Part shown: in pieces, positions 1-64,000 of the stretch | Layout: each line of letters starts with the position of its first letter | How positions within the stretch are numbered: the stretch's first letter is position 1 | Source of the DNA: Yoonia sp. GPGPB17 | Lineage (GTDB): Bacteria; Pseudomonadota; Alphaproteobacteria; Rhodobacterales; Rhodobacteraceae | Assembly: GCF_037892195.1 (NCBI RefSeq) | Contig: NZ_JATACI010000002.1 | Location: 1,550,001 to 1,614,000, forward strand | Direction of reading: 5' to 3' | DNA length: 64,000 nucleotides | Translations under genes and position numbers: made by a program | The notes under the pieces: generated by a model | The model's input: only the letters and a program-made list of their open reading frames with translations | The model's database searches: none | Told to the model about the DNA's origin: nothing

Positions 1-1
1 C

Positions 2-475
2 GGTCAGGACCACGGCATTGCGAATTATGGTTCATTTGCGATGAACGCGATGCGCATGGAGAAAGGCTTTAAAGGTGCAGGCGAGTTGACCAACGAGGTC
101 ACTTTGGCCGAGGCTGACGTGCTGCGGTTTGCCCGGACAGACAAAGACTATCTTGGCCGTGACAGGACCCTGCATGCGGACCGGAGGTGGGTCTGCGCCT
201 ACCTGACGATTGAACCCGATGGCGTGGCAGATGGCCATGGCGGGGAAGCCGTTATGCTGAATGAGGAGGTCGTGGGTTCAACCGCATCGGTGGCCTACGG
301 GCCGACCGTCGGCAAGGTGCTCGCCTTTGCTTATGTCAAACCAGAGGCTGCTGCGCCAGGCACAGCCTTGCAGGTCGTGATCCATGGTGCACCCCGTGCG
401 GCGCGCGTGCTCGGGGAACCGGCCTACGATCCACAAAGCCTGAAGCCACGGGCAGATGCAAAGGTGCCCGCATGA
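2..475 (+). CDS. C-terminal part of FAD-dependent dimethylglycine/sarcosine dehydrogenase-type protein with GcvT-like domain (5' truncated by window)
   Basis: The reading frame is open from the first complete codon of the window to a TGA at 473-475, so only the last ~157 residues are present. Just before the internal Met at 41 the frame reads GIANYGSFAMNAMRMEKGFK, the glycine-cleavage T-protein/dimethylglycine-dehydrogenase signature, followed by a segment of the type ELTNEVTLAEADVLRF. This region is the folate-binding aminomethyltransferase half of demethylases that oxidise N-methylated glycines or betaine breakdown products, moving the one-carbon unit to tetrahydrofolate. The FAD-binding N-terminus lies outside the window. 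The next two genes follow closely on the same strand (a hydroxyproline-type dehydratase and an aminotransferase), which suggests a betaine or hydroxyproline-betaine catabolic operon. Family assignment is firm; the exact substrate is not. Confidence 0.85.
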   Translation, partial: GQDHGIANYGSFAMNAMRMEKGFKGAGELTNEVTLAEADVLRFARTDKDYLGRDRTLHADRRWVCAYLTIEPDGVADGHGGEAVMLNEEVVGSTASVAYGPTVGKVLAFAYVKPEAAAPGTALQVVIHGAPRAARVLGEPAYDPQSLKPRADAKVPA

Positions 476-527
476 CATGGAGTACGTTTGTCACAATTGG
501 GGAAAGCCACCCGGTGGAGATATATGG

Positions 528-1631
528 ATGAAGGTCACCGGGCTTACAATTTGGTCCGTCAATCTGACAAGCCATGCAACCTACTACATGGCCGAAGGCA
601 AAGCCTGCGCCACGGTTAAGACCCATGTTTTGCGTCTTGAGACCGACACCGGACTGGAAGGTTGGGGCGAGGTGTGCCCCATCCCGCATTATCTGCCCGC
701 TTTCGCCGATGGTATACCAAGCGCGATCACTGAAATGGCACCCCAGATCATCGGCATGTCACCCTTTGGGGTCGATGCGCCGATGCGCAAGTTGGATGGC
801 TATCTACCCGGGCATGCGCATGCGAAGTCGATTGTGGACATGGCGCTGTGGGACTTATTTGGAAGGGCGACCGGCCAGCCACTCTACGCTCTTCTCGGCG
901 GGCGTACACGGGCAGACATGCCGCTCTACCACTCTATCACATGTGTCGCTCCCGATGAGATGGCGCGGATCGCAAAAGAGACCTACGCCACAGGCATTCG
1001 CCAGTTTCAGGTCAAGCTCGGTGCGGACGCCGATTGGCAAATGGATGCGGAGCGGTTGATAAAGGTGCGCGAAGCCGTTGGCGCAGGACCAATTGTCTAT
1101 GGCGATTGGAATTGCGGGGCGACCAAGCTGCATGCCACACGGACGGGCCGCGCCGTGGCCCATCTTGATGTCATGCTCGAACAGCCCTGCAAAACGTTGG
1201 AGGATTGCGCCGATGTCCGCAAAGCAACAGGGCTGCCGATGAAGATCGATGAATGCGCCTATGATCTGGCCACTTTGATGCAGGCCAGTGACTTGGGCTG
1301 TATGGATGCTGTCGCCCTGAAGCTGTCAAAGTTTGGCGGCCTGTCTGCCATGCGCCGCGCCCGCGATCTGACCGTGCATCTGGGGGCCGAGATTTGCGCC
1401 GAATGCACCTGGGGGTCCGATATCGTGACCGCTGCGTCACTGCACTTTGCTGCCTCAACGCCAAACGGATCTCTGCTGAACACCTGCGATCTGTCCGGCT
1501 ATGTGGCACCACGCATTTGCCCCGACGCGCCGGTCCGCGTGAACGGGCGGATCGCACCACCCGCGGGTCCGGGCCTTGGTGTTGTTCCTGACCGTGATGT
1601 CTTGGGACCCCCGATATTGGAGTTGCGCTGA
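528..1631 (+). CDS. Enolase-superfamily (mandelate racemase/muconate lactonizing) enzyme, cis-3-hydroxy-L-proline dehydratase-like
   Basis: A 367-residue protein starting at ATG 528, behind a GGAG stretch; an in-frame upstream ATG at 456 would overlap the preceding gene and lacks homology-like sequence. Fold signatures in order: capping-domain segment LETDTGLEGWGEVCPI, the Lys of the second strand (FQVKLGAD), metal ligands in VYGDWN, the LEQPC segment and KIDEC, then the LKLSKFGGL lysine and a final APRICPDAPVRVNGRI segment. The LEQPC and CTWGSDIVTAA motifs match the cis-3-hydroxyproline dehydratase / hydroxyproline-betaine epimerase branch as I remember it. It would either dehydrate 3-hydroxyproline to pyrroline-2-carboxylate or epimerise a proline betaine. 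It sits between a demethylase-type gene and an aminotransferase, which fits that pathway. The subfamily call is inference. Confidence 0.82.
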   Translation: MKVTGLTIWSVNLTSHATYYMAEGKACATVKTHVLRLETDTGLEGWGEVCPIPHYLPAFADGIPSAITEMAPQIIGMSPFGVDAPMRKLDGYLPGHAHAKSIVDMALWDLFGRATGQPLYALLGGRTRADMPLYHSITCVAPDEMARIAKETYATGIRQFQVKLGADADWQMDAERLIKVREAVGAGPIVYGDWNCGATKLHATRTGRAVAHLDVMLEQPCKTLEDCADVRKATGLPMKIDECAYDLATLMQASDLGCMDAVALKLSKFGGLSAMRRARDLTVHLGAEICAECTWGSDIVTAASLHFAASTPNGSLLNTCDLSGYVAPRICPDAPVRVNGRIAPPAGPGLGVVPDRDVLGPPILELR

Positions 1632-1634
1632 CAT

Positions 1635-2918
1635 ATGCAAAAGCTGACCTCTCAATCTGAATGGATCGCCCGTGCGCAAGAGGTGCTGCCTGCGGGTGGA
1701 TTCGGCAACTTCGACCCAGGGATTATCATCGCCCATGGCGAAGGCAGCCGTGTATGGGATGAGGATGGCAACGAATATGTCGATTACCTGATCGGCTCTG
1801 GCCCTATGCTGTTGGGGCATGGGCATCCAGAGGTAATGGACGCCGTGCTGGAACAATTGCCCAAGGGCATGACCTTCTTTGCAAACAACGCAAAGGGCAT
1901 CGCACTCGCCGAAGAAATTGTTCAGGCCGTCCCATGCTGCGAGCAGGTCCGCTTTGTCGCATCCGGCGGTGAGGCCGATATGTATGCGATCCGCTTGGCG
2001 CGCGCCTATACGGGCCGCGACAAAATCCTGAAATTTGAAGGCGGCTATCACGGGATGAGCGCAGAAGCACAGATGAGCCTTGCGCCAGACAAGCATGTGA
2101 ATTTTCCGCAAGCCGTGCCCGACAGTGCTGGCATCCCCCAAAGCGTTGCCGATCAGATGCTGATCGCACCGTTCAATGATCTTGCCGCCGTTGAAGCCCT
2201 GCTGACCGAGCATGACGACATAGCCGCCATTATCGCTGAACCGCTGCAACGTATTATCCCGGCCGAGCCGGGCTTCCTACAAGGTTTGCGGGATCTTTGT
2301 GACAAATACAGCGTCCTTTTGATATTCGATGAAATCGTCACCGGGTTCCGTCTTGCTTATGGTGGCGCGCAGGAACGCTATGGCGTGACCTCAGACATCT
2401 GCACCTTGGGCAAAATCATCGGAGGTGGTTTCCCGCTGGCCGCCTTGGGGGCCTCGGCCGAGATCATGCAACATTTCGACAAGTCAGCCGTGAGTGACGG
2501 CCATTGGCTGATGCAGCTTGGTACGCTGTCCGGCAATCCTGTTGCTGCCGCCGCAGGCCTCAAAACAATGGAGGTGTTACGACGCGAAGGAAGCTATGAT
2601 CGGCTCAGAGATATCGGACGCGAATTGCAACGGATGCAAACGGATGCCCTGACCGCTGCTGGGATATCTCACCAGATTTGTGGCGATGAGACACTCTTTG
2701 ATATCTTTTTCACGGATAGGGTCTGTCGTAACTATCGCACGGCAAAGCATGACAATCCCAGCCGCAACCTGCGCTACAACGCGACCTTGCGCGCGCATGG
2801 CGTCTTTAAATCACCCGGCAAACTGTATCCGTCGCTGGCCGTGACCGAGGCAGACCTTGCATTGACCAAGGATGCCGTGCTGCGCGCGGTGGAATCGATA
2901 TCCGGATCCCAGGCTTAG
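1635..2918 (+). CDS. Class III PLP-dependent aminotransferase, glutamate-1-semialdehyde 2,1-aminomutase-like
   Basis: A 427-residue fold-type I PLP enzyme starting 3 nt after the upstream stop codon, so probably cotranscribed. Seen in order: the N-terminal VWDEDGNEYVDYLIGSGPMLLGH segment in pieces, the GGEADMYAIRLARAYTGR cofactor-phosphate segment, an AEP element, FDEIVTGFR with Asp232 contacting the pyridine nitrogen, and the Schiff-base Lys260 in CTLGKIIGGGFPL. These are hallmarks of the HemL branch, but catabolic operons often carry HemL paralogues acting on other amino acids. Context (dehydratase and demethylase upstream) suggests a catabolic rather than heme role. It ends convergently, its TAG overlapping the stop of the FKBP gene on the other strand by 2 bases. 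Confidence 0.85.
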   Translation: MQKLTSQSEWIARAQEVLPAGGFGNFDPGIIIAHGEGSRVWDEDGNEYVDYLIGSGPMLLGHGHPEVMDAVLEQLPKGMTFFANNAKGIALAEEIVQAVPCCEQVRFVASGGEADMYAIRLARAYTGRDKILKFEGGYHGMSAEAQMSLAPDKHVNFPQAVPDSAGIPQSVADQMLIAPFNDLAAVEALLTEHDDIAAIIAEPLQRIIPAEPGFLQGLRDLCDKYSVLLIFDEIVTGFRLAYGGAQERYGVTSDICTLGKIIGGGFPLAALGASAEIMQHFDKSAVSDGHWLMQLGTLSGNPVAAAAGLKTMEVLRREGSYDRLRDIGRELQRMQTDALTAAGISHQICGDETLFDIFFTDRVCRNYRTAKHDNPSRNLRYNATLRAHGVFKSPGKLYPSLAVTEADLALTKDAVLRAVESISGSQA

Positions 2919-3349
2919 GCCGCGTCGATCCCCACAATCTCAATCGCGAAGTTGAGATCCTCGCCCGCGAGCGGGTGGTTGGCATCCAGCGTCACTTCAG
3001 TCTCGGTCACCTCAGCCACCATGATTGGCAATACTTGGCCCTGCGGTGTTTGCATTTGCAGCTTTGTGCCCGTTTCTATCGGGATGTCCGCTGGTATCTG
3101 CGTGCGCGGCACCGTTTGGCGGGCATCGGGGTTATGTGCACCGTAAGCCTGATCGCATGGTACTGCGATATCCTTTTTGTCACCAACCGCCATACCGGTT
3201 ATTGCACTATCAAGTCCCTTGATCACTTGACCGGAGCCGACCACAAATTCCAACGGATCGCGCCCCTCGGAGCTGTCGAACATCTTACCGTTGGTCAGCG
3301 TTCCAATATAGGTAATGCGTACGGTATCGCCTGCTTTTGCCTGGCTCAT
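2915..3349 (-). CDS. FKBP-type peptidyl-prolyl cis-trans isomerase (SlyD-like)
   Basis: A 144-residue protein from ATG 3349 (MSQAKAGDTVRITYIGTL); a longer frame upstream exists but has no family features. It starts with the FKBP strand GDTVRITYIGTLTNGKMFDSS, continues with PLEFVVGSGQVIKGLDSAI, then GMAVGDKKDIAVPCDQAYG, which leads into the insert-in-flap region typical of the SlyD/FkpB class, and ends with HPLAGEDLNFAIEIVGI, the classic SlyD NHPLAGxxLxF signature. It lacks the metal-binding His-rich tail of E. coli SlyD and has no signal peptide, so it should act as a cytoplasmic folding isomerase. It is convergent with the aminotransferase gene and divergent from the dehalogenase gene. Confidence 0.92.
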   Translation of the reverse strand: MSQAKAGDTVRITYIGTLTNGKMFDSSEGRDPLEFVVGSGQVIKGLDSAITGMAVGDKKDIAVPCDQAYGAHNPDARQTVPRTQIPADIPIETGTKLQMQTPQGQVLPIMVAEVTETEVTLDANHPLAGEDLNFAIEIVGIDAA

Positions 3350-3479
3350 AGAAGTGTTGCTTTCTGCTAAGGACTTGGTCGCAGGCAAGCTAGGCGCTGG
3401 GAGGGCGGTTTGCAATCGCATTGCCTCTTTTCGACAGGACCTTGCCGTGACACGATGCGCCCAAGTTTGGGAGAAGACG

Positions 3480-4157
3480 ATGCCAATCACGACCGTTGTG
3501 TTTGATGCTTATGGGACGTTGTTCGACGTCAATGCCGCCGCAATGCAGGCGGCCAAAGACCCCGCCCATCCGGACTTGGCAGATGTCTGGCCTGCCGTAG
3601 CCCGCGATTGGCGGCTTAAACAGTTGCAGTACACTTGGCTGCGCGCGGTGGCTGGGCAACATTGCGATTTCTGGAAGGTAACGAAGGATGGGTTGGATTG
3701 GGCGCTGGAGGCAAACGGCGTGACCGCTACCGCGACCCGCGTGCGACTGTTAGAGCTTTACTGGAAACTGGCCGCCTATGCAGAGGTACCCGCCATGCTG
3801 CAAGCACTTAAGACGCAGGGCAAGGCAACCGCGATCCTGTCGAACGGCTCACCAGATATGCTGAACGGCGCGGTGTCTTCCGCAGGGATTGGCGATGTTC
3901 TTGATGTCGTTTTGAGCGTCGAAGATGTGGGCGTCTTCAAACCGCATGAGCGGGTTTATGATCTGGTTGGTGCGCATTTTGGCTGCACCAAGGACGAGGT
4001 GCTTTTCGTCTCATCCAACGGCTGGGACGCGGCGGGTGCCGCCGGTTACGGTTTTCAAACCGCTTGGGTGAACCGCGTAGGTGAACCGGTAGACCGGCTC
4101 TATGCCAAACCGCACCACGTCTTGTCCGATCTGACAACAATCCCGGAGTTTACCTGA
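3480..4157 (+). CDS. (S)-2-haloacid dehalogenase-type HAD hydrolase (type II)
   Basis: A 225-residue HAD-superfamily protein with start at ATG 3480; an upstream in-frame start would overlap the divergent FKBP gene. Motif I is TTVVFDAYGTLFD with the nucleophilic Asp9, motif II is AILSNGSPDML, motif III Lys is in GVFKPHERVY, and motif IV is FVSSNGWDAAGA. The SSNGWDAxGA form is characteristic of type II haloacid dehalogenases, which hydrolyse short 2-haloalkanoic acids; many roseobacters carry one. It is the first gene of a tightly packed operon: its TGA overlaps the ATG of the next gene by one base. Confidence 0.88.
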   Translation: MPITTVVFDAYGTLFDVNAAAMQAAKDPAHPDLADVWPAVARDWRLKQLQYTWLRAVAGQHCDFWKVTKDGLDWALEANGVTATATRVRLLELYWKLAAYAEVPAMLQALKTQGKATAILSNGSPDMLNGAVSSAGIGDVLDVVLSVEDVGVFKPHERVYDLVGAHFGCTKDEVLFVSSNGWDAAGAAGYGFQTAWVNRVGEPVDRLYAKPHHVLSDLTTIPEFT

Positions 4158-4975
4158 TGCCCAGCTTTACGGCGAACGACGGGCTGCGCCTGCACTACAC
4201 CGATGAGGGCGTTGGTATCCCCGTCATCGCCCTTGCTGGCCTCACACGCAACGGGGCTGACTTCGACCATGTCGCGCCCCACCTGCCCGTCCGCCTGATC
4301 CGTCCCGATTATCGCGGGCGCGGACAATCGGACTGGGCTGATCCTACCACCTATACGATCCCGCAAGAAGCGTCAGATGTGATTGCATTGATGGATCATC
4401 TGGAGCTTGAGAAGGCCGCGATCCTTGGCACCTCGCGCGGTGGGTTGATTGCGAAGGTGTTGGCGGCGACGGCCAAGGACCGCCTGATAGGCGTTGCATT
4501 GAACGACATTGGCCCGGTTATTGCGGACAAAGGGCTGGACGTGATCAAAGGCTATATCGGGCGCAATCCCGCCCAAAAAACCTACGCCGAGGCGGCAGAA
4601 GCGCGCGCGAAACTCTGGACGCACTTCACAGACGTGCCGATGACACGTTGGCTGGCCGAAGTGAAAGCCCACTACAAAGAAACGGACGATGGTTTGGTGA
4701 TCCGCTACGACCCCAAACTGCGCGATGCGGTCCTTGCTGCAGGCGCGCAGCCTGCGCCTGATCTTTGGCCACTTTTTGATGCATTGGCGGGGCTGCCGCT
4801 GGCGCTGATCCGGGGCGCGAATTCGGACCTTTTAGCGATCAAGACCGCTAATGAGATGTCCCGCCGCCGCCCGGATTTGATCCGTGCTGATGTTGCAGGG
4901 CGCGGGCACGTGCCTTTCCTTGACGAACCCGAAGCGCTGAACGCGCTGCACCTTTGGTTGGAGAAACTACATTGA
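4157..4975 (+). CDS. Alpha/beta hydrolase-fold protein
   Basis: A 272-residue cytosolic hydrolase; its ATG shares a base with the stop codon of the dehalogenase gene (TGATG), so translation is probably coupled. The oxyanion region is VIALAGLTRNGADF, followed by the RGRGQSDW strand and the nucleophile elbow GTSRGG with Ser93. The acid is probably in the LIRGANSDLL segment and the His in GRGHVPFLDEP near residue 250. The fold and catalytic triad are clear, the substrate is not; candidates are esters or lactones produced by neighbouring catabolic enzymes. Confidence 0.85.
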   Translation: MPSFTANDGLRLHYTDEGVGIPVIALAGLTRNGADFDHVAPHLPVRLIRPDYRGRGQSDWADPTTYTIPQEASDVIALMDHLELEKAAILGTSRGGLIAKVLAATAKDRLIGVALNDIGPVIADKGLDVIKGYIGRNPAQKTYAEAAEARAKLWTHFTDVPMTRWLAEVKAHYKETDDGLVIRYDPKLRDAVLAAGAQPAPDLWPLFDALAGLPLALIRGANSDLLAIKTANEMSRRRPDLIRADVAGRGHVPFLDEPEALNALHLWLEKLH

Positions 4976-5943
4976 ACATCGACATGATCCGCGCGGCGGC
5001 CGACCGCATCAAAGGGCACGCACGACGGACACCGATCCTGACCTCGCCCTTTCTGGATGAAATCGCGGGCCGCCGCGTGTTCGTCAAAGCCGAATGCCTT
5101 CAACACACCGGGTCGTTCAAATTCCGTGGCGGACGCGCTGCCGTGTCTGCTCTGACCGATAATGCGCTCAAAACCGGTGTGATCGCCTTTTCCAGCGGCA
5201 ACCATGCGCAAGGCGTCGCTCTTGCCGCACGCGACTTTGGCGCGCCTGCCGTCATTGTGATGCCCAGCGACGCACCCGCAATCAAGATTGAGAACACCCG
5301 CGCACTCGGTGCCGAGGTGCTGCTTTATGATCGCGGCAGTCAGGACCGGGACGAGATCGGCGCACGCCTGTCAAAGGAACGCGGCCTGACCCTGATCAAG
5401 CCGTTTGACGAACCGCAAGTCATTGCCGGTCAAGGCACGACCGGTCTTGAGATTGCCGAAGATATGAACGCGATGGGCGTGACCGATGCTGATGTTATGG
5501 TCTGTTGCGGTGGCGGCGGGCTGACCTCGGGGATCGCTTTGGCGCTGGCAGCAGATGCGCCAGGGCTGCGGGTCAGACCGGCAGAACCGGAGGAATTTGA
5601 CGATGTGACCCGCTCGCTGGCCAGCGGCAAGATCGAAAGCAATGTCCGCCGCGATGGATCGCTTTGCGATGCGATTATCACGCCGCAACCGGGCGACATC
5701 ACCTTCCCGATCATGAAGGAACACTGCGGGCCGGGTGTTGTGGTCAGCGAAGATGAATGTATGCGCGCCGTCGGTCTGGCCTTTGACAGGTTGCGCATTG
5801 TGGTCGAACCAGGTGGTGCTGCCGCACTTGCAGCCGCTCTCTTCCACCCCGATGAATTCACGGGTGACGTGGTGATTGCAGTGGCAACAGGCGGAAATGT
5901 CGACCCTGACGTATTCGCAAAAGCCTTGGAGACTTTTAAATGA
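4972..5943 (+). CDS. Threonine/serine dehydratase-like PLP enzyme (fold type II)
   Basis: A 323-residue protein. The best start is TTG 4972, which overlaps the stop of the previous gene and lies 8 nt after GGAG; ATG 4984 is the alternative. Motifs: the PLP-lysine segment HTGSFKFRGG, the SSGNHAQGVALAA substrate loop, and the glycine-rich phosphate loop CCGGGGLTSG. This is the serine/threonine dehydratase and serine racemase family, which deaminates threonine or serine to 2-oxoacids. There is no C-terminal ACT-like regulatory domain, so it is the short catabolic form rather than IlvA. Slightly unusual is RVRPAEPE in place of the more common VYGVEPE. The next ATG overlaps its stop (ATGA). Confidence 0.87.
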   Translation: MNIDMIRAAADRIKGHARRTPILTSPFLDEIAGRRVFVKAECLQHTGSFKFRGGRAAVSALTDNALKTGVIAFSSGNHAQGVALAARDFGAPAVIVMPSDAPAIKIENTRALGAEVLLYDRGSQDRDEIGARLSKERGLTLIKPFDEPQVIAGQGTTGLEIAEDMNAMGVTDADVMVCCGGGGLTSGIALALAADAPGLRVRPAEPEEFDDVTRSLASGKIESNVRRDGSLCDAIITPQPGDITFPIMKEHCGPGVVVSEDECMRAVGLAFDRLRIVVEPGGAAALAAALFHPDEFTGDVVIAVATGGNVDPDVFAKALETFK

Positions 5944-7139
5944 CCCGTTTTACCATCGCTAGCTTCAACGTCAAAAACCTGATCGAGGCCGAGGAGGAGT
6001 ATTACCGTTTCGAGGAATACACCCCAGAGGAATACGCATGGAAACGCGCCTGGCTGGCTGATCAGTTGCTGACGATGAACGCCGATGTGGTGTGCTTTCA
6101 GGAGATTTTTTCAGAAGCGGCCCTGCGCGATGTTGTCATCGAAACGGATGAGTTGGGGCAAAGCGCCAACGACGCGGTCATCCCTGATCGGTCCAAACGT
6201 TACGCGCGCAAGGCGATCTTTCGCAAACTGGCCTATGAACCCTATACCGAAGCGGGCCTCGCATTTGCCCCCAACAGCTTTGATGGTGGTCCCGGTCAAC
6301 GCCGTCCCGGAGTTGCTGTGCTGTCGCGCTTTGGCTTTGTGGGCGCACCCGAGATCATTCAGGACTTGCCCGAACCCCTGACCGTCCCATTCAGCGATCT
6401 GGATGGCAGCGATGGTGGGTCTTATCAGGTCAAACGGCTCAGCCGCCCGATCCTGAAAGTGCGTATTCCGTTGGGCAGCGAAACGGTCACCGTCTTCAAC
6501 TGCCACCTGAAGTCCAAACTAGGTGAACTGCCCCGACCAGAAGGGGCCGTCTTCCCGCCCGCTGCTGACCTGGTGAATTACGATCCCGCAACCCGTGCGA
6601 TGGGTTCCCTCCGCTCTGCATTGCGGCGCATGGCCGAAGCATGGGTGCTGCGCAGCGCCGTACTGAAAGAGCTGGAGGCAGGCAATCCGGTGATGGTTCT
6701 GGGTGACTTCAATGATAGCGAACATGCGGTATCGTCCGAGATCATCAGCGGTGAGGCCCCTTTCAAGAACTACGCATGGATGCGCAGGCATGATGCACAA
6801 ACGCGACGAGACCGATATTCAGACGCAGAGAACGATATCATTCAGGAAAAGATCAGCAAAGTGCGTCTGTACTCTGCGGAAAAGCTGTTCGTGAAGAAGT
6901 CGCTGCGCGATATGGTCTATACCTCGGCTTTCGGGGGCGTCTTCGAAAGCATCGACCAAATCCTGATGTCGCGACATTTCCTGCCCGAATTTGCGGGCAA
7001 GATCGGCGAGATGGAGTATTTCAGCGTGCTCAATGACCACCTGACCGATGGGTCGCATCCGGAAGCACCCTATAACAAACTAGCCTCTGATCACGGGCAG
7101 ATCATGGCGCATATGGTTCTGGGTGACCCTGATGGCTAA
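5940..7139 (+). CDS. Endonuclease/exonuclease/phosphatase (EEP) family protein
   Basis: A 399-residue protein starting in an ATGA overlap with the dehydratase stop. The EEP motifs appear in order: SFNVKNL at the N-terminus, DVVCFQEIFS with the catalytic Glu, the NCHLKSKLGE segment, VLGDFND, and SDHGQIM at the C-terminus. These provide the metal-dependent phosphodiesterase centre shared by DNase I-like nucleases, exonuclease III and phosphatases. No signal peptide or membrane segment is visible, so a cytoplasmic enzyme is likely. The substrate cannot be read from sequence; position inside a catabolic operon favours a small-molecule phosphoesterase or simply co-transcription. Confidence 0.85.
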   Translation: MTRFTIASFNVKNLIEAEEEYYRFEEYTPEEYAWKRAWLADQLLTMNADVVCFQEIFSEAALRDVVIETDELGQSANDAVIPDRSKRYARKAIFRKLAYEPYTEAGLAFAPNSFDGGPGQRRPGVAVLSRFGFVGAPEIIQDLPEPLTVPFSDLDGSDGGSYQVKRLSRPILKVRIPLGSETVTVFNCHLKSKLGELPRPEGAVFPPAADLVNYDPATRAMGSLRSALRRMAEAWVLRSAVLKELEAGNPVMVLGDFNDSEHAVSSEIISGEAPFKNYAWMRRHDAQTRRDRYSDAENDIIQEKISKVRLYSAEKLFVKKSLRDMVYTSAFGGVFESIDQILMSRHFLPEFAGKIGEMEYFSVLNDHLTDGSHPEAPYNKLASDHGQIMAHMVLGDPDG

Positions 7140-7920
7140 GGTGACACGCGATGGTGTGACACTTTATTTTGAGCAACAGGGCCCGGCGGATGGGCCTGCT
7201 GTTGTTTTCTCCAATTCGCTGGGCACAACGCTGCATCTGTGGGATGCCATCCTGCCCTATCTGCCCGACGATCTGCGTATCTTGCGATACGACATGCGCG
7301 GTCATGGCCAGTCAGATGTGCCAAAGGCACCATATACGATGGGGCAGTTGATCAGCGACGCCGCAGCCATATGTGACACGGCAGAGGTGCATGATGCCGT
7401 CTTTGTCGGGCTCTCTGTCGGCGGGATGATCGGGCAAGGTCTGGCCGTGAAACGCCCCGATATTGTGCGTGCGCTGGTTTTGTCGAACACAGCCGCGAAA
7501 ATCGGCAACCCAAAACTCTGGCAAGATCGTATCGATGCGGTCCGCACGACGGGGCTCGCCGGGATGTCGGACGAAATCATGAAGCGATGGTTTAGCAACG
7601 ATTTTTACGGCACACCCCAGATGGTTCCCTGGAAAGCCATGGTCGAAGCGACATCTGTTGACGGGTACACAGGTGTCAGTGCCGCGATTGCGGGAACGGA
7701 CTTTTACACACCTACCGGCGCATTGCGCATTCCGACCTTGGGGATTGCCGGATCAGAGGACGGTTCTACGCCACCCGATCTGGTCCGTGAAACGGTTGAC
7801 CTGATCCCGGGTTCGCAATTTTCTCTGATGCGGCGGGCCGGACATTTGCCCTGCGTCGAACATCCAAAAACATATGCCAAACATTTGACAGCTTTTCTGC
7901 AAAGCATCGGTCATATCTAA
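7132..7920 (+). CDS. pcaD: 3-oxoadipate enol-lactonase-like alpha/beta hydrolase
   Basis: A 262-residue protein from ATG 7132, overlapping the end of the EEP gene by 8 nt; a GTG at 7123 is a less likely start. It carries FSNSLGTTLHLWD, the characteristic PcaD oxyanion segment, RYDMRGHGQSD, the nucleophile elbow VGLSVGGMIGQ with Ser95, an acid in GSEDGSTPP and the catalytic His in RAGHLPCVEHP. PcaD opens beta-ketoadipate enol-lactone in the protocatechuate branch. No other pca gene is in the window, so it may act on another enol-lactone. Assignment to the family is good; physiological substrate is inferred. Confidence 0.82.
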   Translation: MAKVTRDGVTLYFEQQGPADGPAVVFSNSLGTTLHLWDAILPYLPDDLRILRYDMRGHGQSDVPKAPYTMGQLISDAAAICDTAEVHDAVFVGLSVGGMIGQGLAVKRPDIVRALVLSNTAAKIGNPKLWQDRIDAVRTTGLAGMSDEIMKRWFSNDFYGTPQMVPWKAMVEATSVDGYTGVSAAIAGTDFYTPTGALRIPTLGIAGSEDGSTPPDLVRETVDLIPGSQFSLMRRAGHLPCVEHPKTYAKHLTAFLQSIGHI

Positions 7921-7964
7921 AACAAGAGGGTCAATTGCGTCATACATACTCAGTGCTTGCAAAC

Positions 7965-7980
7965 TAAACCAAACGGTTTA
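7965..7980. promoter_or_regulatory. Perfect inverted repeat upstream of the MFS efflux gene (probable repressor operator)
   Basis: TAAACC, a 4-bp spacer AAAC, then GGTTTA: two 6-bp arms that are exact reverse complements, ending 11 bp before the ATG of the Tet-type efflux gene. Short palindromes of this AAACC/GGTTT type are common TetR-family operators. No intact regulator gene lies beside it, so the cognate protein would be encoded elsewhere. Confidence 0.5.
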
Positions 7981-7991
7981 ATTCTGCGCGG

Positions 7992-9209
7992 ATGAATAAA
8001 CGCCTTGCCGTCACTTTTATCCTGATCTCGGTCATGCTTGATAGCATGGGGATTGGTTTGATCCTGCCTGTCATGCCCGATTTGATCCAAGAGGTCGAAG
8101 GGCAAGGTATCGGTGCCGCCGCCGTCTGGGGAGGCATTCTGGCAACAACCTTTGCGGCGATGCAGTTTCTGTTCGGACCAACATTGGGCAGCCTTTCTGA
8201 CCGCTACGGGCGCAGGCCCATTCTGATTATTTCGCTCGTCATTATGGCCTTTGACTACGTGCTGATGGCGCTGGCCTATACGATCTGGCTATTGATCATT
8301 GCGCGGATCATCGGCGGGATTACTGCCGCAACCCAATCCACATCTGCGGCCTTCATGGCAGATATATCAGAACCCGAAGAAAAGGCCGCCAATTTCGGCC
8401 TGATTGGTGCGGCCTTTGGCCTTGGATTCGTGCTTGGTCCGATCATCGGAGGCGTGCTTGCCGACTATGGCACGCGTGCACCGTTCTGGGCTGCGGCCTG
8501 CCTTGCCGGGGCAAATGCGGTCCTTGGCTATTTTGTTCTGCCAGAGACTGTCACAGATCGCATCCGCCGCCCTTTCGAATGGCGCCGCGCAAACCCGCTG
8601 GGCGCGTTCAAAAACATCGGGGCGCTGCCAAATGTAAAGCGACTTCTTGCGATCAACTTCGTCCGCACCATCGCCTTTTTTGTCTACCCAGGTGTCTGGG
8701 CCTATTTCGGGGCCGAGCGGTTTGACTGGGGCCCCGGTATGATCGGTCTGTCGCTTGGCCTTTTCGGGATCGGTATTGCCGTTTTTCAAGGTTTGCTGAT
8801 CCGCCCCATCCTCAAGCGGATCGGGGAACGCAAAGCGGTGATCCTGGGAATGTCATTTGATGTACTGGCCTTCGTGGCAATCGGATTTGTGACCAACGGA
8901 TGGGTAGCTTTGGCGCTGACACCACTCACCGCGATGGGGTCGATCGCGGGTCCGGCCCTACAGGGCATTATGTCGCGTACGGCGTCCGACGATCAGCAGG
9001 GCGAACTGCAGGGGACCGTCACCTCAATCAATGCCGTCGCCACTATTGTTGCGCCACTCATGGTGACACAAACGTTCTGGTTTTTTACCTCAGTCAATGC
9101 GCCTTTCTATTTGCCCGGCGCACCCTTCTTGTTGTCGGCCTTGCTGACCATTGGTTGCATTGTTGCTTTCATGCAAACACCAAGACCCAAGCGTGCCCGC
9201 TCGACCTAG
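7992..9209 (+). CDS. MFS efflux transporter, TetA/TCR-type
   Basis: A 405-residue membrane protein with 12 predicted hydrophobic segments. The N-terminus reads FILISVMLDSMGIGLILPVMP, the signature of the TetA-like drug:H+ antiporter family, followed by the loop 2-3 motif GSLSDRYGRRPIL and motif C in helix 5 (GLGFVLGPIIGG). Such proteins export tetracyclines or other small amphiphilic compounds across the inner membrane. It stands alone, with a palindromic operator-like site directly upstream, which suggests substrate-inducible repression. Substrate specificity cannot be deduced; many roseobacter homologues are not known resistance determinants. Confidence 0.85.
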   Translation: MNKRLAVTFILISVMLDSMGIGLILPVMPDLIQEVEGQGIGAAAVWGGILATTFAAMQFLFGPTLGSLSDRYGRRPILIISLVIMAFDYVLMALAYTIWLLIIARIIGGITAATQSTSAAFMADISEPEEKAANFGLIGAAFGLGFVLGPIIGGVLADYGTRAPFWAAACLAGANAVLGYFVLPETVTDRIRRPFEWRRANPLGAFKNIGALPNVKRLLAINFVRTIAFFVYPGVWAYFGAERFDWGPGMIGLSLGLFGIGIAVFQGLLIRPILKRIGERKAVILGMSFDVLAFVAIGFVTNGWVALALTPLTAMGSIAGPALQGIMSRTASDDQQGELQGTVTSINAVATIVAPLMVTQTFWFFTSVNAPFYLPGAPFLLSALLTIGCIVAFMQTPRPKRARST

Positions 9210-9297
9210 GAACGCGACGCGAAACGCCGTTTTCAGACTTGCACCCAAGGCCTGCCCACCGCAGGTTCGCATATGAAATATGAACCAAGGACGCCCC

Positions 9298-10376
9298 ATG
9301 CCCCAGATCAAAGCCGCCGTTTGCCGCGAATTCGGCGCACCGCTGACCATTGAGACTGTAACCCTCGCCGCGCCCAACATGGGCGAAGTCGAGGTAACGC
9401 TGAAAGCCTGCGCCATATGCCATTCCGATATTTCTTACATGGATGGCGCGTGGGGGGCACATTGCCCGCCGTTTATGGGCATGAGGCCGCTGGGCATGTT
9501 AGCGCCATTGGCAATGGTGTGCGCGGTGTAGCCGTTGGCGATCCGGTGGTCGTGACCCTGATCCGCGCCTGCGGCACCTGCCCGTCTTGCGCAGGCGGTA
9601 GCCCCGTCGCCTGCGAAAGCGATATGGCCAGCGGACCGATTTCAGATGCAGCGGGCAATGCGTTGGAGCAGGCAATGAATACCGGCGGCTTTGCGGAGCG
9701 CGTCGTGGTAGATCAAAGCCAGATCGTGAAACTGTCCGATGGGATCGAGATGGAAGCAGCTTCACTGCTGGCTTGCGGTGTTATCACGGGCGTCGGCGCA
9801 GTAGTCAACGCGGCTGGCTTGCGCGCCGGACAGGATGTCGTCGTGATCGGCGCAGGCGGCGTTGGGCTGAACGCGATCCAGGGTGCACGGATTGCGGGGG
9901 CGCGGCGTATCATCGCCGTGGATATGTCCGAGGAAAAGCTGGCCATCGCGAAGGAATTTGGTGCGACAGACGGTGTCCTGGCCACCGAAGACAAACCATG
10001 GCGGCTGGCCAAAAAGGCAATAGGGCGCGGCGCCGATGCGGTGTTTGTGACCGTTGGCGCCATCCCGGCTTATGATACCGCCCCCCAGTATCTGGCCAAC
10101 GGCGGCAAAGTGATCATGGTGGGCATGCCCCATTCCGGCGCAAAATCAAGCTATGAACCTGTGATGCTGGCCGCGACGGGACAGGGCATGGTGGGGTCAA
10201 AAATGGGTGATGTGGTTATCGCGCGGGATATCCCTTGGATGGTTGACTTGTACGAACAAGGGCGGTTGAAGCTGGATGAGTTGATCTCGGGGCGTTGGTC
10301 GCTTGAGCAGATCAACGAGGCGATTGCAGATACCAAGACCGGGTCTGCCAAGCGGAACGTGATCGTCTTTGACTGA
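9298..10376 (+). pseudogene. Zinc-dependent alcohol dehydrogenase (MDR family), frame-broken at a G-run
   Basis: Two overlapping frames together encode one 359-residue medium-chain dehydrogenase. The first (ATG 9298, behind AAGGA) runs KAAVCREFGAPLTIE through CAICHSDISYMDGAWG with the catalytic-zinc Cys, then goes out of frame in the G-run 9452-9457. The second supplies GTLPAVYGHEAAGHV with zinc-ligand His and Glu, the structural-zinc-like region CGTCPSCAGG, and the Rossmann motif VVIGAGGVGLNAIQGA. Adding one G to the run makes the length divisible by 3 and joins AWGGTLPAVYGHE. The enzyme would oxidise alcohols, or S-hydroxymethylglutathione, with NAD. A homopolymer miscall is the likely cause; a recent natural frameshift is possible. 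Confidence 0.85.
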
Positions 10377-10378
10377 CC

Positions 10379-10819
10379 CTAGGCATCCATCGCACCGTCC
10401 CAATCATAAACGACAATACCTTTAGTTTCGCGTGCATCCAATGACCGATAAAGCGCGCGGGCAGGCACGTTGTCTTCTTCGGTTGCCAGCCAGATTCCTT
10501 CGCACCCGCGTGCACGGGCGATGTCACACAGCTTTGCGCACATCTGTTTGCCAATACCTTGTCGCAGATAGTCATCATGTACCCCGACCTCAGCCACAAA
10601 AAATGCGGGTGGTTTATCCGGGTGCAAAAGGATCTGCCCACTTGCCATTCCCACAACGCGGTCGCCATCAAATGCCAAAACCAATTCGTGCAGGGGATCG
10701 TTCAAAAACGCCTCGGCCTGATCCGGCCTGATCGCATTATCAAAGAGCCCGTCTTCGACGGCCAACAGTAAATCCAGATGGTCTGGACCCAGCCTGCGAA
10801 GCGTGATTGTCTCGCCCAT
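10379..10819 (-). CDS. GNAT-family N-acetyltransferase
   Basis: A 146-residue protein; ATG 10819 is preferred because AAGGG lies 7 nt upstream, although an in-frame ATG at 10846 exists. The acetyl-CoA binding core is visible as VAEVGVHDDYLRQGIGKQMC followed by IWLATEEDNVPARALYRSLDARE, the typical motif A/B arrangement. No substrate-specific feature is seen. It is convergent with the alcohol dehydrogenase gene (2-bp gap) and divergent from the enolase-superfamily gene, with only 29 bp for both promoters. Confidence 0.8.
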   Translation of the reverse strand: MGETITLRRLGPDHLDLLLAVEDGLFDNAIRPDQAEAFLNDPLHELVLAFDGDRVVGMASGQILLHPDKPPAFFVAEVGVHDDYLRQGIGKQMCAKLCDIARARGCEGIWLATEEDNVPARALYRSLDARETKGIVVYDWDGAMDA

Positions 10820-10848
10820 AACACTGCCCTTATCGAAAGATTCCACGC

Positions 10849-12078
10849 ATGAAACTCGCCGATCTTGATGTGATTGTCACGGCCCCGCCCGCCCCCGGAT
10901 GGGGTGGGCGCTATTGGATCATTCCTAAAGTGACCACGGACACCGGCGTTGTGGGCTATGGCGAATGCTACGCCTCGTCCATCGGACCCGAGGCGATGAA
11001 AGCGGTTATCAAGGACGTGTTCGCACGCCACATGGCTGGCGAGAATCCTGAAAACGTCGAACTGATGTTCCGGCGCGTCTATTCTTCGGGCTTCACCCAA
11101 CGCCCTGATCTGACCGTTATCGGCGCGTGGTCCGGGCTTGAGATGGCCTGCTGGGATATCCTCGGCAAGGACCGTGACCGCCCCGTGCACGCCCTGATTG
11201 GCGGGCGCATGAACGACCGTATCCGCGCTTACACCTACCTCTACCCGCGTCCATCGCATCCGCTGCCTGACTTTTGGGCCAGCCCGGATATGGCCGCGGA
11301 AGTCGCGCTGGATATGGTCGAAAAGGGCTATACGGCCGTCAAATTCGATCCCGTAAGCCCCTACACCATCCGTGGCGGTCATATGCCGTCGATGCATGAC
11401 ATTTCGTTGTCGGTGGCTTTCTGCAAAGCGATCCGTGATACCGTTGGCGACCGTGCTGATCTGTTGTTCGGAACACACGGCCAATTCAGCACCGGGGGCG
11501 CCATCCGTTTGGGCAAGGCGTTAGAGCCTTACAGCCCACTTTGGTACGAAGAACCAATTCCGCCGGACAACATCAACGAAATGGCAAAGGTTGCGCAGGC
11601 GGTCAGCATTCCCGTCGCAACAGGCGAACGCCTGACAACCAAAGCAGAGTTCGCGCCCGTGCTACGGTCGGGCGCGGCCACGATCTTGCAGCCCGCGCTT
11701 GGTCGCTCTGGCGGGATTTGGGAAACCAAGAAAATCGCGGCGATGGCCGAGGTCTATAACGCGCAGATGGCCCCGCATCTCTATGCTGGTCCGGTGGAAT
11801 GGGCCGCGAACATCCAACTCGCCGCGTCGATCCCCAACATCCTGATGGCCGAAACCATCGAAACACCGTTCCACAATGACCTGATCAAAGGCAGCATCAC
11901 GGTCGAAGACGGATATGTCCCCGTGCCAACGGCCCCCGGCCTTGGGATTGATTTTGACGAAGACCTTGCGCGCGCACATCCCTACACCGACGACGGATTG
12001 CACCTGCAAATGCAAGAAGACCCAATTGGGTATCACGCGGTGAATAGCTTTGCCGGTGGCGCACCTGTGAAGCAATAA
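10849..12078 (+). CDS. Enolase-superfamily (mandelate racemase/muconate lactonizing) sugar-acid dehydratase-like enzyme
   Basis: A 409-residue protein. The capping domain shows VTTDTGVVGYGECYASS; the barrel has KFDPVSPY at the second strand, FGTHGQFST at the third, WYEEPIPPDN (metal Glu), ATGERL (metal Glu) and LQPALGRSGGI, and a catalytic His in APHLYAGPVEWAAN. The His-containing C-terminal strand and GTHGQ segment point to the sugar-acid dehydratase-type part of the superfamily rather than to the hydroxyproline dehydratase branch seen at 528-1631. The substrate is probably an aldonate or related acid, but this cannot be settled from sequence. Neighbours (two GNATs) do not help. Confidence 0.8.
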   Translation: MKLADLDVIVTAPPAPGWGGRYWIIPKVTTDTGVVGYGECYASSIGPEAMKAVIKDVFARHMAGENPENVELMFRRVYSSGFTQRPDLTVIGAWSGLEMACWDILGKDRDRPVHALIGGRMNDRIRAYTYLYPRPSHPLPDFWASPDMAAEVALDMVEKGYTAVKFDPVSPYTIRGGHMPSMHDISLSVAFCKAIRDTVGDRADLLFGTHGQFSTGGAIRLGKALEPYSPLWYEEPIPPDNINEMAKVAQAVSIPVATGERLTTKAEFAPVLRSGAATILQPALGRSGGIWETKKIAAMAEVYNAQMAPHLYAGPVEWAANIQLAASIPNILMAETIETPFHNDLIKGSITVEDGYVPVPTAPGLGIDFDEDLARAHPYTDDGLHLQMQEDPIGYHAVNSFAGGAPVKQ

Positions 12079-12120
12079 TGGTCCGTTGTGTGTGGACCGC
12101 AGATGTGAGCTGGCATTCGG

Positions 12121-12633
12121 ATGCAGCCCAAGTTTGAATTTGTATCTTCGATCCCTGGTCGGGCAGCATTCCAGGTCATGATTAGCGAGTATTGGCACCA
12201 CATGGTCCAGCTATTGGCCGACGCAGGCGCACCAAGCTACGCTGCCGATGATCTAACCGCAGACACGATGGCGCATCTGGATGACATGGCACCCCCTAAG
12301 GGCGGCATACTGTTAGCGACATCGGAGGACGGGGCGTTGCTCGGATGCGGGTTCATCCGAAAAATCCGTCCGGATGCGGCGGAGTTCAAGCGTATGTATG
12401 TGCGCCCCAAGGCGCGTGGCCTCGGCATCGGGCGGCGGCTTTTCGAACTCAGGGTGAAAGAGGCGCAACGCATGGGGTGCAAAACCTTGTACGCAGATAC
12501 CGTCAAAGGCAATACGCCAATGCTATCCATGTACGAGAAGTTTGGGTTCACCTACATTCCCCGCTACCCCGAAAACGCCAACAGCCCGGAGCTGGAGCCT
12601 TATCTGGTCTACCTCAGGCGTGACATCACCTAG
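12121..12633 (+). CDS. GNAT-family N-acetyltransferase
   Basis: A 170-residue protein with the central GNAT fold: LLATSEDGALLGCGFIRKI, then EFKRMYVRPKARGLGIGRRLF (motif A with the Gx-G-x-G/A acetyl-CoA loop) and TLYADTVKGNTPMLSMYEKFGF (motif B). It begins 42 bp after the enolase-superfamily gene on the same strand and may be cotranscribed. The substrate is unknown; the sequence resembles small GNATs that acetylate metabolites or antibiotics. Confidence 0.82.
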   Translation: MQPKFEFVSSIPGRAAFQVMISEYWHHMVQLLADAGAPSYAADDLTADTMAHLDDMAPPKGGILLATSEDGALLGCGFIRKIRPDAAEFKRMYVRPKARGLGIGRRLFELRVKEAQRMGCKTLYADTVKGNTPMLSMYEKFGFTYIPRYPENANSPELEPYLVYLRRDIT

Positions 12634-12715
12634 ATCAGTCAGCAAACACCCCGAACCGCATCTTTCCCACCTGGGAACCAAACCCCTTTTCAAGTGAACG
12701 CCCCTCACCTATCAT

Positions 12716-12728
12716 TGAACTTCGTTCA
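12716..12728. promoter_or_regulatory. Operator-like palindrome upstream of the tetR gene
   Basis: TGAAC-TTC-GTTCA, 5-bp perfect arms with a 3-bp spacer, 16 bp before the TetR start codon. The same arms recur twice in front of pspA (13345-13363 and 13406-13418), so this is the likely autoregulatory site of the TetR protein. Confidence 0.65.
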
Positions 12729-12744
12729 TTGAGGTGAGGATCAG

Positions 12745-13345
12745 ATGGCCACGAAAACCGAACTCCGGCGACAGGAACTGCGCGACAAGCTGATCGTGAT
12801 TGCCGAACGGACCATTGCCCAAAAAGGTCTGGGCGCATTGCGTGCGCGTGATCTGGCGGGCGAAGCTTAGCTGCGCCGTTGGGGCCATCTACAATGTCTT
12901 CGGCGATCTGACTGATCTGGCACTGGCGGTGAACGCACGTACCTTCCATCGCCTTGGCGCTGACGTGGCCGAGGCATTGGCAGACGCCCCAGAAGACCCT
13001 GTCGAACAGCTGGTTGTGATGGCGCAGGCCTATCACCGGTTTGCGGCTGAAAATCATCTGAGCTGGCGCGCGCTCTTTGACGTGGAACGCGCGCCCGGTG
13101 AAGCCGCACCAGATTGGTACTTGCAGGAAATGGGCCAGCTGTTTGTCTATATCTCTGATCCGTTGGCGGTGATTTTCCCTGATCGGGACGCAGAAGACCT
13201 GGCACTTTTGACCCGTGCGCTCTTTTCTTCGGTACATGGCATTGTGCTTTTGGGGCTGGATGAGGCGAGCGCCGGTGTCTCGTCCGAGAATATCGACCGG
13301 ATGATTGCCCTTGTTTTAAAGCAATTCGCGGGCAATCCAAAATAA
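12745..13345 (+). pseudogene. TetR-family transcriptional regulator, frame-broken at GCTTAGC
   Basis: The N-terminal helix-turn-helix frame begins at ATG 12745 behind GAGG and runs to ALRARDLAGEA, then hits TAG inside GCTTAGC (12865-12871). The next frame continues with CAVGAIYNVFGDLTDLALAVN, the second half of a TetR DNA-binding domain, and a 140-residue ligand-binding domain. Reading GCCGGC in place of GCTTAGC gives LAGEAGCAVGAIYNVF, the family-typical junction, and a 199-residue protein. It should be the repressor of itself and of the downstream pspA-yiaA genes, since TGAAC-N3-GTTCA palindromes flank both. If the break is real in the cell, the psp-like genes would be constitutive. Confidence 0.85.
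12865..12871. repeat. GCTTAGC at a frame break (tetR)
   Basis: Seven-base variant of the GCTTAAGC element. It contains the premature TAG of tetR. Replacing it by the 6-base GCCGGC removes one base and restores the frame. Confidence 0.6.
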
Positions 13346-13363
13346 TTTGAACAATGTTCAAAT
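13345..13363. promoter_or_regulatory. Operator-like palindrome 1 upstream of pspA
   Basis: ATTTGAAC-AAT-GTTCAAAT, a perfect 8+3+8 palindrome that begins in the last base of the tetR stop codon and ends 6 bp before the putative -35 box of pspA. It has the same TGAAC/GTTCA core as the site in front of tetR. Confidence 0.7.
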
Positions 13364-13369
13364 TTTTTC

Positions 13370-13398
13370 TTGCAATATGAAATCGCATTCGCTATCTC
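13370..13398 (+). promoter_or_regulatory. Putative sigma-70-type promoter of pspA
   Basis: TTGCAA (13370-13375) and TATCTC (13393-13398) separated by 17 bp. One operator palindrome lies just upstream of the -35 and another just downstream of the -10, an arrangement suited to repression by the TetR protein. No -24/-12 sigma-54 signature was seen here. Confidence 0.45.
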
Positions 13399-13405
13399 TA
13401 ATTAA

Positions 13406-13418
13406 TGAACAATGTTCA
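13406..13418. promoter_or_regulatory. Operator-like palindrome 2 upstream of pspA
   Basis: TGAAC-AAT-GTTCA, the core of palindrome 1 with the same AAT spacer, 7 bp after the -10 box and 26 bp before the pspA ATG, where a bound repressor would block RNA polymerase. Confidence 0.7.
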
Positions 13419-13444
13419 CGCACTGAAATGAAACGGAGACAACG

Positions 13445-14125
13445 ATGTTCAAGACACTTGCCACACTGATCAACGGTCAGAATGCGCGCGCCGAAGACCG
13501 CGTGCGGGATGCCTTTGCAATCGAGTTGATCGACCAGAAAATTCGCGAAAGCGAGAAAAGCCTGCGCGCGGCCAAAGCCACGCTTGCCAGCCTGATCCAG
13601 CGTCAGCGGTCCGAGGAAAAGCAACATGCCGCCCTCAAGACCCGCATCAGCGACCTGACGAAACGCGCCAAAGAGGCGCTGGACAATGATCGCGAAGACA
13701 TGGCCGCCGAGGCCGCCCGCGCCATCGCCAATATGGAAAACGAGCTGACAGTGCGCACCGAGACCCTTGATCGGTTGGACCAAAAGGTCATCCGTCTGCG
13801 CACGTCCATCGAAAGCGGTCACCGCCGGATCATCGACCTTAAACAAGGTGCCATTCAGGCCCGTGCCGTGCGCCGTGAACAGAACATTCAGGTGCAAATG
13901 GTCAAAACCGGCGTGCAAAACGGCAGTGTCGAAGAGGCCGAGGAACTGATCTCACGCGTGTTGGGCAAAGATGACCCCTTCGAGCGGACCGAAATTCTGG
14001 CCGAGATTAACAGCGATCTGGACGGCGACAGCCTGACCGATCGCATGGCCGACGCAGGCTTTGGCAATGCCACACGCGCAACAGCTGATGATGTGCTGGC
14101 CCGCCTGCAATCAAACAAAAAGTAA
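13445..14125 (+). CDS. pspA: PspA/IM30 family envelope-stress protein
   Basis: A 226-residue, almost wholly helical protein. It starts MFKTLATLINGQNARAEDRV like other PspA/Vipp1 proteins and continues as a long coiled coil rich in Glu, Lys, Arg and Ala (about residues 25-145), followed by a shorter C-terminal helical region with SVEEAEELISRVLGKDDPFE. PspA-type proteins assemble on the cytoplasmic face of damaged membranes and preserve the proton gradient. In enterobacteria the system is controlled by sigma-54 and PspF; here no PspF or sigma-54 site is visible, and a TetR protein with matching operators appears to replace them. GGAG precedes the ATG and yiaA follows after 36 bp. Confidence 0.92.
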   Translation: MFKTLATLINGQNARAEDRVRDAFAIELIDQKIRESEKSLRAAKATLASLIQRQRSEEKQHAALKTRISDLTKRAKEALDNDREDMAAEAARAIANMENELTVRTETLDRLDQKVIRLRTSIESGHRRIIDLKQGAIQARAVRREQNIQVQMVKTGVQNGSVEEAEELISRVLGKDDPFERTEILAEINSDLDGDSLTDRMADAGFGNATRATADDVLARLQSNKK

Positions 14126-14161
14126 CCCAATAGAACCACCAATTCCCGAAAGGAAAATCCA

Positions 14162-14440
14162 ATGTTTAACAATAAATCCGACAACGGCCTGATCATGTTC
14201 GTCAACCTGCTGGGTGTGGGTGTCGCCTACGGTATGCTTGGTATCTCGCTCTGGCTGTCCACCGATGTGCCGCTTTCGACCAAAGGGTTCTGGGCCATCT
14301 CGGTCATGATGCTGACGCTGTCGCTGGTGAACTTCGTCAAGTACCGCTTCGATGAGCGTATGTCAGAAGACCGCATCCAGCGCCTTGAGGCCGCAAAGAA
14401 CGAAAAACTGCTTGAGGATTATGTCGGCGAACCCCTCTGA
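14162..14440 (+). CDS. YiaA/YiaB-type two-helix inner-membrane protein
   Basis: A 92-residue protein with two membrane helices: about residues 9-31 (IMFVNLLGVGVAYGMLGISLW) and 41-60 (KGFWAISVMMLTLSLVNFVK), followed by a charged cytoplasmic tail with RMSEDRIQRLEAAK. This is the YiaAB two-helix arrangement. It is 36 bp downstream of pspA behind an AGGAA ribosome site, and a strong terminator follows, so pspA and this gene form the whole transcript. A membrane partner or anchor for PspA is a reasonable inference. Confidence 0.8.
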   Translation: MFNNKSDNGLIMFVNLLGVGVAYGMLGISLWLSTDVPLSTKGFWAISVMMLTLSLVNFVKYRFDERMSEDRIQRLEAAKNEKLLEDYVGEPL

Positions 14441-14455
14441 TCACCTGACATAATG

Positions 14456-14491
14456 GCCCCGCCCCCTTGTCCCCGGGGGTGGGGCTTTTTT
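14456..14491 (+). terminator. Rho-independent terminator after pspA-yiaA
   Basis: An 11-bp GC stem (GCCCCGCCCCC pairing with GGGGGTGGGGC, one G-T pair), loop TTGTCCCC, then six T. It separates the stress cassette from the phospholipid genes. Confidence 0.85.
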
Positions 14492-14528
14492 CTTTTCAAA
14501 CGCCCCTCCCTTCGCCAAAGTCGGTGCT

Positions 14529-15170
14529 ATGAAATTCTTACGTCAGTTTGCCGCCCGGATCGTTGGGCAATCCATCCGTATCTTTGCCCGCGCCATCACC
14601 GCCGTGCGGGCCGACTGGAAAGGGATCGAACCGGTTCCGCGTCAGCGCGTCTACTTCGCCAACCACACCAGCAACGCCGATATGCCAATGATCTGGTCGG
14701 TCCTGCCGCCATCAATGCGGCGCACGGTGCGCCCGGTTGCTGCGGCCGATTACTGGCTGAAGAACAAACTGCGCGCCTTCGTCGGCCCAGAAGTCTTCAA
14801 CTGCGTCCTTGTTGATCGCCGCCCCGAAGTCAAAGACAAGCCAATGGACAAGATCATCGCTGCCCTCGACGAAGGATCCTCGCTAATCATCTTCCCCGAA
14901 GGCAACCGCAACATGACAGACGACCCGCTGCTGCCGTTCAAGGCGGGCCTTTACAATATGGGCGTCGCGCGGCCTGATGTTGATCTGGTCCCCACTTGGG
15001 TCGCCAACCTGACCGAGATCATGCCCAAGGGCGAAATCATCCCCCTGCCCCTGATTTGTACTGTCACTTTTGGCGAACCGATCCATGTAAAGGAAGGCGA
15101 AAGCAAGGATGACTTCCTGAAACGCGCCTCGGACGCCCTGCTGGCCCAGCGCCCCGAGGTGCGGCCATGA
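14529..15170 (+). CDS. 1-acyl-glycerol-3-phosphate acyltransferase-like (PlsC family)
   Basis: A 213-residue acyltransferase. The catalytic HX4D box is in YFANHTSNAD (His46, Asp51) and the glycerol-phosphate binding motif is IIFPEGNRN. It lacks a long N-terminal membrane anchor but has amphipathic helices at residues 1-25. It should transfer an acyl chain to lysophosphatidic acid, or a related lysolipid, at the inner membrane. The next gene is a CDP-diglyceride synthase whose ATG overlaps this stop codon (ATGA), so the two act in successive steps of phospholipid synthesis. Confidence 0.87.
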   Translation: MKFLRQFAARIVGQSIRIFARAITAVRADWKGIEPVPRQRVYFANHTSNADMPMIWSVLPPSMRRTVRPVAAADYWLKNKLRAFVGPEVFNCVLVDRRPEVKDKPMDKIIAALDEGSSLIIFPEGNRNMTDDPLLPFKAGLYNMGVARPDVDLVPTWVANLTEIMPKGEIIPLPLICTVTFGEPIHVKEGESKDDFLKRASDALLAQRPEVRP

Positions 15171-16110
15171 CCGACACGATGACCGATATCCTGCTGTTGG
15201 CCGTCGGCAGTTTCGGGATTCTGATTGCCCTGACCTTCTTGGGTGAAGTCCTGCGTGCACGCGAAGAACCAGGCTTCGTGAACCCGGTTCTCGATACCTA
15301 TATGACCCGTGTGCAAAGCTGGTGGGGCATGGTCGCCTTCGTAGGCTTTGCTTTATTGATGGGCCGGATCGGGGTGATGGTCCTGTTTGCTTTCGCGTCT
15401 TTCGCCGCCTTGCGCGAATTCCTGACGCTGACCGCCAAAGCACAGGCCGATCACCTGGCGCTTGCTCTTGGGTTCTTTGTGGTCCTGCCGTTACAGTATG
15501 TCTTTATCGGGCTTGGATGGGACGGGCTTTATGCGATTTTCATCCCGGTCTACGCCTTCCTGCTACTGCCCATCGTCTCGGCCCTGCGTGGCAACCCCGA
15601 CCGCTTCCTCATGCGGGTGGCCGAAACACAATGGGCACTGATGATCGCAGTATTCTGCGTCAGCCATGTGCTTAAGCCTTGATGAACCTTGATATTGCGG
15701 GATACGGCGACCGGTCGCTGCTGCTGGTCGCTTTCCTGGTCATGGTCGTACAATTCGGCGACCTGCTGGAGTATTTCTTTGGCCGACGCATTGGTAAGAC
15801 CAAAATAGCACCCGGCCTGTCGCCCAAAACATGGGAAGGGATGCTGTGCGGCGTTGGCTCAGCGATGATTATCGGCGCGCTGTTAAACTGGATCACCCCA
15901 TTCGGAATGATCGGCGCGATGGCGATGGCAGGCACCGCATCCTTAGTTGGCATGTTTGGCAGTCTGGTGGTTGCCTCGATCAAACGCGATCGCGGCGTGA
16001 AAGACTGGTCGCACCTGATCCCCGGTCAGGGCGGCTTTGTTGATCAACTCGACAGTGTGATCTTCGCAGCACCAATCTTTTATCACCTGTCCAAGTATTT
16101 CTACACCTGA
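15167..16110 (+). pseudogene. Phosphatidate cytidylyltransferase (CdsA-like), frame-broken at GCTTAAGC
   Basis: Two abutting frames make one CDP-diglyceride synthase of 313 residues. The first (171 codons) contributes hydrophobic segments from DILLLAVGSFGILIALTFL up to VFCVSHV. The second resumes with LMNLDIAGYGDRSLLLVAFLV, then VVQFGDLLEYFFGRRIGKTKIAPGLSPKTWEG in pieces, and ends with the family signature KRDRGVKDWSHLIPGQGGFVDQLDS. The break lies on GCTTAAGC (15670-15677); GCCGGC there gives SHVPALMNLDI in one frame. As written, a TGATG overlap could still let the halves be translated as two coupled polypeptides. It forms CDP-diacylglycerol from phosphatidate and CTP at the inner membrane. 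Confidence 0.85.
15670..15677. repeat. GCTTAAGC palindrome at a frame break (cdsA-like)
   Basis: One of four copies seen in the window. Replacement by GCCGGC (two bases shorter) fuses both halves of the CdsA-like gene. Confidence 0.65.
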
Positions 16111-16856
16111 CCACGGCCAATAAACTGCGGCAGTTTGGACAGGTTCTTGGCAACCAACGTGCCAACACCCCCGACCCGGTGCCGCCGGATTGCACGATAA
16201 TCCTCGCGGCTTTTGCGGATCAGATGCGCGAAAGATCGGTTGCTGACACCGCCCATTTTCATGCGCACCATGACCTTTGGGATATAGCCCAGCCGGACCT
16301 GTCCCGCAGTCAGAAACCGCAACATCGCCTCATAGTCACCCGCTATGCGATAGCTGGTGTCATACAACCCCGAACGTGCAAAGACCGCGCGCCGCAGATA
16401 CAGCGTCGGATGCGGCGGCATCCAGCCGCGTTTGAGATGGGCGACAGAGTAGGGGCCAGCTTGCCAGCGACGAATAATCCGGGAAGGATCGTCCCGGGCC
16501 ACATATTGTAGGTCTCCATAAACACCGTCGATGGCGGTGTCCTGCAACGCCTCTGCTACCCAAGCCAACACATCTGGATCAGCCAGGGTATCATCGGCAT
16601 GCAGCAGGCCAATCACATCACCCGATGCGCGCTGGATACCTTTATTGATCGCGTCGTAGATCCCGCTGTCGGGGGTGGATTGTAACACCATCTGCGGATG
16701 CCCATCTGCGCTCAGATAGTCTTGTGTACCATCGGTCGAGCCACCATCCTGCACCACATGTTCAATGTCACCGTAAGTTTGCGCGGTCAGGCTTTCTATC
16801 ATGGCAGGCAGTGTCTTGCGGCCATTCATCACCGCTGTCACAACTGAAATCTTCAT
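16101..16856 (-). CDS. Family 2 glycosyltransferase
   Basis: A 251-residue cytosolic GT-A enzyme beginning MKISVVTAVMNGRKTLPAMIESL, with the nucleotide-sugar region VVQDGGSTDGTQDYL, the metal-binding GLLHADDTLADPD and a later HPTLYLRRAVFARSG. This subtype is common in exopolysaccharide loci and adds a single sugar to the lipid-linked repeat unit. Its 3' end overlaps the convergent cdsA-like gene by 10 bp, and its start overlaps the stop of the preceding glycosyltransferase gene (ATGA), marking the last gene of the minus-strand polysaccharide operon. Confidence 0.88.
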   Translation of the reverse strand: MKISVVTAVMNGRKTLPAMIESLTAQTYGDIEHVVQDGGSTDGTQDYLSADGHPQMVLQSTPDSGIYDAINKGIQRASGDVIGLLHADDTLADPDVLAWVAEALQDTAIDGVYGDLQYVARDDPSRIIRRWQAGPYSVAHLKRGWMPPHPTLYLRRAVFARSGLYDTSYRIAGDYEAMLRFLTAGQVRLGYIPKVMVRMKMGGVSNRSFAHLIRKSREDYRAIRRHRVGGVGTLVAKNLSKLPQFIGRGQV

Positions 16857-17769
16857 GCGGCAATCCCCTTTGTCACAGGTTTATGCGGGGTGACATCAAT
16901 ACCCAGTACGTCGCGGATTGCGTCTTCTGGCGCGGCACCGGTCGTCGCCATATGGCGTTTCACTTCTGCCAGTTTCGCATCCACCAGATAGCGGTACCAA
17001 AATCCTTGCAGCACATGAAATGCACGTGCCTGTTTGCCATCACGAAAGCCGCCACGCAGAATATACCGGTAAAGAAAATACCCCCCGCGCGCGCACCCGC
17101 AGGCAGGCGTGGATAGAGATGCAGCTTGATCCAGCGCTTGATTGCAAGGCCACCCCGCCCCGGCAATGCTTGCCCCAGCGGCAGAAACCGGTATTCGCGG
17201 TTCAACATGTCCACGACTTCGCGGCTGGCGTAACCATTGTGCTTGGCCACCCACCAGTCCAGCGGGTTGCGGTTGTCATCGATAATCCGCCCGCTCAGAT
17301 GCGCGGTCGGCCCATCAACGACAATATGCTCATCCATCCAGCGTGCCTCGCACCGGGCGCGACCGTTCCGAAACAAACGCAGCGTTGGCACAGGAAAGAC
17401 ACCGCCGTAACGCACCAGTTGCCCCATGAATTTGATGCCGCGCCCGACATAACACCCGTCTACATCCGGCAGGCCCGCGGCTATTTCGGCATCGAGCGCG
17501 GATGTGACCACCTCATCGGCATCCAGACGCAATACCCAGCCCGGATTGCCATCAATTTGGTCTAACGCCCAATTGAACTGGGTCGCATGGTTGGTCCAGG
17601 GGTGGTGCAACACCTCTGCCCCCAAATCGCGCGCGATGGACACAGTAGCATCAGTTGAGCCGCTATCAACGACCAAGACACGGGTTGCAATATCTTGTAC
17701 CGAGGCAATCGCCCGCGCGATATGCTTGGCCTCGTCCCGGGTCAAAATAATAACGGTCAACTGCGTCAT
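16853..17769 (-). pseudogene. Family 2 glycosyltransferase, frame-broken at a C-run
   Basis: From ATG 17769 the frame reads LTVIILTRDEAKHIARAI, then VVDSGSTDATVSIARDLGAE and LRLDADEVVTSALDAEI, a WaaE/KdtX-like GT2 domain. Near the C-run 17081-17086 (G on the coding strand) it goes out of frame; the second frame continues YFLYRYILRGGFRDGKQARA and ends at 16853. Adding one base to the run gives a 305-residue protein in which RAGGYFLYRYILRGGF is continuous, as in full-length relatives. The enzyme would transfer a sugar to the lipid-linked repeat in the cytoplasm. As at the alcohol dehydrogenase gene, the run is six identical bases, so a homopolymer miscall is likely. Confidence 0.83.
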
Positions 17770-18902
17770 GCGATCACCTCTTGCCGTTTTTGCATGACCA
17801 GACCCCGGTAAAGCGCCTCGAACCCATCCACCATCGCGGCCGTAGAAAAGTCACGACGCATCCATGCGCGACCGCGTTGGCCCATATCGACCAGATCACA
17901 GGTGGCGAGAGCCGCGATCTGGGCCGCCAGATCAACGTTCGGCAAATCAATACAGCGCCCGCAGCCGTGGCGATCCAAATCTTGCCATGGCGTCGCTTGT
18001 GTCGTCAGAACGGGTACCGCATGAGCCAAAGCCTCAGCCACTACGATGCCAAAGTTTTCAGAATGCGAGGGCAGTACAAAAAGGTCCGCCTGTGCAAAGG
18101 CTGCGGACTTTGCCGCTCCTTCCACATGCCCATGCATGCGTACACGGCCATTCGACAGCCTTGCGCGCGCCTCCAGCATCCGCACATAGGACGCATCACC
18201 CGTCCCGTAAATGTCCAGCGTGAACGTCGCTGGCAAATGGGCCAAGGCGTCGAACAATGCTTCCAATCCCTTCTTGGGGTGCAAGCGGCTAAGATACATC
18301 AAACGCCGTTTTGGACCCTGCCTCTCGCGCCTTGGGACATGCGCGGGCACATCAACTGCATTCGGAATAATCGCATGCGCCATGCCGCCAAACCTGCGCA
18401 AGCTTTGCCTTGCCTCTTGCGCGGCGGTCACATGCAAAACCGCATTGCGCGGACGCAAGAGGTTTGCCACATGCTCAAACCCGCGCTTGATGGCGAGATT
18501 GGGCGCATCGGGCCAATCCTGAGTTGCTTGCAAGGCCCCGCGCGGGGACCAAACAACGGGCTTGCCCAAAGCACGTGCCAGGATAAAAACCGGGAGCGTC
18601 GGCATGTTGTAGGTGCCGGTCACATGGACAACATCCGCCCATTGGATTGCGCGTGGCAGGCGCAGCAACAGCTGAGGCGCGATGCAATGGCCCGCCATGC
18701 GATGCGCATAATACACAGGATAAGGCAGCTTGGTCGGTGTCACCCGATCATTGATCGCTGGCCCGGCAGCGTCTGATGTGAGCACGCGCAGATCGACATC
18801 GTCCAACTTGGCAATTCCGTCGCAAATCGCCTTGGTCGACCAGATCGGGCCACCCCAATACGTGGCCGGGTAAAACGTCGGGACAACATGCAAGACTTTC
18901 AT
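17766..18902 (-). CDS. Family 4 glycosyltransferase
   Basis: A 378-residue GT-B enzyme. The N-terminal domain starts MKVLHVVPTFYPATYWGGPI, with a VHVTGTYNMPTLPVF segment; the C-terminal nucleotide domain contains LMYLSRLHPKKGLEALFDAL, the DIYGTGD loop and the E(x)7E motif in LPSHSENFGIVVAEALAHAVP. These are the standard retaining GT4 features. It overlaps both neighbours by 4 bp (ATGA on both sides), indicating one operon with the two GT2 genes downstream and the acetyltransferase upstream. Confidence 0.9.
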   Translation of the reverse strand: MKVLHVVPTFYPATYWGGPIWSTKAICDGIAKLDDVDLRVLTSDAAGPAINDRVTPTKLPYPVYYAHRMAGHCIAPQLLLRLPRAIQWADVVHVTGTYNMPTLPVFILARALGKPVVWSPRGALQATQDWPDAPNLAIKRGFEHVANLLRPRNAVLHVTAAQEARQSLRRFGGMAHAIIPNAVDVPAHVPRRERQGPKRRLMYLSRLHPKKGLEALFDALAHLPATFTLDIYGTGDASYVRMLEARARLSNGRVRMHGHVEGAAKSAAFAQADLFVLPSHSENFGIVVAEALAHAVPVLTTQATPWQDLDRHGCGRCIDLPNVDLAAQIAALATCDLVDMGQRGRAWMRRDFSTAAMVDGFEALYRGLVMQKRQEVIA

Positions 18903-19468
18903 GCTGCAACCTCCCTCTTGTCGCGGTGGCCGATCACCCGGGCCGGGTTGCCCGCTACAATGGCACCGGCGGGCACATTGCGGGTGACGACCGCGCCCGC
19001 CCCGATCACGGCACCAGCTCCGATATCACGGCAGGACGGCAAGATCACTGCGCGCATCCCGATCCATGCACCAGACCCGATTGTCTTGGGGGCAGGTTTT
19101 GGAGGACTGTGCGGATCATGGCCGTGATCATGTGTTGAGATAATCGCAAATTCCGAAATCATCACATCATCACCCAGCATCAAACCACCCACAGTGTCCA
19201 GCAGCGCAAAGCGGTTGACCTGCACCCGATCCCCGATTTTGAGCGATGCGTGCTCCCCTTCGGCCGCCGCACCGACACCCTGCCAGAAATAGCAGTTGGC
19301 CCCGATTTCGACCCGTTGAGGGCAGTCAAAGCGGACACCGGCCTGAAACCGTGTGCCGGGGCCAACACGGGCAAGGCTCGCCCGGTGCAGACGTGTCGCA
19401 ATCCACATCCCGGTGCGCCGGTACAAGGCTGCCATGCCGCGTAAACCCCAAAACCAGAGCTTAAACAT
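18899..19468 (-). CDS. Left-handed beta-helix (hexapeptide repeat) O-acetyltransferase
   Basis: A 189-residue protein starting at ATG 19468, behind GGGAGG with a 6-bp spacer. Hexapeptide repeats run through the centre and C-terminus: IGANCYFWQGVG, IGDRVQVNRFALLD, LGDDVMISEFAIIS, then the catalytic-His region STHDHGHDPHSPP, and finally IGAGAVIGAGAVVTRNVPAGAIVAGNPARVI, in pieces the WcaF/maltose-acetyltransferase ending. It should add acetyl groups from acetyl-CoA to a sugar of the exopolysaccharide repeat. It overlaps the polymerase gene upstream by 8 bp and the GT4 gene downstream by 4 bp. Confidence 0.88.
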   Translation of the reverse strand: MFKLWFWGLRGMAALYRRTGMWIATRLHRASLARVGPGTRFQAGVRFDCPQRVEIGANCYFWQGVGAAAEGEHASLKIGDRVQVNRFALLDTVGGLMLGDDVMISEFAIISTHDHGHDPHSPPKPAPKTIGSGAWIGMRAVILPSCRDIGAGAVIGAGAVVTRNVPAGAIVAGNPARVIGHRDKREVAA

Positions 19469-20804
19469 GCGCGACCTCCCTTTGCCGGAAACGGAACGCC
19501 GCTCGGATTTGGTAGCGCGGCACAAAGACGGCAATCATCGCAAAGATCAAAACCGCCTGGGCCGAAGCCCCGACAATGAAGCCACTGAAGGATGAATGCA
19601 GGGTCGCTTGCACAAACGGACAAAAGATCAGTGGGTAAAAATAGAACCCTGCATAACGCAGCCCCGCCCGGGCGGACAAAAGCGACACTTCGGCACGGCG
19701 ATAGACCCAACCCAGCACAAAACCGACCAGCGCGCCTGCCCAGCCGAAGTTCATAAAAGCCTCACCCGGTCCGGTCACGTTAAAGGCACCGCCGGTCGTC
19801 ACCTGCATCACATCCCGTTTAAGGAACACACCCAGATCGATCGCAGGCTTGTCCACCCAGACAGCCCGCGGCACCCAACCGAATGTCCACCAACCATAGG
19901 TTTCACCCAGTAGATACGACTCTGGTTTCACCTGATCCGTGACCATGATGGACGCGTTGATATCCAGAAAATACGTCGAACCAACGACCTGATAGACCAG
20001 TCCAGCATCTGTACCGCGCAACGCCGTCATATAGGCACTCAGCAACAAAACCGTAGCAGACGCAGCCAACATGCCTGCCAAGGCGCGCAGTCCGACCTGC
20101 CCACCCAACATCAGATAGGTAGCACTCCCAAAGACCAGCAGTTCAAACAGTTCGAACCGGTCACCCGATATCAGAGCCACGCAAACCAGCAGGATCGCTA
20201 GAACAAAAGCCTGGGCCAGCAGCCACCAAGCGCGCTGTACCACCCCCTGCGCCAGCAAAAGAACAAAGGCAAACTTGGGGACGACAAACAATGTTTTGAT
20301 GCCCGCAAGTGTCGCGCCAACACCATCGCTGTTCACGTTGATCTGTTTGTCTTGGTTGAACACCAAAAGTAAATCTGCCGACAACGGTGATATGCCGCGT
20401 GCCTGCAAGAGCAGCGCAAAAGTGAGCCCGGCCACGGCAAAAGCACCCGCGAAAAGCCAACCCTGACGTACGAGGCCGCCTGCCACGATCCGCGCCTCTT
20501 GGATCGCTGCCCCCCGATCAAATGGGCGCACCGCGCAGCGATAGCCCAGACACATCAATAGAATGAAACCCGCCAGATAAATCGCCCCCGTCTGCATAGC
20601 CCCGGGGGTGTCGATGTAGCGGCTGTAGAAGGCGAATTCTGGCTTGGCACCGTAAACTGCGACCTTTACTAGAAAGCCAAAGGCACAGAAGTAGCCCAGC
20701 AAATGCATGGGTGACACAAGCCGCAGCATACCGTACCGCCCACCCATCCAGAACGGAATGATGGTACAGACCAACGCCAGCGACACAATCAGGAGGTTTT
20801 CCAT
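19461..20804 (-). CDS. Wzy-like polysaccharide repeat-unit polymerase
   Basis: A 447-residue membrane protein from ATG 20804 (MENLLIVSLALVCTIIPFWMGG), behind GGAGG on the coding strand. At least ten hydrophobic segments are visible, with a large central periplasmic loop between roughly residues 255 and 340 containing TDAGLVYQVVGSTYFLDIN and LGETYGWWTFGWVPRAVWV. That WWTFGW-vP-R-W segment and the following GAFNVTGPGEAFMNFGWAGAL stretch resemble oligosaccharide-repeat polymerases of the O-antigen polymerase type. Polymerases have low sequence similarity, so the call rests on topology plus position between flippase and glycosyltransferases. Confidence 0.75.
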   Translation of the reverse strand: MENLLIVSLALVCTIIPFWMGGRYGMLRLVSPMHLLGYFCAFGFLVKVAVYGAKPEFAFYSRYIDTPGAMQTGAIYLAGFILLMCLGYRCAVRPFDRGAAIQEARIVAGGLVRQGWLFAGAFAVAGLTFALLLQARGISPLSADLLLVFNQDKQINVNSDGVGATLAGIKTLFVVPKFAFVLLLAQGVVQRAWWLLAQAFVLAILLVCVALISGDRFELFELLVFGSATYLMLGGQVGLRALAGMLAASATVLLLSAYMTALRGTDAGLVYQVVGSTYFLDINASIMVTDQVKPESYLLGETYGWWTFGWVPRAVWVDKPAIDLGVFLKRDVMQVTTGGAFNVTGPGEAFMNFGWAGALVGFVLGWVYRRAEVSLLSARAGLRYAGFYFYPLIFCPFVQATLHSSFSGFIVGASAQAVLIFAMIAVFVPRYQIRAAFRFRQREVAHV

Positions 20805-22051
20805 GTCCGCCTCCGCAAGTTCAATAAGACAAAGGCAGATGTATCCACGCCAAGTTGACGCCAGATAACATGCCACAGGCCGACACCCCCCAGTGTCAGC
20901 GCGCCGATATAGCCCAGCGCGTTGGTAGTCACCGTCAGCTCTGGTCCCCACCAGGCAATCCAAAGAAGATAAAGTACGACCATCCCAAAACGCGCAATCA
21001 TCGCATATCGTGCCGCACCACATAGATTAGCTACGCCAAAGCTGGCGGCAAAGACGACTTGCACCAGCGCACCGCACAACAAAATACCAAAGGTCAGGCC
21101 GATGCCTTGGTTTGCGTATTCCGGCAGTGCAAACGTAAGTAGCGGTATCGCCAGCAAGCCAGCCGCAAAGAACAGAACCCCCGGCAGCATGGCAATCTGA
21201 CTGCTTTGCGCGCTGGCCCGCGCAAGCGCCTTTGCGTCACCGGCACCATGGGCCGCCGATATCGGCAATGCGCTGACCCATGTGGCTACCGTCACCGGCA
21301 AGGCCACCAAATTCGCCACCCGGCGCAAGACAGCATAGACGCCCAACTGTTCGGCCGAGATCACCGCGCCGCCGACAATCAGATCGATCTGCGCAACCAC
21401 CATCCCCAAGACCGAAGAGGCCCAGAGTGATGTGCTCCAATACGGTCGCCAGACGGATGCAAGCACACCCGGAAAATTTTTATGGCGACATACCCAAACA
21501 ATACCGCATAGCGCAAAAACTGACATTGTCATCGCCGCGCTAGCCGCGATCATATCAGCGGAAGCGCTTTGGCCCAAGATACCTGCCAGCCCCAATGCGA
21601 TCTGCGGTCCCGCATCACGCAACGCCATCGACCCTTGTACATTGCCCAAGGCACGCATCACACTGGCCAGGCACCCCAACGTGTTGGCCGCAAACCCCGC
21701 ACCCAGTATCGCACCCCAGGACCATGTGGGCGCAAATGTGTTCGCTACTCCGTAGAATACAAGTGCCAGAAGTCCGGGATACACAAAGGCGATCTTGCAT
21801 ACATCGCGCCCGCGCATACCCTTTCCATCTGTCAACAAACGCAGCAGGATCACCGGACCACCCAGTGACAACACGGTTCCGGCGACAAGTGCCGCACCCC
21901 AAAGCGCGGCAAGACGGCCAAAGGTCTCAAAACCCAGCAGCGCTGCTAGCCCCAACATGACGACAAAGTTGACCCCTACAACCCCCGCCCGCAGGCCAAG
22001 GGTCCTTATGGCACTTTGTCTTGCCAAAACTGCAAATCTTGATCTGAACAT
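20789..22051 (-). CDS. Wzx-like polysaccharide flippase (MOP superfamily)
   Basis: A 420-residue protein with about 12 hydrophobic segments, starting MFRSRFAVLARQSAIRTLG and running into a helix GVVGVNFVVMLGLAALLGFE. The pattern of paired 6-helix halves, with GAVISAEQLGVYAVLRRVANL in the middle, fits the polysaccharide-transport (PST) branch of the MOP flippases. It would move the undecaprenyl-linked repeat unit across the inner membrane. Its 3' end overlaps the polymerase start by 16 bp. It is divergent from the wzz-like gene, with 138 bp between the starts. Confidence 0.83.
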   Translation of the reverse strand: MFRSRFAVLARQSAIRTLGLRAGVVGVNFVVMLGLAALLGFETFGRLAALWGAALVAGTVLSLGGPVILLRLLTDGKGMRGRDVCKIAFVYPGLLALVFYGVANTFAPTWSWGAILGAGFAANTLGCLASVMRALGNVQGSMALRDAGPQIALGLAGILGQSASADMIAASAAMTMSVFALCGIVWVCRHKNFPGVLASVWRPYWSTSLWASSVLGMVVAQIDLIVGGAVISAEQLGVYAVLRRVANLVALPVTVATWVSALPISAAHGAGDAKALARASAQSSQIAMLPGVLFFAAGLLAIPLLTFALPEYANQGIGLTFGILLCGALVQVVFAASFGVANLCGAARYAMIARFGMVVLYLLWIAWWGPELTVTTNALGYIGALTLGGVGLWHVIWRQLGVDTSAFVLLNLRRRTWKTS

Positions 22052-22189
22052 CGCACGACAACCATCCGCGCGTGCCGTTAACCAAAAGGCACGCCAGCTT
22101 TAGTCCTCATTCATTGTGATTAATTAAAGGTTAACTCCTTTGTGGTGTCTTAACGGTGACGGATTAGAACAACCAAGGCTCGGTTTGAC

Positions 22190-24162
22190 ATGACGCAACG
22201 CAACAAAGGGGCTGGGCCGGGCCCGCATGACAGCCTCATTGATGGGGCAGAGTACATCGCCCCGCTTGATATCGGTGCGATGCTGCGCACCTTGTGGCAT
22301 GGCAAATGGATGATCTTATGGGTGACAGCCCTGATGATCACTTGCGCGGGGTACTATGGGTTTCGCGTCGCATCACCGCAATACACGGCCACCGCGACGC
22401 TGCAATTGGACGGGACCGCCGATCCGATGGTTGGCATGCAACAAATGCCCGAAATGGACGATGCCGCGCTGAACACCAAGGTCGCATTGGTGACGTCCAA
22501 TGCGGTATTGGCAGATGTCATTGCTGAACTGGACCTTCTGTCAGATCCGGAACTGAACCGATATCTGTCGGCGCAGTCACCACTGTCCTTGCGCAGCATA
22601 CGCACGCAGACACGCCATGTTCTTGCTTAAGCACAAATGCGCACCCGCCAGATGAGGACGCCGTCCAGGAAAAAACAATCCAGAACCTGCGCGGACAACT
22701 GACCGTATCGCGAAAGCCAGATACTTACATCGTGCACATCACGGCACGCAGCGGTGATCCCGACAAAGCTGTCTTGCTGGCGAATACAACCGCGGCACGT
22801 TTTTTGGCACATATGCAAACCCTGCAAGCCCAGACACAGGTCGAGGCCGGAATCTGGTTACAATCGCGGGTGAGCACATTGCGCAGCCAGCTTGAAACGC
22901 AAGAAATGCAAATCGCAGCACTGATTGCAACGGCACAACTCCAACAAAATGGGGGGCTTGATACGCTTAGCGCGCAGGTCCTTGCTACCGATCAAGACTT
23001 GACTGCCGCACGCAATGCGCTGGCCGTGCTGGAAATCGCGCCCAACAGCGGTTCGGCCCGCAACAGAGCTGAAATTGCACAGATACGTGAAAAAATCGGT
23101 GATATCGCGGCGCTGAAGGAACGGCTTAGTGCCCAGTTGTCAGCGCAGTCCGCTGGATTGGCACAGCTACACCAGTTGCAGTTACAAACCGACGCAACAC
23201 GCCAACTTTACCAGACGTTTCTGGGGCAGTTGCACGAAAACAAGATGCAACAAGGGCTGGACACGCCGCGGACAGAGCGGATCGCGCACGCAACCGAGGG
23301 AGGCTATGTTGGACCGCGCAAAATGTTGATCCTGACAATCGCAGCGATGCTGGGCGGTGCGGTCGGGGTGATGCTCGTAGCCATCCAACACAATACGCGC
23401 AAGGGCGTTGTTGATGGCCGTGACCTGCGTGATGCAACCGGGTTGCCCGTGCTGGCACAATTCTCAACCAGCGCGCTCAGGCAATTGCGCAAAGGGCAGC
23501 GGGCATTCCCCCTACCGCCAAAATCGGAACTGTCGCATGCCGCCTACGGGCTTTACACAGCCCTGGCACTGATCACACAGACGCGGCCTGCACAGGTCAT
23601 GCTATGCACATCCAGCATTGAGTCCGAGGGGAAAACAGAAACGGCGCTCCTGCTGGCGCATGCGCTGGCCCGGTCTGGAAAACGCGTTTTGATCATTGGT
23701 GCTGACGAACGCGATAAACAGCTGGGCACCACCATCGAGGCCGAGGTCATGGACGCGGCCCTGACAACCTGGCACAGTGGAGAACCGGCTGCGCAAAGCG
23801 CAAGGCTGGGTACCGATGTTCTGCGGGTTCCGACTATTGCTGATGGTATAGGACCATCGAACGCGGATAACCTCACCGAATGGCTGAGCACCCTTAAACA
23901 ACTCTATGATCATATCGTCATAGATGGGCCGCCCGTGTTCCACAGCCCCCTTGCAAGGCTGCTCGCCAGCCACGCAGATACTATTCTTTATGCTGTCCGC
24001 TGGTCCAAAACGCCGACAGAGGTTGTACAACGCGGTTTGGAAACGCTGGAAGACATCGGTCACCCGGCAACCGGGCTGATCTTGTCAAAAGTGCATCTGC
24101 GCAAGATGCGCAAACTGTCCAGTGATCCTTATGTGGGGATGTTTTCGACGCAAATCGTTTGA
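22190..24162 (+). pseudogene. Wzz/tyrosine-autokinase-like polysaccharide co-polymerase, frame-broken at GCTTAAGC, degenerate kinase
   Basis: The first frame (22190-22630) holds the Wzz N-terminus: a helix around KWMILWVTALMITCAGYYG and the SPQYTATATLQLD segment. It stops at the TAA inside GCTTAAGC (22625-22632). The second frame continues AHPPDEDAVQEKTIQNLRGQ, a periplasmic coiled coil, a second helix (MLILTIAAMLGGAVGVMLV) and a CpsD-like domain. GCCGGC at the break gives one 656-residue protein. The kinase part is degenerate: Walker A reads SSIESEGKTE, Walker A' reads VLIIGADERD where the first Asp is Gly, Walker B IVIDGPP is normal, and no C-terminal Tyr cluster is present (it ends DPYVGMFSTQIV). 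It should control chain length and export of the exopolysaccharide. Confidence 0.83.
22625..22632. repeat. GCTTAAGC palindrome at a frame break (wzz-like)
   Basis: It contains the premature TAA of the wzz-like gene in frame GCT-TAA-GC. Reading GCCGGC restores HVLAGTNAHPPDEDA. Confidence 0.65.
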
Positions 24163-24190
24163 AGGGGACGCTATACGCGGCCCCTTCATA

Positions 24191-25795
24191 TCAAGTCACA
24201 ACAGACAAGACGTGGCGGTTGTAGAAATGTGCCGCATCGCCGCTTTGCAACGTCAACCCGCCTTGCGGACTGACACAGATGTAGGCCTTGGCAGGCCAAT
24301 CAGTTGAGCCGCTTGCTGTGCGGCCATCAACATTGGGCAGAACAAACGCGTCAAACTGATCCAGCAGGTTTCCGTCCACGGGCAAGGCACCAGCCTCGTG
24401 ACCGTAGACAAAGTCGACCAGCGGTGTGCGCGCGGTCAACCCAAGCCGTTGTGCCATTGGAAAATCAACCTGATCATCTGCCTGCCCGGTATAATCGGCC
24501 AATGTCACGACAGTGCCATCCTCAGAGGTCAGCGTATCGACAACGGTTGATCCGGTCTCACCCTCCCACCGGACAAATGGCAACATACCAACATAAAACC
24601 ACTCTGCTTCCATCGTGGCCGCAGTCACGTCAACCTGCATACTGTGGTGAATGCTCCCTGGCGTAATGCTGCGGCTGGTCTGACAATTGGCCAGGGGACC
24701 ACTGCCGCCGGTCTGCCATGTCGTCACCTCTACAATGGAAATCTGAGCACCAACTGTCAGGCCATCGTCGCCCGCTTCGGGCACCCAAGGCACCCCATCC
24801 ACGGCGATCAATTGTGAAACCAAAGCGTCGTGGCCGTGTGTCTGGCCACCCACTTCAATCACATCGCCACCGACATCAAGTCGGGCCGCATACTCACGTT
24901 CGGACGCATAGTCGATAATCGTGAACTCAGGGTATGTCGGGCGGTTGTCTGCGCGCCAATCCATCGCCCCATCCGACCCAATCCCGTTTATATGGCTGGG
25001 GCCGTTGGCACCGCTGGTGGCACTGGCCCGTGCGGCATAATACATGCCCTCAAACTGTACCTCATCCCCCATCTGATAGGCCGTGTTAGGCTGCCAAGTT
25101 GGCGGCAGGATATACGGATCATCAAGAGACCCACTGATCGTCACGGCCTCGATCATGATCGCACCGCCCCCGGGATTGGCGGCCCCGCCAAGGCGCAAGG
25201 TGATCTCATGTTGGCCGGTCAACCCACTGGCCACTTTGATGGTTTGCCTGCGAGTCAGATCCGTCGGCGCATAGCTCGAGAACGCCTTGAACCCCAAAGC
25301 GGCAGGGTCGGTGATTTCATTGACCAATGACTGTGCGCCATCAATATCGACGCGGATGTATCCGCCACTGGTGCGGCCCGTATAGTTGATCCACAGATCA
25401 TAGGGGCGATCGCGGCTGACCTGCACCGTAGCAACGGCACCTGCCGAACCCGTACTGATCGCGCGATTGCCGGTATAGCTGGCCGCGCGACCCGACCCAG
25501 AAGTTTGCAATTGCGACCAACTCCCGCTCAAGCTCATCGCACCGACCGGGTACACATTGCGCAATTCGGCCAATTGTGTTTCGCGCCAGGACAAGCGCGT
25601 GCCGCTGTCATGTTGATCCAACCGCAGACGAGCGGCATGATGCGGGCCAACTTCGGTCCAGACGGTCAAGCCTCCATTCACGCCAGAGGCGACGGCCACA
25701 GACTTGCCGCCGCCATGTTGAAAGAAAGACGCCAGCGGGCGCGGCGTGGGCACAAGACCAGCCCCAACCCCCGGAGAGAGCTCAAAACCGATCAT
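24191..25795 (-). CDS. Putative GTA-type head-spike fibre protein (GhsB/Rcc01080-like), carbohydrate-binding
   Basis: A 534-residue protein from ATG 25795, two bases after the spike-base stop codon; the open frame extends further upstream but only across that neighbouring gene. It lacks signal peptide and membrane helices. It begins MIGFELSPGVGAGLVPTPRP, has a beta-sandwich-like region (SYTGNRAISTGSAGAVATVQV to IMIEAVTISGS) and then, at about residues 232-260, TWQPNTAYQMGDEVQFEGMY and YAA, which has the spacing of a CBM5/12 chitin-binding module. The C-terminal 250 residues are Asp/Gly-rich and unassigned. The identity comes mainly from the neighbour, a spike-base homologue, and from its place in a capsule locus as in R. 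capsulatus. It might instead be a phage-derived tail or spike protein. Confidence 0.55.
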   Translation of the reverse strand: MIGFELSPGVGAGLVPTPRPLASFFQHGGGKSVAVASGVNGGLTVWTEVGPHHAARLRLDQHDSGTRLSWRETQLAELRNVYPVGAMSLSGSWSQLQTSGSGRAASYTGNRAISTGSAGAVATVQVSRDRPYDLWINYTGRTSGGYIRVDIDGAQSLVNEITDPAALGFKAFSSYAPTDLTRRQTIKVASGLTGQHEITLRLGGAANPGGGAIMIEAVTISGSLDDPYILPPTWQPNTAYQMGDEVQFEGMYYAARASATSGANGPSHINGIGSDGAMDWRADNRPTYPEFTIIDYASEREYAARLDVGGDVIEVGGQTHGHDALVSQLIAVDGVPWVPEAGDDGLTVGAQISIVEVTTWQTGGSGPLANCQTSRSITPGSIHHSMQVDVTAATMEAEWFYVGMLPFVRWEGETGSTVVDTLTSEDGTVVTLADYTGQADDQVDFPMAQRLGLTARTPLVDFVYGHEAGALPVDGNLLDQFDAFVLPNVDGRTASGSTDWPAKAYICVSPQGGLTLQSGDAAHFYNRHVLSVVT

Positions 25796-25797
25796 GC

Positions 25798-26057
25798 TTA
25801 ATACCACGCAACCAGCTGCGCGGTGGTCCCCGTTGCCATCACGCGGGTCGGCCGGATTGACAATATGCTGCTTAAGCAGCCAGATCATAAGCCACCGCCT
25901 CGCCATCATTGTCCTGCAGGACGGCGGTACCAGCGGTATTCACATAGATCGCCCGAGGTCTGACCGGGAGATCCGTAGCATCAGATGGGGCAATGACATA
26001 GTGGGCCACAGCGGGGGATGTCAGGTTCACATAGTCGGTGTCAAAGGGATCAGGCAT
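25798..26057 (-). pseudogene. GTA-type head-spike base protein (GhsA/Rcc01079 family), frame-broken at GCTTAAGC
   Basis: The first frame, from ATG 26057, reads TSPAVAHYVIAPSDATDLP, then RPRAIYVNTAGTAVLQDNDG and stops in GCTTAAGC (25870-25877). Another frame of the same strand continues SSILSIRPTRVMATGTTAQLVAWY and stops at 25798. With GCCGGC at the break the protein has 85 residues and reads DLAAGSILSIRPTRVMATGTT. The pattern TPSD-x-DLP-x3-RAIYV ... LPIRP-x-RV-ATGTTA is, as I recall, that of the small spike-base proteins of Rhodobacteraceae gene transfer agents and some phages. It would anchor the fibre on the GTA capsid. The next gene begins two bases later. Confidence 0.72.
25870..25877. 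repeat. GCTTAAGC palindrome at a frame break (spike base)
   Basis: Read on the minus strand it gives GCT-TAA-GC after codons for YDLA. Replacement by GCCGGC links the two halves of the spike-base protein. Confidence 0.65.
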
Positions 26058-26179
26058 TCTGGGTCTCCAGTTAAGAACGATGCCTCATCCCTAAGTGCCA
26101 GACCTTACCAACCGCCTTTGCAACAGTACGTCGGACGATGCAACACCCGAGCTTTATGACGACGCTCACGGGCCTGTCT

Positions 26180-26845
26180 CTACCTGCCTTTGCGCCCGGC
26201 AATCACGCACAGCGTGCGCCACGCTATCCAAAGGTCAAATCGGAAACTAGCATGCACCAAGTAGTAAAGGTCCGCTGCAACCTTGCGTTTAATCCCTTCT
26301 TTGCCATCGACGTATCCAACTTCGGTTTGCGCATAACCGCTGATACCGGGCATCATCTGTTGTCTCGCGGCATAGCCGGGCACGGACTCCATATAAATGC
26401 GGGCGTGATCATACAAATCCGGACGCGGCCCAATAAGGCTCATCTCGCGGCGCAAGACATTGATAATCTGTGGAAGCTCATCAATGCGTAGTTTTCGCAT
26501 GACGCGACCCATTCTGGAAATGCGGTCCTCCTCCAACGCGTCGTAAGCGCCACGCCCAGAGGCCGTCGCCGGTATCATCGTGCGAAACTTGAATGCCCGA
26601 AAAGGCGCACCACCATGCCCCATACGGCACTGATAGTACATTAGCGGACCGCGATTGAAGAAGGGGTTCAGCACCAGCAGGGCGAGAGCAATACCAACTA
26701 AAACAGGGAGCAAGAACGTCGCAATTGCAACATCAAACATGCGCTTTGAAAAAGGGACCAGCACTGCTTTGGAAGATGCGTCATTGCTTCGTAAACTGGC
26801 CCTTTCGAGCTGGAAGGTGTTTTCGTCAAAATGTAACAAAGCCAA
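26180..26845 (-). CDS. Polyisoprenyl-phosphate sugar-1-phosphate transferase (priming glycosyltransferase, ExoY/WbaP type)
   Basis: A 221-residue protein with one membrane-embedded hairpin (about residues 36-60: MFDVAIATFLLPVLVGIAL) followed by the catalytic domain with YYQCRMGHGGAPFRAFKFRTM, then RKLRIDELPQIINVLRREMSLIGPRPD in pieces and LMPGISG-like MMPGISGYAQ. These are the standard bacterial sugar transferase motifs. It starts repeat-unit synthesis by moving a sugar-1-phosphate to undecaprenyl phosphate. It lies upstream of the spike genes on the same strand and has a perfect inverted repeat 18 bp before its ATG. Confidence 0.9.
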   Translation of the reverse strand: MALLHFDENTFQLERASLRSNDASSKAVLVPFSKRMFDVAIATFLLPVLVGIALALLVLNPFFNRGPLMYYQCRMGHGGAPFRAFKFRTMIPATASGRGAYDALEEDRISRMGRVMRKLRIDELPQIINVLRREMSLIGPRPDLYDHARIYMESVPGYAARQQMMPGISGYAQTEVGYVDGKEGIKRKVAADLYYLVHASFRFDLWIAWRTLCVIAGRKGR

Positions 26846-26863
26846 AAGCGATCCAGAAGCAAC

Positions 26864-26882
26864 GAACCTACCTTAGGTTCGC
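26864..26882. promoter_or_regulatory. Perfect inverted repeat upstream of the priming transferase
   Basis: CGAACCTA-CCT-TAGGTTCG: 8-bp exact arms with a 3-bp spacer, ending 18 bp before the start codon of the minus-strand sugar-transferase gene. Size and symmetry fit a dimeric regulator operator; it has no T-run on the side expected for a terminator. Confidence 0.5.
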
Positions 26883-27418
26883 ATCTGTGGCCCACTCTGA
26901 CGCATATCTATTAATGTCGTATTAATGGCCGCAAAGCGCCGCCATGTCCCCACAGCAGCCAATCGACATTCGGCAAGCCACTCCGCAATGCCGCCGCGCC
27001 GGTGCAATCTGATCCACGCCAATGTGATGAACAGATTGCGAAAACGCCCATGGCTGCTTCAGATTGCTTGCAACGTGGTCCTTATACGGTTTTTGGTTCG
27101 ACCAAACTGGCGTCGCCATCTCCTTTTTCACTCCATCGCTGTCAAAAAGGTGGGCCGCGGGCGGTCGTTGCGCCGTGCAACTTTTTGCCATTGCGATTTA
27201 TGAAGATAACCCCGCCCATAATCGCCCTGGTTTGCCGTAATGCGAAGCGAGCAAAAAAGAGGGAATCGACAGGTCATGACCCTATCAAATGCAACATAGC
27301 TCAAACAGAATGTGTCATTTTTGTATTACATTAATTTATGTCATTTTAAATTGACAATTATCCAAACTTATTCAACCTATCCGTGTGCGATTCTGCACTT
27401 AAATCCAGGAGAAGTTAG
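26883..27418. other. 536-bp intergenic region, AT-rich at its 3' end
   Basis: No convincing gene is seen: the open frames here are short, Arg/His/Cys-rich and without family features. The last 110 bp are AT-rich, carry TGTCATTTT twice (27313 and 27339), and lead into TTGACA (27351-27356) with ACCTAT 18 bp downstream, a plausible promoter for the gene at 27419. AGGAG lies 7 nt before that gene's ATG. The composition change suggests acquired DNA or a nucleoid-protein-controlled promoter. Confidence 0.5.
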
Positions 27419-28180
27419 ATGAACGATGTATTTAGTGTGTTTTTGAGGAAGCTGTTGAGCGATGATGAGACATTAAAAAGGTTTCTTGCCGATCCAGTTA
27501 AAACCGGTGCTGACGCCGGTCTGAGCAAGGCCCAATGGTCGGTTCTTCGCCGTGTCATGGTGGAAGCCAGTACGGCATCCACAAACGGATACTCCGTTGT
27601 ACGACCGTTGTCCGGATATCGTCAGGCCGCAAAGATGCTGTTTAACGTGATGCGCCAACAAAGCATCAGCGCGCTTACATCCCCCTCGGCCTGTGCAGGG
27701 GCGATCTCAATTGCTGTAAGCTGGGGGCCAGATCCAACACATCCAGGGATGTCACCTTTCAACAACATCGCTGTTTGGCAAAGCGCGCCAATGAGCGCCC
27801 CGACTTTGATTTCGGACATTATGGATCAAATTCAAAGCAATCATCAGCTTAGTACATTTTCTTCGCAAGGGCCTGATTTTCAGTTGGTTTTTGCAGATGA
27901 TCATCAATTTGAGCCAAAACGGATTATTGGATCTTTCGATATTCATGGCACAACATATACGGCACCCCCACAAGAGCTTACATCGCATGCACCGTTCTGG
28001 TTCTGGTCGATAAACGGATATCCCAATCCACATGACTCGGGCTCTATTGGAGAAAGCTATGCAACCAAATTGGTTAACCCAGGGGACGTCGTATACTGGG
28101 ATTGCGTCGCGCCTGGGCCGCAATACGGGTTCCCAACCTGCGCACCAACTGATGGCACGCATACGCTAAAACTGGCGTAA
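27419..28180 (+). CDS. Unassigned protein with NHLP/Os1348-leader-like N-terminus and DUF4430-like C-terminal pattern
   Basis: A 253-residue protein behind AGGAG. Residues 1-50 (VFLRKLLSDDETLKRFLADP, then TGADAGLSKAQWSVLRRVM) have the pattern FL..LL.D.E...RFLADP......GL of Os1348/nitrile-hydratase-type leader peptides used by RiPP systems. After a Ser/Tyr-rich linker comes a domain from about residue 95, beginning AISIAVSWGPDPTHPG and containing FWFWSINGYPNPHDSG, ATKLVNPGDVVYWDC, which resembles the W-x-W-x-x-NG ... GD-x-V-x-W pattern of DUF4430/transcobalamin-like folds. No signal peptide is seen. No RiPP-modifying enzyme is adjacent. Codon use is more AT-rich than neighbours, suggesting horizontal origin. 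Function is unknown. Confidence 0.6.
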   Translation: MNDVFSVFLRKLLSDDETLKRFLADPVKTGADAGLSKAQWSVLRRVMVEASTASTNGYSVVRPLSGYRQAAKMLFNVMRQQSISALTSPSACAGAISIAVSWGPDPTHPGMSPFNNIAVWQSAPMSAPTLISDIMDQIQSNHQLSTFSSQGPDFQLVFADDHQFEPKRIIGSFDIHGTTYTAPPQELTSHAPFWFWSINGYPNPHDSGSIGESYATKLVNPGDVVYWDCVAPGPQYGFPTCAPTDGTHTLKLA

Positions 28181-28332
28181 AAAACACGACATAAGAGGAC
28201 CGCCCTGAGCTGATGTTGAGCGATGCATCTCGTGTTTTGCACCCATGCGGTATCACTCGTCTTTGGCGCGGGCGGTTGCTCAGGCTACATCATATCATCA
28301 TTGTAGCTGCCAGTGCCTGCTTTCCGAACTTT

Positions 28333-28366
28333 GGCGCGGCCTTGAGAGTGCGCTCATGGCCGCGCC
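28333..28366. terminator. Strong 9-bp inverted repeat between znuA and the orphan gene
   Basis: GGCGCGGCC pairs exactly with GGCCGCGCC around a 16-nt loop. On the plus strand it is followed by TGATTTT, a weak T-run, so it may end the orphan-gene transcript 150 bp downstream of its stop; it may also limit znuA transcription from the other side. Confidence 0.5.
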
Positions 28367-28377
28367 TGATTTTCGTA

Positions 28378-29546
28378 CTACAGGCACTCAGCCAATGTCG
28401 CTGCCATGTTCCGGATCAGTTGCGGATAAAGCGTTGGGCCAGGTTCCAAATCCACACCAAGCGGATCGATGACGCTTGTCTTCGCCGTCGTTCCGTCAAG
28501 CACTGTCGCGACCAATCCGGGATTGAACTGCGGCTCTGCCAATACGCAGTCGATACCTTCGTCACGCACGCGCTCCTGAATTTCAGCGATCCGCGCCGGG
28601 CTTGGATCAGTCGCATCGCCCAATGAAATCGCGCCGGATGCCGGGAAATCAAAGTCGTTTTCGAAATACTGATACGCATCGTGGAAAACGACAAAGCTTT
28701 GACCGCGAACCGGGGCAAGAACCTCTGTCACCTCGGCAGAAAGGGCAGACATTTCGGCCTGCGCCGCAGCCGCGTTGGCAAAGTAAGTGCTTAAGCATTG
28801 TCGGGATCTGCGGACGATAGTTCAGCAGCGATCAGGTTCAGCCAAGCTGTTGCATTTGTTGGAGACAGCCAAGCATGTGGGTCATGTTCGCCGTGATCGT
28901 GCCCTTCATGGCCATCTGCATGGTCATCATGATCGTCGTGCCCGTGGTCATCATGATCGTCGTGCCCGTGATCATCATGGTCATGATCATCGTGGCCATC
29001 GTGTGCCGCGTCTTCTGCCTTTTCTTCGTGATCATGAGCTTCGTGTTCTTCGTGATCATGAGCTTCGTGTTCTTCGTGATCATGTGCTTCGTGGTCATGG
29101 TCGTCGTGATCATGCTTGCCTTCCGCATGCGCGTCTTCATCGTGATCGTCATGGTCATCACCATGTCCGTCATGATCATGCGCTTCAAAAAGCGCAGTTT
29201 CGCGGAAATCAAGAAGCGTCGTTTCATCCGCCTCTAGCAGCGTCATAACAGCCGCGTCAGCGGCAAGCGTGTCAATTGCACCTTCCATCCAGGGTGCCAG
29301 GTCTTCGCCCATCCAGACGACGATATCGGCCTCTTGCAGGGCTGCTGCCTCGGATGGGCGCAGGCTGTATTCATGCGGCGACGCACCAGGTGGTAGGATA
29401 AGGCTGGGTTCACCAACACCCTCCATGACACGGGCCACCAATGAGTGCACCGGCGCAATATCGACGGCCACATTGGGCACATCAGCCATGGCAGTCCCAC
29501 CCATCAAAGTGGCGACTAAGGAGAGTGAAGCGTGCTTTCTGGACAT
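28378..29546 (-). pseudogene. znuA: Zinc ABC transporter substrate-binding protein ZnuA, frame-broken at GCTTAAGC
   Basis: The first frame, from ATG 29546, has a signal peptide (residues 1-21, ending GGTAMA), PPGASPHEY with zinc ligand His58, an unusually long acidic His-rich loop at about residues 122-221, and HDPHAWLSP with a second ligand. It stops at the TAA of GCTTAAGC (28789-28796). Another frame then supplies YFANAAAAQAEMSALSAEV, SFVVFHDAYQYFE with the third His, and the C-terminal lobe to 28378. GCCGGC gives DPDNAGTYFANA and a 388-residue protein. ZnuA captures periplasmic zinc for ZnuBC. It is divergent from zur, with a Zur box between them. As written the protein would lose its C-terminal lobe. 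Confidence 0.92.
28789..28796. repeat. GCTTAAGC palindrome at a frame break (znuA)
   Basis: It contains the premature TAA after SSADPDNA. Replacing it by GCCGGC rejoins the two lobes of ZnuA. Confidence 0.65.
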
Positions 29547-29558
29547 TGTATCTCTCTT

Positions 29559-29576
29559 GTGATTTTATAACATTAC
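29559..29576. promoter_or_regulatory. Zur box between znuA and zur
   Basis: GTGATTTTATAACATTAC differs at two positions from the perfect palindrome GTAATGTTATAACATTAC, which matches the alphaproteobacterial Zur consensus as I know it. It lies 13 bp before the znuA start codon and 48 bp before zur, so one site could serve both directions. Confidence 0.75.
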
Positions 29577-29589
29577 GGGCTCAATAAAT

Positions 29590-29607
29590 GATATGACATA
29601 ACATGAC
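29590..29607. promoter_or_regulatory. Second, weaker Zur-box-like site
   Basis: GATATGACATAACATGAC matches the same 18-bp palindrome at about 13 positions, with an intact right half (ATAACAT). It lies 16 bp before the preferred zur start and would add to autoregulation. Confidence 0.45.
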
Positions 29608-29623
29608 AAGAGAGGCGCAGCGC

Positions 29624-30121
29624 ATGCCTGGCCAAAAGGTGACACCGCTTGGGTTTGAAGAGCATGATCACAAGGCCTGTGTAGCGCAGACATTGGCAGC
29701 AGCGGAGGACCGTTGCGCCGCCGAAGGGCTGCGGTTGACGCCTGTTCGACGCAAAGTGCTTGAGCTTTTGGCACAAGAACATCGCGCCCTTGGTGCCTAT
29801 GCTATTCTTGACCTTCTGCGCGAGGCAGGTTTTGGCTCGCAGCCCCCTGTGGCCTATCGCGCGCTTGATTTTCTGGCAGAGCACGGGTTCGTACATAAGA
29901 TCGAGCGCTTGAACGCGTTTGTCGCATGCGCCCACCCCAATCAGAACCATTCGCCCGCCTTCATGATCTGCCGTTTGTGTGACGCTGTAGCCGAAGCGCA
30001 TTCAACACCGGCAAAAGGTGCGTTAGGTGATGCCGCGCGGGCCGCCGGCTTTCAGATTGAAAAGACCGTGGTCGAGGCAGAAGGGATTTGCCCCGCCTGT
30101 TTGGATAAGGCCCAAGCATGA
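29624..30121 (+). CDS. zur: Zinc uptake regulator Zur (Fur family)
   Basis: A 165-residue Fur-family repressor. ATG 29624 is preferred because AGAGG lies 8 nt upstream; an earlier ATG at 29603 lacks a ribosome site and overlaps a Zur-like box. The winged helix contains LRLTPVRRKVLELLAQEHR and PVAYRALDFLAEHGFVHKIE; the structural zinc site is formed by CRLCDAVAEAH and CPACLDK, two CxxC pairs. A histidine pair typical of Zur is in CAHPNQNHSPAF. With zinc bound it represses znuA and probably its own operon through the boxes upstream. Its stop overlaps the znuC start (ATGA). Confidence 0.93.
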   Translation: MPGQKVTPLGFEEHDHKACVAQTLAAAEDRCAAEGLRLTPVRRKVLELLAQEHRALGAYAILDLLREAGFGSQPPVAYRALDFLAEHGFVHKIERLNAFVACAHPNQNHSPAFMICRLCDAVAEAHSTPAKGALGDAARAAGFQIEKTVVEAEGICPACLDKAQA

Positions 30122-30855
30122 GCCTTATTGACGTGACGGACCTGCAAGTCGCCTATGGCGCAAATACTGTGTTGCGCAACGTCGCGCTGCATGTTGACCC
30201 CGGTGAGATCGTGACGATCGTTGGCCCCAATGGCTCTGGGAAAACCAGCCTGCTGCGCGCGATCATTGGCGCCACGACGGCGATACGCGGCGAAATCAAC
30301 CTGCGGCCCGGTTTGAAGATCGGCTATGTGCCACAGCGGCTGCATATCGATCCCACCCTTCCCATTACTGTTGCGCGTTTCATGCGCTTGAATAGCAAAG
30401 TGTCTAGAACGGCCTGCCGCCAAGCCCTCGAGACCGCTGGCGTACCTGATCTGCTTCATCGGCAGATGTCGCAGCTTTCGGGTGGTCAGTTTCAGCGCGT
30501 CATGCTTGCACGCGCCCTGATCAACCAGCCCGATGTCCTGCTTTTGGATGAGGCGACGCAGGGCCTTGATCAGCGCGGCTCTGCTGCGTTCTACCAACAG
30601 ATTGAACAGGTGCGCCAGGATACCGGATGTGCCGTCTTGATGATCAGCCACGAATTGCATGTTGTAATGAGCGCGTCCGATCGTGTGATCTGCCTCAATG
30701 GCCATGTCTGTTGCGAAGGCACGCCCGCAGTTGTCGCGTCTGCGCCGGAATACCGCGCACTGTTTGGTACGGGCACTGGCGGCGCATTGGCACTTTACCG
30801 CCATGACCACGATCACAGCCACGACCATAGTCACAGTCACGAGGCCGCTGAATAA
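30118..30855 (+). CDS. znuC: Zinc ABC transporter ATP-binding protein ZnuC
   Basis: A 245-residue ATPase: Walker A at residues 36-44 (GPNGSGKTS), Q-loop region YVPQRLHID, signature LSGGQFQRVMLARAL, Walker B LLLDEATQGLD and the switch His in MISHELHVVM. The last ~17 residues, YRHDHDHSHDHSHSHEAAE, form a His-rich tail that may bind zinc, as seen in several ZnuC proteins. It couples ATP hydrolysis to zinc import through ZnuB at the inner membrane. It overlaps zur upstream and znuB downstream, so all three are cotranscribed. Confidence 0.95.
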   Translation: MSLIDVTDLQVAYGANTVLRNVALHVDPGEIVTIVGPNGSGKTSLLRAIIGATTAIRGEINLRPGLKIGYVPQRLHIDPTLPITVARFMRLNSKVSRTACRQALETAGVPDLLHRQMSQLSGGQFQRVMLARALINQPDVLLLDEATQGLDQRGSAAFYQQIEQVRQDTGCAVLMISHELHVVMSASDRVICLNGHVCCEGTPAVVASAPEYRALFGTGTGGALALYRHDHDHSHDHSHSHEAAE

Positions 30856-31652
30856 TGCTGGATGATTTCATGACCCGTGCAATGCTTGCGGGGGTTGGCG
30901 TTGCTTTTGCTGCAGCCCCACTAGGCTGTTTCGTGGTCTGGCGGCGCATGGCTTACTTCGGGGATGCCACGGCCCATGCGGCAATCCTTGGGATTGCATT
31001 TGCGCTTGCGTTTGAACTGTCGATCTTTGTGGGGGCCACGGCTGTGGCGCTGGTGATGGCACTCACTGTGACTTACTTGTCCGGTCGCGGCTATGCGATG
31101 GACACGCTTTTGGGTGTGCTGGCTCATTCGGCACTGGCCTTCGGACTTGTTGCCGTTTCATTTCTGTCGGGTGTCCGGATTGATCTGATGGCATATCTGT
31201 TTGGTGATATCCTTGCTGTTTCCCGCACGGACCTCGTGGTGATCTGGGGCGGGGCTGCGATGGTCGTTGCATTGATCCTATGGCGATGGTCGGCCCTACT
31301 CACCTCAACGCTGAATGAGGAACTGGCCTATGCAAGCGGGCTGAACCCCAAACGCGAACAGCTCATATTGACGGTCGCGTTGGCCATCACCGTGGCTGTC
31401 GCGATCAAAGTTGTCGGCGTTCTTTTGATCGCGGCCATGTTGATCATCCCAGCAGCGGCGGCGCGCGGGCTTGCCCGAACACCCGAAGCCATGGCCGGGA
31501 TTGCGGCCATCATCGGTGCCATCTCTGCCATTGCAGGTCTGCAGGGGGCCTATGTTTTCGACACCCCGGCGGGGCCCTCCATCGTATGCGTCGCGGCAAT
31601 TCTGTTTACCGGGCTCAACCTCATCGGATGGCGCAACGGCGCGGGTGCATAA
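30855..31652 (+). CDS. znuB: Zinc ABC transporter permease ZnuB
   Basis: A 265-residue permease of the ABC-3 family with about eight hydrophobic segments. It starts MLDDFMTRAMLAGVGVAFAAAPLGCFVVWRRMAYFGDATAHAA in pieces; the GDATAHAAILG region is the coupling segment found in ZnuB/MntB. A later stretch, AVAIKVVGVLLIAAMLIIPAAAARGLA, contains the conserved VGxLL--AM--IPAA element. Its ATG shares one base with the znuC stop. It forms the inner-membrane channel for zinc delivered by ZnuA. Confidence 0.94.
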   Translation: MLDDFMTRAMLAGVGVAFAAAPLGCFVVWRRMAYFGDATAHAAILGIAFALAFELSIFVGATAVALVMALTVTYLSGRGYAMDTLLGVLAHSALAFGLVAVSFLSGVRIDLMAYLFGDILAVSRTDLVVIWGGAAMVVALILWRWSALLTSTLNEELAYASGLNPKREQLILTVALAITVAVAIKVVGVLLIAAMLIIPAAAARGLARTPEAMAGIAAIIGAISAIAGLQGAYVFDTPAGPSIVCVAAILFTGLNLIGWRNGAGA

Positions 31653-31748
31653 AAGGTAAAGGTCTGCGCCCGCCTAGGTCGTCAAGCGGGCTCTGCGCGT
31701 TCCAAAGCGTTCTCTGCCGACTGAAGGGACAACGTTGGCCAAACCCAT

Positions 31749-32261
31749 CTAGCCGTGAAGCGCGAGCCGATAGACATTGTTCAGATAGGCTTTGTCATCA
31801 ATGCAGAAATTGGTTTCACCAACCTGTTCGAAACCCTGCGCAAGATAGAAGGCTATTGCGGGGTCATTCTCGGCGTTTGTCGCAAACCAAACTGATGCGG
31901 CACCCATATCAACGCAATGCTCTATCGCCGCGGACAAAAGGCGTTTGCCGATCCCCTTCCCATGGTGCCTTGGCTGAACATAAAATGTAGAAATTTCTAC
32001 ATCAGAGCAACCACTTACGGGGGCTGGGCTTCCAGATGACACACGAATGAAGCCATCAATGCCTTCTTCATTCTGGGAAACCAGAATGAACTGCGCGGGA
32101 TCATCTATGAGAGTTCTCGTCTTGTGAACCGTGAACTCTTCCAATGCATAATTCGCAAAGAGAGCATTCACGCCCGTTTTGAGGTATGTGCCCACCCATA
32201 CCTCAATAGATATCGCCGCGATGCTCGGTGCGTCCGAAGGTTTTGCCATGCGAAGCGTCAT
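31749..32261 (-). CDS. GNAT-family N-acetyltransferase
   Basis: A 170-residue protein if started at the internal Met (MTLRMAKPSDAPSIAAIS) at 32261; an extension to 32291 is possible. It shows IRVSSGSPAPVSGC followed by EISTFYVQPRHHGKGIGKRLL (acetyl-CoA loop) and VWFATNAENDPAIAFYLAQGFEQVG (motif B). The nearest relatives by pattern are RimI-like and phosphinothricin-type acetyltransferases. It stands alone between the zinc and secretion loci, and the substrate is unknown. Confidence 0.82.
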   Translation of the reverse strand: MTLRMAKPSDAPSIAAISIEVWVGTYLKTGVNALFANYALEEFTVHKTRTLIDDPAQFILVSQNEEGIDGFIRVSSGSPAPVSGCSDVEISTFYVQPRHHGKGIGKRLLSAAIEHCVDMGAASVWFATNAENDPAIAFYLAQGFEQVGETNFCIDDKAYLNNVYRLALHG

Positions 32262-32402
32262 GTAGGACGGATGGCAGCTTTTGTACGGCAACGAAAGGAA
32301 TTTCAGAATGCGGTTTAGGATTTTTGAAGCCCTAGCGGCACCCTGCTCGACGGGCTATTTTCAAGATATCATCGTGCAATTGACTGCTTGGCTGCACCGC
32401 AC

Positions 32403-32864
32403 TTACCGGTCAATGAACAGCTCCTGCGTGGCATCACCATCTTTGCGGACGGTGATTGAGTAAGCGGCAATATCCAGCACATCCCATGCCCCAAGGGTAT
32501 CACCTTCGTTCAATTGATATAGCTGGGCGCTGGTTGAAATCCGCACCAGTGCGACCTTTTCATCTTCGATTCCAAGGATACCCACCAGCGTCAACACGGG
32601 CTCGGGTGCGGCAACGGGTGCCGCGACCTCGGGTGCGGCAACAGGGCGCCGGGTGGCGTCGAAAAGGGGGCGTTCACTGGTCACCGCGATCAGATCGGCC
32701 AAGCGCTCTTGGCTGGCCGCCAAACGGGCGGTGACATCGCGGGCCGGGCTGGACGCGGCCGGTGTTGCGGCGGGTGTTTGCGGCAGCCAGATCCAGATGA
32801 TCAATGCGCAAAACACCGCTGCAACAGCCAGCCCGAGAATCCGATCTTGTGATTTGCTCATCAT
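32403..32864 (-). CDS. Type II secretion protein GspC/PilP-like (HR domain)
   Basis: A 153-residue inner-membrane protein: helix at residues 8-28 (ILGLAVAAVFCALIIWIWLP), an Ala/Pro-rich linker, the SERPLFDATRRPVAAPE motif that marks GspC and PilP proteins, and a beta-rich HR domain (TLVGILGIEDEKVALVRI, LNEGDTLGAWDVLDI). No PDZ domain follows, so it is the short form. It would connect the inner-membrane platform to the secretin GspD. Its start overlaps the GspM-like stop by 4 bp, and it closes the minus-strand gspL-M-C operon. Confidence 0.8.
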   Translation of the reverse strand: MMSKSQDRILGLAVAAVFCALIIWIWLPQTPAATPAASSPARDVTARLAASQERLADLIAVTSERPLFDATRRPVAAPEVAAPVAAPEPVLTLVGILGIEDEKVALVRISTSAQLYQLNEGDTLGAWDVLDIAAYSITVRKDGDATQELFIDR

Positions 32865-33391
32865 CGCTGCGACAACCCATAAAGCTGTATCTGAAACGAA
32901 ACGCGGCGCTGCGCATTTCGCCGACTTTCGCGAGCACGGCGCAGCGAGATCTGATTGATCACGATGATGGGTTCCAGCACCGAAAGGCCATGCAGAAAGG
33001 CCCCAAGCTCTGTTTCAGGTGCGACACCGTTCAGTGTCAGGTTCAATCGGACGAAACCGTCAATCTGATCAATCTGGTCAGCGCGCATCACGTCGATATT
33101 GATCCGATGCGCTTGCGCAAGAGATTGCAGGTTAGATTGCAAAACAGCCTGCGCCAGTTGCGGCGTGTCACCTGTATAAAACGCGGTATCAGGCAGGCCC
33201 ACTGTGCTGGCCGCGCCCAGCGCCTCGGCTCTCGCGATTGTTGCATTGAGATCAGCGATCTGTGCCCTTTGGTTTTGCGCTGCCGCAACCAAACCAAAAC
33301 CCAAAAGCGTCAGCAACGCGATCAGCCCGCACCCGACCCCCAGCACGATCCGCCGCGGCAATGCAGGCTGGACAAAACGAAAACTGCTCAT
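32861..33391 (-). CDS. gspM: Type II secretion protein GspM-like
   Basis: A 176-residue protein with one N-terminal membrane helix (IVLGVGCGLIALLTLLGFGLV, about residues 15-35), then a coiled-coil stretch (QNQRAQIADLNATIARAEAL) and a ferredoxin-like periplasmic domain with FVRLNLTLNGVAPETELGAF and HGLSVLEPIIVINQISL. This is the GspM/PilO layout. It is sandwiched by 4-bp overlaps between the GspL-like and GspC-like genes. It would pair with GspL in the secretion platform. Confidence 0.82.
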   Translation of the reverse strand: MSSFRFVQPALPRRIVLGVGCGLIALLTLLGFGLVAAAQNQRAQIADLNATIARAEALGAASTVGLPDTAFYTGDTPQLAQAVLQSNLQSLAQAHRINIDVMRADQIDQIDGFVRLNLTLNGVAPETELGAFLHGLSVLEPIIVINQISLRRARESRRNAQRRVSFQIQLYGLSQR

Positions 33392-34440
33392 CCGGCCACA
33401 CCTGTCAGATCAGCGATGATACGGAACCGTTCAAGCCCCTGACTGTTATCGCGCGTCACCGGCGAGCCGAAACGAATTTCAGTCAGTTGTGGCAGACTGG
33501 CCAGAACGGCCGTGATCTCTGCTGCCGATGGGGCAAAGCCGACCAATGTCACCGTATCATCAGAAACAATCATCTGATCCAGCCAGACCCCATCGGGCAA
33601 AAGCGCGCTCAGCGTGCCGACCATTGCCAGTTTATCTGTGGCCTGCGCCAATGAGTTATCAAGACGACGTATTTCAGCCATCTCTTGAGCTTGCGTCGCC
33701 AGAGCCGCCTGAGCGCCATTCGCATCAGCACGCGATTGTGCAGCTGTCATGGTCAGTGAAACCAGCAAAACAACGGCCGCAACACAGAACGCAGCGGAGC
33801 CCAGCAGCCCCATTTTCAATGGCGAAGGGAGATGTCTTGTACCATAGGCCGGTCGATCGCCATCGTCATGCCCCGCCCAGTCAGGTGTTGCGGCATATGG
33901 CGCGCCTTTTGCTGCACGCCGCACGATGCCGGGGGATAATCCGTGTTTGCGCAGTTTCTCTATGACGTTGATTACCGGGGCACGTAGCATCACAGCAGCG
34001 CGTGCCCGCCAGGCCCCGTCTTTTTGTTCTTCCGCAACCCAGAAAGAAAAACAGGCATCTTCTTGAAACGGCGCCCGGTAGCGAATTTCATTCTCGATGA
34101 TCCGCCGCATTTCAGGCAAAAGCGCGTCCGGCAGGCTGAATGACAGATCAATGCAACTGTCATCAGCAAAAACCAGATCAAGTGTGAGGTTGCCTGCTGT
34201 TTGTGCCAGCCGGGCAAGGGCTGCGTCATCAAAAACCGTCGCTTCGCGTGAGCCACCCTGACGCAGCTGCACATCATCTTCGCTGAAGACGACAAAATGC
34301 TCTGACATCGGACGCGCGTTCACGTCAGGTCCAGACAATTCTGCCGTGCCCTGCAATGCAAGGTTGCTTAGTCTATTCAGTCGGCGCCTGCGCGGAACGG
34401 ATGATTTGTTCGCCGCAGGCGCGTCGTCAGCTTTACTCAC
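33388..34440 (-). CDS. gspL: Type II secretion protein GspL-like with PilN domain
   Basis: A 350-residue protein. The N-terminal 200 residues form the cytoplasmic actin-like domain (EHFVVFSEDDVQLRQGG, LVFADDSCIDLSFSLPDALL, IIENEIRYRAPFQED); a membrane helix follows at about 212-235 (GLLGSAAFCVAAVVLLVSL), then a coiled coil and a PilN-like periplasmic part (LLPDGVWLDQMIVSDDTVTL). GspL binds the ATPase GspE, encoded divergently at 38785. It is the first gene of the minus-strand secretion operon; the DUF1501 gene ends 32 bp upstream on the same strand and may share its transcript. Confidence 0.82.
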   Translation of the reverse strand: MSKADDAPAANKSSVPRRRRLNRLSNLALQGTAELSGPDVNARPMSEHFVVFSEDDVQLRQGGSREATVFDDAALARLAQTAGNLTLDLVFADDSCIDLSFSLPDALLPEMRRIIENEIRYRAPFQEDACFSFWVAEEQKDGAWRARAAVMLRAPVINVIEKLRKHGLSPGIVRRAAKGAPYAATPDWAGHDDGDRPAYGTRHLPSPLKMGLLGSAAFCVAAVVLLVSLTMTAAQSRADANGAQAALATQAQEMAEIRRLDNSLAQATDKLAMVGTLSALLPDGVWLDQMIVSDDTVTLVGFAPSAAEITAVLASLPQLTEIRFGSPVTRDNSQGLERFRIIADLTGVAG

Positions 34441-34472
34441 GTCTGCGCATACCCTGCCGTCAATATTGGCGA

Positions 34473-35831
34473 TCAGGCCATGCTACGGGTGAACAGCCCA
34501 AGATCATCAAAACTATGGCCCGGGAAAACAGTTGATACAAGACCGGGATCCATCAACATATGTCGCACCATGATTTCACCAATGATATCCCGATAGCTGG
34601 TGATACGTGGCAGGTAGTTCTCGGTGAATGCACTGTCGTCGATCGTGGCGACATCATCAGCAACAACCTGTCGTGTGGGTCCGCCAAAGGCAAACCAAGC
34701 ACCGCCGATGCCGTGATCGGTACCGACGCTACCGTTTTGCTTCTTGGTCCGGCCAAATTCACTGCCAACCAGAACAACGACATCACCCCGCAGTTCAGGC
34801 CCCAGATCATCCCAGAACATCTTGAGGTCACGGGCTCCTTCGGCCATGCGGGCGTTGTAGCGCTTATTGGGGTCGGTGAACGGGTTCACCGTATTCTCGA
34901 TATCGATCTGATCGCGGTGCGTGTCCCAACCGATGTTCCAGTCGATAGCCGCCATCTCAAGCGGCAAATCATGTTTAACCAGCTGCGCGCAGAGCTTTAG
35001 GCCGCGACCAAGCGAGCTGTTCGAATATGCGGGCGCATTGGGATCCATGCTATAAGCGTCAGCCGCCGCGGCGACATCCTGAATAGACTCCAACAGCACC
35101 AGTTGGTTGTCCTTGATGTTGCCTTCCGCCGCAGACAAATCGACATCATGCGATGCAATCTCTTCCATGATTGATGTCATGCGGAAATCGTCACACCCAT
35201 CACCGCAATCAAAGTTATCAAGATCCCGGTTGGAGATGTCATATGCCCCGCTTTGGACAATTGCGGGGACCTTAATTTCCCCGCGAATTTCGGTGCTGAT
35301 TGAGGTCTTACCAGCGACCAAACCACGCAAAGGATGCTGCTGCGCGCGCGGCACCTCTTTCATAAAGCGGTTCATATAGCCATCAATGACGTTGTTGCGC
35401 GCGCCGGTTCCAATCCAGCGCTGGTTGTCAAAGTGCGAGCGACCACTGCCTTCAAAGGACGTGGAAGGCGCAAGCATCATATTGCCGCTGTCCCAAATGT
35501 CCTGCAATGCAGCGAGGTTCGGGTTCATGCCACGGATACCTGTGCTTTGACGATCAGCCGCCGCCGCTGACCCCAGGCTGAGTGCACGATCACCATCCAT
35601 TGACCCGTCAGGAGGCCTGATCCACAAATCTTGGCGATAAGCTTCATAGGCCGGATCATTGTACAGCGGGAAAAGATGCAAACCATCGGCCCCGCCACGC
35701 TGAAAGACCTTGATGAAGGTCTTGGTCCGCCCACTGCCATCCTGCGCGAAGGAAAACTGCGGTGCACCCGCCACCCCGGCAACAGCCGCAGCGGAGGCAA
35801 GTGATTTCATAAAGTCTCGACGCGTCGCCAT
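34473..35831 (-). CDS. DUF1501 domain protein with Tat signal
   Basis: A 452-residue protein with a twin-arginine leader (TRRDFMKSLASAAAVAGVAG, ending near SFA at residue 29), so it is exported folded. The mature part has KVFQRGGADGLHLFPLYNDP, GRSHFDNQRWIGTGARN and VVVLVGSEFGRTKKQNGS, then GTDHGIGGAWFAFGG, motifs of the DUF1501 family related to alkaline-phosphatase/sulfatase folds. The gene follows the DUF1800 gene with a 32-bp gap; these two families are typically paired. Being inside the type II secretion locus makes them candidate secreted or surface cargo. Enzymatic activity is unknown. Confidence 0.85.
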   Translation of the reverse strand: MATRRDFMKSLASAAAVAGVAGAPQFSFAQDGSGRTKTFIKVFQRGGADGLHLFPLYNDPAYEAYRQDLWIRPPDGSMDGDRALSLGSAAAADRQSTGIRGMNPNLAALQDIWDSGNMMLAPSTSFEGSGRSHFDNQRWIGTGARNNVIDGYMNRFMKEVPRAQQHPLRGLVAGKTSISTEIRGEIKVPAIVQSGAYDISNRDLDNFDCGDGCDDFRMTSIMEEIASHDVDLSAAEGNIKDNQLVLLESIQDVAAAADAYSMDPNAPAYSNSSLGRGLKLCAQLVKHDLPLEMAAIDWNIGWDTHRDQIDIENTVNPFTDPNKRYNARMAEGARDLKMFWDDLGPELRGDVVVLVGSEFGRTKKQNGSVGTDHGIGGAWFAFGGPTRQVVADDVATIDDSAFTENYLPRITSYRDIIGEIMVRHMLMDPGLVSTVFPGHSFDDLGLFTRSMA

Positions 35832-35863
35832 ATTGAATGCTCCGTTTGTAGTCTGCGTAGCTG

Positions 35864-38491
35864 TTACTGAAGTTGGAAACTTGGTGTTGCCATAATTGTG
35901 GCCAGCGCCCGTCTGACTGAGCGTGTTTCATCGCCTTCTTGATCCAGTGGATGGAAACCATCGGTGCCATTGAGCACCATAACCACCTTATCAAACTCTT
36001 GCTGAGTAAAACGATCGCCAGTCGAAACTGTCAGCAGGTAACCTGCGACCTCTTCTGCGGTTTCAAGGCCCGCATCCAGCGCATCCTGCAACAAGTCAAT
36101 GCCGTATCTGTCAGGATTTTCAACAATCGTTCTCATGCGGTCATAGGTGGCGACCATCTTAGCAGAACTGACCCAAGCAGAGCCGACTTCGGGCAACCCA
36201 GTCGGCGCAGGGAAGAATAGCGGCACATAGCCCGCATCCGCATACATTTCACGGAACCGGCGGTAGAATGTGTTCTCTTCACCAGAAACGGGGCGGGCAC
36301 CGAAAGCACGGATGAAAGAAGCCGCAAATTCAAACGGGTTCTTCACCTTGGTGCGCTGATACTCGACCGTCGTAATATAGCTGGGGTCCAGCAGGATCGC
36401 TTCCAGCATCGGAACAACCTCGCCGCCTGATGTCTCCCAGGCAGCCGCACATGCTGCGACCAGATTGGCGGGCGCCTGATCGGCCACAAGAAGCTGGACA
36501 ATTTTGCCGCAGACATAGTTGCGGGTGCTTGGGTGCTGCGCCAGCATCCCGATCAATTCCACACCTTCTTGCTCACCATCGGCACCGGCGCGACCGACAA
36601 TCGTCGTGTTCAGGAAGTTTACCGAAAGTGTCTTATCGCTTGTATCATGACGATCAGGGCGGAACTCAAACTCATAGATGCGTAGATCCTCAGACCCTTC
36701 ATTGACCCAACGATAGTGCCAACCGGTGAAAATCTTGGCGACTTCAATGATGTCTTCTTCGGTATACCCGCCGCCCACGCCAAGCGTAGAGAGTTCAAGT
36801 ACTTCGCGGGCATAGTTTTCATTCAGACCATTTACGCGATTGGCATCATTGTCCAGGTATTGCGACATCAGCGGGCTGCGTGCACTGTACATCAGCATAT
36901 CTTCGAAATTGCCCAACGCATTCGCGCGGAAGAATTCGCGGTCTGTCAGGTTTTGTCGGACAATCGACGTGCCCTTGGTGATCGCATGGAAGTGATTGGC
37001 CCAGAACCGGCCCATGACTTCTTGCAACTGACGCTCACTAAACGCAGCATGGGCCAGATCATAGTCCATGAGTGAATTCATAAGATTGTTGGTGCCTGAG
37101 AAATCCAGCAACTGGTTGGGCTGTGTAGCGGTGAATGCACTGTCGTTGATTGATCCCGGATCCAACTGTTCGCGCACGAAATTCTCAAAACCTATCGCAC
37201 TGACCCTTGCATAGAGCTCTGGCGTTGGACCGAAGGTCAGGCGGCTCAACGCCTGCCCCACACCATCCTGAACCGGCACGCCGGTTACAGTGTAGCTGAC
37301 CGGTTCGCTGGCGACCTCCGCGTTTGAGCTAAGCTGCCCAACCAGGGTCACTGTCACTTCGGATGCGCCGCTGAAATCTTCGGGGAACATACGGATCGCA
37401 AATTGCCCGGTCTCTGCGCCTACTGCGACAGTGGTATCGGTCGGGCGCGGTGGATCAAATGTCACAGCTACCTGATCAAAGACAGTATCTGTCATAACGG
37501 CACCAAAAAGCGTCGTGCCTGTGTTTGGCACCAAGCCCTCCGCGTCGCCCGCCGCTGTCAGTTGAATAATCTCTGTTGGCTCCACCGCTGGCGGCGTAAG
37601 CGGCGTGACCGTTGCTGTCATCGGCGGAGGAGCTGGCGCTACAGGGGTCGGCGTTGGTGCAGTGGGCGTCGGAGGTGTCGGTGTTGTCGGCGTGTTTACC
37701 CCGCCGCCGCCACCACTGCCTCCGCCGGGAACAGATGGAACGCTGACGGTCTGACCACCGGATGAAGACCCACCCGATACCGAGCCACCGCCGCTTTGGG
37801 TCGTTGTCGAAGCACCATTCATGGATGCAGGTGTCGCCATCGCCATACCAGAAGACTGCATGCCCATCTCGGCCGAAGCCATTTGTACGCTTTCCCCGGC
37901 TTCGGCTGCCGCGCTGCGGGCGCCACCGGATGATCCGCCGCCAATCGCAAATGGTGTGAATGGCGCAGAGCTGGAGGCAATCGCAGGCGCAGAACCGGAC
38001 CCGCCGACAGCCGATGCAGGCAGACCAGCGCGCGCTGTCAATATCTCTGCCGCCTCAAGATCATCAAGTTCGGTTGTCTGCGCAAAGAGCGGTTCTGGTG
38101 CCTGCCCTGCCAAGTTCAACGTCACATGCGCAATGTTGATGTTTTCTTCCGAAACACCCGTAATTGTAAGGGCATGGGCCCCTGCCTCAAGCGAGACGAA
38201 GGCCGTGATATCCTCACCCACATCATCAATCCGAGATCCGGTCGCATCAATCAGCATGTCACCATTGATGCGCAGTTGCAGGCCGCTGTTGGCAGGCGCA
38301 CGGAAAGTGTACATGCCGGACGTCTGCAACACGAGTTTGCGCAAAATCTCTTGGGGCTGTTCAGCTTCTGCGATCAGGTCTGTAAAAGATACCGACGAAG
38401 GTGTTGTCTCGGCCTGACCCAAGGCAGGCGTGGCAAGTCCGACAGTCATAGCAGCCAGCAATGGCCAGCTGAGATTTTTGAGATTGTTCAC
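35864..38491 (-). CDS. DUF1800 domain protein with PA14-like N-terminus and Gly/Ser/Pro-rich linker
   Basis: About 875 residues from GTG 38491, which gives a proper Sec signal (NNLKNLSWPLLAAMTVGLAT, cut after ALGQA); a longer frame to ATG 38569 would bury that signal. A beta-sandwich follows (GMYTFRAPANSGLQLRINGD, LEAGAHALTITGV; PA14-like), then a Gly/Ser and Pro/Thr-rich linker, a beta domain, and the DUF1800 part from about residue 400 on (LSRLTFGPTPELYARV, ANHFHAITKG, NENYAREVLELSTLGVGGGYTEEDI, VAKIFTGWHYRW). Composition suggests an extracellular, flexible protein. It is next to DUF1501 and opposite gspE, so it may be the main substrate of this secretion system. Start codon uncertain. Confidence 0.8.
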   Translation of the reverse strand: MNNLKNLSWPLLAAMTVGLATPALGQAETTPSSVSFTDLIAEAEQPQEILRKLVLQTSGMYTFRAPANSGLQLRINGDMLIDATGSRIDDVGEDITAFVSLEAGAHALTITGVSEENINIAHVTLNLAGQAPEPLFAQTTELDDLEAAEILTARAGLPASAVGGSGSAPAIASSSAPFTPFAIGGGSSGGARSAAAEAGESVQMASAEMGMQSSGMAMATPASMNGASTTTQSGGGSVSGGSSSGGQTVSVPSVPGGGSGGGGGVNTPTTPTPPTPTAPTPTPVAPAPPPMTATVTPLTPPAVEPTEIIQLTAAGDAEGLVPNTGTTLFGAVMTDTVFDQVAVTFDPPRPTDTTVAVGAETGQFAIRMFPEDFSGASEVTVTLVGQLSSNAEVASEPVSYTVTGVPVQDGVGQALSRLTFGPTPELYARVSAIGFENFVREQLDPGSINDSAFTATQPNQLLDFSGTNNLMNSLMDYDLAHAAFSERQLQEVMGRFWANHFHAITKGTSIVRQNLTDREFFRANALGNFEDMLMYSARSPLMSQYLDNDANRVNGLNENYAREVLELSTLGVGGGYTEEDIIEVAKIFTGWHYRWVNEGSEDLRIYEFEFRPDRHDTSDKTLSVNFLNTTIVGRAGADGEQEGVELIGMLAQHPSTRNYVCGKIVQLLVADQAPANLVAACAAAWETSGGEVVPMLEAILLDPSYITTVEYQRTKVKNPFEFAASFIRAFGARPVSGEENTFYRRFREMYADAGYVPLFFPAPTGLPEVGSAWVSSAKMVATYDRMRTIVENPDRYGIDLLQDALDAGLETAEEVAGYLLTVSTGDRFTQQEFDKVVMVLNGTDGFHPLDQEGDETRSVRRALATIMATPSFQLQ

Positions 38492-38784
38492 AACGTCCCC
38501 CGTAGGTTTTTTTGGTAGCAGTGCGTTTGTTTTTGCATTGAGATATTGGCTATTGAGCAATTGTGGCAAAATCTAGATGCTGCACTGCCGAAGTAAGCGA
38601 GAATCTGCTTGTTTTTAGGTATTTAAGCATCGGTTAGGCTGAAAACTGTGAAAATCTCTAAACGACAACATGCTTTTGCCTCATTTACAGGCAAAGACTT
38701 TATACTGGTTTTCGGACATTGGTTTGATGGCCTCTGTGTTGGTAGAAATTGCGGAATTTCAAGAAAGAAAGTGCTGGGTCCCCA

Positions 38785-40497
38785 ATGGCAAGAGTGATGA
38801 CTGTCCACCTGGATGACATTGAAATTCCTGCACGTTTTCTCCATGATGGCACATTGAGTCACGCCGATGTGTTGCGCGTCCGGCAAGTCAGCAGCACTAC
38901 CGGTCAGCCAGTTCGTGTCGTGCTTGATCGGCTGGGGATTGTACCCCAAAGCACCTGGGCAGAAGCCGTTGCTCAGGATCACGACCTGCCATTGCTGTCG
39001 CTCGACGATTTTCCGCTGAGATTGCCACAAGATAGCCGCCTTTCGCTCGATTACATGAAACAAAACAGTATTGCACTCCTGACTGTTGATGAAACAGAAC
39101 CGCCAAAAGTCGCGATTGCGAATCCCATGGCGGCGCAAGTCCGGCGCGCACTCAAGATGACTTTCGGTGCAGAGATTGACTATGCCGTCGCCACTGATCG
39201 CGATATCGACGCAGCATTGGCCCGCAGTGCCGCCGCAGCCGACGATGAGCAAAAGACCGCAACAGCAACAGAAACCTTGCTGACTGTCACCGAGGACGGT
39301 GACGATACAGACCGGCTGCTTGAGTTAGCCAACAACGCGCCAACTGTGCGATACATCGACGGGTTGCTGGCGAAAGCGGTGGAAAGCAAGGCCACCGATA
39401 TTCATGTGGAGATGCTTGAAAAAACCCCCCGCGTGCGTTTACGGATCGACGGTATTCTGGTGCCCGCGAACCCCATCGAACGGCATCTTTATGATGGTGT
39501 CGTCTCACGTCTGAAAATTCTCGCGGGTATGGACATCAGCGAACGCCGCTTGCCGCAGGACGGGCGCATTCGCCAGCAGACCGCGGGGCGGTCTATTGAT
39601 ATCCGGGTGGCAAGTATGCCGACGGTCCATGGCGAAACGCTGGTACTGCGCTTGCTGGACAACAGCAAAACCCTCGCTGCTCTTGATCGGCTTGCGATGC
39701 CGGACCTTGCCTTTGGCCGCATGAAAGATGCGCTTAGCCAACCTAATGGGTTGATCCTTGTAACCGGGCCGACGGGTAGCGGGAAAACCACAACGCTGCA
39801 TGCGTCGCTGGCGCAGATCAACGACAGCGGGCGCAAGATCATTACTATTGAAAACCCGGTGGAAATTCAGACACCCGGATTGATTCAGATCGACGTGAAC
39901 CCAGATCTGGGATGGACCTTTGCGAGCGCATTGCGCTCGGTCCTGCGTCATGACCCTGATGTGCTTATGGTTGGTGAAATCCGTGATGCGGAAACAGCAG
40001 AACTGGCGGTACGTGCCGCACTGACCGGGCACCTGGTCCTGTCTACACTGCACACCAACCGCGCATCCGAGGCGGTCTTGCGTCTGGGCGATATGGGCGT
40101 GCCTGACTATATGTTGCAATCGGTGCTGCGACTTGTGGGCGCACAACGTTTGATCAGAACGCTTTGCAGCAATTGTGCGGAACCTGTCGCGCTGCATGAA
40201 AATGATAAATACATGACTTTGGCGCAGAGCTTTTATGATGCCGATCCGACCCTTGGGCCCCCTGACAGTTGGCAGCCGAAAATGGCCGTAGGATGCAGCC
40301 TTTGCAACAACACCGGATATGTCGGTCGCAAGGCATTGTTCGAGATGCTGACCCCGGAAGAGGCCATGGCGCCTGCGGATCAATCCAGGGCACAACAACG
40401 GACCATGGGGTTAGAAGGCGTTGGGCATTTTGCCCGTGGTGAAACAACACTGAACGAGCTGGTGCGCGTCTTTGGCGCGGGCGCGTTCTGGATCTGA
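38785..40497 (+). CDS. gspE: Type II secretion ATPase GspE
   Basis: A 570-residue ATPase from ATG 38785 (MARVMTVHLDDIEIPARFLH); a TTG at 38749 is possible. The N-terminal MshEN-like domain (residues 1-150) binds GspL; the catalytic part has DIHVEMLEKTPRVRLRIDG, Walker A GPTGSGKTTTLHASL, Asp box and Walker B region (DPDVLMVGEIRDAETAELAV), the His box HLVLSTLHTNRASEA, and the zinc tetracysteine pair CSNCAEP and CSLCNNTGYVGR. It powers pseudopilus assembly from the cytoplasm. It begins the plus-strand gspE-F-G-H-I-J-K-O operon. Confidence 0.94.
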   Translation: MARVMTVHLDDIEIPARFLHDGTLSHADVLRVRQVSSTTGQPVRVVLDRLGIVPQSTWAEAVAQDHDLPLLSLDDFPLRLPQDSRLSLDYMKQNSIALLTVDETEPPKVAIANPMAAQVRRALKMTFGAEIDYAVATDRDIDAALARSAAAADDEQKTATATETLLTVTEDGDDTDRLLELANNAPTVRYIDGLLAKAVESKATDIHVEMLEKTPRVRLRIDGILVPANPIERHLYDGVVSRLKILAGMDISERRLPQDGRIRQQTAGRSIDIRVASMPTVHGETLVLRLLDNSKTLAALDRLAMPDLAFGRMKDALSQPNGLILVTGPTGSGKTTTLHASLAQINDSGRKIITIENPVEIQTPGLIQIDVNPDLGWTFASALRSVLRHDPDVLMVGEIRDAETAELAVRAALTGHLVLSTLHTNRASEAVLRLGDMGVPDYMLQSVLRLVGAQRLIRTLCSNCAEPVALHENDKYMTLAQSFYDADPTLGPPDSWQPKMAVGCSLCNNTGYVGRKALFEMLTPEEAMAPADQSRAQQRTMGLEGVGHFARGETTLNELVRVFGAGAFWI

Positions 40498-40501
40498 TCC
40501 G

Positions 40502-41737
40502 ATGGCAGAGCCAGCATTGCGCACCGAACGGTCCTTTGACTACACCGCCCGCACCGCAGGCGGAGACCGCAAAAAAGGGCGTGTGAGCGCGCGCGACAGT
40601 GCGCATGCCACCCAAAAGCTGCGCCTTGAGGGGCTCTATCCAATTGACATCAAGGCGGCCCAAAAAACGCCTGCCAACACAGCCAAAGCAGTGACAAACC
40701 TGCGTAAACTGACACAGCGCCAACAAGCTGATCTGATCGCCCGGCTTGCAAAGCTGACCGGCAGCCAGATCACGCTGGATCGTGCGTTGTCGATCATCGC
40801 TGAAGGTAAGGATGGCGTGCTGCCTGTGGCCGCCTCAAAGTTACGGGTTCATATTCGCGAGGGTGGTGGTCTTGTCGATGGGCTTGTCACCCATCTGGGC
40901 ATCAAAGATGCAGCAACGCTGGCTTTGGTGCGCGGTGCCGAGGTATCAGGCGACCTGCCTCAGGCGCTCCGTACAGCAGCAGATATTTTGCAACAACGTT
41001 TGATGTTGGTCAGGCGCATTGGTGTTGGTCTGCTCTATCCTGGGCTTTTGCTACTGGTGGCGCTGATCTCAATCGGGTTGATCATGATCGCCGTGATCCC
41101 CCAATTCCGCCCGCTGGTTGAGGGCCGTATGGAGATGGTGCCGGTGTTGGGGCGGGCGATCTTTGGCATCTCCGCCAGTTTATCGGCAGTATGGCCGGTG
41201 ATCCTGACCGGGTTGATTGTGGTGACCATTGCATTGTGGTGGCTCCACCGGCAGGGCAAGGCGGTACCGCTGATGGCACGGATCGCAGCGCGCCTGCCGG
41301 TCATCAATCAGGTAATCTGGCGCAATCAAGTGATGATCGTCTTGCACAGCCTTGGCGCGCTTTTGCGCAGGGAGGTCACGCTGAGTGACGCATTGCAGGT
41401 CATCGTGTCATCCACACCGCAGGGGCGGATCAAAACAGCCCTGGCACAGGTGACCGGCGACATTGAAACGGGGCAGCCTTTGTCACGAGCACTGCGCAGT
41501 GCCGATTTCATGTCAGCGGGCGCCATCGAAATGGTCCGCATCGGTGAGGAAACCGGCGATCTGGCCGATATGATCGGCCGCGCCGCCGATGAAATGCGCG
41601 ATGCCGCCGATCGCGATCTTGAACGTTTTCTTGCACTTTTCCAGCCAGCGTTGATTATCTTCGTAGGTCTTCTAGTAGGGGTCAGCCTTTATGCGCTTTT
41701 CTCAGCCATTGTTTCTGTCAACGCGATCGCCTTCTAG
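40502..41737 (+). CDS. gspF: Type II secretion inner-membrane platform protein GspF
   Basis: A 411-residue protein from ATG 40502, four bases after the gspE stop. It starts with the FDYTARTAGGDRKKGRVSA strand common to GspF/PilC and has two cytoplasmic T2SSF domains (QADLIARLAKLTGSQITLDR and HSLGALLRREVTLSDALQVI, the latter with GEETGDLADMI) and three membrane segments, around 185-210, 235-255 and near the C-terminus (LIIFVGLLVGVSLYALFSAI). GspF connects the ATPase to the growing pseudopilus. Confidence 0.93.
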   Translation: MAEPALRTERSFDYTARTAGGDRKKGRVSARDSAHATQKLRLEGLYPIDIKAAQKTPANTAKAVTNLRKLTQRQQADLIARLAKLTGSQITLDRALSIIAEGKDGVLPVAASKLRVHIREGGGLVDGLVTHLGIKDAATLALVRGAEVSGDLPQALRTAADILQQRLMLVRRIGVGLLYPGLLLLVALISIGLIMIAVIPQFRPLVEGRMEMVPVLGRAIFGISASLSAVWPVILTGLIVVTIALWWLHRQGKAVPLMARIAARLPVINQVIWRNQVMIVLHSLGALLRREVTLSDALQVIVSSTPQGRIKTALAQVTGDIETGQPLSRALRSADFMSAGAIEMVRIGEETGDLADMIGRAADEMRDAADRDLERFLALFQPALIIFVGLLVGVSLYALFSAIVSVNAIAF

Positions 41738-41766
41738 GGCGACGGTCCGCAAGCGGCGGTTTTTCA

Positions 41767-42144
41767 TTGATCGAAATGCTGGTCGCCGTGGCCATCATTG
41801 GTCTGATCGTGGGCCTGGTAGGGCCAGCAGCGATGCGTCAGTTGCAGTCGTCCCGGGTCAATACGACCGAGGCACAGATTGGACAAATCCGCACCGCAAT
41901 CGACATCTTTACAATCGACACAGGCCGCATCCCATCAGAAGGTGAAGGGCTGCAAGCGCTGGTTACCAACGCCAACGCAGTCCCCGGTTGGAACGGTCCT
42001 TATCTGCGCGACGGCACCTTGCCGATGGACGGGTGGAGCCGCCCTTTCCTGTATGCTGTTGAGAACGGCCAAGTGCGTATCATCTCGCTGGGTGCTGATG
42101 GGCAGGCGGGCGGAACGGGCAATGATGCCGATATCGGCCGGTAA
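41767..42144 (+). CDS. gspG: Major pseudopilin GspG, 5' end unresolved
   Basis: The mature pseudopilin is clear: GGFSLIEMLVAVAIIGLIVG is the prepilin site and hydrophobic helix, followed by IGQIRTAIDIFTIDTGRIPS, then PSEGEGLQAL, the GWNGPYLRDGTLPMDGWS segment and a C-terminal ISLGADGQAGGTGNDADIGR, all typical of GspG with its calcium loop. In this frame the first start codon is TTG 41767, which lies after the cleavage site, and no ATG, GTG or TTG is available for the leader. The neighbouring frame has ATG 41691 followed by a basic leader (TRSPSRATVRKR); one extra base near 41755 would explain the break. So the true start is probably about 41691 and the sequence here may hold an error. Confidence 0.82.
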   Translation: MIEMLVAVAIIGLIVGLVGPAAMRQLQSSRVNTTEAQIGQIRTAIDIFTIDTGRIPSEGEGLQALVTNANAVPGWNGPYLRDGTLPMDGWSRPFLYAVENGQVRIISLGADGQAGGTGNDADIGR

Positions 42145-42544
42145 ACGCCACCACGCCCGCGGGCTGGCTACGGTCGAGGTGCTGGTCGCTGTTGCGATCA
42201 TCGTGCTGATCGGCAGCATCGCAACGCTGACCTTGGGCAGCACCGACCGCCGCGTCGTCGCGCGCGAGACGGCGGACATCAGCCTGTTTCTGCAACAGGC
42301 ACGTATGCGGGCACTCGAGCTGGGACGGCCTGTACAGATTGTCGTCTCGGGCAGCGAAGGCCGCATCGATGCCGGCGGGCAACACCATCAGGTGGCACGC
42401 GGCGTGACACTTACCCCCGACGACGCACGGCTTGTTTTGCAGCCGATAGGTGCTTCGGATGGCCTGAGCATAACAATCACGAAGGACGATGAGAGCGGCA
42501 CGGTGACGCTGGATTGGCTGACCGGACGGGTGGATATCAGATGA
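42122..42544 (+). CDS. gspH: Minor pseudopilin GspH
   Basis: A 140-residue protein, start ATG 42122 or 42125, overlapping the gspG end by 23 bp. The leader is short and basic (MMPISAGKRHHARG), then the cleavage site and helix LATVEVLVAVAIIVLIGSIA. The +5 Glu needed for assembly is present, although the first mature residue is Leu where Phe is usual. The globular part contains ISLFLQQARMRALELGRPVQ and ends in WLTGRVDIR. It belongs to the tip complex with GspI, J and K. Confidence 0.83.
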   Translation: MMPISAGKRHHARGLATVEVLVAVAIIVLIGSIATLTLGSTDRRVVARETADISLFLQQARMRALELGRPVQIVVSGSEGRIDAGGQHHQVARGVTLTPDDARLVLQPIGASDGLSITITKDDESGTVTLDWLTGRVDIR

Positions 42545-42933
42545 AGCGCCGCCGGGCCAAAGGCTTTACGCTGATCGAAACGCTGGTGGCACTGGCGATC
42601 GCGGCGGTGGTGATCAATGGGTTTTACAGCGCCTTGTCAACCGGGACCCTGCTTGAGCGCCGCGCGGATGATCAGGCACGGATGGTACTCGTGGCAACCA
42701 CTGTCATGGATCAGGTGGGTGTGGATGTTCCCCTACGCCCAGGCAATCGGAACGGTCAGTCCGACGGGCTCACATGGCAGTTGGTCATATCAAATGTGCA
42801 GGCTGCAGATATGCAGCTTGGCATGGTCTATGACAATGAACTGACTTTCGTTTCCGTCTCGGTCATGGACCCGACGGGCGTGTCCGCCCCGGTGGTCCTG
42901 CGTGCCATCCGCTATGCTCAGACCCCGCTATGA
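42541..42933 (+). CDS. gspI: Minor pseudopilin GspI
   Basis: A 130-residue protein whose ATG 42541 overlaps the gspH stop (ATGA). The prepilin leader MKRRRAKG is followed by FTLIETLVALAIAAVVINGF, a textbook type IV prepilin-like N-terminus with Glu at +5. The C-terminal part has LVATTVMDQVGVDVPLRPGN and GLTWQLVISNV, as in GspI. It nucleates the pseudopilus tip. Confidence 0.85.
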   Translation: MKRRRAKGFTLIETLVALAIAAVVINGFYSALSTGTLLERRADDQARMVLVATTVMDQVGVDVPLRPGNRNGQSDGLTWQLVISNVQAADMQLGMVYDNELTFVSVSVMDPTGVSAPVVLRAIRYAQTPL

Positions 42934-43595
42934 CACGACGCAGAGGTACATCAACCGGCTTTGTGCTTGCCGAAGCTTTGGTCGCCTTGACCGTGGCTGC
43001 AATGACCATTGCCTTGCTGACCAGCGCAACCTGGGGCTTGAATGCCGCCGCAGAACGGCGTGCCGCTGCAACGCAAACCAGCGCCGTAGATTGGCTCGCC
43101 GCACGACGGGCGCTTGGCAATTGGGCAGCGGCGGTGTGACCGCGCAAGGCCCGGAGGACAGCCTCAATAGCCTGATAGGCACGGCATCGACCGCACGGAT
43201 GGTTGTCGCACAAACACGCGGTGCTAAGCGCCGCAGGTCCATACGTTGGTGAACTGCGGGTGATGACGCGCGGGACAGATCGCTTTGTTCTGATCGCCGC
43301 GCAACACCCTGGACTGCGCGATGCGCGGGTCAGCTCGACCAGTGCATTGGAAACAGAGGTCGTGACAACCAGTTTACCGATGCGCCTGATATACCTCATT
43401 CCCAGCGGGCCAGGTGGACGTGGCGTTTGGCGCTACGAAACTGGGGCGGGCGAGGATGGTCTACCGCTTGCGATTGGGATCGAGGTCGGTACTCAGCGGG
43501 TGATCACTGCACCGATCCATCCCACCCGCAGTGCATCCTGTCTGGCCCGTTTGGGCCTACCCGGCGTTGATGACGAGACCTGTGATTTGCGATGA
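42930..43595 (+). pseudogene. gspJ: Minor pseudopilin GspJ, two compensating frame breaks
   Basis: From ATG 42930 (ATGA overlap with gspI) the frame gives TRRRGTSTGFVLAEALVALT, a prepilin leader and helix with +5 Glu, then ends at TGA 43137-43139. The next ~90 bp code in another frame (VTAQGPEDSLNSLIGTASTA), and from about 43225 the original frame resumes (LSAAGPYVGELRVMTRGTDR). Removing the extra GT in GTGTG (43134-43138) and reading GCCGGC for GCTAAGC (43223-43229) gives one 220-residue protein with WAAAVTAQGPEDS and QTRGAGAAGPYVGEL. The place between gspI and gspK supports GspJ. Similarity beyond the leader is weak. Confidence 0.75.
43223..43229. repeat. GCTAAGC at a frame break (gspJ)
   Basis: Reverse complement of the GCTTAGC seen in tetR. 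Reading GCCGGC (one base fewer) together with removal of the GT upstream restores the frame. Confidence 0.55.
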
Positions 43596-44425
43596 GCCTG
43601 CGAAGATCAACATACAGCCGGGGCTATATCCTGATCACGGTTTTGTGGATCGGATTGGGGTTGTTGCTGGCCATATCGGCGTTCATGGCCACCACCCGGC
43701 AAGAGGCGCTGAGCGTGCGCGCTGAGGTGACAGCCGTTCGCGCGCAGGCGCTGGCGCGCAGCGGGTTGAACATTGCGATGGCCGATCTGGGGCGCGTAAG
43801 TCGCGATCAGGTCACGACCCTGCGTGATGGCACCCCGGCAACAGTGCAAATGGCCGAAGGAACTGTAACCTACCGGATTTACGATGAGGCGGGCAAACTG
43901 GACGTGCTGCAAATGCCACCGCGTATTCTGGCTCCTGCCCTGATTGCCATCAACGAAGCCGAAGCGCTGGACGCTTTTGATGCAATCAACCTTGCTGACA
44001 CATTACCGGACCTGCTGCGCGCACCTGGGGGTGAGGTCCGTTCCGTCTATACTGCGCTAACGGATGCGGGGCTCAGCAATCAGACAGCGCTGACCGCCGG
44101 GCGCTATCTGACGACACTGAACTTTCGTGCCACTGTGAACCCCCGCACCGCGCCCGGCCCGGTCCTGACCGCAATTCCGGGTATTGGAGCAAGCGACGTG
44201 GAAGACATCATAGCGCGGCGCGAAACAGGTCGGCCCATGCCAATCCTTGGCAGTGCGGCTGTCTGGTTGGTGGAACAACCCGGCCCCGTCTATACAATCG
44301 AAGCTGAGGCGGAACTGAATACCGGCGGCAGCGCATTGCTGCGCGCGCAGGTCGTGTCACGTGGGCTATCATTTCGCGGCGGTCTGATGCGATACGATAT
44401 CCTGTCAATGAGCGTCGTTCGGTGA
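43592..44425 (+). CDS. gspK: Minor pseudopilin GspK
   Basis: A 277-residue protein beginning in an ATGA overlap with gspJ. The leader SLRRSTYSRG is followed by YILITVLWIGLGLLLAISAF, a prepilin-like helix in which, as in all GspK, the +5 Glu is absent. Then come EALSVRAEVTAVRAQALARS and a helical domain, AGKLDVLQMPP, and a helix-hairpin-helix-like TAIPGIGASDVEDIIARRET. GspK caps the pseudopilus. The next gene starts in its stop codon. Confidence 0.88.
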   Translation: MSLRRSTYSRGYILITVLWIGLGLLLAISAFMATTRQEALSVRAEVTAVRAQALARSGLNIAMADLGRVSRDQVTTLRDGTPATVQMAEGTVTYRIYDEAGKLDVLQMPPRILAPALIAINEAEALDAFDAINLADTLPDLLRAPGGEVRSVYTALTDAGLSNQTALTAGRYLTTLNFRATVNPRTAPGPVLTAIPGIGASDVEDIIARRETGRPMPILGSAAVWLVEQPGPVYTIEAEAELNTGGSALLRAQVVSRGLSFRGGLMRYDILSMSVVR

Positions 44426-45060
44426 TCACTGGTGCGACATTGCTGTCCTTAGCTGCCGTCGCGGTTGTCGGGTTCGCCGTCGTTACGGGCCCTTTGATGC
44501 TGGCTGTTCGCGCCGGGTTGCGGCAGCACCTATCGCCTCGGGGCATCAAGCGTTGGCAAAAACCTGTCGCAATTGGTTTGGGATCAGGGGCTGTGGTCGC
44601 TACGCTCGTCTGTGCGACGGCGCTTGGGCCAAAAGCGGCGGTTACGGCAGCAGCTCTCATATTGCTCACACTACTGGCGGGCATAGATTTGGCATGGCGG
44701 TGGCTGCCCTTTGAATGGACCTTACCGCTTTTGGGTTTGGGGCTCTTGGCGGCAGCAGTTGAGGATCACCTGAGTGTGGCCATTGTCGGACTGGCCGTCG
44801 GAGCGGGCACGCTCCTCGCCCTGCAGCTGTATTTTCGGCTGATCCGCGGTGTCGAAGCTTTGGGGACAGGCGACATCTGGCTGACGGCGGGGCTGGGCAC
44901 ATTATCTGGTGTGCCGGTGATTCTCTACATCCTAACCCTAGCGGCAGTTACCGGATTACTAGGGGCCGCAATCGCCAGATTTCGGGGCGGACGGCAACGA
45001 TACGGCGTTGCATTTGGAGCACACCTTTCGTTGGCTTATTTCATTTTCCTTTTATTTTAG
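44422..45060 (+). CDS. gspO: A24-family prepilin peptidase (GspO-like, minimal form)
   Basis: A 212-residue membrane protein starting with GTG 44422 inside the gspK stop codon (GTGA). The two catalytic aspartates of A24 peptidases are in LAGIDLAWRWLPFE and LGTGDIWLTAGLG (the GxGD motif). There is no N-terminal methylase domain and no cytoplasmic zinc-binding Cys pairs, so it is the short, TadV/CpaA-like form. It would cleave the leaders of GspG, H, I, J and K at the inner membrane. Confidence 0.87.
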   Translation: MITGATLLSLAAVAVVGFAVVTGPLMLAVRAGLRQHLSPRGIKRWQKPVAIGLGSGAVVATLVCATALGPKAAVTAAALILLTLLAGIDLAWRWLPFEWTLPLLGLGLLAAAVEDHLSVAIVGLAVGAGTLLALQLYFRLIRGVEALGTGDIWLTAGLGTLSGVPVILYILTLAAVTGLLGAAIARFRGGRQRYGVAFGAHLSLAYFIFLLF

Positions 45061-45145
45061 GCCCTTACGCGACGACCTTGTGCTAGCGATACGCAAGAAC
45101 GCGCATTGGGCGAAGATCTGAGCGCACACTATTGAGGCAAACAAA

Positions 45146-47485
45146 ATGAAAAACTTCATGCTTTGCGTGGCGTCTGCCGCGATCCTATCTGGCTGTGCAG
45201 ATCTTGCCGACCGTGACCGAAATACCCTCGAAAGCTGGCGCGCCAGTACCATCCTTGGTGGTGGTGACGGACGCACGGCTGCGCGCTCTGAAGGGCGGAT
45301 TGTCAGCGGACAGGTGGTCGAAGCTGGCAATGGCACGATCTACCCCGGACGCCAGTCGCTCTTCCGTGACAGCGATTTTGTGAATAGCTCAGGCGAGCGT
45401 ACTGTCTCACTCAATCTTGTTGATGTCTCGATCGCCGAAGCCGCCGCCGCGATCCTTGGCGAGTTGCTACGGGAAAACTACGTACTTGACCCCGCCGTAC
45501 AGGGCACCGTCAACATCCGCTCAACCCAGCCAATCAGTCGCACCACCGCGATTGAGGTCTTTGAACTGGCACTGAAGCAAAACAATGCAGCCTTGGTGCG
45601 CCGTGGCGATACATTTGCCATCGTACCGCTGTCGGGCGAGCTGAGCATCGGTGCTTCCGTTACACGAGACGTTCCAATTGGTTATTCTTTGCGCGTCATC
45701 CCACTCCGCCACATCGGTGCGCAGGAAATGGCGACCATTCTGCAACCCTTTGCAGGTGGGAACATCGTAGGTGTGGATGCCCAGCGCAACATCATCGTGC
45801 TTGCCGGTACATCTGCTGATCAGCGCGCATGGCAGGAAACTGTTACCAGCTTTGATGTCGACTGGTTGGCCAATCGCTCTGTCGGGGTCTTCCCGATCCG
45901 TGGCCGTTCCGCTCAGTCGATTGTGAATGGGCTGGAATTGGTTGTCGAAACGGACTCCAACTTTGAACCCATCGTGGTCTTCGAGGTAATCCCGGAAAAC
46001 AACTCCATCCTTGCGGTGGCCAAGACCCCAAGCGCCTTGCAAAACGTATCCACATGGATACGACGCCTGACGCAGGAAGGGCAAAATGACGCACAGGTAT
46101 ACTCCTACGACATGAAGTACGCCCGCGCCTCTGATATTGCGCCAACTTTGGCACAAATCCTTGGCGTTCAGGTCGAAACGGCCGATAACGAGAGCGCAGA
46201 GCTTGTGAACGCCAGCTTCACCGGTGATCAGAATGCGACCCGCATTGTCGCAAGTGAGGCGACAAATACCCTGCTCATCCATGCCACAAACGATGAATAT
46301 CAGCGCGTTTTGGGCATGTTGCACAGGTTGGACGTGCCACCCCGTCAGGTGCTGGTCGAGGCCACCATCGTCGAGGTCTCCCTGAATGATGAGCTGCGCT
46401 ATGGAGTGCAGTATTTCTTCGAGAACGGCGGCGATACGGCGTCTTTGACCCGCTCTACCACTGGTCTTGAGATTGCACCAGACGTGCCAGGCTTCAGCGC
46501 TGTCTTTGGCGGGGCCACGCCAGAGGTCATCGTCGACGCGCTTGAGGATGTGACCAACGTCAATGTTGTCTCCTCCCCCAACCTCATGATTCTCAACAAC
46601 AGATCTGCTCGATTGGTTGTTGGTGATCAGGTTCCGATTTCGGTGCAAACCGCACAGGATGCCAACGAAAACCCTGATGTCTTCGTTTCAACTGTAGAGT
46701 TCCGCGACACGGGTGTGATCTTCGAAGTGACCCCGCGTATCAACTCTTCCGGCTCGGTCGTGCTGGACATCCAGCAAGAAGTCAGCACTATCGGTGAAAC
46801 CGATGGCTCCACAGGGAACCCGATCATCTCGCAGCGGACCATTTCCAGTGCAATTGCAGTCGATAGCGGCGAAACCATTGCATTGGGCGGGCTTTTCGAA
46901 CAGCGCAGCACAAGAGGCACCGCAGGTTTGCCCGGTCTGGCCCGTCAACCGATCTGGGGTGGCTTGTTCGGGCGTCAATCCCGCACAGACAGCCAGACAG
47001 AACTGCTGGTTCTGATTACGCCGCGTATCGTCAACAGCAACGTCGATACGCGCCGGATCACCCGGAACCTGCGGGAACGTATGACGAGCATCCGCATGGA
47101 TGATGCGACCCTCAGCAATACGATCAACACACCATCGATGCAGACGGCGAACTCTGCCGATATTGCATCGCGCCGGGCTGTGCAGTCGCGTAACGCCACC
47201 ATCCAAAGCGATGTGCTGGCAGCGGTCCAAACGGCGGTCGCAACGCCGCAGCAGGCCGCAGCGGGCACGCATTTCACCTACTTTGGCGCCTTTGGCACCG
47301 AAGAGGCTGCGCGCGCCCATTGGTCTGGCCTTCTGGCCACAAACGGATCTGATCTGTCGGGGTTGCAACCACGCTTTGCCCGCGAGAACGGAACCGTCAG
47401 CCTTGCCGTCGGACCGATGGATCGCAGCCGCGCATCACAGCTATGTGTCGTCATCCGCTCGGATTGCTTTAGCAAAGGCGGCTAA
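45146..47485 (+). CDS. gspD: Type II secretion secretin GspD with C-terminal SPOR-like domain
   Basis: A 779-residue outer-membrane lipoprotein: signal peptide with lipobox ILSGC (Cys17), N0 domain (SLNLVDVSIAEAAAAILGEL), N1-N3 repeats (LRVIPLRHIGAQEMATILQP; GVFPIRGRSAQSIVNGLELV; ATRIVASEATNTLLIHATND), and the secretin core (VLVEATIVEVSLNDELRYGV, VVSSPNLMILNNRSARLVVG, GLPGLARQPIWGGLFG). The last 75 residues, THFTYFGAFGTEEAARAHWS and onward, look like a SPOR peptidoglycan-binding fold, unusual for GspD. It forms the outer-membrane gate. It is 85 bp after gspO, with GAGG before the ATG, and ends at a terminator. Confidence 0.93.
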   Translation: MKNFMLCVASAAILSGCADLADRDRNTLESWRASTILGGGDGRTAARSEGRIVSGQVVEAGNGTIYPGRQSLFRDSDFVNSSGERTVSLNLVDVSIAEAAAAILGELLRENYVLDPAVQGTVNIRSTQPISRTTAIEVFELALKQNNAALVRRGDTFAIVPLSGELSIGASVTRDVPIGYSLRVIPLRHIGAQEMATILQPFAGGNIVGVDAQRNIIVLAGTSADQRAWQETVTSFDVDWLANRSVGVFPIRGRSAQSIVNGLELVVETDSNFEPIVVFEVIPENNSILAVAKTPSALQNVSTWIRRLTQEGQNDAQVYSYDMKYARASDIAPTLAQILGVQVETADNESAELVNASFTGDQNATRIVASEATNTLLIHATNDEYQRVLGMLHRLDVPPRQVLVEATIVEVSLNDELRYGVQYFFENGGDTASLTRSTTGLEIAPDVPGFSAVFGGATPEVIVDALEDVTNVNVVSSPNLMILNNRSARLVVGDQVPISVQTAQDANENPDVFVSTVEFRDTGVIFEVTPRINSSGSVVLDIQQEVSTIGETDGSTGNPIISQRTISSAIAVDSGETIALGGLFEQRSTRGTAGLPGLARQPIWGGLFGRQSRTDSQTELLVLITPRIVNSNVDTRRITRNLRERMTSIRMDDATLSNTINTPSMQTANSADIASRRAVQSRNATIQSDVLAAVQTAVATPQQAAAGTHFTYFGAFGTEEAARAHWSGLLATNGSDLSGLQPRFARENGTVSLAVGPMDRSRASQLCVVIRSDCFSKGG

Positions 47486-47498
47486 ACCCCTGCCCTTG

Positions 47499-47528
47499 GG
47501 GCGGCGCGCGTACCGTGCCGCCCTTTTT
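47499..47528 (+). terminator. Rho-independent terminator after gspD
   Basis: GGGCGGC pairs with GCCGCCC around an 11-nt loop, followed by TTTTT, 14 bp after the gspD stop codon. Confidence 0.82.
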
Positions 47529-47633
47529 AACTGCGCGAACGGACTATCTCGATCGCGCCGTGCATGACCAAAGCCGCAGTTGTTATCTTTACGGCACGCG
47601 CGGTGCAGCCCCCATCAGGTCAACGTCCAGCCT

Positions 47634-48302
47634 TTACGGGTCAAACTGATCAATCACATCAACCTGAATGTTGCCTTGCACCGGGCCCGTCCATTGGCTG
47701 GTCCGCCAGATGCGTCCGGTGCCCGCGTCCAGATAGTGTATATTGTTCACAGTATCACCTGCATCTGTCTTGCAGGTTTCGATCACTTCCACCACGTTGC
47801 GATTGGCGCTGGCCACATCAATCACCAGATTACGGCCGACCTGGTTGCCGCAGGTCATTGTGACCTGCTCAAACGCGGTCCCTCGCCGCGACAGATGATA
47901 GGTTCGCGTCACTTCCGCAGGCCAACTGCCTGCCCGCGCTTCTGTCACCAGAGGATCGTTGTCCTGTGCGGTCACCGCTTGCAGATTTGTCCCAAGGCCA
48001 AGGGTCGCATAGACCAATCCACCCTCAAGGGTGACGCCACGGTTTTCGTTTGAGCTATAGTTGATCCGCCCCTCTCGCATCTGGATCGCAATGCCAACAG
48101 TCGCGACACCCACAGTTGGGCTTAGCATCAGGACGGCGGCAAGATCAGCCTGCTCAATCGCGGCCCGGTTCACCTGCGGGATCGTCATCTCGACCTCTGG
48201 GTCGGGGTTCAGGATCGCGTCGCGCATTTGCCCGAGCGTGCCCAGACAACCCGAAAGGGCCATAATCGCGCTGACAGAGAGGATACCTTTGATCAATTCC
48301 AA
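47634..48302 (-). CDS. yjbF: YjbF-family lipoprotein
   Basis: A 222-residue protein with a lipoprotein signal (MELIKGILSVSAIMALSGC, Cys19). The mature part has MTIPQVNRAAIEQADLAAVL, INYSSNENRGVTLEGGLVYA, TLGLGTNLQAV and RTYHLSRRGTAFEQVTMTCG, the YjbF/GfcB pattern. In enterobacteria yjbEFGH and gfcABCD are exopolysaccharide or group 4 capsule genes; here only the F and H partners are present. Its start overlaps the YjbH stop by 10 bp. It probably works at the outer membrane in polysaccharide secretion. Confidence 0.86.
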   Translation of the reverse strand: MELIKGILSVSAIMALSGCLGTLGQMRDAILNPDPEVEMTIPQVNRAAIEQADLAAVLMLSPTVGVATVGIAIQMREGRINYSSNENRGVTLEGGLVYATLGLGTNLQAVTAQDNDPLVTEARAGSWPAEVTRTYHLSRRGTAFEQVTMTCGNQVGRNLVIDVASANRNVVEVIETCKTDAGDTVNNIHYLDAGTGRIWRTSQWTGPVQGNIQVDVIDQFDP

Positions 48303-50269
48303 AACTCCCCAAAGCCATCTTCGATGCGTCGTTTGTCCGAGGTGCGCAGCTCGTCGTAGAGCGTGCCCGTTCCGCTGACGCGCGATCCAAAATCACCTGA
48401 TTGGCCACCGATTGACAGATTGGTTGTCCCAGTGCCACCTTCAGCCGATGTCCACGACAGCGGAATTGAAATCTCCGCCCCGAATTTGAGCGCACTATCG
48501 CGTTCTTCGCTCCAACCCGTTGATGCTGCAATCCGCCAGCCATTGCGGTAGTTGCGGCCAACCGTCAGCCCAACGGCAAAATCATCGGCAAGGTGTTGAC
48601 CTGCATCGACAATCACGAAGTTGCCGTTGGTGCCAACATTGGCATAGACGCTGCCAATGAGGGTTGTTGCGTCCGCATCCTCAAACCCGAACCACCCCTC
48701 ATAGGCGCGCTTTTGAACGTATGTGGCCTCTAGTCCCAGTGCAAAGTTCTGTTCGGGGTCGCGCCAGATCATTTCACCACTGACGCCGCCATAGGCCCGC
48801 TCGAACAATCCCGCTGAGACCCGGCCATAAACCTCTGGTGCGACCCGGAACCGGTGCCGCACGCTCAGTGACTGCAGGAACGCGATGTCGGGTTCATAGG
48901 ATGTGAAATCCGACCGGATGCCTGGCTCTGCCGGTGGATCTTGCTGATCCCACTGGTTAAGGAAGCGATATCCAACGGTCCCAGCCACAAAGGTTTGCGG
49001 CGAAAACGTATAGCGCGCGTTTGCGTTCAGCGTACCTGTCAGCTCTAGCGTGTCAGATGTGATAAAATCAGCCTTGAATGTCGGCGTGAACCCATAGGTG
49101 AACCGCGGCTCAAATTCACGCTCGCCCAGTGCAGTAAGCCGAGCCAGCGGGCTGGGTGCGAATGACGTTGCGCCCCATGCCAGCTCTGCCGCGTTGGGTT
49201 TGCCAACCGCGCGATCCAAACCTGCCCTGTCCAGAACCACGACGTTGCTGTCAAACGCACCTGTGTTCTGCGTCACACGGAATGTTGTGATGTTTGGTGG
49301 GGCGATCGCGGACAAGACACGCGACACCCGTCCAACGATCCGGGCAAAAACCACATCGGTGTTTGACGACGCCGTCACATCAATCGTATCGCCCCGCATG
49401 CTAAAGCGCGTGATATCGATATTTTCTTTCTCAAGGCGCTCTGTAAGGATCGCAAATACTTGTGCTTCGTTCGGTTGTGCCTGCCCTGCCCGGAGGGGTC
49501 TGTTTTCAACATAAGGATGCGGCCCCCGTCCGATGTTGGTTTGCACGAAGGGTTGTCTTGGATTAGCCGCGAATTCCAGCCGGAGACCCGCATTGCCCTG
49601 ATTGTTAACCAATCCCGTTACCCGCAGCCCTTCGATCAACTCGTATGACAAGCTTGCTGCCAAAGTATCGTCAGCATCGGGACCCGCCACGCCACTATAT
49701 TCCGCAGAGGCGATCAGACCATTGATGCCCGTATCCCAAACGATATTTGCGAATGATTCCGTATCGCCTTCAAACAGATGATCCGTGCGAAAGACGCCGC
49801 CATCTGCGCCACGGTCCACGACGGTCTGGTCGGCATATCGCCCCCATCCCAAACCACCGGAAACCAGCACCGGACCGATGGATTTGCTCGCCAGAATATA
49901 CTCACCCGCGCCACGATCATCGCTGCCCAAACCAACAATACCGACAGTAAGGGCCGGAAAATATGCACTTTCGTCCAGAAAACGCAGACCGAAGCTCAGC
50001 TCATTGCCACTCGAACTGCCCGTGCCTTCATCATACGTTGGAAAACTGATCCCGATCTCGAAACGGTCGCTGGGCTGGAAACCAAATGACAGCGCACGAT
50101 AATCCTTGCGATAGTCAAAAATGATGGTCAGGTCGTCTGCCACACCGCTTGTGGCGCGGGGCGTATCAACGGCCTGCGACAAGCCACCAATCCCTTCGGC
50201 CGCCAGCCCCGATGCCAGGCTAGATGTCAGCAACGCAGTGTAGGCGATCCCCTGGGCAGTTCTTTTCAT
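48293..50269 (-). CDS. yjbH: YjbH-domain outer-membrane protein
   Basis: A 658-residue protein with a Sec signal (residues 1-24, ending LAAEG) and a repetitive amphipathic beta-strand pattern to the C-terminal region, as in a large outer-membrane barrel. Early motifs GGLSQAVDTPRATSGVADD and SFGFQPSDRFEIGISFPTYD fit the YjbH/GfcD family; the middle contains a periplasmic-like segment VFAILTERLEKENIDITRFS. It ends WSEERDSALKFGAEISIPLS and a short tail. It would form the polysaccharide export pore with the YjbF lipoprotein. It is the first gene of this two-gene operon. Confidence 0.86.
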   Translation of the reverse strand: MKRTAQGIAYTALLTSSLASGLAAEGIGGLSQAVDTPRATSGVADDLTIIFDYRKDYRALSFGFQPSDRFEIGISFPTYDEGTGSSSGNELSFGLRFLDESAYFPALTVGIVGLGSDDRGAGEYILASKSIGPVLVSGGLGWGRYADQTVVDRGADGGVFRTDHLFEGDTESFANIVWDTGINGLIASAEYSGVAGPDADDTLAASLSYELIEGLRVTGLVNNQGNAGLRLEFAANPRQPFVQTNIGRGPHPYVENRPLRAGQAQPNEAQVFAILTERLEKENIDITRFSMRGDTIDVTASSNTDVVFARIVGRVSRVLSAIAPPNITTFRVTQNTGAFDSNVVVLDRAGLDRAVGKPNAAELAWGATSFAPSPLARLTALGEREFEPRFTYGFTPTFKADFITSDTLELTGTLNANARYTFSPQTFVAGTVGYRFLNQWDQQDPPAEPGIRSDFTSYEPDIAFLQSLSVRHRFRVAPEVYGRVSAGLFERAYGGVSGEMIWRDPEQNFALGLEATYVQKRAYEGWFGFEDADATTLIGSVYANVGTNGNFVIVDAGQHLADDFAVGLTVGRNYRNGWRIAASTGWSEERDSALKFGAEISIPLSWTSAEGGTGTTNLSIGGQSGDFGSRVSGTGTLYDELRTSDKRRIEDGFGEFWN

Positions 50270-50504
50270 GTGGTACTTTCCACCCGTTGGGCAACTGGTC
50301 CTTAATTCTTGGCTAACCTATCGAAGGTGTCGGGCCGTTGTCGAGACAATTACGCGGATTTCGGTATGCGGGGAGATTGACGAGACCCGCCTTCTGTTCA
50401 CTCAAAAAAATCGGCTGTGATTTACCTGAAATTAAGTGGCGCGGTTCATACCACCAGACAGGCCGCATGATGGCGTTTCGTCTGACAATGAGAGTGAGCG
50501 AAGA

Positions 50505-50792
50505 ATGAGCGACGACACTGCACGTTTTGAACTACAGCCAATCATGAAAATTGAGGATTGCGAACATCTGCATGCATTCCTTGTGAGTGCGACAAACCAG
50601 AATGTAGACATTGGATGCAGCGCGGTCGAACGCCTGAATGGGCTGACGGCCCAGATGCTGGCCGTCGCGCAGCGCAGTTGGCACCGGCATGAGCGGCAGT
50701 TCACGTTCTCCGACCCATCTGAAGGTTTTGCGCAAGGTGTCGCGCTTCTGGGCCTTTCCGATTTGATAGGGTCAGATCGGGTGACCGCATGA
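50505..50792 (+). CDS. STAS-domain protein (anti-sigma-factor-antagonist-like)
   Basis: A 95-residue protein starting at ATG 50505 (MSDDTARFELQPIMKIEDCE). It reads as one STAS-like domain: a beta strand, DCEHLHAFLVSATNQNVDIG, the phospho-site loop region CSAVERLNGLTAQMLAVAQR with Ser at the expected position, and EGFAQGVALLGLSDLI. Its stop overlaps the cheY start (ATGA), so it belongs to the chemotaxis operon, possibly as a signalling partner or scaffold. STAS similarity is modest. Confidence 0.7.
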   Translation: MSDDTARFELQPIMKIEDCEHLHAFLVSATNQNVDIGCSAVERLNGLTAQMLAVAQRSWHRHERQFTFSDPSEGFAQGVALLGLSDLIGSDRVTA

Positions 50793-51157
50793 GCGCTCAT
50801 ATCCTTGCCATAGACGACTCGCGCACCATCAGGACATTGCTGACCGCAACGCTAGAAAGGGCCGGATTTGCAGTAACCACTGCTGTGGATGGGGTGGATG
50901 GGCTGGAAAAGTTTCAAGATGCAGCCGCCGATCTCGTCATTACAGATGTCAACATGCCCAACAAAGATGGCTTTGGCGTCATTGACGACATTCGCCAAGG
51001 CAATGTGAACCGCGCTGTACCTGTCCTTGTCCTGACAACCGAAAGCGGAACCTCCCTGAAAGAGCGGGCGCGCAAAGCAGGTGCAACGGGCTGGATCGTC
51101 AAACCATTCGATGACGAAGCCTTGGTATCGGTTATTCGCCGTCTTACAGGAACCTAA
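50789..51157 (+). CDS. cheY: Single-domain response regulator CheY
   Basis: A 122-residue receiver domain: acidic pocket AIDDSRTIR, phospho-acceptor Asp53 in LVITDVNMPNKDG, switch Thr in VLVLTTESG and the conserved Lys in GWIVKPFDD. There is no output domain, so it should act by protein contact, at the flagellar switch or as a phosphate sink. It lies 3 bp before cheA. Confidence 0.92.
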   Translation: MSAHILAIDDSRTIRTLLTATLERAGFAVTTAVDGVDGLEKFQDAAADLVITDVNMPNKDGFGVIDDIRQGNVNRAVPVLVLTTESGTSLKERARKAGATGWIVKPFDDEALVSVIRRLTGT

Positions 51158-51160
51158 TGA

Positions 51161-53242
51161 ATGACGGACACAGCCATTCTTGATGCGTTCTTTGAGGAAT
51201 GCGAAGATCTGTTAGTCGCGTTGTCTGACGGTTTGGAAGACATGCGCGAAGGTCGCGCAGATAGTGAGACCGTCAATGCCGTGTTCCGCGCTGTGCATTC
51301 CATCAAAGGTGCCGCTGGTGCATTCTCGCTCGATGATCTTGTAGGTTTTGCGCATACCTTTGAAACCGTACTGGATGACGTGCGCAGCGACAAATTGGAA
51401 ACAGATGACGAGCTTTTGCGCGTGCTCCAACGCGCTGGCGATATCCTGGCCAATCTGGTTGATGCAGCTCGCGACAGTAATCCAGCAGACCGGGACCAGG
51501 TTGATCCCGTCATTGAGGAGTTGCAATCATTCCTGGGCTCAGAAGCCGCCGTAGAAGAAGAGTTTGTTTTTGAAGCGCTGAGCTTGTCTTTCGATGATAC
51601 CGGAAATGCTGCGCGTTTTGTCGTGCGCTTCCGCCCCGGACAAGAATTCTACGCAACGGGCAATGATCCTGCACTCCTCATTGCGGCACTTCAGGCACTT
51701 GGACCATGCGAAACCAGTGTGACTAGCGCCGATTTGCCCGCGGAATTCGACGCCTTCACCTGGAATGACGGATATCTGACTTGGCAGGTGATTATTGCTG
51801 ATCAGCAAAACGATCTGGCAATCAGGGATGTCTTTCAATTTGCAGAAGACCTGTGTGACCTTCAAATCTCGGAAGAAGACGTCGAGGGCGCGATACCTGA
51901 TGAAGAGAGTGCGCTACCTGATGTGGTGCCCCCTGTCACGTTAGAACCCGCTGATGACCCGACACCGGAACTCGGGGTATCGCCAGACACCCCGACAAAA
52001 ACTGAAAAACCCATCAAAAGGGCCGCCAGCACCTTGCGGGTCGATCCTGAGCGGGTGGACCGGTTGATTAACGCCGTGGGCGAGTTGATTATCAACCAAT
52101 CCGTGATTTCCCAGCGCATTGATGAAGCTGCACTGCCAAACAGTGCTGAACTTCATGGCGATCTGGACGACTACAAATTGCTGGCGCGCGAAATCCAGGA
52201 AGGCGTGATGGCCATCCGCGCGCAACCGGTCAAACCGCTATTCCAACGCATGCTGCGCATCGGTCGCGAGGCAGCGGACGCCACAGGCAAAGATATCAAC
52301 CTGATCACAGAAGGTGAGGCGACTGAAGTCGACAAAATTGTCGTTGAACGCCTTGCTGATCCACTAACGCATATGATCCGGAATGCTGTAGATCATGGCA
52401 TTGAAAGCCCCGAAGATCGGGCCGCAACTGACAAACCACCAACCGGAACCCTGCGGCTGACAGCAAGTCAGCGTTCAGGCAGTATTGTGATCGAAATCAT
52501 TGATGATGGCGCAGGCCTGAACCGTAAGCGCATCAAAGAAATTGCGGTGAGTAAAGGGCTGATCGCTGCCGATGCAACGCTCAGCGAACAAGAGATCGAC
52601 CACCTGCTCTTTGCGCCTGGTTTTTCGACGGCATCCGTCGTGACCAATCTGTCTGGTCGGGGCGTTGGCATGGACGTTGTCAAAACCGCCATCACCGCCC
52701 TTGGGGGTCGCATCGCAATCAGCAGCGTCGCAGGACAAGGCACGACGTTTTCAATCACCCTGCCACTGACTCTGGCTGTTATGGACGGCATGATCATCCA
52801 TATCGGTGGACAAACCATGGTCGTGCCAATCGCCAGCATTCTGGAGTCGATCCGACCTTCGCCCGCCGATCTGGCCGAGATCGGGCTCAGCAACCACCTG
52901 TTGCGCATTCGTGGCGACTATGTCCCGATCATTGATTTGGCCAGCCGTTTGGGCATCGCACCCAGCTCACACACACTGACCGATAGGGTTCTACTACTCT
53001 TGCAAACTGAATCGGTGAGCCAATGTGCTTTAGCGGTAGATGATATCGTAGACCAACGCCAGGTTGTCGTAAAAAGCATGCAGGGCAGTTACGGTCAGAT
53101 TTCAGGCATCTCCGGCGCCACCATCCTAGGGGACGGCAAGATTGCTCTCATAATAGATCCAGATGCAATCGCGGCAGTCCAGAGCACTGAACGGAATGCG
53201 CAGATAAAAGCGCGCAAGGAGATGTCGCATGCTGCAACATGA
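51161..53242 (+). CDS. cheA: Chemotaxis histidine kinase CheA
   Basis: A 693-residue kinase with the full order of domains: P1 phosphotransfer with His46 in FRAVHSIKGAAGAF; a short linker and a P2-like region about residues 110-250; an acidic linker; P3 dimerisation from STLRVDPERVDRLINAVGEL on; P4 ATPase with HMIRNAVDHGIE (N box), DDGAGLNRKRI (G1) and GRGVGMDVVKTAI (G2); and a P5 CheW-like domain (TMVVPIASILESIRPSPADL). It phosphorylates CheY and the CheB-like protein in response to receptors, none of which is encoded in the window. Confidence 0.95.
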   Translation: MTDTAILDAFFEECEDLLVALSDGLEDMREGRADSETVNAVFRAVHSIKGAAGAFSLDDLVGFAHTFETVLDDVRSDKLETDDELLRVLQRAGDILANLVDAARDSNPADRDQVDPVIEELQSFLGSEAAVEEEFVFEALSLSFDDTGNAARFVVRFRPGQEFYATGNDPALLIAALQALGPCETSVTSADLPAEFDAFTWNDGYLTWQVIIADQQNDLAIRDVFQFAEDLCDLQISEEDVEGAIPDEESALPDVVPPVTLEPADDPTPELGVSPDTPTKTEKPIKRAASTLRVDPERVDRLINAVGELIINQSVISQRIDEAALPNSAELHGDLDDYKLLAREIQEGVMAIRAQPVKPLFQRMLRIGREAADATGKDINLITEGEATEVDKIVVERLADPLTHMIRNAVDHGIESPEDRAATDKPPTGTLRLTASQRSGSIVIEIIDDGAGLNRKRIKEIAVSKGLIAADATLSEQEIDHLLFAPGFSTASVVTNLSGRGVGMDVVKTAITALGGRIAISSVAGQGTTFSITLPLTLAVMDGMIIHIGGQTMVVPIASILESIRPSPADLAEIGLSNHLLRIRGDYVPIIDLASRLGIAPSSHTLTDRVLLLLQTESVSQCALAVDDIVDQRQVVVKSMQGSYGQISGISGATILGDGKIALIIDPDAIAAVQSTERNAQIKARKEMSHAAT

Positions 53243-53696
53243 TGATCCAAAGGGCGAAAAACAGATGGAATTTGTGACACTCGTCGCGGGCGGACAGAGC
53301 TTCTGCATTGAGATCACACAAATTCGCGAGATCCGCCGATGGTCGCCCGTGACCTTGTTGCCCCATTCACCCCCCTATGTGTTGGGGGTGATCAATTTAC
53401 GCGGTGCCGTCATTCCAATTCTCGATCTCGCAGCCAAGCTGGGCTTTAGTGCCATCGCGCCCACCGAACGTCACGTTATCATTATCACCGCAATTGAAGA
53501 ACGCATTGTCGGGCTTTTGGTAGAGTCTGTGTCAGAGATTTTGGGCGTCCAAACAGATATGGTCCGTGAAACACCCAAGACAGAGGAAGACGCCGCAACA
53601 CGCGCGGTGGAAGGCATTATCCCAGTTGGGGACAATATGATCAAGATCATCAACCTTGACGCGCTTTTGCAATCAACAGTGGCCACGGCCGCATGA
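53229..53696 (+). CDS. cheW: Chemotaxis adaptor CheW
   Basis: A 155-residue protein, ATG 53229 after AAGGAG with a 6-bp spacer, overlapping the cheA end by 14 bp. It contains FVTLVAGGQSFCIEITQIRE, WSPVTLLPHSPPYVLGVINL, RGAVIPILDLAAKLG and VGLLVESVSEILGV, the complete CheW fold. It couples receptors to CheA. It overlaps cheR by 4 bp. Confidence 0.94.
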   Translation: MLQHDDPKGEKQMEFVTLVAGGQSFCIEITQIREIRRWSPVTLLPHSPPYVLGVINLRGAVIPILDLAAKLGFSAIAPTERHVIIITAIEERIVGLLVESVSEILGVQTDMVRETPKTEEDAATRAVEGIIPVGDNMIKIINLDALLQSTVATAA

Positions 53697-54593
53697 TACA
53701 AGAGGCACAGCATGCACCGTCAGATGCGCGAAAAGAGTTCACATTCTCGGAACGCGACTTTCGCATGATTTCGGCGTTGGCAAATGAACGCTATGGGCTT
53801 TTTTTGCAGCCCTCAAAGAAAGCGCTCGTCCATTCGCGACTTGCCAAGCGATTGCGCGCCCTCAATCTCGATAGTTTTGAGGCGTATTGTGGCCTTCTCA
53901 ATCGCGTCGAAGGCGACGCAGAACAGACGCACCTCCTTTCCGCACTTACGACGAATGTGACCCATTTCTTTCGTGAAGTGCATCACTTTACCTATCTCAA
54001 AGACACTGTTGCCCCAAAGCTGGCGGCAAAGGCCAGGGGTGGTGCGCCAGTACGATTGTGGTCAGCGGCATGTTCAACCGGACAGGAAGCCTATTCAATC
54101 GCAGCTACATTGCTGGAAGCAGCACCCGAGCTGCAGAAACTCGATGTGAAAATCCTCGCCACAGACATTGACCCAAAAGTGGTCGAAACAGCACGGAAAG
54201 GGCGGTATCCGGTCGATCAGATCACCGCAATTCCCGAGGTGTGGCGCCGCTGTCTAGCGAGGGGAGCGAGCACCAAAAAAAGAAGTTATCAGGATGGATG
54301 ACGCGCTGAGATCGATGATTTCATTTGGAGAGCTGAACCTCATTGCCGACTGGCCGATGCAGCGCCGCTTTGACGTTATCTTTTGCCGAAACGCCGCCAT
54401 TTACTTTGACAAAACAACCCAAGCACGCTTGTGGCAACGATTTGCAAAGGCGCTTGGCGATGGCGCACATTTGATGATTGGTCACTCCGAACGGCTGAGC
54501 GGTCCGGCAGAGGCTGCATTCAGAAGTGTCGGCATTACCACATACCAGAAACAAACGCAGAATAAGCACCGCGATAAAGGAGACGAAAATTGA
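53693..54593 (+). pseudogene. cheR: Chemotaxis receptor methyltransferase CheR, frame-broken at an A-run
   Basis: The first frame from ATG 53693 has the N-terminal helical domain (FRMISALANERYGLFLQPSK) and the SAM-binding region with RLWSAACSTGQEAYSIAATL and ILATDIDPKVVETARKGRYP, then drifts after IPEVWRRCLARGAS and stops at 54299-54301. The other frame, from about 54280, has DDALRSMISFGELNLIADWP, DVIFCRNAAIYFDK and LMIGHSERLSG, the rest of CheR. The A-run CAAAAAAAG (54276-54282) with one A removed gives a 299-residue protein. It methylates receptor glutamates. A homopolymer error is likely. Confidence 0.88.
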
Positions 54594-54976
54594 GCTTAAG
54601 AGACTCCCTGCGGGTAATGATCGTGGACGACATGGGTGTCAGCCGTGGCCTATTGGTACAGGCCATCGAGGAAATGGGTATCTGGAAAAATCAGGCCGAA
54701 AATGATGGGCGCGCAGCCTATTCAAAACTGGTGAACGATCCGGTGCATCTGGTTTTGTCAGACTACAACATGCCGGGCATGGACGGCTTGCAACTGCTCC
54801 AAGCCTTACGACAGAACAAGACGACCGCCCGCATTGGCTTCATACTTGTAACAGGGAACCCAACACCTGATCTGGTAAGTAAGGGCAAAGCGTTGGGTCT
54901 TAACAACATTATCAAAAAGCCCTTCACGACAGACAGTATGAGGAAGTGTATAGAAAGCGTCGTAGGTCGATTGTGA
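54590..54976 (+). CDS. Second single-domain response regulator (CheY-like)
   Basis: A 128-residue receiver starting with TTG 54590, 8 nt after AAGGAG and overlapping the cheR stop (TTGA). Acidic residues VMIVDDMGVSRG, phospho-acceptor Asp58 in LVLSDYNMPGMDG, switch Thr in FILVTGNPT and Lys in IIKKPFTTD. Together with the first CheY it makes two competing regulators, as in alphaproteobacteria where one serves as a phosphate sink. Confidence 0.9.
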   Translation: MSLRDSLRVMIVDDMGVSRGLLVQAIEEMGIWKNQAENDGRAAYSKLVNDPVHLVLSDYNMPGMDGLQLLQALRQNKTTARIGFILVTGNPTPDLVSKGKALGLNNIIKKPFTTDSMRKCIESVVGRL

Positions 54977-55356
54977 GTGACACACAAAACGACATCACGC
55001 AAAAACAGTTGGGGTTGGCCCGGTCACTGCGCCAAACGGGGCGTTGTGTGACACGGATGGGGCATGCCGTGTTGGACCTTGAGCATCAGTTGCTGGACGG
55101 CGCCACTAGCAAGCCTCAGACCAATGAAGCGATGGAAAGCCTTCAGGCGATGGATCTTCTCAAACAGATGGCCGATGATCTGTCTTCACTTTTGGATCGG
55201 CTGGCTGACGCATTGCCTGAGAGTATGACTGTCGATCAGGACGGCATTCTTGGCCCGATGAAACTGCAAGAGTTGCGCGACATGATTTGCGGCGTTGGTG
55301 ATACCGACAGCGCATATCAGCATCGGGTCTCAGACAAGGAAATTGAACTCTTTTGA
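54973..55356 (+). CDS. Small helical chemotaxis-operon protein, unassigned
   Basis: A 127-residue protein from GTG 54973, overlapping the stop of the CheY-like gene (GTGA). It is helical throughout: QKQLGLARSLRQTGRCVTRM, HAVLDLEHQLLDG, NEAMESLQAMDLLKQMADDL and MKLQELRDMICGVGD. The centre, with the LQAMDLLKQMADDL pattern, is reminiscent of CheZ- or CheT-like dephosphorylation helices, and the position beside two CheY genes supports a phosphatase or adaptor role. This is inference only. Confidence 0.65.
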   Translation: MSDTQNDITQKQLGLARSLRQTGRCVTRMGHAVLDLEHQLLDGATSKPQTNEAMESLQAMDLLKQMADDLSSLLDRLADALPESMTVDQDGILGPMKLQELRDMICGVGDTDSAYQHRVSDKEIELF

Positions 55357-55559
55357 CAGACAGCTGACTTCTGCACTGATCGCGCTTTGGCGTTTAATCC
55401 GAACGCCGCGCGGCAGATAAAAAGACCGCATTTCCGTGTGCAAAACGATCTTCAGCTTGTTCAAAACCAAAGTGCAGATGACGTTAGGCCTTTTGCAGGG
55501 TTTAAAACATATGCTTGGCGCCATGAAGGCTCTGGCAAAGCGCAGGCAATGGACAATAC

Positions 55560-56543
55560 ATGAAGTACCTTATCGCACATCAGTCCTTGCTGCGGTTGGC
55601 AAGGATAAAATATCAGGTCATGGCGCTGATCAGTGATGTCGACATCATTGAATCCTCCACACTGACTGATGCCTATAACTTGGCCGAACACGCAGAGCCA
55701 AGCTGTGTTGTAATTTCCCAGGAATTGGCCGAACAGGCCGAATTCGAACTTCTGGCATCGTTGTTTGGCATCATGAACATCATCTGCATCGTGCTGACCA
55801 CGGGTAAACAGACGCCCCGCGCCCATCCGTTGTTTCCGGGCATCCGGATGGTTCCGGAACTTGACCTTGAAGATGCAATCAGACGCACAGCCAGGCTCTC
55901 ACAACCTGCACAAAATCAAACACACCCTGCGGGTAAATCCCCAACAGTTGCTGAAAACTATGACCACAATCGCTTGATCTTGCTTGGTGCATCTACCGGT
56001 GGAATAGATGCGCTTTTGATGGTTACGCAGTGCTTTGACCATCGTTGTCCACCCGTTTTGATCGTGCAGCATACGGGCGGAAGTTTCGCGGCGAGCCTGA
56101 TCAGGTTGTTGAATGCAGCATCACCCGCCAACGTGATCGCAGCTGCAGATAATATGGCCTTGTCGCCGGGGCACATGTATCTGGCCCCGGATGATCAAGC
56201 CCATCTTGTTGTTGCGGCGGGGCGGCAACGCCATCTGGCTTTGCGAAAGAATGCACCCATCTCCGGCCATCGACCTTCGGTGGACGCGTTGTTTAACTCC
56301 GCGATCCCGCAGGCACCGAAAGTCAGCGCTGCGCTGCTCACCGGGATGGGAAAAGACGGGGCAGCGGGGCTCACAAAATTGCGGCATGCAGGCGCCCATA
56401 CCATCGGTCAGGATCGACAGACGAGCGTGGTGTATGGCATGCCGCGCGTCGCGATGGAAATGGGTGGCGTTGGCGCACAACTCCCAATTCAAGAGATAGG
56501 CCCAGCCCTGCTCAAGTCCTGCAAGGTGAAACAACGCGTATGA
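55560..56543 (+). CDS. cheB: CheB-type methylesterase with a degenerate receiver domain
   Basis: A 327-residue protein. The C-terminal esterase is intact: nucleophile Ser145 in LLGASTGGIDALL, His171 in LIVQHTGGSFAASL and Asp in LLTGMGKDGAAG, with GHMYLAPDDQAHLVV between. The first ~110 residues have receiver-like alternation (CVVISQELAEQAEFELL, IICIVLTTGKQ), but there is no acidic pocket and the phospho-Asp position is Ser or Gln, so it cannot be activated by CheA in the usual way. It would remove receptor methyl groups. A 203-bp gap without a gene precedes it; cheD follows with an ATGA overlap. Confidence 0.87.
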   Translation: MKYLIAHQSLLRLARIKYQVMALISDVDIIESSTLTDAYNLAEHAEPSCVVISQELAEQAEFELLASLFGIMNIICIVLTTGKQTPRAHPLFPGIRMVPELDLEDAIRRTARLSQPAQNQTHPAGKSPTVAENYDHNRLILLGASTGGIDALLMVTQCFDHRCPPVLIVQHTGGSFAASLIRLLNAASPANVIAAADNMALSPGHMYLAPDDQAHLVVAAGRQRHLALRKNAPISGHRPSVDALFNSAIPQAPKVSAALLTGMGKDGAAGLTKLRHAGAHTIGQDRQTSVVYGMPRVAMEMGGVGAQLPIQEIGPALLKSCKVKQRV

Positions 56544-57058
56544 GTAGCAGGGAAACAGTCATCACAATTGTTCAGGGTGACTTTGCGGTTTCCACCAACC
56601 CGGATGTGATCATGTCCACCGTTTTGGGCTCTTGCGTGGCAGTCTGCCTTTATGACCCGGACGCTGGTGTTGGGGGAATGAATCATTTCCTTCTGGCCGG
56701 GACAGGAGGGCAGCGCGGCCGTGATCTGCGTTACGGGGTCAATGCGATGGAGTTGTTGATCAATCGCCTTCTACGCGCCGGAGCTGAGCGGCACAAACTG
56801 CGGGCAAAGCTGTTCGGAGGCGCCCGCATGACAACCCATGCACGCGACATCGGCCCATCAAACGCCAACTTTGCGGAAGAATTCCTCAAACAGGAAGGCA
56901 TTCCTTGCATCTCGCAAAGCCTTGGTGGCGAGCAAGCCCGCCGGGTCCAATTCACGCCCACAACCGGTGCTGCAAGACAACTTCAGATTTCCGGTGACGG
57001 GCCAGAGATCATCCCAACCAAAAAGGTGCCGCCGCCGCCTGACATCACCCTGTTCTAG
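56540..57058 (+). CDS. cheD: Chemoreceptor glutamine deamidase CheD
   Basis: A 172-residue protein. The catalytic Cys is in MSTVLGSCVAVCLYDPDAGV, the His in GGMNHFLLAG and the Thr-bearing RYGVNAMELLINRLL region follows; then AKLFGGARM and the C-terminal GGEQARRVQFTPTTGAA. CheD deamidates receptor glutamines and may interact with CheC-type phosphatases, none of which is recognised here. It is the last gene of the operon. Confidence 0.93.
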   Translation: MSSRETVITIVQGDFAVSTNPDVIMSTVLGSCVAVCLYDPDAGVGGMNHFLLAGTGGQRGRDLRYGVNAMELLINRLLRAGAERHKLRAKLFGGARMTTHARDIGPSNANFAEEFLKQEGIPCISQSLGGEQARRVQFTPTTGAARQLQISGDGPEIIPTKKVPPPPDITLF

Positions 57059-57073
57059 CTTGTGGATGCGGGA

Positions 57074-57946
57074 TCAACCGATCGCCTGCAAACGCTTGAG
57101 CAGTGACGAGGTATCCCAGCGTCCGCCGCCCAATTTCTGCACGTCCTTGTAGAACTGGTCCACCAAGGCCGTCACCGGCAAACTGGCGCCGTTTTCGTCT
57201 GCCGTATCAAGGCATATGCCAAGGTCTTTGCGCATCCAATCAACCGCAAACCCATGTTCCCACTGATCTGCCAACATGGTTTGGTAGCGGTTCGACATTT
57301 GCCAGCTACCTGCCGCACCTTGGCTGATCACTTCGACCACAGCCTCGCCATCAAGCCCCGCTTTCTGCGCGAAGTGCAATGCCTCCGACAGGCCTTGCAC
57401 CAGCCCGGCTATGGCAATCTGGTTGCACATCTTGGTCATTTGTCCTGCGCCGCTTTCACCGATCCGGCGGCAGAGTTTCGCATAGGCCGCGATCACGGCC
57501 TCTGCTTTGGCATAGCTTTCTGCGGCCCCGCCGCACATGACAGAAAGCGCACCGTTTTCAGCCCCTGCCTGCCCACCGGATACTGGCGCGTCAACGAATG
57601 CGATCCCTTTTTCCTCAGCAATATCATGCAGTTCGCGCGTTACCGCTGCCGAAACAGTGGTATGGTCAACAAAGATGGACCCCGCAGGCATCGCCGCAAA
57701 GGCCCCATCATCGCCCAAACAAACCGAGCGCAGGTCGTCGTCATTGCCGACGCAGGCCATGACCATTTCTGCACCTTCCGCCGCCAGTCTGGGCGATGAG
57801 CCGGACGCACCACCATGCTGACTGACCCATTTTTCGGCCTTTGCTGTCGTCCGATTGTAAACAGTGACGTCATGGCCTGCCCCTTGCAGATGCCCCGCCA
57901 TCGGATACCCCATGACCCCAAGGCCCAAAAACGCTAGTTTTGTCAT
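57074..57946 (-). CDS. Beta-hydroxyacid dehydrogenase (3-hydroxyisobutyrate / tartronate-semialdehyde reductase family)
   Basis: A 290-residue NAD(P)-dependent enzyme with Rossmann motif FLGLGVMGYPMAGHL, the substrate-binding DAPVSGGQAGAENG segment, and the catalytic Lys in GAGQMTKMCNQI. The C-terminal helical domain contains VEVISQGAAGSWQMSNRYQT and FAVDWMRKDLGICLDTADEN. The set of motifs fits 3-hydroxyisobutyrate dehydrogenase and 2-hydroxy-3-oxopropionate reductase, which cannot be separated here. It is convergent with cheD; the acyl-CoA synthetase gene ends 30 bp upstream on the same strand. Confidence 0.9.
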   Translation of the reverse strand: MTKLAFLGLGVMGYPMAGHLQGAGHDVTVYNRTTAKAEKWVSQHGGASGSSPRLAAEGAEMVMACVGNDDDLRSVCLGDDGAFAAMPAGSIFVDHTTVSAAVTRELHDIAEEKGIAFVDAPVSGGQAGAENGALSVMCGGAAESYAKAEAVIAAYAKLCRRIGESGAGQMTKMCNQIAIAGLVQGLSEALHFAQKAGLDGEAVVEVISQGAAGSWQMSNRYQTMLADQWEHGFAVDWMRKDLGICLDTADENGASLPVTALVDQFYKDVQKLGGGRWDTSSLLKRLQAIG

Positions 57947-57976
57947 CGCAGCTGTCCCTTATTGATTTGCTTGGAC

Positions 57977-59863
57977 TTAGTCTGCCATTTCCCATGGGAT
58001 AGTGTAAGCGTTCAATGCCTTGCCGATGTCGTCATCAGAGGTATCGCCGGTCTTGCTAATCTGCGCCACCAGCCCGCGCTTTTTGTCTTCACTCACGTCG
58101 TGCACTTCGGCTGCGGTATCCGCCAATGCGGCATTGTAGATGCGGGTGATCGCAAGCTTTCGGAGATCGGGTTTGAAGATCTTGCCAACGGCTGTCTTTG
58201 GTAGCTCATCCAGTACTTCCAGATGTTTAGGGTGCGCCGCCCGTTCGTGAATATGCTCTTTGGCATAGGCCATCAGGTCTTCATGGGCGACCTCAGCACC
58301 GTCCACCAGTTCAACATAGACACAGGGTACTTCGCCAGCGTGTTGATCGGGCTGGCCAATCGCGCCTGCAAAGGCCACCGCCTCATGCCCGGCCAGCGCC
58401 TCTTCGATTTCGGCAGGGTCGATGTTGTGGCCACCACGGATAATCAAATCCTTGGCACGCCCCGTGATCCAAAGATAGCCGTCAGGATCAACGCGCCCCA
58501 GATCGCCCGTGCGCAGATACTGCTGTTGCGACCGTTCACCGGGATAGAACAGGTCCTTGTTCTTGTCGGCCTCGGTATAAGTCTGACCGTCAAAGACGCC
58601 AGGGTTTGATACGCAGATTTCGCCGATTTCATCGGCATCCATGATTTCACCATCGGCCGCATTGACGATTTTGACGTCCGTGTAAGGGAAAGGCAGCCCG
58701 ATGGATCCGACGCGTTTTTCCCCCAAGGGCGGATTGATAGATACAAGGCAGGTCGCCTCGGTCAGGCCATAGCCTTCGCAGATAGTGACACCTGCGGCCT
58801 CTTCGAAGCGTCGATAAAGCTCAAGCGGCAAAGGCGCAGAGCCGCAGAACGCCAAACGCAAGGTCGAGATATCAGCATCCACTTTGCGCTGCATCAGGGC
58901 CGACATGGCCGTTGGCACCGTGATCATGAAAGTGACTTTGTGCTTTTCGATCAGCTTCCAGAAATTGTCGAAAACGCCTTCGCCGCGATATCCCTGCGGG
59001 GTGGGTAGGACAATTTGCGCGCCCGACCCCAGCGATGCACCCAGCGACACGATGGTCGCAAAAACATGGAACAATGGCAGTGGGCAGATTTGCACGTCTT
59101 CTTCGGTAAAGAGCAGCCGGTCCCCCAGCCACGCATTGTACACGATGCCGGAATAGCGGTGTTGCACCACTTTCGGCATCCCTGTGGTGCCGCCGGTATG
59201 AAAGTAAGCCGCAACACGGTCCACTTTACTGTCTTCAAAGCTCAGCGCCTTGGGTTGCTTGTTCATCTCAGCGTTGAAATCAAGCACAGTTGCCTTGTGC
59301 GCCACCGGGTTCTTGGGCCGGATCAGGGGCACGATCAGACGTTTGAGGCCCGTCAGATAACGGTGCAAGTCGACCTCAAGCACATGGGTGACGTTTGGTG
59401 CCAAACGCACGGCCTCGGCCGCCTTTTGGGCAACATCTGTTTTTGGAAAGGCCTTCAGTGTGACCAGAACTTTGGCGTTCGTCTCACGCAGGATCGCGGC
59501 GATCTGTTCGGCATCCAGCAGCGGGTTAATGGGGTTCACAATCCCCGCCACCTGTCCACCCAGATATGTCAGAACCGTTTCGGTGGCATTGGGCATCAGA
59601 TAGGCGACAACGTCCTTTTCGCCAACGCCAAGGGTGCGGAACATATTCGCCGCCTGCCCGGTCTTGTCGCGCAACTCATCCCAACTAAGCGTTTCACATT
59701 TGGCATTCGGATCAGAGAGCAGGCTGAAACTGACCGCCTTGCGCGGCCCGTGCTTGGACGCCGTTTGACTGAGCAGTTCGTAGGTCGTGGTTGGCGTATT
59801 GCGCTCTGCCCACGGCTTTTCATTTTCGATGGCGTCTCGATCTGCGACACTTGCAAAAGCCAT
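57977..59863 (-). CDS. Acyl-CoA synthetase (AMP-forming)
   Basis: A 628-residue ANL-superfamily enzyme, ATG 59863 behind GGGAGGAG. Core motifs: A3 YFHTGGTTGMPKVVQH, A5 CEGYGLTEATCLVSINP, A7 YLRTGDLGRVDPDGYLWI, A8 GRAKDLIIRGGHNIDPAEIE and A10 LPKTAVGKIFKP. It activates a fatty or related acid to its CoA thioester. The 30-bp gap to the dehydrogenase gene suggests cotranscription. No targeting signals are visible. Chain-length preference cannot be read. Confidence 0.9.
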   Translation of the reverse strand: MAFASVADRDAIENEKPWAERNTPTTTYELLSQTASKHGPRKAVSFSLLSDPNAKCETLSWDELRDKTGQAANMFRTLGVGEKDVVAYLMPNATETVLTYLGGQVAGIVNPINPLLDAEQIAAILRETNAKVLVTLKAFPKTDVAQKAAEAVRLAPNVTHVLEVDLHRYLTGLKRLIVPLIRPKNPVAHKATVLDFNAEMNKQPKALSFEDSKVDRVAAYFHTGGTTGMPKVVQHRYSGIVYNAWLGDRLLFTEEDVQICPLPLFHVFATIVSLGASLGSGAQIVLPTPQGYRGEGVFDNFWKLIEKHKVTFMITVPTAMSALMQRKVDADISTLRLAFCGSAPLPLELYRRFEEAAGVTICEGYGLTEATCLVSINPPLGEKRVGSIGLPFPYTDVKIVNAADGEIMDADEIGEICVSNPGVFDGQTYTEADKNKDLFYPGERSQQQYLRTGDLGRVDPDGYLWITGRAKDLIIRGGHNIDPAEIEEALAGHEAVAFAGAIGQPDQHAGEVPCVYVELVDGAEVAHEDLMAYAKEHIHERAAHPKHLEVLDELPKTAVGKIFKPDLRKLAITRIYNAALADTAAEVHDVSEDKKRGLVAQISKTGDTSDDDIGKALNAYTIPWEMAD

Positions 59864-59975
59864 GCCGTCTCCTCCCGTGTTTTTTGTCACCACACAGTCG
59901 AGTGTGGCCTCCCTGACATCGCAGGGTGGGCAATAATGGCCACAACCACAAGCCTGACGCTACGAAAAAGCGATG

Positions 59976-61766
59976 CTATTCCGCTGCGACACCTTCGGTA
60001 AACTGCAATCGGGCAAGCCGCGCGTAAAGACCGCCCTGCGCCACAAGGGCGTCATGCGTGCCTTGCGCGGCGATCTGGCCATCCTCCAGAACCACTATCC
60101 TATCGGCCTTTTTGACGGTGGCCAGACGGTGCGCAACGATCAGTGTGGTGCGTGTGCGCGCCAGTTCTTCGACCGCACGCTGCACGGCGTACTCGCTTTC
60201 GGCATCCAGCGCGCTTGTCGCCTCATCCAGCAGCAGGATCGGTGCATCGCGCAAAATGGCGCGCGCAATTGCGATCCGTTGTTTTTGACCACCGGACAAC
60301 ATCACGCCACGTTCCCCGACATAGCTGTCAAAACCATCGGGTAGTGCGATCAGGAAATCGTATGCCGCGGCGGCCCTTGCCGCTTCTTCAACCTCGGCAT
60401 CAGTGGCCGTGGGTAAGCCAAAGCGAATATTCTCACGCGCGGTATCTGCAAAGATCACAGGATCTTGGGGGACAAGGGCGATGTGCTTGCGGAAATCAGC
60501 GCGGTCCAGGTCGCGCAGGTCTATGCCGTCAATGCGTACCGCGCCATCCTGCGGATCATAAAAGCGCTGTACCAACTGGATAATCGTGCTTTTGCCCGCC
60601 CCAGAAGGACCGACAAGAGCGACGGTTTCGCCCGGTGTAATCTCAAGATCAATCCCATCCAACGCCGAAACCTGCGGGCGTGAAGGGTAATGAAACTGCA
60701 CGTGGTCAAAGCTTAGTGCGCCTTTGACAGGCGTCGGCAATACGTTCGGCTGGGAGGGGTCCTGCACCGTGTCTTCTGCGGTCAGAAGTTCAACCAGACG
60801 CTCTGTTGCCCCGGCTGCGCGCTGCAATTCACCCCATACTTCCGACAGTGCGGCAACAGCGCCACCGACCATGATGGTATAAATCATGAATTGCACAAGG
60901 CCGCCTTCTGTAATCTCACCCGCGACGACATCCTGTGACCCCATTTGCAAGAACAGGACGATGGCGGCAAACACCATGAAAATCACAATGGCCGTCAATG
61001 CCGCCCGCGTCATGATCCGGCGGCGGGCCGAGCGATAGCTTTGCTCGGTCACTTCATCAAACTTTGCGCGGCTCAGTTCTTCATGCGTGAAAGCTTGCAC
61101 CGTTTGAGCAGATAACAACTGCTCGGACGCGTCCCCGCTGCTTTCCGCGATCAGGTCCTGGTTTTCTTTGGACAGGCTGCGCACACGGCGGCCCAGAAAC
61201 AGGATCGGGAACAGCACAACCGGGATCGGCCACAGCACCATGATGCTCATCTTAACCGAGGTCAGAAGCATCAAAATGACACCACCAACAAAGATCAGGA
61301 TGTTGCGCAAAGCAATTGAGACGGAGCTCCCAATCACAGACAGGATCAGCGTTGTATCGGTGGTGATTCGGCTCAAAACTTCGCCGGTCATGATCTTTTC
61401 ATAGAACGCCGGGCTCATACTGATCATGCGGTTGAACACGGCCTTGCGAATATCGGCCACAACGCGTTCGCCCAGACGGGTCACAAGATAGTATCGCAGC
61501 GCCGTCCCAAAGGCGAGCAGCACCGCAATCGCAAGCATCGTGATGAAATGCTGACCAATTTCCCCACCCGCCAAACCAAAGGTATCAACGACCTGCCCGG
61601 CCGCAATCGGCAAGCTCAGCGACACCATCGCGGTAAACACCAATGCGAAACTCGCGCCGATCATGTTGAAGCGATAGGGTTTCATAAACGGCCACAACGC
61701 CCGTAACGCGGTCACACGTTTGCCAACAGGTCTGTCTTCGGGCTTTGTTTTCTGGATCTCGGCCAT
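59976..61766 (-). CDS. ABC transporter, fused permease/ATPase (MsbA/BmrA-type exporter)
   Basis: A 596-residue half-transporter: six membrane helices within residues 30-320 (MIGASFALVFTAMVSLSLPI; FITMLAIAVLLAFGTALRYY and others), then the nucleotide-binding domain with Walker A LVGPSGAGKSTIIQLVQRF, Q-loop LVPQDPVIF, signature VMLSGGQKQRIAIARAIL, Walker B ILLLDEATSALD and switch His in LIVAHRLATV. It exports lipids, lipid A or drugs as a homodimer. The C-terminal tail is short. It is a single gene; the substrate is unknown. Confidence 0.9.
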   Translation of the reverse strand: MAEIQKTKPEDRPVGKRVTALRALWPFMKPYRFNMIGASFALVFTAMVSLSLPIAAGQVVDTFGLAGGEIGQHFITMLAIAVLLAFGTALRYYLVTRLGERVVADIRKAVFNRMISMSPAFYEKIMTGEVLSRITTDTTLILSVIGSSVSIALRNILIFVGGVILMLLTSVKMSIMVLWPIPVVLFPILFLGRRVRSLSKENQDLIAESSGDASEQLLSAQTVQAFTHEELSRAKFDEVTEQSYRSARRRIMTRAALTAIVIFMVFAAIVLFLQMGSQDVVAGEITEGGLVQFMIYTIMVGGAVAALSEVWGELQRAAGATERLVELLTAEDTVQDPSQPNVLPTPVKGALSFDHVQFHYPSRPQVSALDGIDLEITPGETVALVGPSGAGKSTIIQLVQRFYDPQDGAVRIDGIDLRDLDRADFRKHIALVPQDPVIFADTARENIRFGLPTATDAEVEEAARAAAAYDFLIALPDGFDSYVGERGVMLSGGQKQRIAIARAILRDAPILLLDEATSALDAESEYAVQRAVEELARTRTTLIVAHRLATVKKADRIVVLEDGQIAAQGTHDALVAQGGLYARLARLQFTEGVAAE

Positions 61767-61866
61767 CAGTGGTCCTTAGCAACTGTCAGCAGGACATAAA
61801 ACTGAACTGAGCGTTTCACAAGGCGACCAAACGCATCAGGGGTATTTTGGTTGGATCGAGGGGTGG

Positions 61867-61937
61867 AGCGGGCGACGGGAATCGAACCCGTATCATCAGC
61901 TTGGAAGGCTGAGGTCTTACCATTACACAACGCCCGC
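61867..61937 (-). tRNA. tRNA-Gly (anticodon TCC)
   Basis: On the minus strand a 71-nt cloverleaf: acceptor arm GCGGGCG pairing with CGCCCGC, D-loop with AATGGTAAGAC, anticodon loop CTTCCAA with TCC, and T-arm GGGTTCGATTCCC. Discriminator T; CCA is not encoded. Confidence 0.95.
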
Positions 61938-62213
61938 GTCTATAATCGCGTAGGTATTGGACCTTTCAATTGAGGTCAAGACACCAACGCGGCTGAGAAC
62001 CGAAACCATCAGCGACAACGGCGTATCGAGCGATGGCTGACGGTGCGATCCAATGAGCAGTTGCATGAGCATGTCAAGCGCGCGCCATTGCATTGCGCAA
62101 CAACACAAGATTTCCGCAAGAGATTTCGCTTTAAAGGTGATGATTTCTAACGCAAAATCTGCGCTTGATACTCCGGCCGCAACGCGCTGTTTTAAACCAA
62201 GGGACACCTCATC

Positions 62214-63716
62214 GTGACCAATACTCTTTACGATGCACTCATCGCACCTCATGTCGAAAACGATGATGTCTTCCTGACGCTGGATGACGGCACAAACGTA
62301 ACCTACGCAAGCTTTGTGTCACGGGTCGCCCAACTGGCGCATGTGCTGGAAGACGCAGGTGTGAAACCGGGTGACAGAGTGGTGGTTCAGGCACCAAAGC
62401 TGATGGACGCCGTCGCGCTGTATGGCGCGGCCGTCCAAACGGGAGCGGTCTATCTGCCGCTCAACACGGCCTACACACAAAGCGAGTTGAGCTATTTCAT
62501 CACCGATGCGGCCCCTATCTTGGTTGTGTGCGATGCACGACATGAGAAAGCGATTGCTGCCATTTGTGGCGAAAACACAAAGGTCATGACCCTTGCCAAG
62601 GACGGCACAGGGACACTGTCAACAAGTGCGGACGCTTGCAGCAGATGCTTTCCAACCGCGGCCCGTGGCCCGGATGATTTGGCCGCATTGCTTTACACGT
62701 CAGGCACAACAGGCCGCTCCAAAGGCGCGATGATGTCGCATAAGAACCTGCTGTCCAATGCCGAAAGCCTGGTTGATCTATGGCAGATCGCCAAACAAGA
62801 TCGTCTAATCCACGCCCTTCCGATTTTTCACACCCACGGACTATTTGTCGCTTTGAACACAGCTCTCTTGGCAGGAGCACATGTGCGGTTCATGGCGGCC
62901 TTTGATATCGACATGCTTTTCGCAGAGATCCCTTCATCAACATTGCTCATGGGGGTTCCCACTTTCTACACCCGCCTTTTGGACGACCCACGGCTGAACA
63001 AGGAACTGGTCAAGACCATGCGGTTGTTCATATCCGGCTCTGCGCCATTGCTGGCCGAAATCCATACAGCTTTCGAGGACCGGACCGGCCACCGCATCCT
63101 TGAACGCTATGGGATGACTGAGACGAATATGATCACGTCAAACCCCTATCAGGGCGAACGATTGGCTGGCACCGTTGGCTACGCCCTGCCCGGCACAGAG
63201 GTCGTGATTACCGACAACGGCAAACCGGTTGCCCCAGGCGAAATCGGTATGATCGAAGTGCGCGGTGATAACGTCTTCCAAGGGTACTGGAACATGCCCG
63301 AAAAGACCGCAGAGGAACTGCGCGACACCGGTTTCTTTATGACCGGGGATTTGGGCGTGATGTCTGACGATGGGCGTGTCTCTATTGTCGGGCGACAAAA
63401 GGATCTGATTATCTCAGGCGGTTACAATATCTACCCCAAGGAAATCGAAGACGTGATCAACGAGATCGATGGCGTGCGCGAAAGTGCGGTCTTCGGCGTG
63501 GCGCACCCGGATTTCGGAGAAAGTGTCTTGGCGGCCATCGTCTTGGAAGACCGCACGCTTACCATCGATACAATCGCTGCTCTTGTCGCACCGAACCTTG
63601 CAAGGTTCAAACACCCAAGACGGTATATCATCACCGACGCCCTGCCCCGCAACACAATGGGCAAGGTGCAAAAGAACGTCCTGCGCGAAGCCTATGGCGA
63701 GAATGGATCGACTTAA
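62214..63716 (+). CDS. matB: Malonyl-CoA synthetase (malonate-CoA ligase)
   Basis: A 500-residue ANL-superfamily ligase starting at GTG 62214. Motifs: A3 LLYTSGTTGRSKGAMMSH, HALPIFHTHGLFVALN, A5 ERYGMTETNMITSNPY, GTVGYALPGTEVVI, A7 FFMTGDLGVMSDDGRVSI and A8 GRQKDLIISGGYNIYPKEIE, with A10 LPRNTMGKVQKNVL. The RYGMTETNM and GERLAGTVG segments are those of MatB enzymes, which make malonyl-CoA from malonate. The 276 bp between the tRNA and this gene contain no gene that I can see. Confidence 0.88.
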   Translation: MTNTLYDALIAPHVENDDVFLTLDDGTNVTYASFVSRVAQLAHVLEDAGVKPGDRVVVQAPKLMDAVALYGAAVQTGAVYLPLNTAYTQSELSYFITDAAPILVVCDARHEKAIAAICGENTKVMTLAKDGTGTLSTSADACSRCFPTAARGPDDLAALLYTSGTTGRSKGAMMSHKNLLSNAESLVDLWQIAKQDRLIHALPIFHTHGLFVALNTALLAGAHVRFMAAFDIDMLFAEIPSSTLLMGVPTFYTRLLDDPRLNKELVKTMRLFISGSAPLLAEIHTAFEDRTGHRILERYGMTETNMITSNPYQGERLAGTVGYALPGTEVVITDNGKPVAPGEIGMIEVRGDNVFQGYWNMPEKTAEELRDTGFFMTGDLGVMSDDGRVSIVGRQKDLIISGGYNIYPKEIEDVINEIDGVRESAVFGVAHPDFGESVLAAIVLEDRTLTIDTIAALVAPNLARFKHPRRYIITDALPRNTMGKVQKNVLREAYGENGST

Positions 63717-63805
63717 GTGTGGCGCCCGGGCAAAGCGATTGCATAGTCGCGGATCGCGTTCTGAACCTTCTTGTTTTTCAGGCTATCTGAAGCTACCCGG
63801 TCAGC

Positions 63806-64000
63806 ATGAAACGATTTCTGATCTTGCAGTTGCGTCCTGAAACGGTCGCGTCCGATGACGAATACGCATCCATTCTCGACAAGTGCCAGCTGACACCGGA
63901 TCAAACCCATCGCATACGTGTAGATCAAGAAAACATTCCGTCCGACCTGGATGTAACTGATTACGCCGGGGTGATTGTCGGCGGTGGGCCGGGCTGTGTC
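63806..64000 (+). CDS. Class I glutamine amidotransferase-like protein (3' truncated by window)
   Basis: An open frame from ATG 63806 to the window end gives 65 residues: FLILQLRPETVASDDEYASI, then ILDKCQLTPDQTHRIRVDQE and VTDYAGVIVGGGPGCV. The DYAGVIVGGGP element is the first glycine loop of class I amidotransferases of the GMP-synthase-like group. The catalytic Cys and His lie beyond the window. These standalone proteins release ammonia from glutamine or hydrolyse gamma-glutamyl bonds. Confidence 0.75.
   Translation, partial: MKRFLILQLRPETVASDDEYASILDKCQLTPDQTHRIRVDQENIPSDLDVTDYAGVIVGGGPGCV

Follow-up and report, generated by a model that had tools for sequence, protein, structure and literature searches.

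Across the 4.21-Mb assembly of a Yoonia strain (Rhodobacteraceae), a small set of words is found in excess and tends to coincide with breaks in the reading frames of genes. With a probability of about 0.92, these product words are nanopore consensus errors at GCCGGC sites that are methylated by a restriction-modification system of the NaeI type. Since the breaks would then be read errors, dozens of genes that look broken here probably have unbroken frames in the cell, and frame breaks at product words in this assembly are not to be taken as pseudogenes, phase variation or recoding. The window referred to below is the whole stretch of 64,000 nucleotides that was analysed initially, for which a preliminary description had attributed the breaks to motif-specific corruption at GCCGGC; this view is supported by the depletion of GCCGGC, the frame shifts and a fitting methylase gene. 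All six words on which it relied are present at their positions (Table 1).

Table 1. Product words and intact GCCGGC sites in the window, and the restriction-modification genes outside it.
Feature	Position	Strand	Remark
GCTTAGC, product word	12865..12871		+1 frame break, tetR of the preliminary description
GCTTAAGC, product word	15670..15677		+2 frame break, 313-residue gene, weakly phosphatidate cytidylyltransferase-like
GCTTAAGC, product word	22625..22632		+2 frame break, Wzz/Wzc-like exopolysaccharide gene
GCTTAAGC, probable product word	25870..25877		weakest of the six
GCTTAAGC, product word	28789..28796		+2 coding-frame shift, minus-strand gene, putative znuA
GCTAAGC, product word	43223..43229		one of two breaks around a shifted block, putative gspJ
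Intact GCCGGC	30044..30049		one of 19 copies in 464 kb
Intact GCCGGC	42371..42376		one of 19 copies in 464 kb
NaeI-family endonuclease gene	C2:2813438-2814322	minus	PF09126; outside the window
Cytosine-5 methylase gene	C2:2814395-2815351	minus	PF00145; outside the window

Depletion of GCCGGC and surplus of longer words

The assembly holds 166 copies of GCTTAAGC, compared with 3–58 per genome in 55 other Yoonia, so that every one of these relatives is exceeded by a factor of at least 2.9. GCCGGC is likewise present in 166 copies, versus 242–1456 across 18 Yoonia, while the control word CGGCCG is ordinary in frequency (1225 here versus 452–1798 in the 18 Yoonia). Both the excess and the depletion are therefore real at the scale of the genome, as they had appeared to be in the window (four copies of GCTTAAGC versus 0.58 expected, with at least four in 1 of 100 shuffles, and two copies of GCCGGC versus 42.9 expected). 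Moreover, GCCGGC is the most depleted hexamer in the comparison with Y. maricola (19 copies in 464 kb versus 81 in 400 kb). The list of words given at the outset (i.e., GCTTAAGC, GCTTAGC and GCTAAGC) was incomplete, since GCCTAAGC and its complement GCTTAGGC are enriched as well (15 in 464 kb versus 2 in 400 kb).

Balanced over the 464 kb, the deficit of GCCGGC amounts to 75 copies (95%: 54–98) and the surplus of product words to 55 (35–76), leaving about one quarter of the deficit over. By extrapolation from this surplus, around 500 such errors (roughly 310–690) would be present in the 4.2-Mb assembly. Restriction avoidance may account for a share of the deficit, but it leaves the surplus words and the frame shifts unexplained. 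A 5′ G was found at 1 of 62 half-sites here, versus 36 of 162 in Y. maricola, and the flanking base accounts in part for the 166 copies of GCCGGC that are left.

Frame breaks at the product words

The claim that each of the six words in the window breaks a gene held to different degrees. At three of them, the match to a Y. maricola protein switches frame at the word, i.e., at 12865 (residues 1–41 in frame 2 up to 12867, and residues 43–199 in frame 3 from 12872), at 15670 (residues 1–168 and 170–313, with 95.8 and 94.4% identity on either side), and at 22625 (residues 1–146 and 148–378). The first of these also shows a +1 gap against the Y. maricola DNA, and the codon-frame test returned +2 for the other two. 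The word at 43223 ends a block (43094–43216) whose frame differs from that in which the flanking parts of a 220-residue relative match, so that two breaks bracket the block, and gaps against the Y. maricola DNA were seen at 43127 and 43216. For the word at 28789, the codon-frame test gave a +2 shift, and no relative was present in the stretches compared. At 25870, no relative protein spanning the word was found, and the tests disagree (a +2 gap in the alignment with Y. maricola DNA, but +1 by the codon test). As to the identity of these genes, the one at 15670 matches NF008635 at an E-value of 1.3e-18 (far under the cut-off), the relative protein at 22625 matches TIGR01005 at 1.9e-30 (under the cut-off), and the relative protein at 12865 gave no NCBIfam match at 1e-10.

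The codon-frame test was extended, with several window lengths, to 844 kb of the same genome containing 66 copies of GCTTAAGC. Among the 38 callable copies, 26 showed a +2 shift, five a +1 shift and seven no shift, the others being unclear (27 copies) or having discordant strands (one copy). The palindrome thus marks a frame break in most callable copies, as had been proposed, but not in those seven. Since GCTTAGC and GCTAAGC also arise naturally, their shifts were mixed: +1 in nine, none in 16 and +2 in two of 27 callable copies for the former, and +1 in 13, none in ten and +2 in one of 24 for the latter. Control words shifted in 0–20% of callable copies in this multi-window test (any shift in 0/12 for CGAATTCG, 0/22 for GCAATTGC, 23/203 for CGGCCG and 3/15 for GCTTCAGC). 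It supersedes an earlier single-window version, in which ten of 14 callable copies of GCTTAAGC had shifted by +2 (33 being unclear and 19 located at stretch ends).

The sole hemE found in the genome (C2, at about 1700885) consists of two pieces that join at a product word. This gene is essential, and its splitting would be a loss that a living cell could hardly afford. The intact relatives of other broken genes include UvrB, GlcF and RsgA.

In about 250 kb of alignment with Y. maricola, one of the three main words was located at 19 of the 53 gaps of one or two bases in which the present sequence is longer (the other 34 carrying none of them), versus 0 of 38 in which the relative is longer. Of the 19 GCTTAAGC copies in the 464 kb, six could be aligned, and all six oppose a six-base word that is one or two letters off GCCGGC. 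Conversely, at 41 alignable GCCGGC places of Y. maricola, the present genome has GCCGGC at one and a length-changed word at one. Because the sites are poorly conserved (ca. 80% identity), this site-by-site comparison gives slender evidence that the word was originally GCCGGC; the argument is based on depletion and homology.

A NaeI-type restriction-modification gene pair

The endonuclease gene listed in Table 1 encodes a protein matching PF09126 with 136.8 bits (E-value of 1.1e-39, cut-off 25) and PDB entry 1ev7 with 73 bits (E-value of 2.2e-19, residues 16–263 of 294). The D and VDxK of the catalytic D...DxK arrangement align with 1ev7. The methylase gene lies 72 bases from the endonuclease gene on the same strand, and its product is 60–73% identical to the NaeI-adjoining methylase in each of the five other carriers found. 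GCCGGC is the site that NaeI cuts, and the present system is predicted by homology to recognise and methylate it too, which fits the depleted word; a candidate for the methylase gene that had been anticipated is in place. An endonuclease homologue with an adjoining cytosine-5 methylase is common to this pair and the described NaeI system (PF09126; PDB 1ev7, 1iaw), whereas the present copy is only moderately alike in sequence, its activity, type IIE behaviour and specificity being putative.

Carriers of PF09126 are rare (6 of 385 sampled alphaproteobacteria), and the only one among 56 Yoonia is the present genome, so that the NaeI gene and the excess of GCTTAAGC coincide in the same single genome. 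The five other carriers hold 6–32 copies of GCTTAAGC, each under the count of its own control word, and 981–5821 of GCCGGC, suggesting that the restriction-modification system alone does not write GCTTAAGC. Nevertheless, these carriers separate the effect of the system from that of the assembly only if they were sequenced otherwise than the present genome. One of them (G074) is poor in GCCGGC relative to its control word (981 versus 2823).

The errors might also arise at GCCGGC sites modified by another enzyme, such as the cytosine-5 methylase (L089:1465-2817) that the 37-kb contig C4 encodes within another type II pair; the ORF next to it matches a PADLOC REase_II model. This source is quite improbable: the known site of NaeI is exactly the depleted word, the NaeI gene occurs in this genome only among the 56 Yoonia, and the C4 methylase is only distantly alike (28% over one segment), as against the 60–73% identity of the NaeI-pair methylase to those of all five other carriers.

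Origin of the product words

In the reading that we favour, the DNA of the cell would contain GCCGGC at most affected sites, and the chromosomal NaeI-type system would methylate it on both strands. Native DNA would have been sequenced by nanopore with incomplete short-read correction, and the base-caller or polisher would have misread the methylated half-sites, rendering GCC as GCTT, GCT or GCCT and the opposite half-site GGC as AAGC, AGC or AGGC. Combinations of these half-sites would produce GCTTAAGC (+2), GCTTAGC or GCTAAGC (+1), and GCCTAAGC or GCTTAGGC (+2), and hence false frame breaks. There is a small probability that the modified base is bulkier or stranger than 5-methylcytosine, e.g., a cytosine on which an enzyme working with the NaeI-type methylase acts further; such a base would account for the insertion of one or two bases with fixed output words, in place of the substitutions described at other methylated motifs.

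That the DNA of the cell truly reads GCTTAAGC, e.g., through self-inflicted mutation by NaeI-type cutting and subsequent error-prone joining, is very improbable, even though the genome has a gene predicted to encode a GCCGGC-cutting enzyme and the words are located at its would-be cut sites. The five other carriers lack the excess, true mutation would have split the sole hemE, and the hundreds of broken genes expected by extrapolation would be incompatible with a living cell. Moreover, the product words comprise a palindrome and two reverse-complement pairs, as would be expected of strand-symmetric misreading, unlike the spread in length that repair scars would show.

The same carriers and the breakage of unrelated genes speak against a site-specific rewriting process or recoding, which had been put forward for the case that the cell's DNA reads as assembled. 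Programmed recoding or frameshifting at GCT-TAA would agree with a word that is spread over many genes and, read in one of its frames, contains a stop codon, but it is scarcely credible given that +1 and +2 variants both occur, that genes of unrelated kinds on both strands are affected, that seven of 38 callable copies of GCTTAAGC lie in unbroken frames, and that the site is not conserved in orthologues (cf. the six alignable copies, all facing six-base words in Y. maricola). Chance combined with gene decay, with GCTTAAGC as a common word in ordinary pseudogenes, can draw on those seven copies in intact genes and on the 3–58 copies normal for Yoonia, but has next to no chance of being correct in view of the count in this genome, the agreement of shift lengths with what each word predicts, the absence of the main words from all 38 gaps in which the relative is longer, and the depletion of a single hexamer.

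Motif-related misreading of this kind has precedents. Errors at methylation motifs (Dcm sites in Klebsiella) and in homopolymers make up most nanopore consensus errors in one report (PMC6591954), and strain-specific motif errors appear in another as a two-base ambiguity, mostly of purines or pyrimidines (PMC11610573). The present errors resemble both in affecting one motif in one strain with homopolymer errors alongside, but differ from the latter in being mainly +1 or +2 insertions with few fixed output words, on a platform that we presume to be nanopore; nanopore-only Flye assemblies have been published for other Yoonia (PMC11482539). GCCGGC methylation itself is in print for NgoAIV of Neisseria gonorrhoeae, where nanopore reads were used (PMC12871193), and for Aeromonas hydrophila NEB724 (PMC8565308). 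The notion that the errors would reveal an unreported methylase specificity fails for that reason, and a NaeI-family gene with its cytosine-5 methylase is present. Insertion errors go unmentioned in the available portions of these two reports, which concern other species and for which base-callers may differ, and no description of insertion words at GCCGGC was found in the portions available of PMC11649196, PMC11610573, PMC6591954, PMC8565308 and PMC12871193.

A finished assembly can thus betray a methylation site even without reads, through a depleted hexamer, a surplus longer word and a matching frame shift; here, these three signs together led to a restriction-modification family of which the genome then proved to have a member. 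Applied to public long-read-only assemblies, such a test could flag damaged gene sets and suggest methylase specificities.

Finally, gaps of one base in which the present sequence is shorter fell in runs of at least four bases in 17 of 40 cases, versus 5 of 42 for Y. maricola, and G/C runs of 6–7 bases are scarcer here than in Y. maricola. Both observations are consistent with homopolymer under-calling. However, A/T runs of seven bases are denser here (35.5 versus 17.5 per Mb in Y. maricola), which argues against a simple under-calling of all runs.

Surplus words and missing GCCGGC

The 4.21-Mb genome of Yoonia sp. GPGPB17, a member of a marine group that is not known to be pathogenic, comprises 5 contigs, of which C2 (3.84 Mb) carries the window (C2:1550001-1614000). 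The secretin encoded in the window shares 91% identity with the Yoonia maricola DSM 29128 protein, and when an 11.6-kb piece was compared with 40 genus genomes, G004 matched best (77% DNA identity). All six words reported in the preliminary description were present where it had placed them, and the genome-wide count it called for revealed both a surplus of the 8-bp palindrome GCTTAAGC (166 copies vs. 3–58 in the other 55 of 56 genus genomes) and a shortage of GCCGGC (166 vs. 242–1456 in 18 genus genomes), while the reversed control CGGCCG had an ordinary count (1225 vs. 452–1798 in the same 18). The equality of the two totals is a coincidence. Within the window, GCTTAAGC occurred 4 times vs. 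0.58 expected (4 being reached in 1 of 100 shuffles), and GCCGGC 2 times vs. 42.9 expected.

Word densities were taken from an unselected 464 kb only, since the stretches added for the codon-frame test were mostly picked for containing GCTTAAGC. When all hexamers in this 464 kb were compared with 400 kb of Y. maricola, GCCGGC was the most depleted (19 vs. 81, z –7.0), the second reaching only z –4.4. The most enriched hexamer was CCCGGG, about three times denser in the host (81, window included, vs. 21), with no length change at any of 49 alignable host copies; either Y. maricola avoids CCCGGG or another motif effect acts in the host.

The surplus words were GCTTAAGC, GCTTAGC/GCTAAGC, and GCCTAAGC/GCTTAGGC, which can be described by a half-site scheme: GCC becomes GCTT, GCT or GCCT, and the second half-site, GGC, becomes AAGC, AGC or AGGC. 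Over the 464 kb, the five product words together had 55 surplus copies (95% interval 35–76), set against 75 missing GCCGGC (95% interval 54–98), about three quarters of which are therefore accounted for. Flanking bases also differed from Y. maricola: T preceded GCTT in 91/224 half-sites (natural copies counted in) vs. 7/29, and G preceded GCC in 1/62 half-sites of surviving GCCGGC vs. 36/162. Such context dependence would be the expected outcome of signal-based misreading.

Frame breaks at the product words

An alignment-free codon-frame test, trained on 169 Y. maricola genes, was applied to 844 kb of the host. The claim that the words mark frame breaks held for most callable GCTTAAGC copies, with a +2 shift in 26 of 38 and +1 in 5, but not for the 7 without a shift (27 further copies were unclear and 1 had differing strands). 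For GCTTAGC (27 callable) the test gave +1 in 9, +2 in 2 and none in 16, and for GCTAAGC (24 callable) +1 in 13, +2 in 1 and none in 10. Shifts in any direction affected 1/26 residual GCCGGC sites and, among the control words, 23/203 CGGCCG, 22/235 GCATGC, 29/231 GGCGCC, 3/15 GCTTCAGC, 3/21 GCGATCGC, 0/12 CGAATTCG and 0/22 GCAATTGC.

About 250 kb could be aligned with Y. maricola, revealing 70 frame-changing gap clusters inside its reading frames (27 +1, 21 –1, 15 +2 and 7 others). In the comparison of orthologous loci, GCTTAAGC, GCTTAGC or GCTAAGC lay at most 9 bases from the gap in 19 of the 53 isolated 1–2 base gaps in which the host was longer (23 by a looser pattern), and at none of the 38 in which the relative was longer. 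Of the 19 GCTTAAGC copies in the 464 kb, 6 could be aligned, and each stood opposite a six-base word, i.e., ACCCGC (twice), GCAGGG, CCCCGC, ACCGGC or GCAGGC. Conversely, 41 alignable Y. maricola GCCGGC sites corresponded to GCCGGC in the host at 1 and to a changed-length word at 1; the control hexamers CGGCCG and GGCGCC were unchanged at 9/72 and 14/81.

Within 21 reading frames of the relative, a product word coincided with a 1–2 base gap at 22 places, and 20 of the 21 proteins were scanned (the short frame at 25872 was omitted). No NCBIfam match at 1e-10 was found for 5 of these 20; those over the curated cut-off included HemE (uroporphyrinogen decarboxylase), UvrB (excinuclease), GlcF (glycolate oxidase), RsgA (ribosome GTPase) and phosphogalactonate aldolase, among others. 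The only hemE found in the host is split into two pieces that join at a GCTTAGC word. Since a respiring bacterium is not expected to live without heme synthesis, the host sequence is probably wrong at hemE at least. The breaks claimed at the six window sites fared unevenly (see table).

Coordinates and basis of the sites and loci discussed
Feature	Location	Observation	Basis
GCTTAGC	window 12865	frame switch of relative-protein match at word itself	relative proteins
GCTTAAGC	window 15670	frame switch of relative-protein match at word itself	relative proteins
GCTTAAGC	window 22625	frame switch of relative-protein match at word itself	relative proteins
GCTTAAGC	window 25870	+2 gap	DNA alignment; codon-frame test disagrees (+1)
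GCTTAAGC	window 28789	frame shift	codon-frame test alone
GCTAAGC	window 43223	one of two breaks	relative protein, alignment
hemE	C2:1700432-1700878 and 1700892-1701425	pieces join at a GCTTAGC word (position 150888 on the host side of the gap-cluster alignment)	gene search; gap-cluster alignment with Y. maricola
SIR2 and HerA ATPase genes	L104:11603-14487 (C2:2815602-2818486), outside window	beside NaeI-type pair	PADLOC models, E 2.5e-114 and 3.1e-206
Second type II pair	L089:1465-3598 (C4), outside window	cytosine-5 methylase and overlapping ORF	PADLOC REase_II model for the ORF, E 1e-132
Consecutive short reading frames	L104:2707-9381 (C2), outside window	precede NaeI gene; one ends at GCTTAAGC, L104:7536	calcium-binding-repeat-like, by eye

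A NaeI-type pair and probable methylation at GCCGGC

The words are most likely a sequencing artefact at methylated GCCGGC rather than biology of the affected genes: methylated sites would be misread in sequencing and enter the assembly as a few fixed insertion words. The artefact proposed earlier was the right kind of cause, and the phenomenon is real and systematic. Of the two PF00145 cytosine-5 methylase genes of the host, one is on C2; at a distance of 72 bases, and on its strand, lies a reading frame of 294 residues that matched Pfam NaeI (E 1.1e-39) and the solved NaeI structure (E 2.2e-19). NaeI cuts GCCGGC, a specificity predicted for the methylase by homology.

The NaeI family was present in 6/385 alphaproteobacteria surveyed and in 1/56 Yoonia, and the sole genus genome with the surplus word is therefore the sole one with a NaeI gene. 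The methylase is tied to the NaeI system because in all five other carriers found a methylase 60–73% identical to it adjoins the NaeI gene, the endonucleases themselves being only 32–37% identical to that of the host. These carriers had 6–32 copies of GCTTAAGC, each fewer than of its own control word, and 981–5821 of GCCGGC (few for the control word in one, G074, at 981 vs. 2823). As they lack a GCTTAAGC excess, the NaeI system alone does not appear to put GCTTAAGC into DNA, provided that these carriers were sequenced by other means than the host, and a feature of the host assembly would also be needed.

The specificity itself is not unreported, as had been suggested, GCCGGC methylation being already in print in the consulted portions of PMC8565308 and PMC12871193. 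No description of this error type, i.e., few fixed insertion words, was found in the literature examined, as far as its consulted portions go; the finished assembly by itself sufficed to point to the restriction system.

Together with the neighbouring SIR2-HerA-like defence pair, the NaeI-type pair looks, from gene content, like a small defence island. The short reading frames preceding the NaeI gene are possibly one long repeat protein fragmented by sequencing errors. C4 (37 kb), with the second type II pair, carries RepA/ParA genes that also occur on Rhodobacteraceae plasmids.

Signs of the sequencing platform

A methylation motif and homopolymers accounted for most nanopore consensus errors in a test described in the consulted part of PMC6591954, and that of PMC11610573 describes methylation-induced errors of a strain-specific kind. 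Pointers to nanopore were one-base losses in runs of at least 4 bases (17/40 in the host vs. 5/42 in Y. maricola) and a shortage of six-base (122 vs. 170 per Mb) and seven-base (9.5 vs. 30 per Mb) G/C runs; the denser A/T runs of 7 (35.5 vs. 17.5 per Mb) count against it. Completeness was 96.23%, vs. 98–100% in the 14 other listed genus genomes that have 10 contigs or fewer.

PMC11482539 (consulted in part) describes three Flye assemblies of Yoonia built from nanopore reads only. If these are, tentatively and going by size, G423, G044 and either G033 or G040 (18, 25, and 27 or 21 copies of GCTTAAGC, none with NaeI), nanopore alone gives no surplus either. In the window and the neighbouring 400 kb, the loss of single bases from C or G runs seems to be a further type of assembly error, distinct from the first.
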